Assembly: GCA_950295325.1 (NCBI GenBank)
Contig: OX485809.1
Span: 5,146,001-5,210,000 of the forward strand
Source of the DNA: Polytrichum commune
Lineage: Eukaryota; Streptophyta; Polytrichopsida; Polytrichales; Polytrichaceae
DNA: 64,000 nucleotides
Reading direction: 5' to 3'
Under the pieces are notes generated by a model. The model was given only the letters and a program-made list of their open reading frames with translations, did not search any database and was not told the DNA's origin. Positions within the stretch are counted from its first letter, which is position 1. Each line of letters starts with the position of its first letter. Shown here piece by piece: positions 1 to 64,000 of the stretch. Both the position numbers and the translations under genes were made by a program.

Positions 1-3000
1 GAATAGAGGAAAATGAAAATGAAGAAGGCCGAGGAATGGATTTACTTGAGCCCAGAAGGACGCCTTGTGTAGCCAGTCGTCCAAAGCCCTCTCCCTCATA
101 GGCTTGTCGACGGGGAACTTGTTATCTAACCTTTCACGAAGGGGGGCGTTCCACCAGTGAAGCCACTTAGCTTTGAACGAAGCTTCGACCGGGCATGTGA
201 CAATTTTTTGCAATTTTTCAATTGTCATGTCCGTCGAAGAGAACTCATTAAAATGACGGTCAATCTGTGCACAAAATAAAAATGATTTGAGTTCAAAAGA
301 GTAATAGAGTTGAAGAGTGATTTGGATGAATTGCGTTCAAGAGTGATTTGAGTTCAAAAGAGTACCTCATGAAAGAAATCCTCTCCATTGTCAGGGTGTG
401 CAACGGATATGTACTTCTCAAAAGAACGGGCCCGAATACTTTTGATTATCCTCTCCTGGGCCTTGGTCATAACATTCCAAATCTCAGTGGCCGACCTCTC
501 CGCAACGGGTGTGGTCTCACTGCAAGGTCTGCTTGAGCCGAAATGTCTCTCTGCAAGAAATGACCTTGTGAGTTCATATAATCGGTATGGAAATTATCTA
601 TGTTGGAAGCTCTAAATGATTGAATGCATAAAATCATACCTTGTAAAGAAACTTAACGAACACATCCGCGGTCAAGGTGTACCAAGTTGGGCGACTCTCC
701 TTTATCTTCTCGCATGCTTTGTAGTCAGATGGCGATATAAGATCCTTGAAGGTGGACAACTCTAACCTCCCAAAAGTGCGGATTCGAAGGAGCTTGGCCG
801 GAATGTTTGCCTTGACATAATCATGCTCGGTTGACCTGAGAAAAAATATGTGAGGAACGTGAGCTGAAAAGAATGGAAAAGAATTGAAACAAAAATGAAA
901 AATGAATGAAAAAAATGAATGAAAAAAATGAATGAGCTTACCAATTAATGTCGCTCATGACATTGAGGAATATACCGGTGTATCCTCTAGGGTCAACAAC
1001 AATGCAATCCACCGAGATATGCCAACTCTTGTCATCGGCGTGGTGGTTATTGATGTGTCTCCACCAAGCGGTGAGACGATGATTGCCTTCCCAGACGAAG
1101 AACATCTTCCCGGCGAAATGTGCAAGATCCGGATCCTCCTTGAGCTTGGCGTCAAATTCTGCGGAGGCCTCTTGCCAGAGAGGGCTCCAAGAGGCCATAA
1201 TGCCAGGGGGAATGGGGAGGTCCACGGGAACGTCGTTGAAAGAAGACACGTAAAGAACCCGATCACCCTCTCGGTATCCCATTACAAATTCACATTCCAA
1301 GCGCTGCACCTCAACCTCACTGATAGGACGGACGAGAGGGAGGGCTCTCAAGCGGCATAAAGGAATGGATAAGCGGGACTTACATGTTGGCTTAATCCGA
1401 AGGCATTGGATAACACCAATGGAGTCCTCCTTTTGTGATTTCCGAAGCTCAAGCTCACACACCACGGGATCCGTGTCGGCAACTGCTTGAACGGCATCTT
1501 CGCTCATTGCGAGAGCCTAACAAAAACACAAACAATAAAACCATGCTTAGAAAGCTAGAACTCAAAAAACTTGCTTAACAAATTATTCAACAACTATCCA
1601 ACTCACCTCTACTTGTAATGGGCCCTGCGAATTGAGACTCTCAACCTGCACAGCTTCAACTTCAACCGCGGGGGCCGCAAGAACAACATCCTCTCCAGAT
1701 TGGGGTTGCGATTGCGCAACCTGTGAAGAGTCCATATCCTAAGAACATGGAGAAAATGAGAATTTCACAAAGAAAAGTCAATAACTTCGTAACTATAAAG
1801 AAACAAATCCTCACAAAAACAATACAAGGCCGAGAGCAAACTACAAATGGAAATGGCCGAATGCTAAGTCAAGTGCTCAACTCTAGCACTAACCTACCTA
1901 CGAATGAGAGGCCTCGGATCCGAGGCCTCTTTTCCTACCTCCTCCTTATGCACTACCCAAAAGAAAAAGGCCGAGAGAAATCTTATGTGAACATAGCAGT
2001 TTGACTTTTCAAGCACATACATTGTCTCCAAAATGAGGCCTCGGATCCGAGGCCTCTTCACAAACCTCCTACTCATGTAGTACCCAAAACAAGAAGGCCG
2101 AGAGCAATCTTACACGAACATAACATTTTGATTTTTCTAGCATAAAATTGACACAAACATGAGGCCTCGGATCCGAGGCCTCTTCCCAAAACACATACTT
2201 ATTCACTTCCCAAAACAAGAAGGCCGAGAGGATTCGAAAATGAACATAAGATTTTCATTTTTCAAGCACATACCTTGACACAAAAATGAGGCCTCGGATC
2301 CGAGGCCTCTTCACAAAGTACCTACTTATGCACTACCCAAAACAAGAGGGCCAAGCGCATTCAAAAATGAACATAACATTTTAACTTTTCATGCACATAC
2401 CTTGACACAAAAATGAGGCCTCGGATCCGAGGCCTCTTCCGAATGCCCCTCCTTATGAAATACATACTACAGAAAATGGCCGAGAGAATTAAAAAATGAA
2501 CCTAACATTTTCATTTTTCAAGCACACAACCTGACTCAAAAATGAGGCCTCGGATCCGAGGCCTCTTCCAAATGCCCCTCCTTGATGATTTTAAAACCTA
2601 ACCAATTTACTTGTTACATGGCTCACGGGTGTTCACCCGTGAGGTTCACATTTGATGATGTTCCAGGGGAGGTCACTCCATTGCCAAGTTGCATCACCAA
2701 AATGGGTCAAAATTTTCTCAAATTTTTTTGGGACGTAGATATACATGATATCTATTACAGAGTAAAATATCATGACCAAATTTGATGACCATATTTTTCT
2801 AGAAAACATACCATTTCTACCTAGAATGACGCAGAATTCAACTAAAACAATTACTAGAAAAAATGAAGATGACAAAAAATTTCAAAAAAATATACAAAAG
2901 ATATAATCAATAGTTACGAATATAGAGAAAAAAAATCATAATTTTAAAAAATATTTGACATGGAGACATCTCCCCGTAATGATGCTAAATCCTACCCAAG

Positions 3001-6000
3001 TTACCTGTTACATGGCCCACGGGTGTTCACCCGTGGGGCACACATTTGATGATGTTAAAACCTAACCAAATTACTTGTTACATGGCCCACGGGTGTTCAC
3101 CCGTGGGGCACACATTTGATGATGTTAAAACCTAACCAAATTACTTGTTACATGGCCCACGGGTGTTCACCCGTGGGGCACAAGGCAGAGAGCAAGGAAC
3201 CAAAAAAGCAGGAAAGTTGACATTCTATTAGTTTGAGAAATCAAGAACCTCACCTCTCTCAAAACCCTACCTTTCACATACTCAAACTTACACAAATAGG
3301 AGGCTTCGGATCCGAGGCCTCTTCCTCTAGCTGGTTCTTATGCACTACAGAAAACAAGACAAGACCGAGAGCAATTGATGTGCACATAACATTTTGATTT
3401 TTCAAGCACAAACCTACCCACAAATAAGAGGCCTCGGATCCGAGGCCTCTTCCTATGGCTCCCACTTATGCACTACACAATAGAAGAAATGGCCGATAGC
3501 AAGGAATCAAGAAAGCAAGAAAGTTGACATTCCATTAGTTTGAGAAATCAAGAACCTCGCCTCTCTCAAAACCCTACCTCTCACATACTCAAACTTACAC
3601 AAATATGAGGCCTCGGATCCGAGGCCTCTTCCCCTAGCTGCTTCTTATGCACTACACAAAACAAGACAAGGCCGAGAGCAATTGATGTGCACATAACATT
3701 TTGATTTTTCAAGCACAAACCTACCCACAAATAAGAGGCCTCGGATCCGAGGCCTCTTCCTATGGCTCCCACTTATGCACTACACAATAGAAGAAATGGC
3801 CGATAGCAAGGAATCAAGAAAGCAAGAAAGTTGACATTCCATTAGTTTGAGAAATCAAGAACCTCGCCTCTCTCAAAACCCTACCTCTCACATACTCAAA
3901 CTTACACAAACAAGAGGCCTCGGATCCGAGGCCTCTTCACAAACCTCCTACTCATGTAGTACCCAAAACAAGAAGGCCGAGAGTAATCTTACACGAACAT
4001 AACATTTTGATTTTTCTTAAATAATATTGACTCAAACATGAGGCCTCGGATCCGAGGCCTCTTTCCAAAACACATACTTATTCACTACCCAAAACAAGAA
4101 GGCCAAGAGCATTCAAAAATGAACATGAGATTTTCATTTTTCAAGCACATACCTTGACACAAAAATGAGGCCTCGGATCCGAGGCCTCTTCACAAAGTAC
4201 CTACTTATGCACTACCCAAAACAAGAAGGCCAAGAGCATTCAAAAATGAACATAAGATTTTCATTTTTCAAGCACATACCTTGACACAAAAATGAGGCCT
4301 CGGATCCGAGGCCTCTTCCGAATGCCCCTCCTTATGAAATACATACTACAGAAAATGGCCGAGAGAATTCAAAAATGAACCTAACATTTTGATTTTTCAA
4401 GCACAAACCTTGACACAAAAAAGAGGCCTCGGATCCGAGGCCTCTTCCCAAAGCTCCTACTTATGCACTTAACAAAACACATTTCCCCCCCCCCCGCAGC
4501 TTCAGACCTCCATATCTTCCACGTGTGGTCTCCAAATCTAACAATCAACCACTCTATCGTCATCTACGTGAAATGTAGATGCCGATGGACACCTCACTTG
4601 CCCCATTTGGGCAAAAATCAAGGAAGTTATGCCTGTTTAAACATTCGCAGTCCCGGGAGCCACTCCCAGGAGACTGCTGATCGAGGGCACTAAAAGGAGG
4701 CCTCGGATCCGAGGCCTCATTTTCAAACTAGTGTACATACTCAAAAACAAGCAAAGTGCCTCATTCATACAAGCTATACGTTGAATCAAAAAACCTCAAG
4801 TGGCCTCGGCTGAGAGGCCTCGGATCCGAGGGCTCACACACAAAGTAATTTACGTACTCCAAACCAACCATAGTGCCTCATCCGTACACTAGTTTTGGAA
4901 CACATAAAAGAGGCCTCGGATCCGAGGCCTCTTCTCCTAGCTTCTACATATGCACTTAACAAAACACATTTCCCCCCCCCGGCAGCTTCAGACCTCCATA
5001 TCTTCCACGTGTGGTCTCCGAATCTAACAATCAACCACTCTATCGTCATCTACGTGAAATGTAGATGCCGATGGACACCTCACTTGCCCCATTTGGGCAA
5101 AAATCAAGGAAGTTATGCCTGTTTGAACATTCGGAGTCCCGGGAGCCACTCCCTGGGGACTGCTGATCGAGGGCACTAAAAGGAGGCCTCGGATCCGAGG
5201 CCTCATTTTCAAACTAGTTTACATACTCAAAAACAAGCAAAGTGCCTCATTCATACAAGCTATACGTTGAATCAAAAAACCTCAAGTGGCCTCGGCCGAG
5301 AGGCCTCGGATCCGAGGCCTTACACACAAACTAGTTTACATACTCAAAACCAACCAAAGTGCCTCTTCCGTACACTTGTTTTGGAACACATAAGAGAGGC
5401 CTCGGATCCGAGGCCTCATTCACAAACTAGTTTACATACTCAAAACAAACCAAAGTGCCTCATCCGTACACATGTTTTGGAACACATAAAAGAGGCCTCG
5501 GATCCGAGGCCTCATTCACAAACTAGTTTACATCCTCAAAAACAAGCAAAGTGCCTCATTCATACAAGTTATACTTTGAATCAAAAAACCTCAAGTGGCC
5601 TCGGCCGAGAGGCCTTGGATCCGAGGCCTTACACACAAACTAGTTTACATACTCAAAACCAACCAAAGTGCCTCTTCCGTACACTTGTTTTGGAACACAT
5701 AAAAGAGGCCTCGGATCCGAGGCCTCATTCACAAACTAGTTTACATACTCAAAACCAACCAAAGTGCCTCTTCTCTACACTTGTTTTGGAACACATAAAA
5801 GAGGCCTCGGATCCGAGGCCTCATTCACAAACTAGTTTACATCCTCAAAAACAAGCAAAGTGCCTCATTCATACAAGTTATACTTTGAATCAAAAAACCT
5901 CAAGTGGCCTCGGCCGAGAGGCCTCGGATCCGAGGCCTCACACACAAACTAGTTTACATACTCAGAACCAACCAAAGTGCCTCATAAAGACATGCCTAAC

Positions 6001-8101
6001 CAAGTTACTTGTTACATGGCCCACGGGCGTTCGCCCGTGGGGCACAAGGCAGAGAGCAAGGAATCAAAAATGGAACAAAGTTGACATTCCATTAGTTTGA
6101 GAAATCAAGAACCTCGCCTCTCTCAAAACCCTACCTCTCACATACTCAAACTTACACAAATATGAGGCCTCGGATCCGAGGCCTCTTGCCCTAGCTCGTT
6201 CTTGTGCACTACACAAAACAAGACAAGGCCGAGAGCAATTGATGTGCACATAACATTTTGATTTTTCAAGCACAAACCTACCCACAAATAAGAGGCCTCG
6301 GATCCGAGGCCTCTTCCTATGGCTCCCACTTATGCACTACACAATAGAAGAAATGGCCGAGAGCAAGGAATCAAGAAAGCAAGAAAGTTGACATTCCATT
6401 AGTTTGAGAAATCAAGAACCTCACCTCTCTCAAAACCCTACCTCTCACATACTCAAACTTACACAAATAAGAGGCCTCGGATCCGAGGCCTCTTGCCCTA
6501 GCTCGTTCTTGTGCACTACACAAAACAAGACAAGGCCGAGAGCAATTGATGTGCACATAACATTTTGATTTTTCAAGCACAAACCTACCCACAAATAAGA
6601 GGCCTCGGATCCGAGGCCTCTTCCTATGGCTCCCACTTATGCACTACACAATAGAAGAAATGGCCGAGAGCAAGGAATCAAGAAAGCAAGAAAGTTGACA
6701 TTCCATTAGTTTGAGAAATCAAGAACCTCACCTCTCTCAAAACCCTACCTCTCACATACTCAAACTTACACAAATAAGAGGCCTCGGATCCGAGGCCTCT
6801 TCCCCTAGCTCCTTCTTATGCACTACACAAAACAAGACAAGGGCGAGAGCAATTGATGTGCACATAACATTTTGATTTTTCAAGCACAAACCTACCCACA
6901 AATAAGAGGCCTCGGATCCGAGGCCTCTTCCTATGGCTCCCACTTATGCACTACACAATAGAAGAAATGGCCGAGAGCAAGGAATCAAGAAAGCAAGAAA
7001 GTTGACATTCCATTAGTTTGAGAAATCAAGAACCTCACCTCTCTCAAAACCCTACCTCTCACATACTCAAACTTACACAAATAAGAGGCCTCGGATCCGA
7101 GGCCTCTTCCCCTAGCTCCTTCTTATGCACTACACAAAACAAGACAAGGGCGAGAGCAATTGATGTGCACATAACATTTTGATTTTTCAAGCACAAACCT
7201 ACCCACAAATAAGAGGCCTCGGATCCGAGGCCTCTTCCTATGGCTCCCACTTATGCACTACACAATAGAAGAAATGGCCGAGAGCAAGGAATCAAGAAAG
7301 CAAGAAAGTTGACATTCTATTAGGTTGAGAAATCAAGAACCTCACCTCCCTCAAAACCCTACCTCTCACATACTCAAACTTACACAAATATGAGGCCTCG
7401 GATCCGAGGCCTCTTGCCCTAGCTCCTTCTTATGCACTACACAAAACGAGACAAGGCCGAGAGCAACATGATGTGCACATAACCTTTTGATTTTTCAAGC
7501 ACAAACATACCTTTCCTAACATGTTCCTAAACCCAAATCAAGACAAGGCCGAAAGCAAGTCAAGCTGATATTCCAAATACTATGAGAAATCAAGGTGATA
7601 GAAAGCAAAAACGTTGGCGAACATAGCTTGGCCGAGATCCCGACACCTTACCAGAATTTGGAGTATGCCCTCCACTGAAGCCCCTATATTGGCGCCACTA
7701 TCTTCCGAGGTCCCGTCCTCTGTCGGCGATATTGGAGTGCTTCTCGAATCTCCGAGGTTTACTTGCGCCATTCCTCTCCCGCAGCCACGCCCTCGCCTTG
7801 ATGTTTGTTGTGTTCCGCCCGCCTTGCTTCGCAGAAATCTTGAAGCAGGGGTCACAACATCCACACTTAGGGTTTCTGCGCATGGGTCTCCTCCTTCAGC
7901 TCTTTCGCGGCCTCCCAACAAATTTGATTTCAGATCTTCCTTTGCCGCTTTCCTCTTGGACGCCTTCATTTTTTCTCTTGCTTGAATCGTTGGTTGTCCC
8001 GACATCGGTTCTCGCTCTTCTAACGCCTTCTCAATTTGTTGTGCTACCTCCTTGTTGTCTTCTTCATAGATATTTCCACTATCTCCACTCCCCCCCTCTT
8101 C
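1..8101 (-). CDS. ParB/DGQHR-like element protein, paralogue A (3' end beyond window)
   Basis: This is a multi-exon minus-strand gene that continues past the left edge. Exons that join in frame with GT-AG borders are 8101-7652, 1738-1607, 1516-942 and 835-640. Two further coding exons end at 366 (start unclear, about 544-595) and run 264-46. The third exon encodes FFVWEGNHRLTAWW, matching the D/E-G-N/Q-H motif of the ParB/sulfiredoxin and DGQHR folds, which bind nucleotides or DNA in known relatives. Paralogue B has VDGQHS and C has INGQHT at the equivalent place. The last exon (FSSTDM) aligns with B just after its first coding intron. The first exon is basic and Gly/Arg-rich, lies 5.9 kb upstream and joins in phase 0. 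Its true start may be further upstream, because the frame stays open to an acceptor at 8102-8103; alternatively translation starts at the ATG at 1735. The 5.9-kb intron holds the A palindrome array. Function is inferred only from the motif and paralogy. Confidence 0.6.
2622..3177. repeat. Palindrome family D, four copies
   Basis: Palindromes with 10-nt arms CCCACGGGTG around a TT centre lie at 3016-3037, 3086-3107 and 3156-3177 (70-bp period). A variant at 2622-2643 has CTC...GAG ends, a symmetric change in both arms. The 70-bp unit also contains a conserved ACCTAACCAAATTACTTG segment. A fifth copy is at 6020-6041. Confidence 0.9.
4440..5204. repeat. Duplicated ~270-bp non-palindromic segment within the A array
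   Basis: Segments at about 4445-4718 and 4932-5204 are near-identical copies about 487 bp apart. Each starts after an A palindrome, has a C-run of 9-11 bases, an imperfect inverted repeat around CCCGGGAG at 4651-4677 and 5137-5163, and ends in another A palindrome. They contain no supported gene; ORFs here are translations of repeat sequence. Confidence 0.8.
6020..6041. repeat. Palindrome family D, isolated copy with symmetric variant
   Basis: Arms read CCCACGGGCG around TT, so the T in one arm and the matching A in the other have both changed relative to the copies near 3.1 kb. Perfect pairing of the arms is kept. Confidence 0.85.
6060..7413. repeat. 307-bp higher-order repeat carrying two A palindromes per unit
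   Basis: A 307-bp unit with two palindromes 128 bp apart is repeated head to tail, with first palindromes at 6164, 6471, 6778, 7085 and 7392. The same unit occurs at 3300 and 3607. Units are almost identical between palindromes as well, so they spread by recent segmental amplification rather than by independent insertion of each palindrome. Confidence 0.9.
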
Positions 8102-8912
8102 CTATATTTAAGATAAAACAATGTTTATAACAATGATGACAAACCATAATATCTAAAAGAAAAGTTGTTTCACAGTTGAATATGTTCTACCATTTTCATT
8201 ATGTGCTCAAACAACTGAATATATGGAGAACCCGAAGAATACGTACGACACTTGTAACACTATATTCGTTAATTCGAGACTTTGGAAAGTCTCAAAATAA
8301 ATTGGACCCGTAGTTTCGGATGCGAATATTGTGAACGTAGGGAACATGGGGAACAATGGCAACATAATGTTCGAAAGATCCATATGTGATGAATATATAT
8401 GTTTCTAAATATAGTAATTATTTGGGGGATAATCAAAACTACGCCAACACAATATTCCAATGTCACAAATTCACAATTATTTTGTATTTTTGATTTTGTA
8501 TTGAACAAAATTAATGAATCTATAAATAGCCATCTGATTTTATATCTAGGGACTCTTGGATGCGTATCCCAAACATAACATCTTAGCCAATTGTGGGTGA
8601 ATTGAACGGCACATCCCAAACGCAACAATATTAAAATAATTTGATAGTGTGTATAAGAAATTGCAAATTAGCATCTGCAATATAATTATATAGTTTGGAC
8701 TCCACATCCGTAAACACAAACATATAAAAAACATTTGATAGCGCATGTGAAGTTGGATTCCACATCCGTAAATCAATACAATCATGATATATAATTGTAA
8801 TCTATAAAATTGCTATAAAATGTGTCTAATATAGTATTCGACCCCAATGTCATATATTTCATGAAAAACCAAGACACATTTCAAATAATTGTGGTCCAAC
8901 CCTACGTCAATA
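8102..8912. other. AT-rich intergenic stretch, no gene seen
   Basis: It lies between the 5' side of paralogue A and the 3' end of the B-associated DUF7869 gene. It has two copies of a TCCACATCCGTAAA segment near 8700 and 8759. The CATCCGTAA part resembles a decayed half-site of the B palindrome. No convincing coding exon was found, although an upstream exon of paralogue A could lie here. Confidence 0.5.
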
Positions 8913-11900
8913 TCATTCTCCATCTTCATCTTCAGCTTCATTTCCATTCTCGACATCGTTTTCTGCAGCAGCAATACGTGCCAAGTTGTCTTTGGCAAAA
9001 TCTATATGTTTTTGGGGGATGGTCATTGTCTCTGATTTGGAACCTTTGCGTGGTTTCCAAGCACAAAGTATGGTATCTGTGTTTATCCATATTGGTTCGT
9101 ATGCTGAGTCCATTGTCCATTTGAAACCTTTTTTGGTGTCCCACCCTAAATATGTGCGGAGCACATTTTGATCTTTGGTGCTGGGACGGCAATATTCCAC
9201 CTCAATTTGATGAAAATTTGGGCTAGTTGGAACAAAATTTGGTGATGACAATGCTTTTACCAACCAAATCGGTTTAGGGTGCTCCTCATCTCCAGGACGT
9301 ACGAGGATCATATACCCTTCGTAGCAATCAACAGCCACACGAAATGATGGAGCCGGACGATTACGAGCTGGGCCAACATAATGGTCGTCCGCTGCGAACT
9401 CTTCACGGATGTCCCCATTGTTGAAGAACATGGCCTCAGATTCCACGATTGTCACTCGGCTTTGTGGCCAAAAACCTTGTGTCAAACATGAATGTGTTTC
9501 GACATCGGGTGCTAGCAATGCTGAGCGAATGCGATCCCAGTACGTAATCAATGGTTCGTGGGTATCCCGAACACGCCTTGTGATGTCTTCCTCGCACAAT
9601 TCTTTCCAATATTGGATGAATCCGGATATACCTTTGATGATTTCTGGTCCATTCCTCATGGGGTTGGGTTTGCAAGGCTTCGGCTCCCCATCAGGTAGCA
9701 TACATTTGCCTTCTTCGTTTTGGCGCCATACGAGTATCCCTTCCTCTGGACCCCAATCCGGGGAAGTGCACAAAACTTTGAATTGCATGGCCGGCAAACC
9801 ATCATCACGCATATAGAATCGGAATTGTTGAGCCTTGGTATGGCCCACTAAACGGTCACCTCCCTTAAGAATGAATGGTTCGATAAACGCTTTGAAATCG
9901 GGCACTTCTTCAATCAAATGCGGGATGACTGGCACATTATCCAAATCCATGTATGATTTCATGAGAAGAGGAATCGTCGGAAAATCCTCCTCGTGCAACT
10001 TCATACTCCAACGTCCAAATGAAGCGTCAATGTCATCATGCGTGTGGCCAACCATCAAAAAAGACACAAACACTTCTTTGAAAATGCCCTTGGCTACGAG
10101 CAATGACCAAAAACAAAACACGTATCGACATTTGTTGTCTTTGGCACAATTGTCCAGTTGCACATGTAGAGTTGGAGGCAAAGGTTTAGCAAGAACGGTT
10201 TGTTCAAGCGGTTCTTGCAGTGACGATAGACATACTTCTTTCCCCTCTAGCACAGCCTCATAAATCGGTGTTGTTCCACATCCAACAAAAAGAGCGCGAG
10301 AGGATGATGTTGGCGGACTCTCAAGATCTCGTAGAAGTTTTGCAAAAGACCCTACGGTATGATTGGCGTCGCCTGGATAGAAATCCAAGCCATAATGTGC
10401 ATACTTGACGTCCACATGGCCATGTGCGATCATACCTGAATTAAGACATACAAATGAGAAGTACATTCCAATATCATTTATAATAAGGAAATTCAATTTT
10501 TCCGCAAGCAGGCCAAGAAAATGAACAAACACTTACGGATGTACATCCGTAACTCTTAACGATGAGTATGTGGGTTCGCAAAAAAAATGTGAAAACCAAC
10601 GAACCTGTGACAGATATTGGAAGCTTGAAATATCCATCTGTAGCCTTTATTTTCCGTGCATAACAAGGGCACGCAGTCTTCGCATGGTCCATTTTGTCAT
10701 GAATGATTGTCAAAACCTCATTCGGCCTCATTATCGATAATGCGCGATTCTTGTAGTAGTCTTGACGGTGTGCCTCTTGGTTGTTGACATGCTCAATGTA
10801 TTTCCGTTGATGTCTATTGTGCGACTCAGTCCCTATGGGATGTGCATCTCGAAGGCCCTTGTATTTTTCACAAGCAGAACACCTGGCAAACTTATCCCCA
10901 GGCCTCTTCGTAATGTACTCTGCAAATTGTTGATTCTTGATCACACTCAATTTTGACAACGAAATCGGCCCACATCCAGCCTTTTCGCCAACCTCATTAA
11001 CATCCATAAGTATGTTCTTCCATTTTGTCCCTGTAGGCAAAACCATCTGGACAACCTTTTCCCCCGACGGCAGAGTCCGTGTTTTGTGTGGCATCGCATC
11101 TGCTAATGGCATAATGATGGTTGATAGTGTTGCAGCTGCTTGGAGTGTTGCCTCCCTGGGCTTCTTTGTACCAGAGTTGCCATGGAACCGAGAACGCCGT
11201 CCTTGCAGCGAGTAGTTCCGGAACCTATAAAAATCTGCCTTTGAAACTGCATGTATAATGTACCATGCCGTGCAGCATACCTCTATATTTTCCAAGGTCA
11301 CAACCTTACGACCTTCGGCATCAAAGTGCATGTTGCGATGGACTTCAAGTTTCTTTGCAGATCGCATCCGAAAGTCCGCAAGCCACATCTCTTGTCTCAA
11401 AGATTTGATTTTGTCACGGGGAAATAGTTGGCAACACATTTTTGCACAACAATCCTTTGTTGCTACGGACCTAATAGATGTGTCTCCCAATGTTAGATCT
11501 CGACGACGTTGCGTGGGTTCACGGGGCACGCGAACGGAATCATATTTACGCCGACCTTGTCTAGGACGCATTGTGGCGAACAAAGTCTTTTGTATTTCCT
11601 CAAAACGACGTGCATGATTCCACAAGCTGACACCATCGTGAAGAACACTTCGCAACGGCCATCGACGAAGAGAGAATCTCCAACCAGGAGGTACTTCCAA
11701 TGGATGTAAGGAGTTCAAAATGCACACCCCAACATCTTCCTCCCCAAGGGGATTTGCATCAATACAGTCCATAGGATTTGAGTTCCTACAAACACCATTG
11801 GCCACGGGGACGCCGTATCCATTGACTATGACAACATCAAGATCAATCCATTGTTCCTGCGAATAACCCTCACATGTTGGTATGAAATCATCCTCTGCAT

Positions 11901-12009
11901 TGGCGACACCAATTGTAGTTTCATGTTCCATAACACCTTCAAATTCGCTAGCATAGCTTGACGCTTCCGAAGAGAACTCGAATGCATTATCTCGGACGTT
12001 GGAATCCAT
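8913..12009 (-). CDS. DUF7869 transposase-like protein (B-associated)
   Basis: Two exons, 12009-10605 and 10435-8913, join in frame (V-T-G-M-I-A) to give about 975 aa. The start is the ATG at 12009-12007, just inside an exon whose acceptor TTGTAG precedes it. The N-terminal half has Cys-rich patches (CCAKMCCQLFPRD, FARCSACEK, CPCYARK), consistent with zinc binding. The C-terminal half has the DUF7869 signature: VQLDNCAKDNK followed by VGHTHDDIDASFGRWS. DUF7869 proteins are usually read as RNase H-like transposase relatives; catalysis is not proven. The C-terminus is acidic (EAEDEDGE). The intron contains a B-type palindrome and is absent from the paralogue at 31.75-34.9 kb, which has an intron elsewhere instead. 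It is divergent from the B ParB-like gene. Confidence 0.8.
10533..10552. repeat. B-type palindrome variant inside the DUF7869 intron
   Basis: Half-site TTACGGATGT followed by its reverse complement, 20 bp. Relative to the main B palindrome the core has changed symmetrically in both arms, so the palindrome is intact. It sits in the only intron of the B-associated DUF7869 gene. Confidence 0.8.
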
Positions 12010-12150
12010 GGCCACTACAAGTGACCCACATGAAGAGTATGTCAAAATATCCCATTCAATAAATGTCATGGATAGTCCTAACGCTTATTGTCAATGAAAC
12101 ACAATGTCAACAATAGTGGATTTCATGGCCTGGAAACAAAGACACATTGG

Positions 12151-12378
12151 TATACGAACGCGCGTACGTATATCTCCATGTAACAACATTATCAGTGCAA
12201 GCACGCGCATACATATGTCTTTATTTATTCATAGTCGGCGGAAAGGTCCAGACAACAAAAACATGACAGTTTTATGGGCGCGCACCCGTAAATCTCTTCG
12301 TGGTCAAAGAGGTCAATATCATGCGCAAATGTTTTCGCAAACTATACAACATAGGTATACGGACGTGCGTCCGCAAAC
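12151..12378. repeat. Degenerate B palindromes upstream of the DUF7869 gene
   Basis: Imperfect relatives of the B palindrome occur at 12151-12172, 12271-12292 and 12357-12378, each keeping a GCGC or GTGC core and partly matched arms. They look like older copies of the array at 12.6-13.2 kb. A short ORF across them is a repeat translation. Confidence 0.65.
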
Positions 12379-12608
12379 ATCCGAATGTCAAAAGTCAGTG
12401 TTGTGCAAGACACACAGAGGTTTAGGAAACCAAGATGTCCAGGTGTCAGGTTCCTACTGTGTATTATGAATGTCAAAATATTATACTATGACACATAGGG
12501 TGATGTAAGCTTAGGGTTTAGGGATCTTATACCTCCATTGACCGTACAGTCTCAATGTAATATTCTACATGGCACATAGTGAAAAGTATGGAACCAAAGG
12601 TTTGCAGG

Positions 12609-13193
12609 TTTACGGATGCGCGTCCGTAAACCTCTCTGTACCTCATTACTAGCACAAATAGGTTTAGGTTACTGGACGTGAGTCAAAAAAATTTCATGAC
12701 AATACAGTCTCGTTGGTATACTATACATGGCAAGTGGTCATGATGTCAGCTCAGGTGCAATACCGAACAATGGAACAAAAAGGTGCAAAAGTTTACAGAC
12801 GCGCGTCCGTAAACCTCAATGTAGATGAAATAGGTCAAGTATAATTCTCACTGCAATAGATATCCAATCAAGCAAGAGGTTAAAGGTTTACGGACGCGCG
12901 TCCATAAACCTTAATGTACATGAAATAGCTGAAGTATAATTCTCACAACAATAGATATCCAATCAAGCAAGAGGTTTAAGGTTTACGGACGCGCGTCCGT
13001 AAACCTCAATGTAAATGAAATAACTCAAGTATAATTCTCACAGAAATACATATCCAATCAAGCAAGAGGTTTAAGGTTTACGGACGCGCGTCCGTAAACC
13101 TCAATGTACATGAAATAGCTCAAGTGCAATTCTCACAGAAATAGATATCCAACCAAGCAAGAGGTTTAAGGTTTACGGACGCACGTCCGTAAA
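12609..13193. repeat. B palindrome array 1 (six copies)
   Basis: Copies at 12609-12630, 12792-12813, 12887-12908, 12982-13003, 13077-13098 and 13172-13193 have half-site TTTACGGACGC and its reverse complement; the first, second, third and last carry single changes. The last five are spaced 95 bp. The array lies 5' of the B-associated DUF7869 gene. Confidence 0.93.
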
Positions 13194-16100
13194 CCTCCGT
13201 GATTTGCGGCGCCATAATAGGACCATTTCACCAGGAACGATACTTGCCATAAACAAAAATCAATCACTATAAGGATCCAGACAGTGCAATCCACATAAAA
13301 TTGGCTCCACTAATGGGTTTATGGCTTGGAATTTAGTGTTTAGGGTATAAAAGGTCCATTGCAATAGGATCTGTACCTGCACGAAATAAACATCCAGAAC
13401 ACTACAAGGGTCCAAGCAGCGCAACCCACATCTGAGATGCAAAAAGAGTCCCTTGGTGGAGGGGTGTCCCCTTAAGTACTGATCGTTTCCCTTGGATCCG
13501 TTTTCCAACATAGGATACTAGCCACCATCTACGTCCTATAAATAAAAACCTAACATTACTACATTCCGTGTGCCAGCCTTACAATGGAATGTGTATTCAT
13601 AGTGGACAACATGCATAGACGATGAGTCCACATAATGACAAAGCAAAAGGCATCTACGTATTTATGGTGGACAACAAAGAAAATAGGCTAATAATATATG
13701 AGCATTGAACATTGTTGAGGGGTGGTTTATAATATTGAAGTACCTAATATTGAGAGGTCATTGTAGAACTAGGAGACAGAAAATTATAGTGTCGTGTGAA
13801 ACATCAACCACAACAACAACAATAGTACATGGAGTATAAAAATACGTGTCATTCAAAATTAAACTAGCATCTATTTTATTGTTTTGCATACGATGTAATG
13901 ATATTCACTCCAATATCATGTTATCTCCTCTCATCTAGCATTTAAACTAGTAATTACATTTGCCACCACCCTACCATCCAACCCGTTTAATTTACCCACT
14001 TTTACACACCTATACATAATTATACTAATACGTACACAAACTTTGAGCGCCTAGATGCCATGAAAATAGCACATCTATTGTCATAGGCACTATGGGTTGC
14101 TTTAAAATCAATATTCTCAATTTCCTCTCTTAACTTTAGGGCCCCCTTCAATACATCAACATTTATTTCAAAAAAAATAATACTAGCATTCTTAATGTAC
14201 TATACGTGAGACAAAAAACAATTTTTAGTACCCCATGTACATTATCTACAATATTGACTCAAACAATAGCAGTTGTTGTTCTAAGTAACATTATGAGCCC
14301 AACAAAGCATAATGGAGAGAAGGGGAGGGTAGGGTATCCAAATATTATAAAGGCAAGCAATTTTAAGTTGGTGACAGAAGGGGGATACTCTCATTAGTTC
14401 ATACGTGGTACCCTAAATCCTAAACCCTAAACCCTAAACCCTAAACCCTAAACACTATACCCTATACCCTATACCCTATACCCTATAACCGCCCACCCCT
14501 GAACAAACACAACGACATACGGTACGCATGGTTAACTGAATAACTCCCAATACATGTGTAGCCTTAAGTGGAAGTAATTCAAAACTATATGACTACCTTT
14601 AAATTTTGTAAAATAAAACCATAAACATTTCAAATGTGAAGCAAATTTAGGGGTAACCTTACCTTTCATTTTTTAAAATCTTTCTTTGGCTTTAAACCAT
14701 TTGCTTTAAACATATACTTTTGATGAAAGGTTTTGAAGATCGTATATTGGTATTCTATAATCGAGTCCTAAACACAACTCACCACCGAAAGAAAACTCCA
14801 AATATAAACAAGTTTGCTACTACTTATAAGCGATAATACAAGCTGAGGCCTATGTGTGGAAGGATTGGATGGATCCGAAAGGTTGTTTAATGTACAAGAG
14901 GGATGTACATTCAACACATACCCATGCATTTTGTTTTAATACAAGCTTAGACCTATGTGTGGAGGGATTGAATTAATCCGTAATGTTGTTTAAGGTATTA
15001 CAAGCATATGAATTCTCCCCATATCTCGATGTTTCGGTTTTGTTAATTGCGTTTCACAACTTATTGCGATAATTGAGGGATTCACAAGTATTTCTTGGCA
15101 AAGTTTCATGAGAATTTGTGGCCAATTGGTATATTGCCCCAATTGCATTTGAATCCCACCTTTGAGAAGAAAAAGAATTCTTATACTGAAGTTAATCAAC
15201 AAGACATCCTTTTATTGAATATTATTACTATTCTCGAAATATAGAGTCCCCTCCATAGCTCGGGGGGTGCACTGTACTAAACATGTACGAGTTATACGTG
15301 AGTGCACAGGAGGGGTATTGATTTGGACCTTGCCGTATTGCATATACATATGGTATACATGTTATAATTTATAGTTACGTACATATATGGAAGGCCTTTA
15401 AAAAGTATAGAATAATTGTACTTGTATGGTATTGTTACTATACTATATATCATAAGTGTTCATATTGGATAAGTTTTCATAAGGTTTGGTTTGTTGGGAG
15501 AGTTTATAGGATGCGGAGGAAGTTTGGTAATCGTTGGGTGGAGTATAGGGATCCATTTGACTTGATGGACCGTCCATCAAACGTGGAGATTGGTTTATGT
15601 TGGTATCAAAAGGGGCTAACAACAAGTGGACATATGATCTTATTGATCATTCCATGGTAGACTTCGAGACAATAATTGCATTTGTATACTTATGTTAATG
15701 ACTCTCGGGGGGGGGGGGGGGGGCAGTCATTGGTTGGAGTAGCAATATACGTGCAAACAAATGATAGGGTATTTTAAAAACATGGGGGCAAAAAATTATA
15801 AATGGACTTAAGAGTAATATAGGGTATCAAAAATGGCACTGGACATCTTTAAAGTAGTATAGGGTATGGAATAATTGGTAATTTGGAATTATAAGTAATG
15901 CAAGCCATTTTTCTATTAACCCAAAGTAGAAATTTATATAATGATAGCATGTGAAAAAAAAAAAAAATTGAAAGTAATACCCCCCTATATCCTTATTTTT
16001 TTAACACACTGCCCCCCCGAGTAATGACTAATATATATGAATGGATGTTTTTTTGTGTATACATATTGTTGCTTGTATATTTATTGTTGCAATTGTATGT

Positions 16101-16560
16101 GTATTACTTCATTTCACAAAAAATCACTTGTATATATTAGGGGGTTTTTAGAGTATGCAGTGAACGCACGTGATTCTAGGTTTTAATGAAAGGTGCTCCC
16201 CCACTCTCCATAGAGGCCACACTAGAAATTGTAGTTAGTTTCTCTCATTGTTTGGAGTTCCAAAATGATATTATTATTATTATTGATGTCATTTAATTGT
16301 TGACAATGACATAATAATTTACTCAACCTCACACCCTAATATAATTTCCTAAAATAATGAATACTTTCTAGAGCTCGTATGAATATTTCACTCATTATCA
16401 AAAGTGAAGAGAAGAGGCAACGAGATGGCTCATTTTATATTTAGAGTGACATTTAGTGTGACTTTTAACTTGCCTTAGCATAAACATAAGATGTTATTAT
16501 GACATAATATGATAATAAAATCACCAAACTAAGTATAAATTAAACCCCTATTTCAATACC
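13194..16560. other. Non-coding AT-rich region
   Basis: No supported gene. Open frames here are short and lack family signatures. It holds an interstitial telomere-like block, a 17-base G run at 15707-15723, and a diverged duplication near 13265-13450 around GGATCCA/GGGTCCA and CCACAT segments. Confidence 0.6.
14411..14488. repeat. Interstitial telomere-like repeat with variant CCCTATA block
   Basis: Several consecutive CCCTAAA units (the plant TTTAGGG heptamer on the other strand) run directly into about five CCCTATA units. The pattern supports a plant genome and suggests either a captured telomeric end or microsatellite expansion of a variant heptamer. Confidence 0.9.
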
Positions 16561-16663
16561 AAATATAGACCAGTAGGGTGATGCCACGTAAGGGTATAGG
16601 CCGGCGATTGGGCGCGACGTTTGGGGTAGGGACACGTGGAGGCACGCCATTGTTTTAGGGTTC

Positions 16664-17120
16664 CAAGTACTCCAGCACCCTTTCGCCCTCGCTCTTCGTG
16701 CTTTTCCTTCCTTCTCTATCATCTCTTCCTTCCGTTCCTTCTACTGTTGCTCTTGCTTCTCTTGCTTTAGGGTTATAGGGTTTCAAAGTACACCAGCTCC
16801 CTTTTGCCCTCCTCTTCGTGCTTTTGCTTCCTTCTCTTGCAACTCTTGTTTATCTTGTTTATCTTGTTTCTCTTGCTCATCTGCTCTTGCTTCTCTTGCT
16901 CATTTGCTCATCTTCTCTTGCTCATCTGCTCTTGCTCATCTTCTCTTGCTCATCTACTCTTCTTCTCTTGCTCATCTTCTCTTGCTCAACTTCTCATCTT
17001 CTCTTGCTCATCTGCTCATCTTCTTTTGCTTCTTTTGCTTCTCTTCACTTGTTTCTCTTGCTTCTTACCCTTATCTTCACTTTCTTCTCTCTCTTCTCTT
17101 GCTTCCCTTGCTGGTCTTGC
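16664..17120 (+). promoter_or_regulatory. Pyrimidine-rich tract upstream of the B ParB-like gene
   Basis: Two diverged copies of a segment around CTTCGTGCTTTT lie at about 16664-16730 and 16769-16842. They are followed by a CTTCT/CTTGCTCAT-type low-complexity tract to about 17120. On the plus strand this is C/T-rich, as in many plant core promoters and 5' leaders. The leucine-rich ORFs predicted here are translations of the tract. A regulatory role is inference from position. Confidence 0.35.
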
Positions 17121-17164
17121 TTCTCTTTCCTCACAATGCAAAACTCATTCTTATTGGTCAATTG

Positions 17165-17913
17165 CTGACGCGCGTCAGAGCTAGAGTAAGTTCTCCTTGT
17201 TTGCTGCTCATTTGCTTATTAGCTCATTAGCTCATTAGTAAGTTTTGCTTGCTGCTTGCTTGCTTGCTGCTCATTAGATCATTAGGATGCTCATTGTTGC
17301 TTGCTACTGCTCATTAGGTTGTTTTCAGTTGTTGATCTCAGTTGTTGCAAGGGTAATTAGTGTTTCAGATGTTGCTCATTAGGGTTTCAGTTGTAGCTTC
17401 ACCATGTAGTTCATTATATTTTTTGCATACAAATCAATAGTTTCCTTTCACTTGTGTTGCATGAATCTGATTTATGAGCAACTTTTTTGAGTAGTTCTCA
17501 ATGTTGAATCATGCATGTGCACATTGAATTACTAGAGGTTTCTGACCTCAATTTTATTGTTCATTTGCAGTTGGTATTAGCTGCAGCAGGAGCAGCTAGT
17601 TGTGGTTTAGGAGCAAACACTCTAGAAAGGTAAGTTTTTTAGAACATTGCAATTGCATTTTGTATGATTGCAATTTTGGGTTGTTGTGGTTTAGGGCTTA
17701 AGGTTAGCATGACAGAATGTGAGATTCCAGTTTCAAGGAATTCTGAATTTGTTTAGTACTTTGTCTATGGCTACATTCTAAGAATCATTTAGTTATGGAC
17801 ATGTCAGTGTTCTGAAAGTGCCTTATGTTGTCAATCTGCAGTGCAGTGTTTGCTATTGCAGTGAAGTAAAATTGCATTCTTATTTGGAGGGCAAAACCAT
17901 ATTGGACGACAAG
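17165..17913 (+). other. Candidate non-coding 5' exons of the B ParB-like gene
   Basis: Splice-like borders define possible leader exons: one ending at 17185 (CTAGA then GTAAGT), one at 17571-17629 (TTTGCAG before, GTAAGT after) and one at 17842-17913 (CTGCAG before, GTAAAG after). The next acceptor is TTTGCAG at 18781, just before the ATG. A palindrome CTGACGCGCGTCAG at 17165-17178 shares the B core. Transcript data would be needed to confirm the exons. Confidence 0.35.
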
Positions 17914-17993
17914 GTAAAGTCCCGAAAAACACGGAGCATTAATGAAAACATTGGAATACGCAAACATTACAATAGCCTTTATAATCCTCAAAG

Positions 17994-18727
17994 TTTACGG
18001 ACGCGCGTCCGTAAACTTTGTGGATCTTTGTGTAGGTGAGAGACAAGCCTCTCAAACAACATATTACGCAAACGAAGCCAAATATTGTAATATTAGGCAT
18101 ATTAAAATAGCCTTTATAATACTCAAAGTTTACGGACGCGCGTCCGTAAACTTTGTGGATCTTTGTGTAGGTGAGAAACAAGACTCTCAAACCGCATATT
18201 ACGCAAACGAAGCCAAATATTGTAATATTAGGCATATTAAAATAACCTTTATAATACTCAAAGTTTACGGACGCGCGTCCGTAAACTTTGTGGATCTTTG
18301 GGTAGGTGAGAGACAAGCCTCTCAAACAATATATTACGCAAACGAAGCCAAATATTGTAATATTAGGCATATTAAAATAGCCTTTATAATACTCAAAGTT
18401 TACGGACGCGCGTCCGTAAACTTTGTGGATCTTTGTGTAGGTGAGAAACAAGACTCTCAAAAATATATGTAGGTGAGAAACAAGACTCTCAAAAAATGTA
18501 GGTGTGAAACAAGACTCTCAAAAAAATATTAACCGTAACTTGAATACATTGATATTTACCACCATACTATCTTTGCGAAGTTTACGGACGCGCGTCCGTA
18601 ACTTATAGAGATATTTGAGTATATGATATACGCGTTATGCGTATTTGGAAGAAATGTATCTTTTCATTTGGATCCAAAAATATAATTGAGACAATTTGGA
18701 AAACTTTACGAACGCGCGTTCGTAAAG
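17994..18727. repeat. B palindrome array 2 in the leader intron of the B ParB-like gene
   Basis: Perfect copies at 17994-18015, 18129-18150, 18264-18285 and 18399-18420 sit in a 135-bp tandem repeat. A slightly shortened copy is at 18581-18600. A sixth, at 18704-18727, has half-site CTTTACGAACGC and is perfect with a symmetric change in both arms. The ORFs on both strands here translate the repeat. Confidence 0.93.
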
Positions 18728-18781
18728 TATGATCTATATCTTTTGCCAAGAATTCTAACTTATCTATCTTATCATTTGCAG

Positions 18782-21700
18782 ATGGCATCTAAAAAGAGAC
18801 ATGCAATTGAGATGTTCGCAGAAGCTCTCATTCCTCCGCTACCAGAAGCCATCAAAGACATAAGTCCCAACGACCATTACAAGCCACAAGATGAAATTGT
18901 GGATAATTGGACAGTATTGGTAGAAAAGGACGAGAAAGAAATATTTGTGCTTAGATTTGCATATCAAATGAAGACGGACATAGATGAAGCTGAGAAGTGG
19001 ATAAAGCTTAAATCGTGGACAGTAGAGTGTGCAGTGGCACAAGGGGATTATGTAGTAATAGACCTTGAGAAGAAAGAAGATCGGGTCACTTTCATTTTGC
19101 ACGAATCCTACCACCCCTTCAACAAAAATGAGTGTGAGAATGCTAGTACAGATGCGGCTTGCTTCAATCTCCAGACGGAGTTCCAAGACTATGCATGCAA
19201 TGCACCTTGGACGGGTAAGCGGCTTGGACGACTCTTGAACAATGTAACAAGAGTAAATGGAGCCTTGCTAGAGGCCAGAAAGGGGAAAGATAAGAAAAAA
19301 CAAGTCGTTCCTGAACGACCTAAGCGTGTGCCTAAACCAGTGCCGGAATCCTCAAGGCCCTCGCAGAGTGGTGCATCAAGAGGGAGCAGACAGGCGAGTA
19401 AACGCTCTCACTCGCAGATGGACTCTGGACTAACAGAGGGTCCGGATGTCAGCTCTACACTGACTGTCGCTCCACTCCTCAAAAAGGGTCAACGCCCTGA
19501 CGCCGAACTCTCAACAAAAATATTCCAAGAGTTCGATGAGAAGACGAAGGGATGCTGGCCCCTTGGCAGGTATTTTACTTTCGAAGTAGACGTCTACAAA
19601 TGCCACAAGGACACCGAAAGTATGAATACCAGAGCAAAAGAAGAAAGCGGTGTATGGTGGCAAATGAACAACATCATGAACAACCCCAAGTTTGACAGGC
19701 AAACCATTTGTGTGACACCAAAGGATCCTATCGTTGAAGTCAACGAAAAAAATTGGCCGATTCTCAAGAATGGAGAGTTCTACATTGTCGACGGCCAACA
19801 TAGTGTAATGGCTGCAAAAGCTCTCCTTGAAGACGACGAGTGGAAAAGCCCATTAAAGGAGACAATCCGATATTGGAAGGCATTCGTCGTGCATTCCAAG
19901 GACTCGAACCAACTCATAGCAATATCTGCCTTCATGAACCAGGGGAATAAAGTGAGGCAGTTCGAGGCTTCATGGGCAGCCAACATCGTGGCTGGGAGGA
20001 CCTTGTGGGTGGAGCACGAATGTCCCCCAAAAGAAAGACATAATGCTGTCGTGAAGAACCCAAAATGGCAAGTATGTTACTCAAATAGATTTACGGACGT
20101 GCGTCCGTAAATGTGGCCCTTCTCCTCCCACTGCTTCAAATATTTGAATTTAATTTGTACTGAATTCAATGTTCTGATTTCTTGCAATTCGCGCCTCTTG
20201 CAGACATTCAGCAATGCCATATTGACAAAGTTCTCGAGTATAGACATGAAGACAAGCGGCATGAAAACAGTGCATGAATTAAAAGGCGAACTCAAGCTCA
20301 TCACTGCAACAGAAGAGACGTGGTCAATATGGTTGCGACTTTTCGATGCCCACAACAACGGCGACCTTGTCAATCCAGATACGGAGAACACCTACAAGAG
20401 CGACTCAAAAGTTAAGGTACCACCAATCCTGCGAGAGTTCTTTCGTCCCCTCCAAGGATTGATGGACTCGGAGCTGTACAGGGCAGCAGAACACATTCTT
20501 CTAGAAACTCCTAGAAGAACTCTGCCCTATCCCAAAATCTTTCTGAAGCGGCCGAAGCACATGAAGCCATCCACGTACCACATTAAGGAATGGTGCGATT
20601 ACAGAAAGAAGAAGACCATGGCTGTAAGGGAGATTAGCAAATTGCTACCCACCCACAACCTCATTAATAGTGATGGTAAGATCGTGTGGGAGAATTGGAG
20701 GAAGCTGAAGGGTGAATACCACATCAATGGCGTCTCAATGCGAGCTTTGATAAGAGGGGCATCATCCTTCCTTGCCCAACGATCCAGAAGGAACGAAAAG
20801 AAGGGATCCATCGACGAGAGGGAGGCAGGGTTGTATGTTCACTTTCTCGATAGGAAAAAGAACGCGAAATTTGGAGGGTTTGCAAGATTCTGCACGGTCG
20901 CAAAGGGCATGAAGTTCGGCGCATGGGACACCCATGCTTCAAGAGCCTCTGTGAGAGATGACCCCAGGGGTTGCCCTTTCGCCATTTTTGATTTTCGTGC
21001 AATTCCCGGAGCATGGAAGCAAGACGTTGCGGGAGCACCCTTCTACGAGCCCTTCTTAAAAGCCTTCAAGAGCTATCGCTCGCCTGCCCTCTTCGAGCCT
21101 CATGTGTGGTTATGGATTGTAGAGCAAGAGAGGTCCACATCCATTGTCCATCTGTACACATCAACGATGGACCTCGAATACGATATGTACCACAGCACCT
21201 ACATCCCAGCGAAGACAGAAGGGATCACTTTCATTCAAGAGGCAAGGGGGGTGAAGCAAGTGGGAGCTGTGCAGCTTTATTTCTTAACACGCAAGTCTTC
21301 CCCAACTGGGCGATTGCCCATTAAACCACACGAGGTGTTCAGGAAAGTCTATTCGTTGCCGCCACCACATCCCAAGGAGCTTGTTGAGGAGACAATGCAT
21401 GCAATCTATCCGGCGTTCGAGCTCCGGATGGACTTTTATATAGGGGTCTTGAAGGCTTTAACTGTCATGAGTGAGACAGTTTACAACGTCTTCGGAGGCA
21501 CGAAGTTTATGTATGCAGCACTGGTGAGTATTTGTTTGTCTTTCAACCCACCTATCTTTTGCATAGTTATTTTACGGACGCGCGTCCGTAAAAACCCAGT
21601 ATCAGGTGCATGTGAATTTTACGACCGTGCGTCCGTAAAATTGTCCAACTTTTGAGTGGTGGTTTTACGGACGCGCGTCCGTATAACGTGTTGACATCTA

Positions 21701-24283
21701 GCCTCATTTATATGCAATCACCACTATTGTTCTTATCTAATTTTCTTGTTATGGTCCAGATGCTTGGCTTGCAGGTGAATTCTTTTGTGCAAGATTCCGA
21801 CTACGATGACGCCCATACTCACAGGGTAATGGCCTCCAAAATGGATATCCAGGACATCATGGACGTCCTTACACCCCATCTTGTTGTGCCTCTTTCTTCT
21901 AGAGAAGAGGCAATGCCCGGAATGGAGACAGACCCTGAAGAGGACCGAGATCCCAGTTCCCCAAGAGCGCAACCCTCCACACAGGAGCCTTTACACGGCC
22001 TTGTTCGCGACCCAATTAATCCAAGTGCTTTCCTGCTGGGAACAGACGACACGGATGCGCAGGAGGCACGCGTGAACTTCACTCCGATAAGGGTCCCTCA
22101 TACCCCTGTTCTCTCACCTTTTGGGACTCCCACCTCTCGAGTTGGATTTCCCTCAACTGCGGGTCCATCTCGTGCTCCAGGAGTTATGGCCGAGAAGGAT
22201 GTGGACCTTGCGGCAGAAGGCGGATGCACCGCTTCATCTGGAGGGGGATCTCAACATTCAGATCTACCCCCTATGGAGGGGAGGGATGTGCTGGAGTTGA
22301 TATTGAGGCCTGATATCTCTCTATATCGTGAGAGTCGACGAAAGAGGAACAAGACGCCATACAACGAATACCCTGAAGGCGCGGTCTTGGAGCTCTCCGA
22401 TGAAGACGAGGATGAGATTAGGATTCACAATGCCATCTCTGCCTTGCCTACGGAACCTGGCAAGGTGAAGAAAGAGCCGATGTCAGTGTCCGAATTGGAC
22501 GAGAAGATGGAGAGGCGAATGAAGGAAGAGCTTGACCAACGGCTTCGAGAAGCTAACGAGGAGCACGCCAAAAAGATGGCCGCCATCCAAGCTGAGATGG
22601 AGCAAGCTAGGTTGGAGTCTGCTCGAAGGCACGCCGATCTCATGGCCCAAAATCAACAGTTCTTGGCCCAAAGTCAACAATTTATGAGCCTGATGCAGAG
22701 CTTGCAGGCAAGACCCCCTGTAGTCTATACAGCTCCCGATGCCGTCATGTCTATGCCCCCCACTCTCATGCGGCCTCCGTCTAGTAGCCATGCGGTGTAT
22801 ATACCCGAGCATGCTTATCCAGCCCCCGCGTTGATTGTCCCGCCCTCTCCCCTTGTTGTCGCCACTCCAGAGGAGCCCTCCTCTCATCCTACAGGAGTGG
22901 AGGAGATACCGGCACGTGACATGGCGGGTGCCGCCGAGACAGATGTCAATGAAGGCAATGCCCCCATCGGCGATGAAGATGTACATATGCGGGGCAGCCA
23001 AGACTCCACAGATGAGGATCAGCCTTACGTGGATACTCAAGGGTCGCAAGCGGCTGGAGACACCTTGTTGGTGGTCGAAGATCTGGACAATTTTGCGGAC
23101 GCGCGTCCGGATCCTGTGCCCATGACGGGGCCAGGTGAGGGAGGCACTGCTGGCGCGGACCTCGCCCTTGAAGAGGTAATCAACCTTTGAGCATGCCTCC
23201 CACGTTACGGACGCGCGTCCAAAACTTCCTTGTCTGCCTCCTTCGTGGCGTGTGTATATTATCGAGTTCAATCCTCGACTTCGCCCGGCGGGTGGATACA
23301 ATTTTGTTAGCATAGATTCCATTAACTTCAACAGATATTTTTTGCGACAATGTATATTATTCACCAAATGTATATCACCAATTACATTAATACCAATTTT
23401 TCAACTGGATGGTTCGGATTATTTTTGGCCTTATAATTTGTGTTGAGTTTATCCATGCTTGTCAATTGGTTTTCTTGAGTAGTACCATTTACCTAGATAG
23501 AATGTTCCATCACAGGGTCCGTCGGAGATATGTCGCAACCCCGCGGGAAAACCAAGCGCGCCCATGATGAAACCGTTCATAATATTTGACCTCAATGGGG
23601 TGCTTTGTCAATCCAAACATATCTCGAATAGTGCGTCCAAGGGGCCCTTCCGTAGTCCACAAGACATGGATTACGGCGGACATTTCGATACTCTCATAAA
23701 TAAGAAGGTTGTACGTGCCCGCCCCGGTTTGAGGAGCTTCCTTCGTGAGGTCCTTGGCTTCGCCCATGTCATCATCTGGAGCTCTATGCTCATGGACAAC
23801 ACGAAGGCCATCGTCGGTTTCCTTTTCCGAGAACTCGCAATGCCATGCTTGCTTCTCGGTCAAGAACACTGCGATGACCTCTATGACCGTAGTGGCAATA
23901 TTGTACCCAAGGTTGGAGGAGGTCGTGGGCCTCAATTCTTAAAGGTCCTGAGGAAGAACCTCTGGGTGGGCGTCCCTATGTTGGAGGGGGTTCCCCACGG
24001 TTGTTGGCCCACCCCGGATAACACACTCCTCATTGACGACAGCCCGGCAAAGAGTATTCTCAATCCCCCGGGCAATTGCATATTCCCGGATCCTTGGGAA
24101 AGCGATAGAAATGACAACTTTCTAGAGAGTGAACTAGGACCCTACATTAGGAGGCTTGCCTATCACCCCGGAAGTGTCCCGGATTTTGTGCTCTCCAACC
24201 CAATTGGCAATAGGCCTCTAGGCCCACAAGATGAGGAATTTAGGAGATTGTACGGCTACGCTAGACTCAATAAATTAATATGA
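18782..24283 (+). CDS. ParB/DGQHR - methyltransferase-like - HAD phosphatase fusion, paralogue B
   Basis: Four exons (18782-20071, 20204-21523, 21760-23175, 23516-24283) have GT-AG borders and all junctions in phase 0, giving about 1597 aa without internal stops. The start is the ATG directly after the TTTGCAG acceptor at 18781. Residues 1-160 are of unknown type, followed by a basic/Ser-rich linker. A ParB/DGQHR-like motif (FYIVDGQHSVMAAKALL) is near residue 337. Exon 2 ends with ETVYNVFGGTKFMYAAL (near 858), resembling motif I of amino-methyltransferases but lacking key glycines. Exon 3 is disordered and acidic, with a charged coiled coil near 1112-1187. The last exon is a HAD domain of FCP1/NIF type: FDLNGVL (nucleophile Asp near 1367), IIWSSM and LLIDDSP. 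Its second motif-I Asp is Asn, as in the plant DLNG subgroup. Paralogue C has the same order. The overall role is unknown. Confidence 0.75.
20089..20112. repeat. B palindrome in intron 1 of the B fusion gene
   Basis: A 24-bp near-palindrome with half-site ATTTACGGACG and one core mismatch, inside the 132-bp intron 20072-20203. The intron at the same place in paralogue C (56134-55990) also contains a palindrome, but of the C family. Confidence 0.9.
21570..21686. repeat. Three B palindromes in intron 2 of the B fusion gene
   Basis: Copies at 21570-21593 (perfect), 21617-21640 (two changes) and 21663-21686 (near-perfect), about 46 bp apart, lie in intron 21524-21759. Confidence 0.9.
23091..23225. 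repeat. B palindromes at the exon 3/intron 3 boundary of the B fusion gene
   Basis: One copy with core GCGGACGCGCGTCCGG lies inside coding sequence at 23094-23110 and is read as A-D-A-R-P. A second, at 23204-23225, lies 28 bp into intron 23176-23515 and has decayed right arms. Confidence 0.8.
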
Positions 24284-24375
24284 AAACTTTGATGATTTTG
24301 GGTTTGTACTTGGACTCTCCATGTAAATATCTAACATTTCTCCCCTTATCTTTGTAATGTATTTTTGTGTCTTAG

Positions 24376-25272
24376 TTGCCTCACCAAGCACCCAAAAGTG
24401 TCGTCAATGGCATGTCTGCATCTCAGGCAGACACCGGCTCCCTTTCCCTTGGTATGAGCGACGTTGCAATGCCTTCACTATTCCAATATTCGGCCGTCGA
24501 TGCTGCCTCTGCTGTTGATTACTCCAAAGACTCCGGGTTTGAAGACGGAGTCGTGGATAGCCCTCCTGCAAAGGTTGCAAAACTCAATTACTCTCCAAGT
24601 CCATCTCCATCTCCCCTCCGCAGTGAGAAGCACGTCCGTAACCCACGGTCGACCAGACGCCTTTGCATGGATGAACCCCAAATTGATGTCCCGGCGTTTG
24701 CGAACGTCCCTCTCGGGCTTGTATCTACACCCGTCGATGTCCCAAAAGCTCTAACCAGCGCCCCAAAGGCGAAGGTGCCCAACTATTGGCATTCTCAAGT
24801 TTTTCCTTGATGATTTCCGTGTATTAGTGCATTTCAACTTCTTGGGTTTTTCGGACTTCCATCCGTAACTTGTAACCACTTATACTAACCCACTTCATTA
24901 TATATATTTATGGTCATTGTTCAGACCCCAATGTACACGAATGTGGGCCGGGCATCATCGACTTCGTCATTGGATAGGCGAACACTGAAGACAGCTTCTT
25001 GCGAGTCTGATCGTTGTTTGGCCCTACGGAAAAGTGCAAGACGTTCGGTTTCCCAAACGCATTCGTATTCCACTTATTCGGAAGGGGGTCGGCAAATATG
25101 GGCAAATGGCGCATATTCGGGGTCAACAAATAAACAAGGTTACAGCCGCGGACCCGAGATCTTTAGAGCCATGGAGGCCATGAAAGCAAAGGAACGTGAA
25201 ACGGCCGTAAATGCTAATAATAGTATTGCAAAAGCAAAAGTAGTGAGTCGTAATCATGATCCGAACGTATAG
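24376..25272 (+). CDS. Hypothetical protein downstream of the B HAD exon
   Basis: Two candidate exons, 24376-24798 and 24925-25272, join in phase 0 (YWHSQ then TPMYT), giving up to 256 codons. The acceptors are GTGTCTTAG and TTGTTCAG; the donor (GTTTTT) is weak. The first exon has no clear ATG until MSASQADTG, so it may be spliced to an upstream leader or start there. The product is Ser/Pro-rich then basic, with no recognised domain. The intron has a decayed B half-palindrome (TTCGGACTTCCATCCGTAA region, about 24849-24868). Paralogue C has an equally placed two-exon gene 83 bp after its HAD stop, so the pair belongs to the element. Function unknown. Confidence 0.45.
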
Positions 25273-25547
25273 GCTATATTAACATACATGTAGTTGTGGA
25301 ATTATGTTTCTAGGACTTTCGCCTAATATTGGATATTCCACTTGCATTTTGTACTTCAACCCCTATTCAATAAATATGATATTGATTTTCCATATGCAAA
25401 TGTTTTCATATATCCCATTTTCTTATTGTTAATGTGTAGTTCCATGCATTTGAGTCTCTTATTTGTTTCCAAAATTGGGAACATAGCATATTTTTAGTGT
25501 TTTCATTCCTATAAATGTGAAAGCCACGTCCTTAAATAGTCTCAAAA

Positions 25548-25931
25548 TTAACAAAAAGTCTCCAAATAACGAATATAGTGTTTTGTAGAGTTTGTCTCTT
25601 CGCGTGAGTCCTCTTGGATGCTGTCGTTTCCCAACTCCTCCACTTCTGCCATTGGTTGCGCTTTACTTCCGTCCGCCTCTTCTACAATCGGTGATAAATG
25701 AAAAGGCCGAATCCCACAGTCTAACCTCCACGAAGGTTTCCGCAGGTCCTTTATGCTTTGGCTCAAATCCTCGGGCGTCCCACGGCCCTCAATTGGCGCT
25801 TTCCTTGCCTGTGACTTTTGTGTCCTCACTGTCTTTCTCTTCTTATCAGTGTAATGTGTAGACGATCGCCTCCTCTTCTTTTTCTTAGATGGTTCCGTTG
25901 TCGGAGGTTGTGAATTGCCTATTTCCTTCAT
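25548..25931 (-). CDS. Small basic hypothetical protein
   Basis: This ORF of 127 codons starts at ATG 25931. The N-terminus carries a Lys/Arg cluster (SKKKKRRRSS) that could be a nuclear localisation signal; the rest is mixed charge and the C-terminal third is acidic. It lies head to head with the MULE-like gene that begins at 26251. The frame is open about 18 codons upstream of the ATG, so an upstream exon is possible. No domain was recognised; it could be a chance ORF or an accessory gene of the MULE element. Confidence 0.35.
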   Translation of the reverse strand: MKEIGNSQPPTTEPSKKKKRRRSSTHYTDKKRKTVRTQKSQARKAPIEGRGTPEDLSQSIKDLRKPSWRLDCGIRPFHLSPIVEEADGSKAQPMAEVEELGNDSIQEDSREETNSTKHYIRYLETFC

Positions 25932-26250
25932 GTGTTCAACCCTCCCGCAATTCAGACCTATTCGCTCTATTTCCTTTCCACAACCTCACCACATCAAACT
26001 CACACATTGGAAAGAAAGTGAGCAATCGCATTCTTCTCAGTATATAATTGCAATACCTCCCGATGGGAGGCGCGCTTTACTATCTGACAACCATCTTTGT
26101 AATTAGGGGTATCTTTTTTTAGGATGCCTGACAGTTTTGTCTCCTTCCTGATATTCATGCGTATTTGTTTATAACTTCATCGTCATCACCATTCTCCTTC
26201 TCTATGCATCTTTGCATCTTTGTTCCTTCACGTTTGCTTTCTCTGCCTTC

Positions 26251-29200
26251 ATGGCTTCCACCTCAATTCTTCCTCCCGTCTCTGAGATGGCCGAACTTCG
26301 TTCACATGGCATCGGGGTCCCTATTATATTCCCCATTGGTGCACAAGGTATTGTTGTTGTCTCGGAGCTTCATCTTAGCATTAGGTTCTCTTTGAAAGCT
26401 AGTACAATATGGGTAGAGCGTGAGATCTACCATCCTGATACTGGATTGCTCGTTCATACCTTCCATGAGACCTCCAAGATAACTGACAATGGCAATGTAG
26501 TGTGGGAGCTTGGCGCGGGAAAGTATAGGGTTTGTGGCTGGCCAGATTCTTAGATGGAAGTGTCAACAGAAATCCTTCCTCCTCTTCGATCATCCACTGT
26601 TGCCTTTAGCACACCCCCCGTAATAAGCGTCAAGACCGAGCCTGGTGTAGACAACGTTATAGACTTGTCTGATTCTTCGAGTGAAGATGTACCAGTGTAT
26701 AAGGTTGCTGTCCATGATTCCCCTCATTTGTTTCCCTTTGCATCCTACATAACGCCTTCTCCATCTAGCTCTGTCCCTTCAACTCCTTCGGTCCCTACGT
26801 CTAAACCTCCTCAAACTATTGTTCAATGTCTTCGTCGTCTTGGCTCTATGCCCGGTAGTAAGAACGTCCTCAAGAAAATAGATTACGATAAAATCAAAAT
26901 CCAAGAAGTTAATCACCTTCCCCCTCGTTTCGATGGCACCCAGTTATTTGTCCTCCCTGCAGCAGAAGTCTCTTCATCTCAAACCAGGGCCAAGTCGTTG
27001 GACGGCATGGACAAGCAATATGATGGCCATGTTTGGACTAAGACTCAAACCACCAACATTACAAACGACGTTGGCCTTGCATTTCGTTCCTCTACCTGTG
27101 TTGGCCATCTCCAATGCCAAAACCCGAGTTGTGATTACCTTCAACGCGCCCATCGTACCTCTAAGGTCAATGACATAGAATTTGAAGGTTTCACTAAAGA
27201 TCCTTTCCGTCTCTCTGGCATTGTGCCATCCGGATCTACTCTTGTCTGCAGGATCTGTAAAGAGCCTCCCAAATGCATTGCACTATGCGAGGCCAAAATC
27301 TTCTACGTCCATGGGAAGGAGTCATCCCAAAGAGCCTGCATTCATCTCGGTTCTCATCAACATCCAGTGAAGGTTGGAGACTGCAGAGACAGTCGGAAGC
27401 GTATCAATGCACTTCTTGAGGAGCACGTTGAACGTACGCCTCAAGCCACCCACAGCAAGATCGTCCTTGAAGCTAGCAAGGACATTGTTGGTGAGTTTCT
27501 CCTTTCTGGCGATAATGACACACACCGTCTCTTCTCTTTAAAAGAGCTTGAACCTGTTTTTGAGAGCTGTAGAGAGTTGAATTCCCCAAACCTTCGCTCT
27601 AAGGTTACCTCTTTCAAATATTTGCGGAGGTTTGGTGTTATGGATGGCATCGCAAAGCTCCGAGGCGTTAGCAATTGGGCCTACGTCCAACGGGACCAAT
27701 TCCCAGGACAAGGTGACGATACAGACAAGGTGTTCGTCTTCAAGATGTCGGAGGTTGGTCCTGGAAGTGGAGTGGATTTGGTTCGTCGGATGCAACCGGG
27801 TGGGGACCTGGAGAACGCGTGGATGATGTCCGATCACGTGAAGCGGGTCAAAGGGTGGACCACCATGGCCGCTCATGTGTACGATGGGACTTATCAACGG
27901 GTCATGACCATTTCATGTTGTGATTTCCAATCGGAGGATAAGGATGCCCAAGTTCTCTTCTGGCAGAACCTCAACCACGTCATGGCCCGACACGGTATCC
28001 CACATCCAAACTTTATAGGCTTCATGGCGGACAGTGCCCAAGCCAATTGGAACGCTGTTCGCATTGTATATGGTTCGGGGGATCCCAAAGTTCCAATGGA
28101 GGGTCGTGAGCGCACTTGTTTTTTCCATTGGAAACAATCGCTCGAAAAACATACGAAATCGTATATAAAGCATGAGTTACAAGACCAACATAGACATCTT
28201 TGCCTTCAATATCGAAATGCGTCATCTATGGAAGAGGCTGAGACTAGGTACCTAGCTATCAAGGCTTGGTGGGCGTCATCGAATTGTACAAGTGAGGACG
28301 GTCTCAAGCATCTTCAGCTCTGGCTTGCTTTTTGGCACTTCCGCTACCTTCAATGGGGTGGTTTCATGGAACTGGTACATCTCCTTCATAATTCATTATT
28401 GGTTTTTCTTGGATTCGATTTCCTCTCTCTGTACATTTATATTAATACTTGATTTCTCCAATCAGGAAAAAGTTTTAACCCAAGACCAATTGGCCGAGAT
28501 GCCGTCGTGCAATCTTGCGGAGTCCGTCCACAACAAATGGCTTCAAGCCTCCGGCAACAAGGGTGGAGATCTATACGTGGCTACGGTTGACGACTACATT
28601 CGCGCCTTCTTACAAGTTGTTGCATACTACCAGTTCCTTAAAGGTGGAATTGGCGGAGATGGTCCAAGCAAAGAAGAACTAAAGCTCAGGGGTGCTCAAC
28701 GTCGAGCTCAGCGTACTGGCGACCCCACAGTGTTGCAGAAGGTCTTGCTTGACATGTCCGGTGGGGAAGAATTTTGCACTCGCGATCCACACCTTGAGGG
28801 CGCTGAGGTGTTTGGATCGCAGAAGCGAAGATCAGACACTCCAATTGGTGATGATGGTGAGACCCACCGCCCCGATACCGTGAACTTCTCTCGCCCTCCC
28901 CCCGGTAAGCGTGTCACTCGATCTCAACCAGAAACACTACCCACTATCATTGAGGAGTCTTCCCCCTCTGTACAAGAGGTTCAAGTGCCTTCACCTGCAG
29001 GACTTGGTTTCCAGCGTGTCACTGCCGTGCAAGAAACCAAAGTAGATGTCTCTCTTTGGCATATTGCCCGCATACCCTATACGTCTGGGAAGTCTTGTTG
29101 GGCTAATCATGCGGGCACGAAGAAGAAGTGCACCGCAAGAATCGTCACTAATAATAAGAGCGTCCCTGCGCCGACCTACACCGGTATGTGGCATCATTAC

Positions 29201-29923
29201 AAACTCCAATCTATGAAGCGCACGGACTTTGTCTTTTGCCCCGACGACATTGAGCGTTGCGTGAAGGGCCCTCGTCGGAAATGGGTCATGCCGTTCTCTG
29301 CTCATGACCAGAAGCCTCCTATTCCCCCAATCTGGCCCGTGAAGATTGGTACCAACCTCACCCGCTCGGATATCTTCGCCCTTGAGAACGCAGGTTTTCA
29401 ACTCCCACCAAAGGAGCGCATCACACCGACTCAACTCTTCACCAACTCTGCTCCCCCGCTGGATATGTCTGGAATCCGTGTTCCAGAAAACCCCGACATG
29501 ATCCCTCCGACAAGATTGTCCAAGCTTGTTCGGCGATCCAGTAGCGCACCTTCGGCAAAGCAGAGGCAGATGGTGGCCTCTGCTGAAGCTATGCATGGTA
29601 CCGTTATGAAGTTAACTATGATCCCTCAACCGGGATTTGGTTGCATTATCACACTGCAGTCCAAATCAGAACCCCAACCACCGATCTACCAAGTGACAGT
29701 CAGTTCTCTTCCAGAGTGCAACTGCGCATTTTTCTTGGATATGATTTCCAAGTTCAGCCGCAAACGAAATTCTTATTTGAATTGTAAGCATTTGTATTAC
29801 ATTTTCATCAAGGTTTCTAATTTGGATGCGGAAGTGAATTTGTTCATTCACGCCCCGACATTTAGCTTCAACGAAGTCAAACTCATCCTCGAAGGGGGTC
29901 TTTTGACAAAGTCTACTTCTTAG
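26251..29923 (+). CDS. MULE-like DDE transposase with SWIM zinc finger
   Basis: The ATG at 26251 opens a 100-codon frame that stops at TAG 26551-26553. The same frame resumes with ATG 26554 and runs to 28374, then splices (GTACAT...AATCAG) to 28466-29923, giving about 1092 aa from the second ATG. A Cys/His cluster (CQNPSCDYLQRAH, then CRICKEPPKC) looks like an N-terminal DNA-binding zinc region. The core has MULE-type features: HVYDGTYQRVMTI, FMADSAQANWNAVR and CFFHWKQSLEKH. The C-terminus has CNC...CKH, the CxC-x(n)-CxH pattern of SWIM fingers common in MULE transposases. The TAG could be a CAG-to-TAG nonsense mutation, or part of an unrecognised short intron ending TTCTTAG, or the upstream frame may be separate. 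No B palindromes were seen in its intron, so it may be a different element. Confidence 0.7.
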
Positions 29924-30084
29924 GATTTATCTCAGCCTAGCAGTACTTTGGGCTATGATATATGTGTCTATTTCTGGACCTCTTGTGAAGCAATAATTGA
30001 TTGATATAATAAAGGTATAATCTCAATGATTATTTTTATTTGCTTCAAAATTTTGTATTACAATGCTTCCTATGTCTATCAACT

Positions 30085-30552
30085 CTATTTCCGTTTTGCA
30101 TACTTCTTAGATGATTGCGAGGGAGGTGGACCCGGTCGAAGCAAATCCATATAAGAAATTGTCTTATCTCTCTTTCGATCCTTCAGCGGAAGATGATGCG
30201 GCGTCATTCCTCTCATCCGTTCGCGAAATGAAAGAGACTTCGAAGATTCCCCTTCCACCTTCACCTCCTCCTCCGTTTCGTTCGATTTGTCTTCATCTAA
30301 ATCAACATCCTTCTCCGGCACATCTTCCTGCCTTTTTTCCTTTTTCTCATATTGTTTTTGCTCCTCCTGCACCCTCCACCTCCATGCTTGTGTAGACTGC
30401 GAAAATGGAATCAGCTCGTAGTCATCACTACTTTGATTTCCAGCAGCAAACTCAAATTCCGGCGATGGATTAAATGGAATATGAGGATCTCCTAGACTTC
30501 TAATTTCCTTCTCCCATCCTAATCCAGCAAACATGTCTCTCTCATCTCCCAT
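30085..30552 (-). CDS. Small acidic/basic hypothetical protein
   Basis: From ATG 30552 this gives about 155 aa. The middle is acidic and Lys/Glu-rich (EKDVDLDEDKSNETEEE) and the end is basic (SSKKYAKRK), suggesting a disordered nuclear protein. It converges with the MULE-like gene 162 bp away. No homology to 25548-25931 is evident. No domain recognised; coding status rests on length and non-random composition only. Confidence 0.35.
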   Translation of the reverse strand: MGDERDMFAGLGWEKEIRSLGDPHIPFNPSPEFEFAAGNQSSDDYELIPFSQSTQAWRWRVQEEQKQYEKKEKRQEDVPEKDVDLDEDKSNETEEEVKVEGESSKSLSFRERMRGMTPHHLPLKDRKRDKTISYMDLLRPGPPPSQSSKKYAKRK

Positions 30553-30573
30553 TGTGTGCAACTGTATATACAA

Positions 30574-31753
30574 TTATGTTGGGTATGAGTCCAATTTATA
30601 ATCTATTCGGCCACAAACGATAATTGCTAAAGTCCAAGCTATAGAATAGACTCACATATAAGACAAAGAGAAAAGTGATGAATAAAAACCAAGCAAGTTT
30701 ATTATTTTGATTCCTTTGTATATTGATTGACTCATTCTTCAATTATACCAATCTCAAAAAATCCATTTTCATTGATTTTTCTTGTAGTCATCATTGGTTT
30801 TAATAATTCAACCACCTCACGGTTTCCAAACTTAATGAGACCATTTCAAATTCAGGGTTTTTATTTTATTTTATGACCTATACATCCCACGGAAATAGGT
30901 CCAATTTTTTTATTATTATTGTCAAATTCTGGAATATTCTTGGTATATTCTTGGCTATTTTGGAATATCCTAATTTTAGTCTGACAAGTTTACTATTTTT
31001 ATTTCCTCTACGCTCTCCGCTCTCCAAATCTCCGCTCTCCGCTCTACGCTCACATACAAGTGTCGTCCACACGATTGAGGTGATCCCGGTTCAACCACAC
31101 TGAGTTCCACTCGATCGAGTGGATCCCAGTGCACCAACCTTGTGGCACTGTGAACCCTAACCACGTGGAAAACTAATGGTAATGTAACCCTAAACACAAC
31201 GTTTAAAGAATTCATGGCACTGATATTTGGAGGGGACGGTTGAGGTGAACCTGGTTTATAACTTTGGTTCGAAGTTTTTGATGTCCATGGAGAAGTGGTC
31301 ATAGAAGTGAGAATGTGGCTACTTGCAGTTTTTGGAGGCACTGGCACTACATCTGCCATCCGAACACCACATTGTTCGCTGAAAATAGTGATAAATCAGG
31401 GAAATTAGTTGGATTACACGGGGAATTCGGAAGTGAGCTGGTTGGGATATCCTTTAGTTTGGTAATGCAGTCATAATGTATTCCCTTTTGTGGAATATGC
31501 ATTTGTCACGCCCTGGTAGTTCCCACTCGAACGAGTGGAACCTTCCGCCATGTTAATGTACGAGGATCAGTTTTGGCTGCCATGTTTAATATTGTGCTAA
31601 CGACATGTTGGTCGGTGTGCGGGTGATATGCCTGTGTAGGATGGAGGAACGAATGTCTGTGGAACTGTCCACAATAGAAGAGGTGATTTACTAATACCAG
31701 AGAATGCTCACATTCTTTATTTGAGGTGATCTTAATAACATTTGTTGGTGTAG
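30574..31753. other. Upstream region of the C-associated DUF7869 gene
   Basis: No secure coding exon was found. It has a CTCTCCGCT-type repeat at about 31010-31050, a perfect palindrome with half-site TCCACTCGA at 31106-31123, and an imperfect one (CCACTCGAACGAGTGG core) at about 31519-31541. A leader exon and start codon for the downstream gene should lie here but could not be placed. Confidence 0.5.
31106..31541. repeat. C-type palindromes upstream of the DUF7869 gene
   Basis: Both copies share the core CACTCGATCGAGTG (one has AACG in the centre) with the array at 57.6-58.5 kb but have different arms (TTC rather than TTT). This links the DUF7869 gene at 31.75 kb and the C fusion gene to one palindrome family. 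Confidence 0.7.
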
Positions 31754-34700
31754 GGGTCGTCCCTATCCGACGCAGTATTTTCAGAGGAAGACGGCGTGCA
31801 TGAAGAGATTGACATAAACTGCAGTGGGCTTCAAAGAGAGGAGTGGGTAAACATTCTTGTGATGCTTGTGAATGAAGATGGACACAACGTGGCAAAAGGC
31901 ATTTGCCGTAACGTGAACCCAATTGACTGCGTGGAAGACAAATGTCTAGGTCCTGACCACGTTGGTGTTCTTATTATGGAGCCTATGGAGGGAATGATGG
32001 ACATGGGTGCCATGTTCGCTTTAAAAGCGTGGCCAACGCACCGTGTTTTTCACGGTGGGTGTACACTCCAACATCACCTCCATGTGAGTAAATACAGATT
32101 GCGTGCAAAAATGAAGTTGCTGGAGAAACGACGGAAGGACGGGAAAAGAGCCTACGACACAACCCGAACAGCACAGCATGCTAGGCCCACTAAGAAATCT
32201 CAAATTCTGAATACTGCAAGCATACAACAGCTCTCTGCACTTGTTTGCTGTGATCGAGAGTGCCTCAGGTTCTTCCCTAGGGACGAGGCACTCGCGCTTC
32301 GAACTGAGTTCTATGACTGCTCCTCAAGGATGAGGCACGCCAAACGGCTCGAGGTGCACGGACAAGTACATCCACTCCCAGGGAGTTCTGCGAACGTCGT
32401 CACGTTAAGTGGTCGTGATATTTGTGTCATAGCATGGAGGCACATATTTGTGATCTCAAAAACCACATTCTATAGAAATCGTCAGGAATTCAGGTGTGGC
32501 ATGCGCCCGCGAGACCATGGCAACTTGAACATTAAACGGTATCGTGTGTCCACTCTGCAAGCCAGTGCCACTCTTTCCACACTGCTGCAGGACAAAGCGG
32601 ACATGATGCCCCACAAATCCCGCACGTTGCCTAACGGCAATCGAGTAGTGGAGATGGTCTTGCCCCGCGGCACAAAATGGAACAAGTTTCTGTTAACAAT
32701 CAATAAGGTCAGCAGAGACGCTTCCTATTTTACACTATGCGGAAGCTCCATGTGGTTACATTGCAATGACTTCAATCCACGTATCCCCATGTGTGCCAGT
32801 AACTTAATGTGTGGTTGTGGTGCGCTTTTAGGTGAATGAAAAATGTGGCTTGTTGCCAATCTCGCTTTCGACACTTAGCCAAATAAGGCAGACGTACTTT
32901 AAGCACTACGTGAAAAAGAGGGCTGGCGACAATTTTGCCCGCTGTGGGAAATGCGACTCACTGGCTGCTATTATTCTTCAACATGTTAAGGGTTCGGCCG
33001 CACACACTGGGTTTTCAAAGCAGTTGGAGAAGCATCAAGCGCAGCAAGAATCCGCTCGTAATGCTTACCGTTGCATGAGGGCCCTCTCTATTGAACATCC
33101 TAGTAAAGTGGTCACCATCATTCACGACAAGATGGACCATGGCAAAACAGCTTCCCCTTGCTTTGCTTACAAAAACAAGGACACGGACATGTTCACAAAA
33201 CTGCCACTTTCGGTAACAGGAATGATGGCTCATGGACATGGAGATGAGAGGTATGCCCACTACGCATTGGATTTGTATCCCGGCAATTGTAACCATACTG
33301 TAGGATCATTTGCGAGACTACTCCGCGATCTGGAGAAACCTCCAGTGTCCTCGTCTCGAGAGCTTTTCCATGGTGCCGGAAGGTCTCCGCTGTATCGAGC
33401 TGTTCTCCATGGGAGTGATATATGTTTGCAAGGCTTACGAACCCCGCCCACTGAGCCCATCCCTGCTATTCCTCTTCCACCCGTTTTGCATGTTCAGCTC
33501 GATAATTGTTGGAAGGACAACAAATGTAGGTTTGTGAAGGCATTTTGGTCCCTACTCACTGCCAAAGGCATATTCACTGAGGTCTATGTGTCTTACCTTT
33601 TAGTTGGTCATACACATGACGACATTGATGCTTCATTTGGTAGATGGAGTATGGACTTGCGTGAACATGATTATCCAACAATCCCCCTGCTCATGAAATC
33701 CTACATGGACATGGAGAAGGTCCCTATCATCCCACACATGATAGAGGAACTTCCGGACTGGAGGGCTTTTGTTTGTGACTATCTTCCTGATGGTGGGAGC
33801 AAACTAATTGGGCACACGAAAGCACAACAATTCAAGTTTGTTGTCCGAGACGATGGATGGCCTGTCATGCATTACAAGGTTCTGAGTACGCATGATGAAT
33901 GGTTGCCCAAAGAAGGCATATTGATGTGGAAATCCAATATAAAGGGGGAACCGGTTCTTCCCACCGGGGATCCTTATCCTGCAAAACCCCGTGAGATGGC
34001 CAAACTGGAAGATGTGCTCGTCGGTTTGCAAGGATTTATTGACTACTGGCAGTCAATTTGCGACCACGACATGACCGGAGCGTATGCCGGCTCACACGGG
34101 CATCTTTTACGATATTGGACTGGGGTTAAGGAGGCATTGGTTGCACCCCTCACAGATGTATACACTGCTGGACTACCACTACGAGAGGGATTCTGGCCGT
34201 CTAGTAGAGTCGAAATGGACGCTCAGCCTTTCTTGAATAATGGCGAACTTCGGGAGGAATTTCAACCGGACGACCACTATGTGGGGCCCTCTAACCTCCG
34301 TCCTGCACCTGCTTTCCGCATTGCCGACAATGTTCATGAAGGACATATCCTCATACTTCGACCCCAAGAACAAGATATTGATAGACCCATTTGGGTGTGC
34401 CGTGCTTTGAGTCCACCTAACTTGAGTGTCACTGGGGAGCATCCCCGTCAGATTCTTGTACAATGGTTTACTCCAACTTCAACTGCTAGAGACATTACAA
34501 AGAAATATGATGGTTGGGACTCAAACACCAACTTCAAGTGGAAACGCGATACTGTATATTCCATTCCTGACTGGCAACCTATAGACTGCATCTTGGCGGC
34601 ATGGCCTCTCCCACCACACGAAGATTTAGAGCCCCTCAAGATTACCATTCCACTAGAACAGATCGAGTTTGCCAAAGACAACCTTCGCCGATGTTCTACG

Positions 34701-34865
34701 CAAGAGCGTCGACGGTCCGGATTTGAGGAGGACGTGGGTGTTGCAATTGCGCGACAAGGAGGTCGTGGCCGTACAAGTGGAGGTCGTGGACGAACAAGAG
34801 GGCGTGGCACTGGAAGTGGTGGCCGAGGGGCTCGTGGACGCCCCGCGACCCGTGGTCGCTCGTGA
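31754..34865 (+). CDS. DUF7869 transposase-like protein (C-associated)
   Basis: Exons 31754-32707 and 32832-34865 join in phase 0 (LTINK then VNEKCG), giving 995 aa plus whatever lies upstream of the acceptor TGTAG at 31751-31753. It is collinear with the 8.9-12.0 kb protein: CCDRECLRFFPRD, FARCGKCDS, VQLDNCWKDNK and VGHTHDDIDASFGRWS are all present. The start codon is not found in the first exon, so a leader exon is missing from this model. The C-terminus is an RGG/RG-rich tail (RGGRGRTSGGRGRTRG), typical of nucleic-acid binding and unlike the acidic end of the other copy. Its intron is absent from the other paralogue, which has one 84 codons further on. No internal stops were seen. Confidence 0.78.
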
Positions 34866-36113
34866 TTCAGTAGGGTTCAATATGTCACCAGAATGGCGGT
34901 ATTCACGTGCCCATATTCACGAATAGAGTGATCGAGGGCACCAATTACTACCATTAGCAATAGTAAGTGATGCTACATGGTCAATGGGAGAACAACATGA
35001 CGCATCCATGGCAGTGGGAGTAATCTTCGTTCATTTGAATACTCTACATGCTAATTGGCACGGCAAGATTCGTGCTCAAGATTTTAATGGAAGGCAACAG
35101 ATCCATTTGTTGAATGGTTGACATTTGCAGTGTGGAGTGTTCCAACATCAAGTCAATATTGCTAGACTAAGTACTTATAGGGGTATAAAGAGGCGTACAT
35201 GGGACTGTATAACGGTCATGAACGTGTACCACTTTTTTTCATCCATTTCAACTGTCCCCTTGAGCAATTGATATGCTGGCCGCTGTCACCGTTCCCACGT
35301 TCCCACGTTCCCAGGCGTGTAAACTGTGTTCCTATGTTCCCATAAGCCCGTTGACATGTCTTTGTGCGAGTGTTCCCGCGTTCCCGTGCCATGCGTTCCC
35401 AATTTACTGTGCACATGTTCAAATATTCACATTCACACGTTCCCATGGGAGCAGTGGCCCTTCATGTGTTCAGGCCAACATGTTCCCGTTGTTCCCCTTC
35501 ACTGGATCATCCTTCATGCACGCAACAAAGTTGTTCCCATATGCACAATATGTGCATTTTTGTCATTTTGGGAATCCCAAAAGTCCCGAAATGTTTAATA
35601 TCATGTTATACATCAAATGTACAGAAAATTACTTATGAACTTCAAACAATTATGATTTCAACTGAAAGTAAAATACATATTAAACACTTAGTATTTGCAT
35701 AGATTACATCAGTACCAACCTATGGACACCAACAATAGTTAATTTGGAATTCATTCAATAAACGTATGGGAATTCATGTGCAAATCAAATATGAAAAGTT
35801 AAATGATGATAACCTTCATTACCGGTCACCTTCATAAAGTGGGATATCTTATTATTCACCAAATTTGGGAAGAAAGTAGAAAATTAGAATATACAAGCAC
35901 CCCACATAGAGGTACCCTTCATTAAATGGGTGACATGATTCATTTTTTGGATGATGTCACCTATTTCTCACCCACTTAGAAAAATGGACTAGGACGAGTA
36001 CAAACACGATATTCAATATTTTGAGAGGGTGGGATCCTCTCAAAATAATATTGGCCATTTGAACACCTAAAAGTCATGTTAGGTTGATAAATACTAGATT
36101 ATACTTCAGATGT
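34866..36113. other. Non-coding region with GTTCCC-rich cluster
   Basis: No gene supported. From 35291 to about 35539 the motif GTTCCC (often ACGTTCCCA) recurs more than ten times at irregular spacing, producing spurious ORFs on both strands. The rest is AT-rich. Confidence 0.55.
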
Positions 36114-36351
36114 GTAGTTTCCATTAAAATGAGGGTATATTAAGCTGGGAAATCAACTTATTTAGGTTGAGTCGACCTAAATGAGGACAATATTTTGTCA
36201 ATTTAGGTTGAGTCGACCTAAATGAGGGCACTATGTTGTCAATTTAGGTTGAGTCGACCTAAATGAGGACAATATGTTATCAATTTAGGTTGAGTCGACC
36301 TAAATGAGTCGATTTCCCAGCTTAACATACTCTCATTTTAATGGAAACTAC
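36114..36351. mobile_element. Fold-back (MITE-like) element with internal palindromic tandem repeat
   Basis: The outer arms, 36114-36154 and 36311-36351, are inverted repeats of about 41 bp with few mismatches; the left arm begins GTAGTTTCCATTAAAATGAG. Between them four copies of a 23-bp inverted repeat (arms ATTTAGGT, loop TGAGTCG) are spaced 41 bp, at about 36160, 36201, 36242 and 36283. The whole segment can fold on itself. No ORF is present, and no clear target-site duplication could be assigned by eye. Confidence 0.8.
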
Positions 36352-36690
36352 GGCGGAATTTACGGTGGAAAATCAAATGTTATTTTTTTACTTGTACTCT
36401 ACAACTTTCCAGTGGTTTTCATTTCATTCTTGGATTAATAGTTTGCTTTACATGTACTCTCAATTCACTGGAAAACTCTCATTTTGATGAATATTGTGTT
36501 TACATGGAATGTGACCTTTAGCTCATAAGGGTTGCCTAGGCTATGGCATGAGCAAACTAGAAGCTAGGGAGGGATTGCATAGTGAAGTATATTGTGCTTC
36601 TTACACCGCAGGAATGCAAATCTTAATCAACATTAAGAGAAATTTATGGCTGATACCATTGGATGATGAATTATTGAACTTGGATTGGTT

Positions 36691-37290
36691 TGTGTTCACA
36701 TATAGTTTAAGGTGGAATGAATCTGTGGAACATTTTGACATATTTGAGCAGCAACATTCAACTAGAACTCTTGTCATTTGGGAGTGGTCATCTAACCCCA
36801 CTTTGCCTTGTATTGGAAATAAATAAGTAAAAGGTGACAGTGGTCATGTTGTAATTTCTTACTATTTGGAATCTCTGAAGCCATGATCTGTCTTCATGAA
36901 ATTTAAAGTGGAGTGAACATGTGGACTATTTCAACATTAAGCAGCTATATGTAGCAGTTACGTACTCTTGCCATTTGGGAGTTGTGATCTAAACCCTCCT
37001 TGCCTTTTAAGGTGAGTAATTAAGTAAAAGTTGACAGTGGTCATGTTGTAATTTCTTACTATTTGGAAGCTATAAAGCCACGATTTGTGTTCATGTACAG
37101 TTTAAATTGAAATGAACTTGCGGCCCATTTTGACAATAAGCAGCTACATGCATGTATCTGTAAGTCTTGCCATTTGGGATTTGTCATCTTACTCCACTTT
37201 GCCTTGTATTGCAAGTAATTAAGTAAAAGGTGGCAGTGGATATGTTGTAAGTTCATACTGTTTGAAAGCTCTGAAGCCATGATAGCTGCA
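36691..37290. repeat. ~200-bp tandem repeat, about three diverged copies
   Basis: A unit marked by AAGTAAAAGGTGACAGTGG recurs at about 36826, 37022 and 37224 (196-202 bp apart). It also carries conserved GCCATTTGGGA and TTGTGTTCA blocks. The copies are diverged and non-coding. Confidence 0.8.
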
Positions 37291-40200
37291 TAGTGCACAA
37301 ACAACTAGACTTTGTGACAGTCCTCATAAATGCGAGGGCACCATGCGTGGCACACACCATGACTTGTGCACCATCCAATTCGGCTTGACATGATGATGTA
37401 AGCAGCTACATTCAATAGAGAAGAGAAAGTATTTGAACTATTGATTATCTCAATTTTAAAGTGAGATAGTTGCACCACTTGCATAAAATAGTTGCACCAC
37501 TTGCATGACAAAGTTGCCCCACTTGCAAGGAATTACGTGCAAATGTGTTATTACATAATGTTGTCAAATGCTGGAATGTCAATGTACCCTACACATAAGG
37601 TTTGGGTTGCAGGTAGCAATTCATAGAGAGCACTACCCTAGTGGCGATCTCTTACTTTCTCAACATCTTTTCTTGCATGGAAATTGTTGAGATTCTAGCT
37701 AGGGAGACCAGGTTCCTTGAGAATAGGCTTGCTCATAAGTATTAAACTTCTCCAAGAGCTACACTTGGTTTTGATGCTCAACTACGAGCAACCCTTTGTT
37801 TGGAAGGGGTTTAATTTGGAACCAGCTCAAGAGCTAGGAATCTCTGATAGTACCAGGATTTACATATGAAACTAGGTCTATCCTCAAGGTTGAAGCATCT
37901 CTTATTCAGGCCACCTTAATTTCGCGTCAACTCTTCCTCCTCTGATAGTGGTTCAACTGGCTTTCTTTGGCAACATCGGAGTTCACTAGATATATGATTC
38001 TGCACATACAGATTTGAGTCAGTTTAGTTACTTTAGTCCCATATACATGACACCTTGCATGTTACAGAGGTGGACAACATGGTAGGAAAACGTGGTACAT
38101 AGAGACGTTGAAGCACGAGACAGATGATCTCCACCTTCTTGGTGTCCCTTGGTGTTGGGCTGTGGCTCAACCTCTCCAATAGGTCAATACCCCTTGGATA
38201 GAACTGTAGGCACTAAATTAATACAATGTACCTTGATTGGATTGAGTAATGCTTGCTTCAAAACCATGTTGTAGCTGTGAAGGAAGAATGGGAGGAGCCT
38301 ATAACTAGATAGAGTATGGAACCAAGAAGTGATAAGCCTATGTGAAGAGGTTAGCTAGTGATAAGCTCACTTTCGCATGCATCCAGAAACCTGCCATTAT
38401 TTGGGGGGGGGGGGGGGGCTACACAGTCACAAACATTACAGTCTACCTTACACATTTCCGAGTCCGCAGAAATTTTGAAGGTGCAAATCCATGTGATAGA
38501 CGATACCAAACCAGGAAAAGTAACCATTTAAGGCATCTATTGCTTACTTTTGCATATGTCCACATATTCTCTCCCCTCTGTTAGATATCTAACAATTATA
38601 TACTTACTCCTTGGCGCCAGCACAGCTTAGTTGGTAAACTTTTCTTTTTCTTTTTCTATTTTTCTTGAGACAAACGAAATATTTATTTGGTGGCAGAGCT
38701 TTGGTGCTTGCAGCTGCATCATTTTATGGCAAAAACCGAATTTGGTTCGAATGTGGAATTTGTACTCTTTCCGGATACTGTTACACCAACAAGAACCTTA
38801 TCGGGTGCAAGCATGTTGACAAATTCCAGTATTTCCTCAGAATGCTTACTACATTGTTCCAGAGAGCTCACAAGAGATAATATTATTTGAGGTGGGTTCT
38901 GTGGATGTAGTACCATATCCCTGCTCATATCTACTTGTGAAAAGAGTTCACTCAGTGTGAATATATATACACATATGTGTGTGTGTGTGTGTGTGTGTGT
39001 GTTTGTGTTTGTTGTGTTCAGTGGGCATATAAGATGAGAAATTTGCAAATTAAAAGAATCACTGACTTTATTAGAATGTCATATAATTGAAGAGGGTCAA
39101 ATCGGCACAACCATAAATTAATTATCTTGCCATCCTCCTCAACTGGCCTATTCAGATAGTACTAGTTCTTCAGCAAATTTATTGAATCTGATTAATTACA
39201 TCTGTTCTGCATAGGCTTATTTTGGCATAGTATGTGAATTGTGACTGGCGAACTCCTCCCATCCATCCTCACTTCTAGCTATAATCTATTCTATATCAAT
39301 CCACAAATACCAATAAATATCAAGCTCCTTGCATTTATTTCGACAAGTTACGGTTGTGCCAGAAGTTCAAAATGATTGCCTTGATCCGGTTGCTTCATGT
39401 CAGATGAAGACCGAAGAACCCAAATTTTATAATATCAAAACTTTGTGGGAGCAGCTATTTGTGATTATCATCTCATGATTGATGCCATGAGTATTGTTCC
39501 CGGGTGACAACTATCTGTGGCACCACCAGCAGGGGTTAGCATCTTTTGAACCTGGTTTGGAGCACCTAAAACATTTTGAAGAAGCAATATTTTCATGTTT
39601 GCAAATATTTTTGAGACATAAGTTTTCAAGAAGATTGATCAATTCCATAAATTTTATTTGAATGTGAAAATAAATATCTAGGGTCTGGATGGTGGGCCCT
39701 GCTCTCTTAAGAAAATGCTTCTAAGTAGTTCTAAGAATGACATCTAAAAGTGTAAATACAAAGTTTACTTCAAACACAACTTATTTGATCAACGGATTCC
39801 TAGACTCAATGCCTAAGTCTTTCCAAGCATCATGCTCCTCCTTGTGAAATAAGAGTGATTCATCAATTCATTAGAACCATGGTTAAAGCAATTTAGAAAC
39901 ATCTCTTCCAAAGGCAAAAGTTACCACCCCATACCCTGAAAGTGCATCCCCAGCTATGTCCAGTATGTAGTATATTCATAGATCTAGTGTCACCAATGAA
40001 AGTGGTACATCTACCCTATATTTTGTATATTGGGCCAATAGAGGATGAACTTTAAGGCTACTGCATGAGGATTGTAATTAAGGTTTTCTTTTTTAGAGAG
40101 AATTGAAACAATTTTATCACATTGTAAAAATACACACAATGTCATGATGACCCAAAGCAAAGAGGAGTTGCTGCAACTCTCTAGGCCCTAGGGCACATGT

Positions 40201-41147
40201 GCTGGAAATAGACAACCTCAAGAACTTGGGTACTAACAAGAGTTGCATCTAGATTTCACATGATCAACTAAGCCAACAGTAAACACTACTAGCATGTGAG
40301 TCCTAGGCAATCGTCTTGCGTCGATGAGAGAAATATACAAATCTATCATTCTAGTAGGTTTTAGAGATTTTTCAATGATGTAGAATAATCTCTTAGGGAC
40401 AAAGATCAATCACCAAGGACTCATATGCATGTAGTTAAGCCACTTTGTATTCCAAGAAATCTAAGAGTTTGTGGTAGTGACTAGAATCCTTACTTACTAG
40501 GGATGAGTTGGAAGATGCCTATATACGCATGATCAATGAAATATACAACTATGCAACATTAACTACAGTCTACTTAGTGACTTGTGGAGACCACCATGCG
40601 CACCTCAAAGAGTTGCATCCCTCTTTGCTCTCATGTCAGCCTTGTTGGTTCTTTGGCGGTGAAAGAAAGCGTTTCACTTGTCTCAAAAATAAAAACAATA
40701 TACACTAAATACTAGGCGACTTTATATTCGAAAAAATCTTGGAGTTCGATGGGTGAGTTTCTAGTCGAGATTAAATGTACCTTGCATTAACGGTGGTCAA
40801 TTGCACTGGTGTGGGAACCCACAATGGAGTCCCTCGCCTCAAGTTGATGTACCTACCTAGGTTATTGATCTTAAACATACACATGTGTTTGGCTAGTGTA
40901 TGATTGGGTGTAGATCTAAGAACGGACAACTAAAAAACATGTTTTGAAAAGAGATTGGACTATGCATTAACCAAATGAATCGTGATAGTCAACATAATCA
41001 GGGGGATTTATACGATCATGTAATAGTAATTTATGGAACTTAGCTACAGGCACAGATTAGATTTTGCTAATCATCTTGCTCGCACTAATCATGTGTTTCA
41101 AATCCTATGAGAACTGGGTGCAAAGAGGAATTTAGTGGCCACTTACC
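37291..41147. other. Non-coding region with microsatellites
   Basis: No supported gene. It has a 16-base G run at 38403-38418 and a (GT)n tract at about 38976-39002. A CAGCTTAGTTGGTA segment near 38623 resembles a tRNA A box but has no B box at normal distance. ORFs here are short and overlap on both strands. Confidence 0.55.
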
Positions 41148-41681
41148 TTAGTAGTTTTTGCCACCCCACCCGTAGCCACAGAGGCCTTTTTGGCAGGGGA
41201 GGTTGTTCTTGCACTTGTTCCCGCACCACCCGCAGTTGTTGGCGTCGGTTTCCCTGTTGACGCACTTCCCGCTGCAGCAGTTTTTGCCGAAGGCGCACTT
41301 GGTGGTGCACGAGCCGCACTTATCGTCCAAAAAGGCACCTGTGTCGAAGCACATTTGGGTGATGCCCACAGTGCAGCAGGAAGCCTGTTTGTGGAAAGGG
41401 TTCCACTCCTTGCACTGGTAGTTGGGGCCATTGCCTTTGCCGCACAGGTTGATCGTCCCCCACAGACCTCGCCCTTGCATCGTCGTCGCAGGGGCCCTCA
41501 AGGATTGTCCCAACAGGAACCGGCTCATGCGGTGGGGAGGAGTCTCAATTGATGGTTCACCATTACTCAATGTTGCAGCATTAACACTGTTGCTCATGGT
41601 GATGGCCATGATCACCAGACCCAACATCAAGAGCTGTGCCGCATTCATCATCATCATCGTCATCATCATCATCCAGGCCAT
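41148..41681 (-). CDS. STIG1-like secreted cysteine-rich protein
   Basis: The start is taken at ATG 41681 because a strong acceptor (TTCTCTTGCAG) ends near 41703 in the longer frame, leaving a 177-aa protein. The N-terminus is very Met-rich (MAWMMMMTMMMMNAAQ), followed by a hydrophobic stretch to about VNAATLS, which reads as a signal peptide. The mature part ends in a STIG1-type domain with about 16 cysteines, including CGKGNG, ASCC, KCGSC, KCAFGKNCCSGKC and NNCGWCGNKC. STIG1 family members are secreted plant proteins; some act in stigma exudate and pollen tube growth. The role here is unknown. It has no frameshift or stop and is the only clear host gene in the window. A 5' UTR intron is likely. 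Confidence 0.85.
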   Translation of the reverse strand: MAWMMMMTMMMMNAAQLLMLGLVIMAITMSNSVNAATLSNGEPSIETPPHRMSRFLLGQSLRAPATTMQGRGLWGTINLCGKGNGPNYQCKEWNPFHKQASCCTVGITQMCFDTGAFLDDKCGSCTTKCAFGKNCCSGKCVNRETDANNCGWCGNKCKNNLPCQKGLCGYGWGGKNY

Positions 41682-42456
41682 CAAGCCGCTCGAGCTGCTA
41701 CTGCAAGAGAATACATACATCACCACCAGTACCACGTCAACAGAAATTAAATGGGTATCAGCGAATCAGTGAATATGGAATTGTTGTGTGGTACTGAGAA
41801 AACTGGGGTTGCAGGTATACATCTGCAGCACCAGATCAGCAGGGGTGAAGATCACTAGGGCCTCTAGAGCCCAGTGATCAAATGGTCGCTGCTATTTGAC
41901 ATTCATAGGATTCAGCAGATTTATCATTGGAGCTGCTTTCATATTACGAGCATTTTCAAGACTACTATACATTCAAAGACATTTTTAGAAGTACATATAA
42001 CTACCTAGCTAGGGGATCTGGATGCATGGCTACCCAGCCAAGTGACAGTATTTGATAGGGAAATCCTGTTTTAGTTCAGACACCATATAATCAATGGATT
42101 CCTTGCAATGCATAGACGCTCTCAATGCCTAGACGTTCCAAGCATGCTGCTAGCTAGTCAGTCCTAGTATTTGTGAAAACTATAATTACGAAATTTCATC
42201 AACAATTCCACGTCTAAAGCATTCGAAGCATTGGAAATTTGGAAGCGACTTAGAAACAGTTGGTGGTCTACGGGGCGTTGGGCAAAGAGATGTTGCGCTG
42301 ACCCGGACTCATGTATGGGATAGGTGATCTACCTAATGAGTATCAGACTCGGCGACTTAATGTGCAGGTGGATGAATGCAAAGTATACTGAGAGACTGGT
42401 GGTCGATCCGTTTCCGATCCGCTGGTGATTTGCGATTATACTGGACTGTAGGGGCC

Positions 42457-42462
42457 TTTATA
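42457..42462 (-). promoter_or_regulatory. Candidate TATA box for the STIG1-like gene
   Basis: On the minus strand GCTATAAAGGCCCC matches the plant TATA consensus with GC-rich flanks. It is about 780 bp upstream of the chosen ATG, which would require a leader intron; the acceptor seen near 41703 allows for one. Confidence 0.35.
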
Positions 42463-45400
42463 GCTGCTTGAATGATACTGGTACGTCCCGATTCGGCGAT
42501 CTAGCGTAACTTAGGAGCTCAAGTTCATGCATACTGTCCGCTCTCCGACACATCCCCACGAAGTTGGGCAACATCACAGCAGTGCTGCAGCTACTGCTGC
42601 GAAAACGTACGTTCAGAGGGAAGCCCGATCGATTGAGCAGAAGGTGGGGACTAAGTTAAAGTGTCTTTGCTCCACGCGCCCACCGTGCTATATAACCAGG
42701 AAGGGGTCTAGTATGGCCTCACGTTGTCAGCTAGCACCACGACAATGTCACGAACACATATATATATTATGTCCATGCATGCTGGTCAATAACTTGATTC
42801 TTCGTCCATCCTCCCCGTGAAGAATGAATCTACTCAGACTTTCTTCTCCTGTGGGGACTAACATTGTTAGCTTAGAATCTCAATACTGTTCTCCCTCTTT
42901 AGTATGAGACGTTTGAGAAACACAACAAAGTTGTCTTCTCATTAACATGACAAATGGCGTAAAATTGTTGTGTTATTGAGGGAATACGAAAACATAAGTA
43001 ATATGAGCTTAAAATGTATATACAACGAGTTCAAGCAATGTAGATGGTATGAAATGATAACTTATAACTTCAAACAAATACAAATATCCTCAAGGAGCTC
43101 AAATATCCTCTAGGAGTTCAAAGAGCTATGGTGTTGCCTACCCAAGTTAGAAACTATCATCTTATCTAAATTCCCTACTAACTTTTGAAAACTAATAGTT
43201 TGATTAACATCAAATTATAAAGAGTTATTTAATAAGAAACTAGATAACAATGATGCATGACGTTTAGCAACATGCTAGCAGGAGGCCACTCTAACTCTAA
43301 CCATGTCCATTCTACACTAGTAACCCTAAGTTCCTAATGATAAATTGTGAAGTTCCCAAGTAGTTCTCAAGTAAAAATGGATATATGTTAGATGTACATA
43401 ACGTTGATGAAACAAATTTTAGCATTAACTACCTCTTTAATATGACAAAATGAAGATTCTAAATGTCTTATTATTGAGTGTCGTAGTCGTATAAAAGAGT
43501 TCTGAACTAAAATGTTTAGTCGCACAAAAATGTGTCGTAATATCAAGGGTGTCGCATAAACGAGTGTTGTATTAACGAAATTAGACTGTATTGAATATCT
43601 AGTGTGGGTTTTGGTTCACGGCCCTCCCAACTTTGTTGTTAATTCCTTCTAATTGGGTACCACAGAATTGATCAAGGTCTTTGACGTTATTTGGTGGTCA
43701 ACTTATTTTAAACTAGTAATAGACTCTAGTACCGTAAATGTAATCGTAGATTCTCCACATGGATATATTAATAGATGTAACATGGTATTCCCCCCCCCCA
43801 AATCCCCTACACCCATCATGAAAAAAAAAAGTTTATATATATATATATTTATTTATTTATTATGTATACTAGATTTCACGTTCTCTTTCCATCGTGATAG
43901 TCATTGGAGATTTTTATCCATAGATTGTAACTTATAATAATCAGAATTTATAACATATGTTTATTGTTCAAAAAAATGTTGGGATTTGAAGACCCCTTTT
44001 TGTAAGTAGATACCTCTACTTGAAATTTTTAGTAGCCTTGTGAATTTTATATATTAGAGTAAAGTCCTAGGAGGTGAACTCTCCATACCACATACAAACT
44101 AACATCCCGGGTATGCAACTTCCATTATATTATATGGCCTTGATTATAATCACTTATAATTTATTTTAGTCCAATCTCGAGTGATATAATTTGTTTTAAT
44201 GTGTCAAACTCTTGTAGCTCTTTTAACAAGGAATCCAAAAATGTTATCATACATAGGCAATGAATATTCCTTGAAGCATATAATTGCACAAAAAACCTAT
44301 TTATATGAGTATTTTTAATAAATGTACCATAGGCCAAACTACTCTACTTTTTGGAGTCTTTATTCTGTGCAGCTTGTTTAGCTGTATTGAATATTATCCG
44401 ATTCTATTTTTCGTAAGCGCAGCCCCCTAGAGGCGAAACAAAAATATATAAAAATATATATTTTTGTTTCCTGATCGCTCATCCTAGACAATGACTCTAC
44501 GCCTACGGCCTTCTGCCTTTTGGCGGTTGCGGCATTAGGCACTTTTATCGTTTTACTTCATATTTGTGGCCTTCATTCGTTTTTGGCCTCGGTGATGCCA
44601 TTGCGTAATAGTTTGTAGAATATAGTGAGAATGTATATATATATATATATATATATTGTTATAAATGAAACATTGCCAATGCCTTTGAATTTTAATTGGA
44701 GGCAACTACTCGTGTGGATATTTTTAAATTAGATACTCCATAAGGTTAAGAAAAAAAAAGTTTTTCAATTCTTTATATACGTTGTGAAGATTTTTTATAA
44801 GAAATAGGCAACCCAACTTTTTCCACATCTCATTTTATTTAATTTGGTCTTCACCCAACTTTTTGGTGTTTTTCTTTTTGTATAATTTGATTTAAATTTT
44901 ACGAAAGTTGTCTTCAAAGCCATTTTAATGCCAATGCCCCCTAGGTATGATATGGGAGTTGCGTACCTAGGACTAACATGAGTGTCGAAAGGGGTATTAT
45001 TTGAGACATTAGCATACATAAAGGGGAAGGTGTTGCTACATTTAGGGTGTACTACAAATAAAAAGGCTATTGAGAATTTCAAAGTAGAGGTAGTCATTCT
45101 ACAAACAAGGATCCCTTAAGGTTTAGAGGGGGGAAAATGATATTAGATGTGTCATTTTCATCCAATTTAAGATTTCATCCATTATTATGATTCAGTTGGT
45201 TATCGTCCCCAATGACTTCTAGATCCATTTTTTATTTTTTTTGGGGAGACAAAACACCTTCCAACTTCCAACACTTGAAACCCGATTACTTTCGATAGAA
45301 ACAAACCTCCTACTACCCAATACTTACTTAAATTACACTTTACTTTACCACCTTACCAATTAAGTTGCTTACCAAACTGTGATTGAGATTGAATATAATA

Positions 45401-48400
45401 TAGCACATGCATATCATTATTTAGATTCATGACATACAAATTCTATGGGACTGATCGTATTTCACATAATATTCCCAACATTTAGTTTGAATGTGAATAA
45501 TATTCTACGGAATACCATCAGTCTCATAAAACATTGTCATGGATCTGAATAATGTTACGTGGATAGTATGTTGGTTGTCCAGATATAATACTGTTATAAA
45601 GGTACTCAACACTAGCTTATTGTAAGAGCACTCCTACATGGAGCTCAAGCTTCAATAACTCTTCAGGGTAAGAAGTTGGACATGACTTCCAAAACTTGGA
45701 CTTCATAATTATCAAGTGTGTGGTGGCACCAACCAATTTCAAAATAAATTTACCTCCTACCCAAATGGAAATTTACTAAAAATTACATAACAACAAGCTA
45801 ATCAAAGTAAAAGCAAAGACATGTGACACTGAGTTTGATTTGAAGGAGGAATCGTGGAACTCCAAGTTTGACAATCTTGGAAGGTTAAAACTCATATATT
45901 TATCAGTGGACATCATCATCCAAGTTTTCGCCTTCAGTCCTACTAATGCCACAGGTCAAGAAAAATGTCATTGGCACCACATATACGAATTGTAAACTAG
46001 GATTTAAGTATATTTGGATTCATGCATGAATTTTGAACAATTCCAATGGTCAATATGGCATATACAAGATTACAAAATCACAAAGATATGGTGGTTGGCA
46101 AACATGGAATACAAACATTCAAAGTTGTGATTGTTGTGTTGTTATTTTTGTTGTTTGACTACTTTGGACAAGTGGTTTGTCCAAATATACTTAAATGTCA
46201 AAGTATATATTGGCATTCCAAGATATGTGAAACACATGTTGCCAACAATATTTCTTACTACATATTGCTAATATTAAGCTATGAATAGTTAGGCACCATT
46301 CTTAAGGTGCATGATGGCAATGCGTCTTCCATAGTCATCCTTCTCTCTTGTCTTGTGATTTCAATATTCAACAATGGCATAACATAAACTCGCATACCCT
46401 TCATTAGATTCAAATTTTAAAATACCACATTTAGGAAATTGTTGGGCAACCTTAATATCTGCTTGGTCTTGATGGCGAATTCACAATGTGAAGTCATTAG
46501 GGGTGTCAACACCCAATATTATTCATGTTTCCTCACAAATATGGTGGACTAGCCATGTTTTTCCCACCTCAGTAGTTCCAAGCTCTCACCTGTCAAAAAA
46601 CCAACTTCACCTCCACTATAACCTCATCATGCACTTGATCAATGTGCTCCCAAGATTTGCCATCTCCCAACATACGAAGTCTACCATTTTGAAAATCAGC
46701 ATGCTCCTCCCTACATGATACCTATGTTTCCAATCATACCAACACCAAGTTCATTAGCTCAATGTGTGTTGTGACCAATGGTTTGAATATAAGAACATGA
46801 ATTTGACTATATGTTTTTCCATCACACAATTGATTGAATCTAAGCCACAATGGATTTCAAAGTTCCATCATGGGTCCATCAAACTAGAAAACAACTCCTC
46901 GTCTAGTTCAGTGACAACAACCATGGTTGGAGTTTGTTTGAGGTTTTGGGCGACATGAAGTAGATCTACCATCACGTGCATTGGTAGAAGCCATTGCAAG
47001 TGGCCCATGCCATTTCCAATCCTTGCCTTGGTAACTCCTTTGACTTAAAATAGAATTTGGTTCTAATTGCCTCACTACAATGCATATCCGATAATGGCCA
47101 TGCAAGATCATCAAATGACGGAAACTCTATAAGCTCCAAGTGAGTGGCATACAAGTGCCCCTAAGGGAGGAGGAACATATATGTCAGCATGATAGATAAT
47201 TCCATTCTCAAGCAGATCAGGGTTGAGTCTTCCATTCCTTTGGGCCTCCCCAATGTTGTGTGGAGCACAACTATAACTCCAAGAAGTGAAAGTGGCCCAG
47301 TCCACCCAATCCTCAAAATACAAGGCATACATATTTGCAAGAAACAAAGTTAGACTTTAGTTTTGTTTGCTAGCAACAACATGCTACAGTTAACCCCCGA
47401 ACTCAATTGACACCAATACAAAATCAAGATTATAACTTCAATGAAACAACACTCACGATCGCACGTTGGTCTCTGCACAACCACATCATAATGGCAAAGT
47501 CGTTCAACATCAATGTAAACTAGCATATGCCTCACAATAGGGTAACTGACACTATAACTTCTCATGTGACACTAAATACCACAAACGATGTAACATCACA
47601 TTGACAACTAATAGATGTGACACTATGAAACCTCTAGGCATGTAGTTTAGGCCCTTTGCAACATAATGTACGTGACACCGAATACCATGAGCGGTGTAGT
47701 GGTCCAAAAAGGAACCATGTAAAGCCCCAGCTCTACCTTAGTCTTGGGCTCAGGCATTTGTAACAAGTGATGAACTAGCTTGAAGTGTGTCCCAGCGGAC
47801 ATGACTATAGGCCACGACACATTGTTCTGGCGCAGATCCAATTGTCAACCGCACGTCAACTTAGTGTTGACAATTAATTGGAGCTTCAGCAGCAGCACTA
47901 CTACAACATGTATATATACTACAGCTGTTGCAAGCAAACGAGTGACAATATCCCTCTCGCATCAGACTGTTAGTTAAGGTAGAAATACCATAACCTGTGA
48001 AAATAAGGTGATTCGCATTGAAGATCTGGTCTGACAAACATGAGATAATTTTTCAAGACAGACGAGAAGGATTCATGAAGAATGCAAGTTGTTTCATTTT
48101 TTTTTTCCCTAGTATACAAAAAATGCTACAATTTTTCAAAGTGGAAAGTTGTCCAACCCCCTACTCGTTCACTAGATTCTCCCTACACTGAACATGGTAA
48201 TCCGCATTTCCATACACAACATCGTCTAAATCGGTTACCTCATGAGTACATTAACACTTGACTCTCATTGGCTACACTAAATGTACACGCATTGCAGTGC
48301 CGCCGAGCCATGATCGGTTTTAGAAATGGCACTTCACCATTATGACAGCGGTCTAGTGCACGGCTAGAGGGTGGTTAATGGGTTATGGTATTTCTACCTT

Positions 48401-49978
48401 ACCCCCTGACTTGAACATGAGTTGTGCTGAGCTGAATCAGGAGCTCAATAGCTGCAGTACCTGGCTGGCTTGCTTGCAGCTGCCGCTGCTTCCCACATCC
48501 ACGATCTCTAGACTACACTGAGTGGCACTGATTCACAGACTTGTTCAGAGATACGCATTCAAATCTGAAATGTACATATTTGAAAGAAAATCTTAAATAG
48601 GTCAGTCTATTCTATGAAGATTTACAACCCCCCCCCCCCCCACCCCCCCTTCCCCCTTTTTTGGAGGCTTGAGTGAAACATTTTATTCTTACTTGTCAAG
48701 AAAATATACGGTGTCATTGGGACCTGAAGTGTAGAGAGGGGTAGCTCTCCACCTGTTACACCCTCAAATCCGTAATATCAACTTCCATAATGTCACACAC
48801 TCTTTTAATATCCCGAAATCCTAGGGAGCAGATGTTCGTAGTTCAAATCTCACTCCTTATTGTCACATTTCTCTTCCTTATCTCACGAATTTTGTCATTA
48901 ATGCAAACCATCAAAGAAGTCAACCCACACCCTCACATTGCGCCATGTGTCAACATGTGGAGTGTCACCTTTTCATTCTTATTATTCTTCTTCATCTTTT
49001 TATGTCACTTGTTGAATGTTGGTGCATGTGTCCGCCACATCACCCGGGAAGGCCATGAAGTGGACCACACTAGTGTACGTGACGGGAGAACAAATTGAAA
49101 TTATCCTCACATATCCTCTGTGTTATTCCATAATGCCACATGCTAACACGAATTCTATAGCATCACACAACCATGTTAACACTACACAACTCCGTGATAT
49201 CACATGCATGTTGGTTGCCACAGGTGTGATACTATGGAGTTTAGAGTGTATTATCATGTAGCTCTCTACTAGGGTGCATGTGATGGGCCGGCAATGGGAC
49301 CACACAACCCCAAGCAAGGTAACTATCTGAGGGCCGGTTTACAATATGGACCATGAAGTTGTCCCAGGGCGATGTAAGAGCGTTGATTGGTTGTTGATCA
49401 CGTCCCGGGACAACTTTGGTTTACACTAGAGAAAAAATGGTAAAGGGACCACAGAGGTCAACGTCCCAAAAATAAGCCTAATTGTCAGCCATAAACCCCC
49501 ACCCTTATGCGTCGTAGTCCGGGTGAGAGCCCATGGCCCACATAACACTATATTAAACATTTCGGGACTTGGCGTCAATATGGGACTTCTGGAGTGTCCA
49601 TTGAGATCGCATTGGGAACGCATTGGGAACGCATTGGGAACAAATCCTATGTTGTGTAGCAGTGACCCCTAATGGACTCCCAGTTGATTGCAACACTACT
49701 TTGACCGGTTCAAATGAGTGGGTGAGTGGAGGCTACAGCCTTGTACTCGAAAGAAAAGAATTGGTAACCCATACACCAAGTTTGTAGAACAATTACTGTT
49801 TGAATTGAGATCTTTATTCCTGAAGCATATGTCGAATGCCTCATTCTTAGGCGTCTACATACATGTTTGGCTATATATATGTCCCCACCGATATGTGGCT
49901 AAAGGGGACGCATTATCAACTATAGTATTTAATACATGTTGTGGCTTCTACAGGTCGCTCAATTGTAGTCCTGCCTCG
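42463..49978. other. Long non-coding AT-rich region
   Basis: No gene could be supported. It contains C-runs near 43790 and 48628, an (AT)n tract at about 44634-44657, a near-palindrome at 44435-44470 (arms GAAACAAAAATATAT), a MITE-like inverted repeat at 47976-48400, a short inverted repeat (AAGTTGTCCC at 49356 and 49407) and a triplicated GCATTGGGAAC near 49610-49640. Confidence 0.55.
47976..48400. mobile_element. MITE-like element with perfect 20-bp inverted repeats
   Basis: AAGGTAGAAATACCATAACC at 47976-47995 is the exact reverse complement of 48381-48400. The roughly 425-bp span has no ORF. Size and terminal repeats fit a non-autonomous DNA transposon; no clear target-site duplication was identified. 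Confidence 0.55.
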
Positions 49979-50778
49979 TCAAGCGATACGATTATTTCCA
50001 CGGTCACCCAATCCAGCCCGCAAAAGTCGAACTGCCCTTGAATTAGGGCCTTGAGATTCGATGAGTGAAATTTGGTAGTCCCGTGTAGCAGCGGGGTGCA
50101 CGATGGCCAAAGTTCCGCATGGAGGTGTTGAAGCATCTGCGAGGGTGCACATACTGGTGTCAACGCCCTCCACATGGTTAATGGTGGAAGGGAGCTTCGT
50201 CATGGCGGGTTGAGGGGCATAAGTCTTCCCAAGTCCTGCCAATCCAGCACGTAGAAGACGAACACCTCTTGAGTCAGGGCCTTGCGATTCGATTAGCGCA
50301 ATTTGGTACTCGCGGGTAGGGGTGGGGCGCATAATGGATAATGTATGGGCGGGTTGTGGTCCGTCATCCATTGGGGGGAGCATATTTAGGTCAACATCCT
50401 GCAGGCCGACATAGGCAAAAAACATTCTCCAACTTATTGCCCCACAAATACCACCAACATTCATATACATGCACATACATTCCACGCCAAATGTTGGAGA
50501 TTAGATAGAGATTGAAAAGGAGATTTGCAAAATATTTATTTGGGTAAGAACATTCCCAGGTGAACAAAATGAGCTATATTTACCAGATTCTGTCCATCAG
50601 GGGTTGCTTCAGCGAGGGGTGACACACTTTGAGAGTTAGCGACCCGGATAGCTTCTACGCCCACGTGGGCAAGTGAGAAGGGATGGCAGGCCAGTACTAC
50701 GTTGTGTTCATGCCGCGGGGTGAGACACACGAATGCCGATCGCTTGGAAGTGGATGGTGTGTATCCAGCAGGAGGAAA
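49979..50778 (-). CDS. Hypothetical protein downstream of the C HAD exon, with internal duplication
   Basis: Two candidate exons, 50778-50584 and 50398-49979, have good borders (TTTGTTCAG, GTAAAT, CCTGCAG) and join in phase 0 to about 204 aa. No start codon is evident in exon 1. Exon 2 contains a 25-residue unit twice, near 50314-50240 and 50083-50009, each with YQI-LIESQGP and VRLLRAGL, about 52 residues apart. The gene sits 83 bp after the HAD stop on the same strand, matching the B arrangement, and both first exons start with F/L-P. No known domain. Whether it is spliced onto the HAD transcript is unresolved. Confidence 0.45.
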
Positions 50779-52140
50779 CTGAACAAAGCATATAATACAC
50801 AATGTTACATGCCATACAATTCATGAACCTTACATGCCCTAACCTAAACCCTACATGCTAACTATCTTGGGACAGTAGTTATAGGGTGCAAGTCGGGTCG
50901 ATTGGAGTGCTTGTTGGCCATCATAAGTGACTCCCTGACTGGATCGTTATGCGGGACCGGCTGTTGCCCAAATCTATGTGTGATCACAAAATCGCGTACG
51001 TCGCTCATTGTCGAATTGAACATACGTTGGAAGTAGGGGAGAAGAACTGCTCTCATATCCACAGTTGCCTGTTTGTTGGTGGTGAAGGAATCGGGAAACA
51101 ATACATTCCCGGGAGGATTACAAGCACCTTTGTAGGGGCTGTCATCCACAAGAACAGTGTTCTCAATAGTGGCAGTAACACGTCCGGAATCAAGAGATAC
51201 AGGCGGCCACCAAAATGTTTTGTTTAAACTCTTGAAGAACAATACTAATTCTGGCTTTAGGGGGTTCCTGATCTGATTGTCCCAGATGTCTTTGAATGTG
51301 ATGCAATCCTCCTGGCCAAGAACTATTGCAGGTTTTGACATCCCATTGAATAGAAACTCCACCACGAGGTCCACAGTGGACTTTTTCATAGATGACCATA
51401 TGCAAACATAGAACATTTGGGTCATTCTCTTCCAAAACTGCTTGTAACCCAGTCTAGGTAGGACAGCTTTGGGACCGACAATCGCCGGACCCTTGTCTGG
51501 CGCACGATCTTGCACCATCCATGTGGGTAAAGCGGAACGGCCGCGAGGAATACAATGACAAAATATGCCATTCAAATCGAACACCAGAATGAACCTTCGG
51601 TCGGGTACAGCAGCTAGTGCCTGGCGACAGGAATCCACTGTCAACTTCTCCTGCTTTACTCGAATTACATATAATGTTGCAACTAATGAAAATTGTGGAA
51701 CTTCATATATTCAAAAACTTACATTCATATATGCAATAGGTGCATATATTGATATGGGGGTTTATAATGAATTAAATATTAAAAGTTATTATGAACTGGG
51801 AAACCAATACCTCGAAAGTTATGGGATTGAATTCCCAGCGATCCGATGGTCCTAATGAAGGGTCTTGAGGGTCCCTAGAAATAAGTCTTTTAGCACACGC
51901 TATTCCCATCTCCCTCGTGAAAACTTGAGAGATGTTCCTATCGTACGTTGGGTAGTTGTCAGCGTAAACAAAAAGTTTATCATAAACAACGTGTGGGTTG
52001 AAGGGCGCATCCACAGTCGTTTGCGCACTTTGTCCACCCTGAACCCAAAACTACGCGGAGATGAATGTTTGGGACACAAATAAACCGGGTATATTGAAAA
52101 GAAAATCCAGTGGACCAAGTGAAATTTTATTGAGAAGGGG

Positions 52141-52200
52141 AAACGAAGCTTACACAAACTAAGTGCCATGAGAAGGGGAAACGATGCTTACACAAACTGG
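52141..52200. repeat. Short tandem duplication at the exon 6 donor of paralogue C
   Basis: The AAACGAAGCTTACACAAACT segment is repeated about 40 bp later as AAACGATGCTTACACAAACT, which duplicates the splice donor region at 52191. The duplication could produce an alternative donor. Confidence 0.5.
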
Positions 52201-55200
52201 GAGAGCTGGCCGCACACGCAGCTCTGGGCAAGTGACCTCGGAACGGCTGGTGTGCATAGCCCGCCAAGCCTCAAATGGACGTTCGGCTATTTTTGTATTG
52301 TCAGGGGGAAAGTCGGGGAACCTGTCGTCGCGTGGCCAACGTTCCACGACTTTCTTGACATGATGTGGGCCGACAAAAGATGAAGGCTCCGTTGGATCGA
52401 CGACAGCGGGCTCCGTTGCATCAACGACAGGAGGCTCCTCACAATGTGGAGCCTCGGGTTGGCAAGGGCCTGCAGAAGAGGAAGGCTCCATTGGCTCCAC
52501 GGTAGCAGTACAGTAACAAGGTGGTGATATTGGTTGTTGCAGGCCTGCAGATGATGACCCGGGCTCTGAATGTTCGATGACAGCCTGCTTCAGAGCAAGA
52601 GGTTTGATGGCAGCAATGTGGACCGCTGTGGGCGAAGGCGACTTGACCACATCATCGTCACTACCTATGGGCAAGAGGGGTGAACGATCCCCTTTGTCCA
52701 AAGGGGTGACGACAAGCGTTGGACTTCGACATGTAGTGGCAATGGGGGCTTGCATGGGGCCAACTATAAGTGAGGTGTCCTCTTCGGCTGCACCCGTTTG
52801 CGGGACTGCTACACATGGTGATCTTGGCCGTGTGAAATCAACGATTTGCAAACCAGCCTGTGAATTGAACATGCATTGTTAATGACAGCCATTGCAGACA
52901 ATGTAATTGAATGTAAAATGTAAAACACATTTCATTGAATGTAAAATGTACATCTTCCAAGTACCCAGTACATGGTGAGTTTGGCTACAACTAAAATGTC
53001 CTAAAGGTTTTTAAGTCCAATGCTCTAGTCAGCCTTGGATTGCGATCTACAAACGGCTTCCTATTCTCCAAGTGGTTTGATTATGATGCGCGGCCTCCAA
53101 CCTGGATCAAATATCCCGGCGGAGATTCAATGACTAGCATGTTTAAAAACAATTGGAAAAGCGAGAATAGGTCAAGGATATTTACCTCATCTTCAACAGG
53201 CTGGGAATCATGGGAAGGCCCCTCCACGCATCCGGCATCTGCAGGTGAACTTTCCACTTCGTTCTTCTCGGCCGATTTCTCAGCAACCTCCGGTTGATCC
53301 ACATGAGCTGGCTCGACTTGAGGAAGGACATCTTGGGGAGGGTCAGTACCAATGGGGACAGAAACAACCTCCGCATTTGCTGGTACAGGGGCCGGAGTAG
53401 GAATTGGCGTGGGCACGGCTTGAGAGGGTGGCATGGCCTGGGCCATGGCATCCTTGAACAGGCTCGTTAGTAAGCCTGGCAAATTTTTATTCAAAATGCC
53501 CATCATGAGAGGTTCCAAAACAGCCGTCGTAAGTGGGGGCTCCACGGGCTTACCATGGTGGCGTTTATGCCTATCCTTAGTTGAGGACCGACTTCGTGAG
53601 CGAGAGGACTTCCTATGTGGAGTGTCCATGGCACCACTAGGACCAACATCGGCAATACTGGGTCTGAGGGGACTCTGTGGAATGTCCATGGCACCACTAG
53701 GACCAACTTCGGCGGTACTGGGTCTCTGGGGACTACGTGCAGCAGGCTGTGGAGGTTGGTAGGTGTCGGGAATAGAACGAGGGGACTCCAAAACCACATC
53801 GACATCTTCGACCTCCTCTTCGACATCCTGATCCTCGTCAAGGGCATCCTGATCCTCTTCTTCGACATCCTGGTCCTCATCTTGGTGTTCCTCATCCTCC
53901 TGGTCCTCATCCTCCTGGTCCTCATCGTTAGCCGGGTCTTGGTCATCGCGGTCTTCGTCATCGAAGTCAAGTTGCTTCGCTCGCAGCGGCGAAGCACCGA
54001 GATCGCAGGCAGTCGACATATGCTCTTCCAACGGAGTCAAACCGCCAGTGGCATCATCGTCCGAGTGCTGGGACGTGTGGGGGGATTCGCCATGGCTCTC
54101 GACGTCGGTATCCCGTTCACTTGGAGGCTCCACAGACTCATCATCTTCATCGTCAGGAAGATCTTCCACATCGGAGGGGTTTCGGTCAATGTCCATGGCC
54201 TCGATCGGTTCGCGATCTTCGACATCCTCCTGTGTAGCAACCATACAATGTCAACAACTATCTCATATAAAGGGGGAGTGAGAAAATGATGATTTTCATA
54301 AATACAAGTAATTCATTAGCAATACTTACCAAAAGCAAGGGTGGATCTGGGTTGAGGTCAGGGTGAATGTGGCCATCGTGGGCTTGGTACTCATCTTCAT
54401 CTTCGGCTTGTTCAGCAAAATCCTTCAGCTTAAGTACGCGAACACGTTGAATCAACGCGTCCAGAATATGCAAGAATGCCGAATCCATGTAGGAAAAGAC
54501 GTTGTAATCGTGCATCTGGAAAATCAATGAGGTTAGAAAAATGGAAGAGGGAAGAGGTGAAAGGGAACGAATTGAGATAGTTCAGATAGGTGGAACTCAC
54601 CAACGCTGCAGCAACTGGTTTCAAGCCCCCAAATAGATTGAGAACCATGCCTCCGGCGGAGCCCATGTACTCCAAGAACTTAATATAGACCTCCATTCTG
54701 AGCTCCCCTCGATTCACTTCATATGTCAACTCAGACCAATCCTTGGGTTTTACTTTGTATCGGCGCGAATCCGGGGCTAGCATTGGACATGCAATTACCT
54801 TCCACTTGGGAAATTAATCTGGGACAATGAGGTGGTCGATGTAGAGGGCAGGGGTTTGCCTCTTTCCATCTATTTATTTGGGGTCGGCTAATTCCTCTGC
54901 AGAACAAGGGAAATAGAACGACGGGACGATCACAAACGTATTGGGATGTCTGCGCATAAGCGACGACATGAATACGAGCGAGGCATCGTGGCTACGCAAG
55001 TCGGAGACAATCATCCAAGCTGGAACAGATTTCACCCCTGGTGTCCATTCCGGAGAGCACAAGTATTTAACCAAGGACTCCACAACTTCAGGAGGGATTG
55101 GTTCATCTACACATCCAGGGATGAACCTGAAGTCCAGAAACCCCGCGGCAATGATGCTTCCCTCAATCCACTCAACATCACTGGAATCTTGCTTGGGAAT

Positions 55201-56043
55201 CACCAATCGTTTATTAATGGCATTATGCGACACCCACCGCGTGATCATTTGCCCTGTGCATTCGTTGAAATCTGTTTGCAGCCAGTCGCGAAGCAATCGG
55301 TCTAATGCCGGCTGTACCGGCAAGGACTTATTGTTAGTTGCATTTTTCTTGTTCAGCCAATCTGAAGTCGCAACCTGGTAGAGCTTTATCCATTTCGGCT
55401 TTGTAATTTCATGCTCCCGTTTGAATTTTGTCCATACGTCGCGATCGAGGAACCCATGCCCCTCATCATCCTTCTTCCACAAGCCAACTTTATTGGGATC
55501 CCGCCTATCCAACTCCTGCAGCAAGATATTCTTCCACTTGCGGAAATTGCACCATGACTTCAGTGTCACGACTTTGCTGTTCTTGCAAGTCCTGAGAGTG
55601 ACACTAGGAACGCCGTCCTCTCCCCTCCCTTCTAGAAGCCGTCTCGCTGCTAGGTGAAAGTCAGGTTTTGTGAGTCCTGACATGTTCTTGAACGTCTCCC
55701 TTGTAAGGGGTTTAGTCACGAAAGGTTTCTCCTCGAAGGGTGTTCCTGCCTTGGACTTCTCGTGGCGAGCTCGCAATTTTTGCTGAGCCTCCACATGATC
55801 TTCCAGGTATGTGCGTCCTGGCTTGTCCGGGTTGATAAATAAACCCTTCTCGTGTGACACGAACATTTTTTTCTACAATCTTGATGTTTCCTCAGGGGCC
55901 ATAATTAACGTGAGTTCCGCTTTAAGATCGTTATGCGTGATCCCTCTTGCGATTGCGGTGAATGATGCCTCCATGCTGGTAGTGAAGTTCTGCACATCAC
56001 GGATACAGGAGTGAGATTCATGATGAACACAATGTGAAGGCTC

Positions 56044-56073
56044 ACCACTTTCACTCGATCGAGTGAAAGTGGT
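56044..56073. repeat. C palindrome in intron 1 of paralogue C
   Basis: A perfect 30-bp palindrome with half-site ACCACTTTCACTCGA, inside intron 56134-55990. B has its own palindrome in the homologous intron. Confidence 0.92.
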
Positions 56074-57621
56074 GTGAGGCCATGGTCACCACTTGAGGGA
56101 GCAGATGAATTAAGGGGAGCAGAGAGTAACATACCTTCCAAGCCAATGCTTTCTCAGGGTCATGTGTGGCCTCAGAGGCGTTCGTACGTTGCTTTTCGGG
56201 CTTGTTCAACTTCACCCATACCCTGCGACAATACAGAATTTGTGTAGTCCATGTTGGTGTGAACTTGTTGAACGAGTTCGAATTGTTCAATGTATATGAA
56301 AGCCTGACGGTCATGCTGGGGTCCTCTGTCCACACAATTGTGCAGGGTCACACCTTCAACTTTTCCTTGAGCTTAGGATCCGTATCTCTATGAGCAATTA
56401 TTTCCGTAGATGCGGCTACAGTATGTTGCCCATTGATTATGGCGAATTGCATGTTCTTGATGTCATCCCATGTCATCCTTTCTCGCCATGTCTCACATTT
56501 CTTAAACTTCGGCATCAAACACAGATTGTGCTGAGGCCATGTAGGTGGGGTTTGGATGAGGTAGTTCTTCATGAGGTTCACCCCACTTGGATCCAGCGGC
56601 CGCGTAACCTGATAAGCTTTTGCGCCCTTCATTTGCTTGATGGGTACACGGAATATCAATTCTACGCCGAATGGATAAATGTGCCCAAAAAATTGCAAAA
56701 ACTTCTTCCTATCCAGAGCAGCTTCCTCAAGGCTGGGTTGTTGACCTTGCGATATAACTCGACCCTTCTCCGCTTGAGTCAAGACCAGTGGGGTGTCCTC
56801 ATGCATAACATCGTCTTGCTTCATTTTCTTTTGTTTTGGTTTCTTCTCGGGTGACAATGCCCTCTTTTCTTTCTTTTTCCTTCCACTCCCGGCATCCCCA
56901 GCATCCCTCTCCGTGTTCTGAGTATCTGGTGCAACGTGGGGCTCCACCTCGTGAGGCTTCTCTCTCTCCGTCTCCTTTGATGCAGTTCGCTCTTCAGTTT
57001 GTTTCCCCTTCTTTGCCTTCAATTTTTGTCCAATAGAGCTGCCACCTTCGTCGGCCTTGGACTTCAATATACCCTTGGCTTGCTTATTCTTTTGCTGCCT
57101 TGATTCTTCACGTGTAGCTGCCTCTCTACTGTTGATGTCTTCCAATGTCTCCAACACAAAGTTTATGGCTCTTTTGGTTATTCCAGATGACATCATCTTC
57201 TCTATCTCTTCCTTCTCCTTTGAAGGGAGTGAGGCTACGGACTCATAAAATGGCACCAAGAGAAATGTATGCTTCTTGCAATCTATAGATAAAATTCTCT
57301 CTTCCACCCCCTCCATAACCGAAACCTCTAGCCTATCCCTCGCTCCCACATGAGCGATGGTAATTGGATTTCCAGGGTTCGGAATCCAACTATTGTTTAC
57401 CTTGTACGTGAATATAAGGTCGTACCCTAAAGATTGGTTTTTCTTGTTAATAGCCAGTGACCACTTCTGCAAATGGGAGTCCCTAATTACCCATTGAGGA
57501 CCATTTGGCCCTGCTTGTCTGGATCCAACTAGATCTGTCCATAAAACAACTTTGTCCATTCTTCCTGCAAAGTCCCCCAATAAGTTAGGAAACCACATAA
57601 CTCCACAATCCATCCAGCCAG

Positions 57622-58453
57622 CACTTTCACTCGATCGAGTGAAAGTGGGGCTTGGCCATCAAGCAAGCCAGACAGCCATCTACTGGCCACTTTCACTCGA
57701 TCGAGTGAAAGTGGGGCTTGGCCATCAAGCAAGCCAGACAGCCATCTCCAGCCAGCATTTTCACTCGATCGAGTGAAAGTGGGGCTTGGCCATCAAGCAA
57801 GCCAGACAGCCATCTCCAGCCAGCATTTTCACTCGATCGAGTGAAAGTGGGGCTTGGCCATCAAGCAAGCCAGACAGCCATCTCCAGCCAGCACTTTCAC
57901 TCGATCGAGTGAAAGTGGGGCTTGGCCATCAAGCAAGCCAGACAGCCATCTCCAGCCAGCACTTTCACTCGATCGAGTGAAAGTGGGGCTTGGCCATCAA
58001 GCAAGCCATACAGCCATCTCCAGCCAGCACTTTCACTCGATCGAGTGAAAGTGGGGCTTGGCCATCAAGCAAGCCAGACAGCCATCTACTGGCCACTTTC
58101 ACTCAATCGAGTGAAAGTGGGGCTTGGCCATCAAGCAAGCCAGACAGCCATCTCCAGCCAGCACTTTCACTCGATCGAGTGAAAGTGGGGCTTGGCCATC
58201 AAGCAAGCCAGACAGCCATCTCCAGCCAGCACTTTCACTCGATCGAGTGAAAGTGGGGCTTGGCCATCAAGCAAGCCAGCCAGCCATCTACTGGCCACTT
58301 TCACTCGATCGAGTGAAAGTGTGGCTTGGCCATCAAGCAAGCCAGCCAGCCATCTACTGGCCACTTTCACTCGATCGAGTGAAAGTGTGGCTTGGCCATC
58401 AAGCAAGCCAGCCAGCCATCTACTGGCCACTTTCACTCGATCGAGTGAAAGTG
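57622..58453. repeat. C palindrome array, 13 copies
   Basis: Thirteen 26-bp palindromes (half-site CACTTTCACTCGA) start at 57622, 57688, 57756, 57824, 57892, 57960, 58028, 58094, 58162, 58230, 58296, 58362 and 58428, with a 66-68-bp period. Those at 57756, 57824 and 58094 carry one mismatch. The spacer is a conserved GGCTTGGCCATCAAGCAAGC unit. The array sits between a candidate leader exon (58806-58614) and the first coding exon of paralogue C. ORFs here translate the repeat. Confidence 0.95.
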
Positions 58454-58613
58454 TGGCTTGTCTTGAAACCATGTTGGTTGTCCGTACAGTTCCAGGTGTG
58501 AACATGGATATTTCCAGCCTCAATGTAAAGAAACACTTCGACCATAAGCAATGCATGTAAGATTATGAATGTTTGGTATATTTCTTGACATTTAATGCAA
58601 GCTATGAAATTAC

Positions 58614-58806
58614 CTGATTTGTGTGAACAATCTGGTTGTGGATTTGCAACTCAGGCTCCAATTGCACGAACTCCGCGTTGGTGTCTACTGTTAGATAGTT
58701 ATAATCAACAATTAGAGCACTGCTGGATAATTTACATGTGATTTGTGAGGTGTCTACATAAATGAAGATGGATGCAATTTCATATTCGGGGAAGGGTTTG
58801 GCCAAT
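58614..58806 (-). other. Candidate leader exon of paralogue C
   Basis: It is bounded by ATATTCAG before 58806 and GTAATT after 58614. The frame (AKPFPEYEIASIF...) is open through 64 codons with good amino acid composition but no ATG. Its phase does not match the next exon directly, so either another exon lies between or this is untranslated. Confidence 0.35.
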
Positions 58807-59320
58807 CTGAATATCTTGTGCCTCTGGATTTAGGGGCCTGGAGTGAAAAAAACGAACCGGATTGTTTATGGATCAGGTTGGAAAGACCTCAAAAAGTGAA
58901 CAACGTGCTTATTCTGAAAATTCAATATGCCGAGATCCTTGAGAAGAAGTTTAGGATGCTGTGTGTGAAGATTGCAGGTGCATAACAAACAATGAATGTA
59001 GAACACAAAAGTTGAGTAGGTTCGAGGCTCCAGGCGCATTCAGTGATGAATAGACATCACTGAATAGTTGATCAATGAATAGTTGAGCATGTCCATAGAA
59101 ATTTGACTAATATATTTGAACAAACAAATAGAGAATGACAAACATCAAGCAAAATGCATACACACTGAAATGAATAAAAACAGCATGCTCTTTGTGAACA
59201 TACCAGGTGGCTCCCAGGTGAGGAGGGCAGTTTAGGAAGATTGAGAATGTTGAGGGACCAGCGAAAAGGGAGATGATGCAGAAAGTTTGTGGAAAAGGGA
59301 AGATTCAGATTCTTGGGCAA

Positions 59321-59609
59321 TGTGCATACTAGAGGCAGAGCTCAACCAGATCTTAGTAAAGCCAGTTGCATACTAGAGGAGGAGATCAACCACATTTGAG
59401 TGAAGCAAGGTGCATGCCAGAATTGAATGAAGCAATGTGCATACTAGAGCAAGAGATAAACCAGATTTGAAGCTATCAATGTGCATACTAGAGCAAGAGA
59501 TAAACCAAGTTTGAAGCTATCAATATGCAGACTAGAGCAAGAGATAAACCAAGTTTGAAACTATCAATGTGCATACTAGAGCAAGAGATGAAGAAGCAAG
59601 GTGCATAGA
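59321..59609. repeat. ~44-48-bp tandem repeat
   Basis: About seven diverged copies of a unit containing GTGCATACTAGAGCAAGAGA and ending near GAAGCTATCAAT. Non-coding. Confidence 0.8.
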
Positions 59610-59991
59610 CAAAGCCAGTAGCAGAATGTTGGGGAGCCAGGGGCGAGGAGGGAGGAGAAAGGAGGAGAAAACAATCTGAAAGGCATGGGCGGGGGAGGTC
59701 ATTCTGGACACTGCTTGGGAACGGCCACGTCCCTTCGCGATCTCCCGATGGTCAGGATTCCGCCGTCAAAGATGGACGGTCCAGATCCGAGACACCTTCC
59801 CATGAAGTAGGTACTTGTGAGTAGGTTAGGGTGGTGTAGTCTCACCCGTTCTCATTAAGGAGGGTGTGGGTTAATAGGTAGAGTACTTCCTACTAATTGT
59901 AGAGGGTACTGATTGCAGTGTATGTTGTTAGTTGGTGATTTATGATTCCATTACCATACCAAATGGTCTTTCATCCAAATTTCATAATTCC

Positions 59992-60355
59992 AAGACACTG
60001 GTTCTTCAATTTAGGCAATTTAAAAGAGATTGGACTATGTATTGAAACATTGATAACTACTCTACTCAAAAAAGTTACCACAATTGAAAGGACCTATATA
60101 CGCAGCTCAAAAATCGACGAACATACACTTTCGATAACCATATATATACGTTATATATATTACACATTTATAGTATATATAACTTGCCGTTATATAACTT
60201 GCAAGTTTTATAGACTTATAATGTATATATACTATAATAATAACTGATATATATGAGACCTATATGTATAAGGCAAGTTATATATACATATATATAATAA
60301 TATATGTATATATAATAATATACTTATATATAATAAATTGAAGAACCAGTGTCTT
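59992..60355. repeat. Perfect 22-bp inverted repeats flanking an AT-rich segment
   Basis: AAGACACTGGTTCTTCAATT (plus TA) at 59992-60013 is exactly complementary to 60334-60355. The 320-bp interior is AT-rich with TATATA tracts. It could be a MITE remnant or a hairpin-forming transcript; no ORF is convincing. Confidence 0.7.
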
Positions 60356-60600
60356 ACATACATATATGTATATAATAATATATGTATGTAATATGTATGT
60401 ATATATAATAATATACAATTATACTTAATATACTTCAGATACTTCAGATACTTATAATTATACTTATAATTATACTTAATATACTTCATAATATACTTAT
60501 AATTATACTTATAATTATACTTATAATTATACTTAATATACTTCATAATATACTTATAATTATACTTAATATACTTAATATACTTAGAAATTTTATTAAT
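60130..60600. repeat. AT-rich low-complexity tract
   Basis: Runs of TATATA, then repeated TATACTTATAAT and TTAATATACTTCA motifs. ORFs rich in Tyr, Lys and Asn on the minus strand are translations of this tract. Confidence 0.8.
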
Positions 60601-61623
60601 TATACTAAAATAAATTTAAAAATCCACATTAGGACATTGAGAGTAGCACATTCAATTTAAATTGGGATACTTTGGATGACAATCATGCGTTTTAGTATGT
60701 AAGGGGAAGATATTATTAATATTTTGGAATGCAAAAGGAAGATATATATGCAACTCATAAATTATACATATACACATACATACATACATATACATGTATG
60801 TATATGTATATTTTTATGACTCAGAGTGGATTACGTGCTTAAAAGTTTTTAATGATACTAGTTTGCATAGTCAAATGCGATTGAATTACTCAATCTATCT
60901 ATGTGCACTAGAACTACACTGTTTATGATGTTAAATTAGTGTCAAGTGCACAATTTACGAAGGGCCTAAACTAGATGCCTAGGGGTCTCAAAGTGTCAAG
61001 TTTACTAATTGCCCAATGGCATATGATACAATTCATCAACATAAGTAACATCTTTAAGCAAAAAAATTAAATAAAAAATCCACATTATGACATTCAGAGT
61101 AGCACATTCCAATACTCTAGATGACAATCTTGCGTTTTAGTGTGTTCAATTTAGATTATATTAAAAATTTAGAATGCAAAAGGAAGATATTCTCAAAAGG
61201 CATACTAATGGCAAGTGTCATACTAGGCATACTAATGGCAAGTGTCATACTAGGCATACAGTCTAATGAACTTGTAGACCATTGTGTAACATAGGCATGC
61301 ACCTCATGACATTGTATGTGACACTACATTCCACACTAGATTGTGTAGTGGTCGGTTCTCTCTATTGATTGCTCTTCAGACGCTTAATAAACATTTCTAG
61401 GATTTCATTTCAAATAGTGACATTACATAAACCAATTCAAAAATGGATGTTGCATAAAATTAGACATGATAGTTAGGTGCTTTGTTCAAGTACTGTAACT
61501 TTTGATGAAAGTTTACCGTTGCCACCTGGTCCAATTAATAATAATGATCCCACATAAGCTAGGCATACCCAAAACTAGGCCAAGGATGCATCAGGGTTCG
61601 GGAGACTTTGGAGCTCAACCAGC
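60601..61623. other. Non-coding region
   Basis: Nothing recognised apart from two similar blocks with ACATTCAGAGTAGCACATTC-like sequence (near 60637 and 61090) and a duplicated GGCATACTAATGGCAAGTGT at about 61199-61250. Confidence 0.5.
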
Positions 61624-61797
61624 TCAAATCCGCCCCTTCACAACTTCTACCGGTTTCTTCAGGATTTGACCGGTTGCAAACTTGTTGCCATTGATTTGGA
61701 CCGGCGGTGAACCCATCTTTTTTTTCAAGTGCCGGTTAATTTCTTCTTCATTGTAATGACGACCAGCCAAGAACTTGGGTATTGATAAGTAAGCCAT
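61624..61797 (-). CDS. Small hypothetical ORF, 57 aa
   Basis: ATG 61797 to TGA 61624-61626. The frame begins MAYLSIPKFLAGRHY, is balanced in composition and basic (GQILKKPVEVVKGRI at the end), unlike the AT-biased chance ORFs nearby. The surroundings (61.64-62.07 kb) are rich in the tetranucleotide-like motif CCGGTT on both strands. No family recognised; it may be one exon of a larger gene or a transposon remnant. Confidence 0.35.
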   Translation of the reverse strand: MAYLSIPKFLAGRHYNEEEINRHLKKKMGSPPVQINGNKFATGQILKKPVEVVKGRI

Positions 61798-64000
61798 GCC
61801 TCCAATGTAGCAAAATTATGAATAGCAATAAAGAAGCAAAAGCTTCGCTTATTCGCCATTCACCAAATCGCTACAAGCCTACAATGCACAAATAACCTAA
61901 ACCCTAGAACCAGATGATATTGTGTAGATGAATCAAACCGGATGAAATTTGCCTATTTCACAATTCATCCGGGTAAGAATCCTCCTCCTGAAAATGGTTG
62001 CCGGTTGAAATCCGTTGTGTTTTCAAAAGCACCGGTTTACACTAAATGCCGGTTGGACCCGGAGATTGGGATGCATGCCATTCAAGCAAGTTGAAGGTGA
62101 ATTTCAAACGATTCAAAAACCCTTGTAGAGTCTTAAATGCCCCCATATGATCAACGCAATTTCTAATGACAGATGGGTGCTCGAAGATTGGTGCCATTGG
62201 AACATGTTTCGGTTCCTTCTCTTAAAAATAACACTTCTATTGAATAACTAAGTGCAGATCTACAAATAAACACCAATTTGAAAATCACATATTATATGTA
62301 CTAGGCAAGATTGGACCAAGTGCCCCAAACTTAAGTGTCACTTCCTATTTGGATTATACGAGGCTATATGTAGTGTCCAATAATTCTTTATGCAATAATT
62401 CTTTCCGTCCAATGTTCAAGTTTTGAAGTAAGCACACCTAGTTCAATTGCTCAACTTCAATAGACACCTATATTTGATAGGGTCTGTAGTCAAGTACGGA
62501 TAAGTTGTTTGAAAAAGGGATTGAACTACATGCTTCATTTTTTCCAGAAGGTTCTAGGCCCTTTAATCAACATGCGGGGGTGGGGACAGTAATTCGATCA
62601 TTTCAGAAGGAAAAAATATCTTCACTTTTGCATTGTATTAGATACATGTACAAGCTTCAAATATAATGAGGAAAACAATGATGGGCATGATATGGATTTG
62701 CTAATAATCTTGCACTAATTGCGTATTGTAAGTACGACAGTATGTAGGGAGTAGAAGATAGTTAACATTTAGAGAGGCATGACAGTTATAGGTGTAACAT
62801 TTATATCGTGACCGGTGGCCTGTAGTGGGTTCTGAATATATATCTATATTTCCCCTAATTTTAAGTTACGGAGCCCATTATAACCAACATATATCTTCAC
62901 CATGACCGACAACAACTATTTCGACCCTAAACCCTCCACTCCATAAGGTCCTCACGTCTATAATATACAAATATCGACTTCTCACGTTTACAATATCAAT
63001 CTATCGACTTCTAGGGTTTGCCATGCGCGTTCATGCATCGGTCTACTTATCGGTGATGGGTGCGTTAATATCGGTTATGGGTGTCTATTGCCTCAAGCCT
63101 GCACGACGGTGTAAGGATGTTGAGTGTTCGTAGTACTACGCATAAGTTAAGGGCTCTTAATTGCAAGGTGTTACACTGTTGGTTATAACATAACAGTTGG
63201 TATGTATTTAATTTGTGGTATTGATTATAACATATTATGGTGAAAGTGGGTGTCGCAAGGGTTAGCCCTCCATCCCATATTAATATTGTGCACTTTCATA
63301 AGGCTACTAGTAGGCAAATTGAATGCGCTGGCAAGTCTTTCAGACCGTCTAGTTGTGCATGATCGTCGTCCTATTAATGGTTAGTGGTCTATAGACTGTG
63401 GTGCATATATGTCCCAACCCACTCTAGGTACACTAAATATGATATTTAGTGTTAGATACACAAAATACGAACGCATACACTAAATATTAGTAACCCTAGA
63501 TGAAAGTAAGTAACATTAATTGTGAACTATATGAATTAATCCACATATTGCACACTATAAAATTAATGTTAAACGTGTTAACTGTTTACAAAATGGTACT
63601 CCCTTCTTTGTAAATTTGACTCTATAAATGTTAACGAATGAAATACAACCATAATATTCCATCCTATGGTGACATATAATCTAGTTTTGGTACCATTAGA
63701 AGGTACATGGCTACACGTTCATGTGATGTGTCCAAGTATGTGGGTTTGTTCTTGGTGCAGATTGAGAAATATTTGGAAGTTGTGGAATCAATGCAAATGA
63801 ATCTCACCAAAGGACCATTGATTCATATTTCACCCGTGATTTGTAAACTTGTGTTTCAATATAATTATAGTTTTGATTGGGGATTGTAATTTTATGAACG
63901 GTATTCACCCACAAGGACTCTTAACAATTGCGTCTATTTACAAATGTGGAATTTTGTATATTGCTCAAAAAAGTAATTTTATAACTGTGTTATGTCAATG
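61798..64000. other. Non-coding right end
   Basis: Nothing supportable apart from the CCGGTT-rich stretch up to about 62070. AT-rich with scattered short ORFs. Confidence 0.5.

Follow-up and report, generated by a model that had tools for sequence, protein, structure and literature searches.

Family-specific palindrome arrays that co-vary with ParB-like genes in DNA transposons of Polytrichum commune, and their possible role in self-recognition

Three DNA transposons of Polytrichum commune, here called A, B and C, carry arrays of long palindromes, and across their subfamilies the palindrome changes together with a ParB-like protein encoded by the same element. In the reading preferred here, the ParB-like protein of each family, acting as a dimer, would recognise the palindrome of that family, copies of which stand before the divergent genes of the element and in its introns. 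Such binding would mark the element as self and would most likely act by anti-silencing or auto-activation, with the chromatin kept open or the promoters active and only the own family being switched on. This reading of family-specific binding that keeps the element active, drawn from sequence comparison and from analogy with known systems, is given a probability of roughly 0.45.

The window is the whole stretch of DNA analysed, 64,000 nucleotides in length (contig OX485809.1, positions 5,146,001 to 5,210,000). Across it there are 63 perfect palindromes, gapless and with an arm length of 9 bp or more, six of them belonging to one TA run, as against 0, 0, 0, 1 and 1 in five mononucleotide shuffles. 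The arrays are real and are part of the three transposons. Exons and splice sites were read by eye, and the survey given below covers one genome. The features of element A are as follows (here and below, strand is given where one applies).

938..1738, minus strand, ParB-like exons of A with the motif EGNHRLTAW, assigned by this motif and by homology to family M
1907..7413, A palindrome array of 35 sites, GAGGCCTCGGATCCGAGGCCTC and close variants
7580..8101, minus strand, ORF resembling an upstream exon of the A ParB-like gene, present also in copy L035 (8010-8558)
26554..29923, plus strand, divergent partner gene of A, joined directly to A in another copy when B is disregarded
31040..31068, right-end terminal repeat of A, the element ending near 31068

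The sites of A were counted at up to 2 mismatches in window positions 1-8254, and 32 of the 35 are perfectly palindromic, with arms no shorter than 9 bp. The ParB-like gene extends off the window on its left side. In another copy of A the sequences corresponding to 8256 and 25583 of the window adjoin without interruption, and B is therefore nested in A. The partner gene, which we take by its motif to be Mutator-like, matched nothing in Pfam or NCBIfam. In this A differs from Mutator-like elements; what it has in common with them is seen in a copy on contig C3, the one copy with both ends read, which has a target duplication of 9-10 bp and terminal repeats of 29 bp that differ at one position. 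A 149-bp inverted match in a copy on contig C4, considered as a terminal repeat of A, was rejected, as it lies beside retrotransposon-like sequence and is not an element end. In the A elements neither DUF7869 nor a phosphatase-like domain was detected (best E 0.015), yet they have arrays. Element B is laid out as follows.

8256..25582, element B, a DNA transposon with the terminal repeat AACACTATATTCG at both ends and the target duplication TTGT
8913..12084, minus strand, DUF7869 gene (PF25273, E 5.6e-41)
12151..13193, array of nine sites before the DUF7869 gene, at up to 4 mismatches
17989..18728, array of six sites before the ParB-like exon, the sites running from 17994 to 18726
18782..20071, plus strand, ParB-like exon of 430 aa, the ParB/sulfiredoxin-like part at about residues 264-390
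20090..20111, palindrome in the next predicted intron
20204..21523, plus strand, exon 2, with no recognised domain
21571..21685, three palindromes (21571, 21618, 21664) in the following predicted intron
21760..23175, plus strand, exon 3, of low complexity and coiled-coil-like by eye
23092-23113, near-palindrome near the end of exon 3
23204..23225, near-palindrome, 4 mismatches, in the predicted intron preceding the phosphatase-like exon
23516..24283, plus strand, exon 4, NLI-interacting-factor (FCP1-like) phosphatase-like domain (PF03031, E 4.4e-13)

Comparison with two other copies shows sharp ends of B at about 8256 and 25582, and 4-bp target duplications were read in three copies (TTGT, TATA and ATTT). 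Many near-identical copies of B (97-100%) are present in the genome. Telomere-like repeats of the CCCTAA/TTAGGG type lie at window 14410-14490, between the divergent genes of B and upstream of the ParB-like array, and occur also in a distant copy of the B43 subfamily (L014:625-701). A 41-bp tandem repeat with the near-palindrome ATTTAGGTTGAGTCGACCTAAAT is found at window 36160-36308 and again at L033:2238-2565, and the B copy on contig C3 sits inserted in an array of this kind; the repeat could represent the array of yet another family of elements. Element C and a C-type element occupy other parts of the window, and subfamilies (C90, C60, C54) are distinguished, as are those of A and B, by identity to the window protein.

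31105..31540, two C60-type sites (31105, 31521; TTCCACTCGATCGAGTGGAT, TCCCACTCGAACGAGTGGAA) before a DUF7869 gene
31754..34865, plus strand, DUF7869 gene of a C-type element (PF25273, E 5.3e-38)
49544..64000, element C, from its phosphatase-side end and continuing past the right end of the window
50862..51710, minus strand, phosphatase-like exon (PF03031, E 4.7e-10)
56049..56068, palindrome in the predicted intron that follows the ParB-like exon
56357..57562, minus strand, ParB-like exon with the motif INGQHTVAA
57622..58453, array of 13 sites, 12 of them exact, in the predicted leader intron, the sites running from 57625 to 58450

Two further copies of C have terminal repeats beginning AACACTATATT and the duplications TTAT and TTTA. 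The C90 copies L005 and L006 keep the ParB-like frame open further than C does. An ORF at window 41148-41765 presumably resembles a Stig1-type cysteine-rich plant protein. In both B and C the DUF7869 gene and the ParB-like gene are divergent, and the ParB-like gene carries the FCP1-like exon; for 45 of the best 49 among the 104 C exon matches, a DUF7869 match in divergent orientation lies no more than 35 kb away. The regions upstream of DUF7869 in a C54 and in a C60 element contain the C54 and the C60 palindrome, respectively, and both divergent genes share one palindrome in B, C90, C60 and C54.

The preliminary description of this DNA had given the sizes of the three arrays correctly (35 in A, six before the ParB-like exon of B, 13 in C). 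It had placed each array in the same intron, immediately before the exon with the first good ATG, which holds for B and C; the array of A appears instead to lie in an internal intron, as judged from exon-like ORFs upstream of it (window 8101-7580; L035:7482-8558; splice sites by eye). It had called the palindromes unrelated; that of B is distinct, but those of A (CTCGGATCCGAG) and C (CTCGATCGAG) have the half-site CTCG/CGAG in common. Finally, it had assigned each ParB-like gene a private palindrome: the palindrome is private to the element family, but not to the ParB-like gene, because the DUF7869 gene divergent to it has the same palindrome in B and in the three C subfamilies.

The genome of 407.8 Mb was surveyed for relatives of these exons, and ParB-like matches came to at least 150 for A, 98 for B and 104 for C. 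At up to one mismatch the palindromes occur 2678 (A), 1641 (B) and 230 (C) times, and the reversed control gave 0 each. Proximity was checked on the first-listed sites (65 of the 2678 of A, 53 of the 1641 of B and 50 of the 230 of C): an exon of the own family lay within 15 kb in 55/65, 52/53 and 50/50 cases, and none of these sites was near the exon of another family; for C, the exons used were the best 49 of the 104 matches. Ten A sites are more distant, and nine of these make up a single cluster 21-23 kb from an A exon. Thirty copies, mostly with open frames, were hand-picked from the 98, 104 and 150 matches, and 29 of them were used (L030, on the wrong side of the exon, was left out of the matrix), which fall into seven subfamilies with the following palindromes.

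A, copies of 71-99%: GGCCTCGG-NN-CCGAGGCC
A65, copies of 56-67%: CCCTCTCGG-NN-CCGAGAGGG
B, copies of 78-100%: TTTACGGACG-CG-CGTCCGTAAA
B43, 43%: TTTACGAACG-NN-CGTTCGTAAA
C90, as in C: TTTCACTCG-AT-CGAGTGAAA
C60: CCACTCG-AT-CGAGTGG
C54: CTTCCTCTCG-NN-CGAGAGGAAG

The palindrome of the own family was present and the most frequent one in 27 of the 29 copies, ties included, four of the 27 being tied with the motif of a sister family. Only 10 of the 174 cells for foreign motifs were non-zero, each between sister families. The two misses are L027, which has no A65 motif at up to 2 mismatches and whose array has a shorter core, and L008, with 7 own and 9 C54-type sites; L015, cut at its 5' end, has one site. 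The C60 copy L008 contains both CCACTCGATCGAGTGG (7) and CCTCTCGATCGAGAGG (5), and is intermediate between the C60 and C54 sites. The motifs were derived from these same 29 copies, and nine held-out copies provide the independent test: all nine have their own palindrome, L059 as a single site and L061 and L064 tied with a sister family, and the shuffles gave 0. The co-variation of palindrome and ParB-like sequence that the preliminary description had proposed to look for among other genomic copies is thus present. Of the two observations it had named as contrary to its proposal, palindromes mainly away from the genes were not seen, the listed sites being almost all near ParB-like exons of their own family, whereas relatives without palindromes do exist in one related family, M.

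Family M is dispersed and has a ParB-like exon followed by an N6_N4_Mtase domain; no palindrome array was found in either of the two copies examined, L056 (C1:9657000-9666500) and L057 (C4:44109000-44117500), which are 96% identical over 6.9 kb. L056 scores 32.4 bits against PF01555, above the cut-off of 26.7. Element A scores 12.4 bits, below that cut-off, though it is homologous to M (BLASTP E 6e-13) and collinear with it, seven exon pieces matching in the same succession (E down to 8e-18, against 0.008 for the reversed control). On contigs C1-C7, PF01555 gave 80 matches, two of them above the cut-off. Three small contigs, C10, C12 and C23, have ParB_N above the cut-off, and C10 and C12 also N6_N4_Mtase; these are possibly bacterial contamination. 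In viral contigs 25 stretches fit a pattern, none with an encoded relative. Fusions of ParB with a methyltransferase are frequent in phages according to the available text of PMC12704722, in which neither the word plant nor the string transpos appears. M, and in decayed form A, have the same order of ParB-like exon and N6_N4_Mtase, but they are intron-bearing, nuclear and dispersed; the catalytic motif is DIPYG in L056, DIPDG in L057 and DIPEN in A, and among the copies of A and M examined arrays occur in A alone.

The preliminary description had spoken of a ParB-like fold, and a ParB/sulfiredoxin fold is supported for the B exon by a low-confidence structural model (mean pLDDT 50.7; 53-84 by blocks in the ParB-like part). 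The top three Foldseek hits of this model are ParB structures (E 3.4e-3, 3.0e-2 and 0.22; none at 0.001). With VIA-align the first 21 hits are chains of ParB, Noc, PadC, KorB or sulfiredoxin (Z 9.3 to 6.5, the first nine 9.3-7.9), the match spanning about residues 238-393, while residues 20-184 match PTB, PH and FERM domains with Z no higher than 4.8. For A, the motif and homology to M suggest a ParB-like nature. On the other hand, the arginine of the G-x-x-R motif, kept in 13/13 A proteins, is S or T in all 15 of B and C, with equivalence of the position judged by eye. None of these ParB-like genes matched Pfam ParB_N on contigs C1-C7, and a profile comparison of the ParB-like parts of A with those of B/C gave no significant link (probability 0.1%, E 0.42). 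Sequence searches of the PDB gave no match with the A alignment and one irrelevant match (E 0.64) with that of B/C. A methyltransferase-like motif noticed by eye in exon 2 of B/C was discarded, having no support from Pfam, PHROGs, BLASTP, profile or fold searches.

Co-variation within related lineages can be inheritance, and the arrays might simply have arisen as intron DNA was duplicated in tandem, in which case they would match the protein subfamily through common descent alone. Most arrays are indeed tandem repeats, with units of 40-310 bp; however, when subfamilies or the two B arrays are compared, the palindrome proves conserved and the remainder of the unit no more alike, or scarcely more, than shuffled sequence, which makes this explanation quite improbable. 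In these comparisons the palindromes are 90-94% identical, and the flanks 0.54-0.56 against 0.52-0.55 in shuffles. For A against copies of 71-87% the values are 0.92-0.96 for the palindrome and 0.48-0.62 for the flanks (shuffles 0.55-0.57), and for C against a C90 copy 0.99 and 0.65 (shuffles 0.54). This flank test argues against simple inheritance, but is weakened in that the choice of its sites depended on likeness to the palindrome (at up to 3 or 4 mismatches of 22, which sets a floor of about 0.82 on palindrome identity). In all 31 regions with sites the CpG observed/expected ratio of the palindromes exceeds that of the depleted spacers, a difference that is partly built into the motif and that also speaks against duplication alone.

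Most genic sites lie in predicted introns or leaders, as would suit RNA hairpins serving as splicing or small-RNA signals. Such hairpins are very improbable, given that mismatches of the G-U type are not in excess on the sense strand: one-sided mismatches comprise 32 G.T and 41 A.C, counts that are not independent. Shared subfamily variants dominate the one-sided mismatches (52/184 are C.C). Of 14 two-sided mismatches, 12 are complementary. The zero-gap palindromes, and a central dinucleotide that is free in A65, B43 and C54, suit the site of a protein dimer better than a hairpin. Kept in spite of diverged flanks, and showing no G-U bias, the palindromes resemble DNA-binding sites.

If they are such sites, the binder could be a transposase, namely the DUF7869 or the A partner protein, using them in transposition with the ParB-like protein as a passenger. 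Repeated subterminal motifs are bound by many transposases, and arrays are found at DUF7869 genes as well. This is nevertheless improbable, because the sites are internal, at promoters and in introns, thousands of bases from the terminal repeats of B, and because A has arrays but a different partner gene. Moreover, within C the ParB-like exon is 90, 60 and 54% identical to that of the window and the DUF7869 gene 88, 84 and 81% (measured from another query gene), although the palindromes differ between these subfamilies. The palindrome thus shifts with the faster of the two genes. The ParB-like protein is taken as the putative binder on account of this faster divergence, and of its gene being the only type seen both in DUF7869 elements and in A elements with arrays.

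The effect of binding by the ParB-like protein is a separate matter. It could repress both divergent genes and so cap copy number, in the manner of a plasmid or phage repressor, and repression would fit the same data. Sites stand before both divergent genes and just past the first donor site of the ParB-like exon (B, L003 and L014), as expected of a repressor. Yet up to 35 sites over 5.5 kb and in several introns exceed the needs of a promoter operator, and the abundance of almost identical B copies suggests recent spread and not tight control; repression is accordingly held to be unlikely, while still a serious contender. Activation or anti-silencing is favoured by analogy with VANC and VirB. 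The observations that stand against self-recognition by the ParB-like protein are the missing array of M, the misses in L027 and L008, the arginine loss in B/C, the low confidence of the model behind the ParB fold of B, and the want of a profile link between A and B/C.

Self-recognition by the element, the first half of what the preliminary description had suggested, is supported by the co-variation in the 29 copies and the held-out ones. The second half, partition, or a centromere-like system by which the elements would segregate as replicons, is prompted by a ParB-like fold adjoining palindrome arrays and is extremely improbable: the elements are integrated transposons with terminal repeats, target duplications were present in every copy with both ends read, and integrated elements need no partition. 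A bolder form of the self-recognition reading is a eukaryotic parS-like system, in which ParB-type proteins derived from phage-like ParB-methyltransferase fusions would load at the palindrome arrays of their family, spread along the element and shield it from silencing, the ancestral methyltransferase (as in family M) having lost its catalytic motif as the array evolved. This is speculative and rather unlikely.

Among known systems, the nearest is VANC of the Arabidopsis VANDAL elements, an element-encoded factor whose binding sites are motifs repeated in the non-coding DNA of its own elements (PMC5735166), the family-specific tandem-repeated motif and the protein diverging together (PMC5735166; PMC10398659). 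Both properties, a family-specific motif repeated in non-coding parts and its divergence along with the protein between related families, were found here, a likeness that goes by published description. The VANC motifs have 8-9 bases, and the word palindrome is absent from the available text of PMC5735166; the present elements have palindromes of 20-26 bp and a ParB-like protein, and include DUF7869 elements as well as a Mutator-like one. VirB is a ParB-family anti-silencer that loads at a palindromic site, according to the part of PMC10653881 available. With ParB, Noc, KorB and VirB of the ParB-CTPase fold, the present system would have in common the modelled fold of the B protein and palindromic sites near the gene; it differs in belonging to eukaryotic transposons, in the missing G-x-x-R arginine of B and C, and in the fusion of their ParB-like part to other exons and an FCP1-like domain. 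A search of titles and abstracts in the open-licence literature found no paper on ParB-like proteins in eukaryotic transposons.

If the preferred reading is true, the self-recognition known from VANDAL elements, by a co-evolving protein and a repeated motif, would have arisen also with an unrelated type of protein, with long palindromes and in more than one class of transposon. Dozens of subfamilies, present in many copies and with half-sites that can be read off, would make it possible to work out by comparison how protein recognises DNA and how this code drifts, and would yield orthogonal pairs of DNA site and binding protein.
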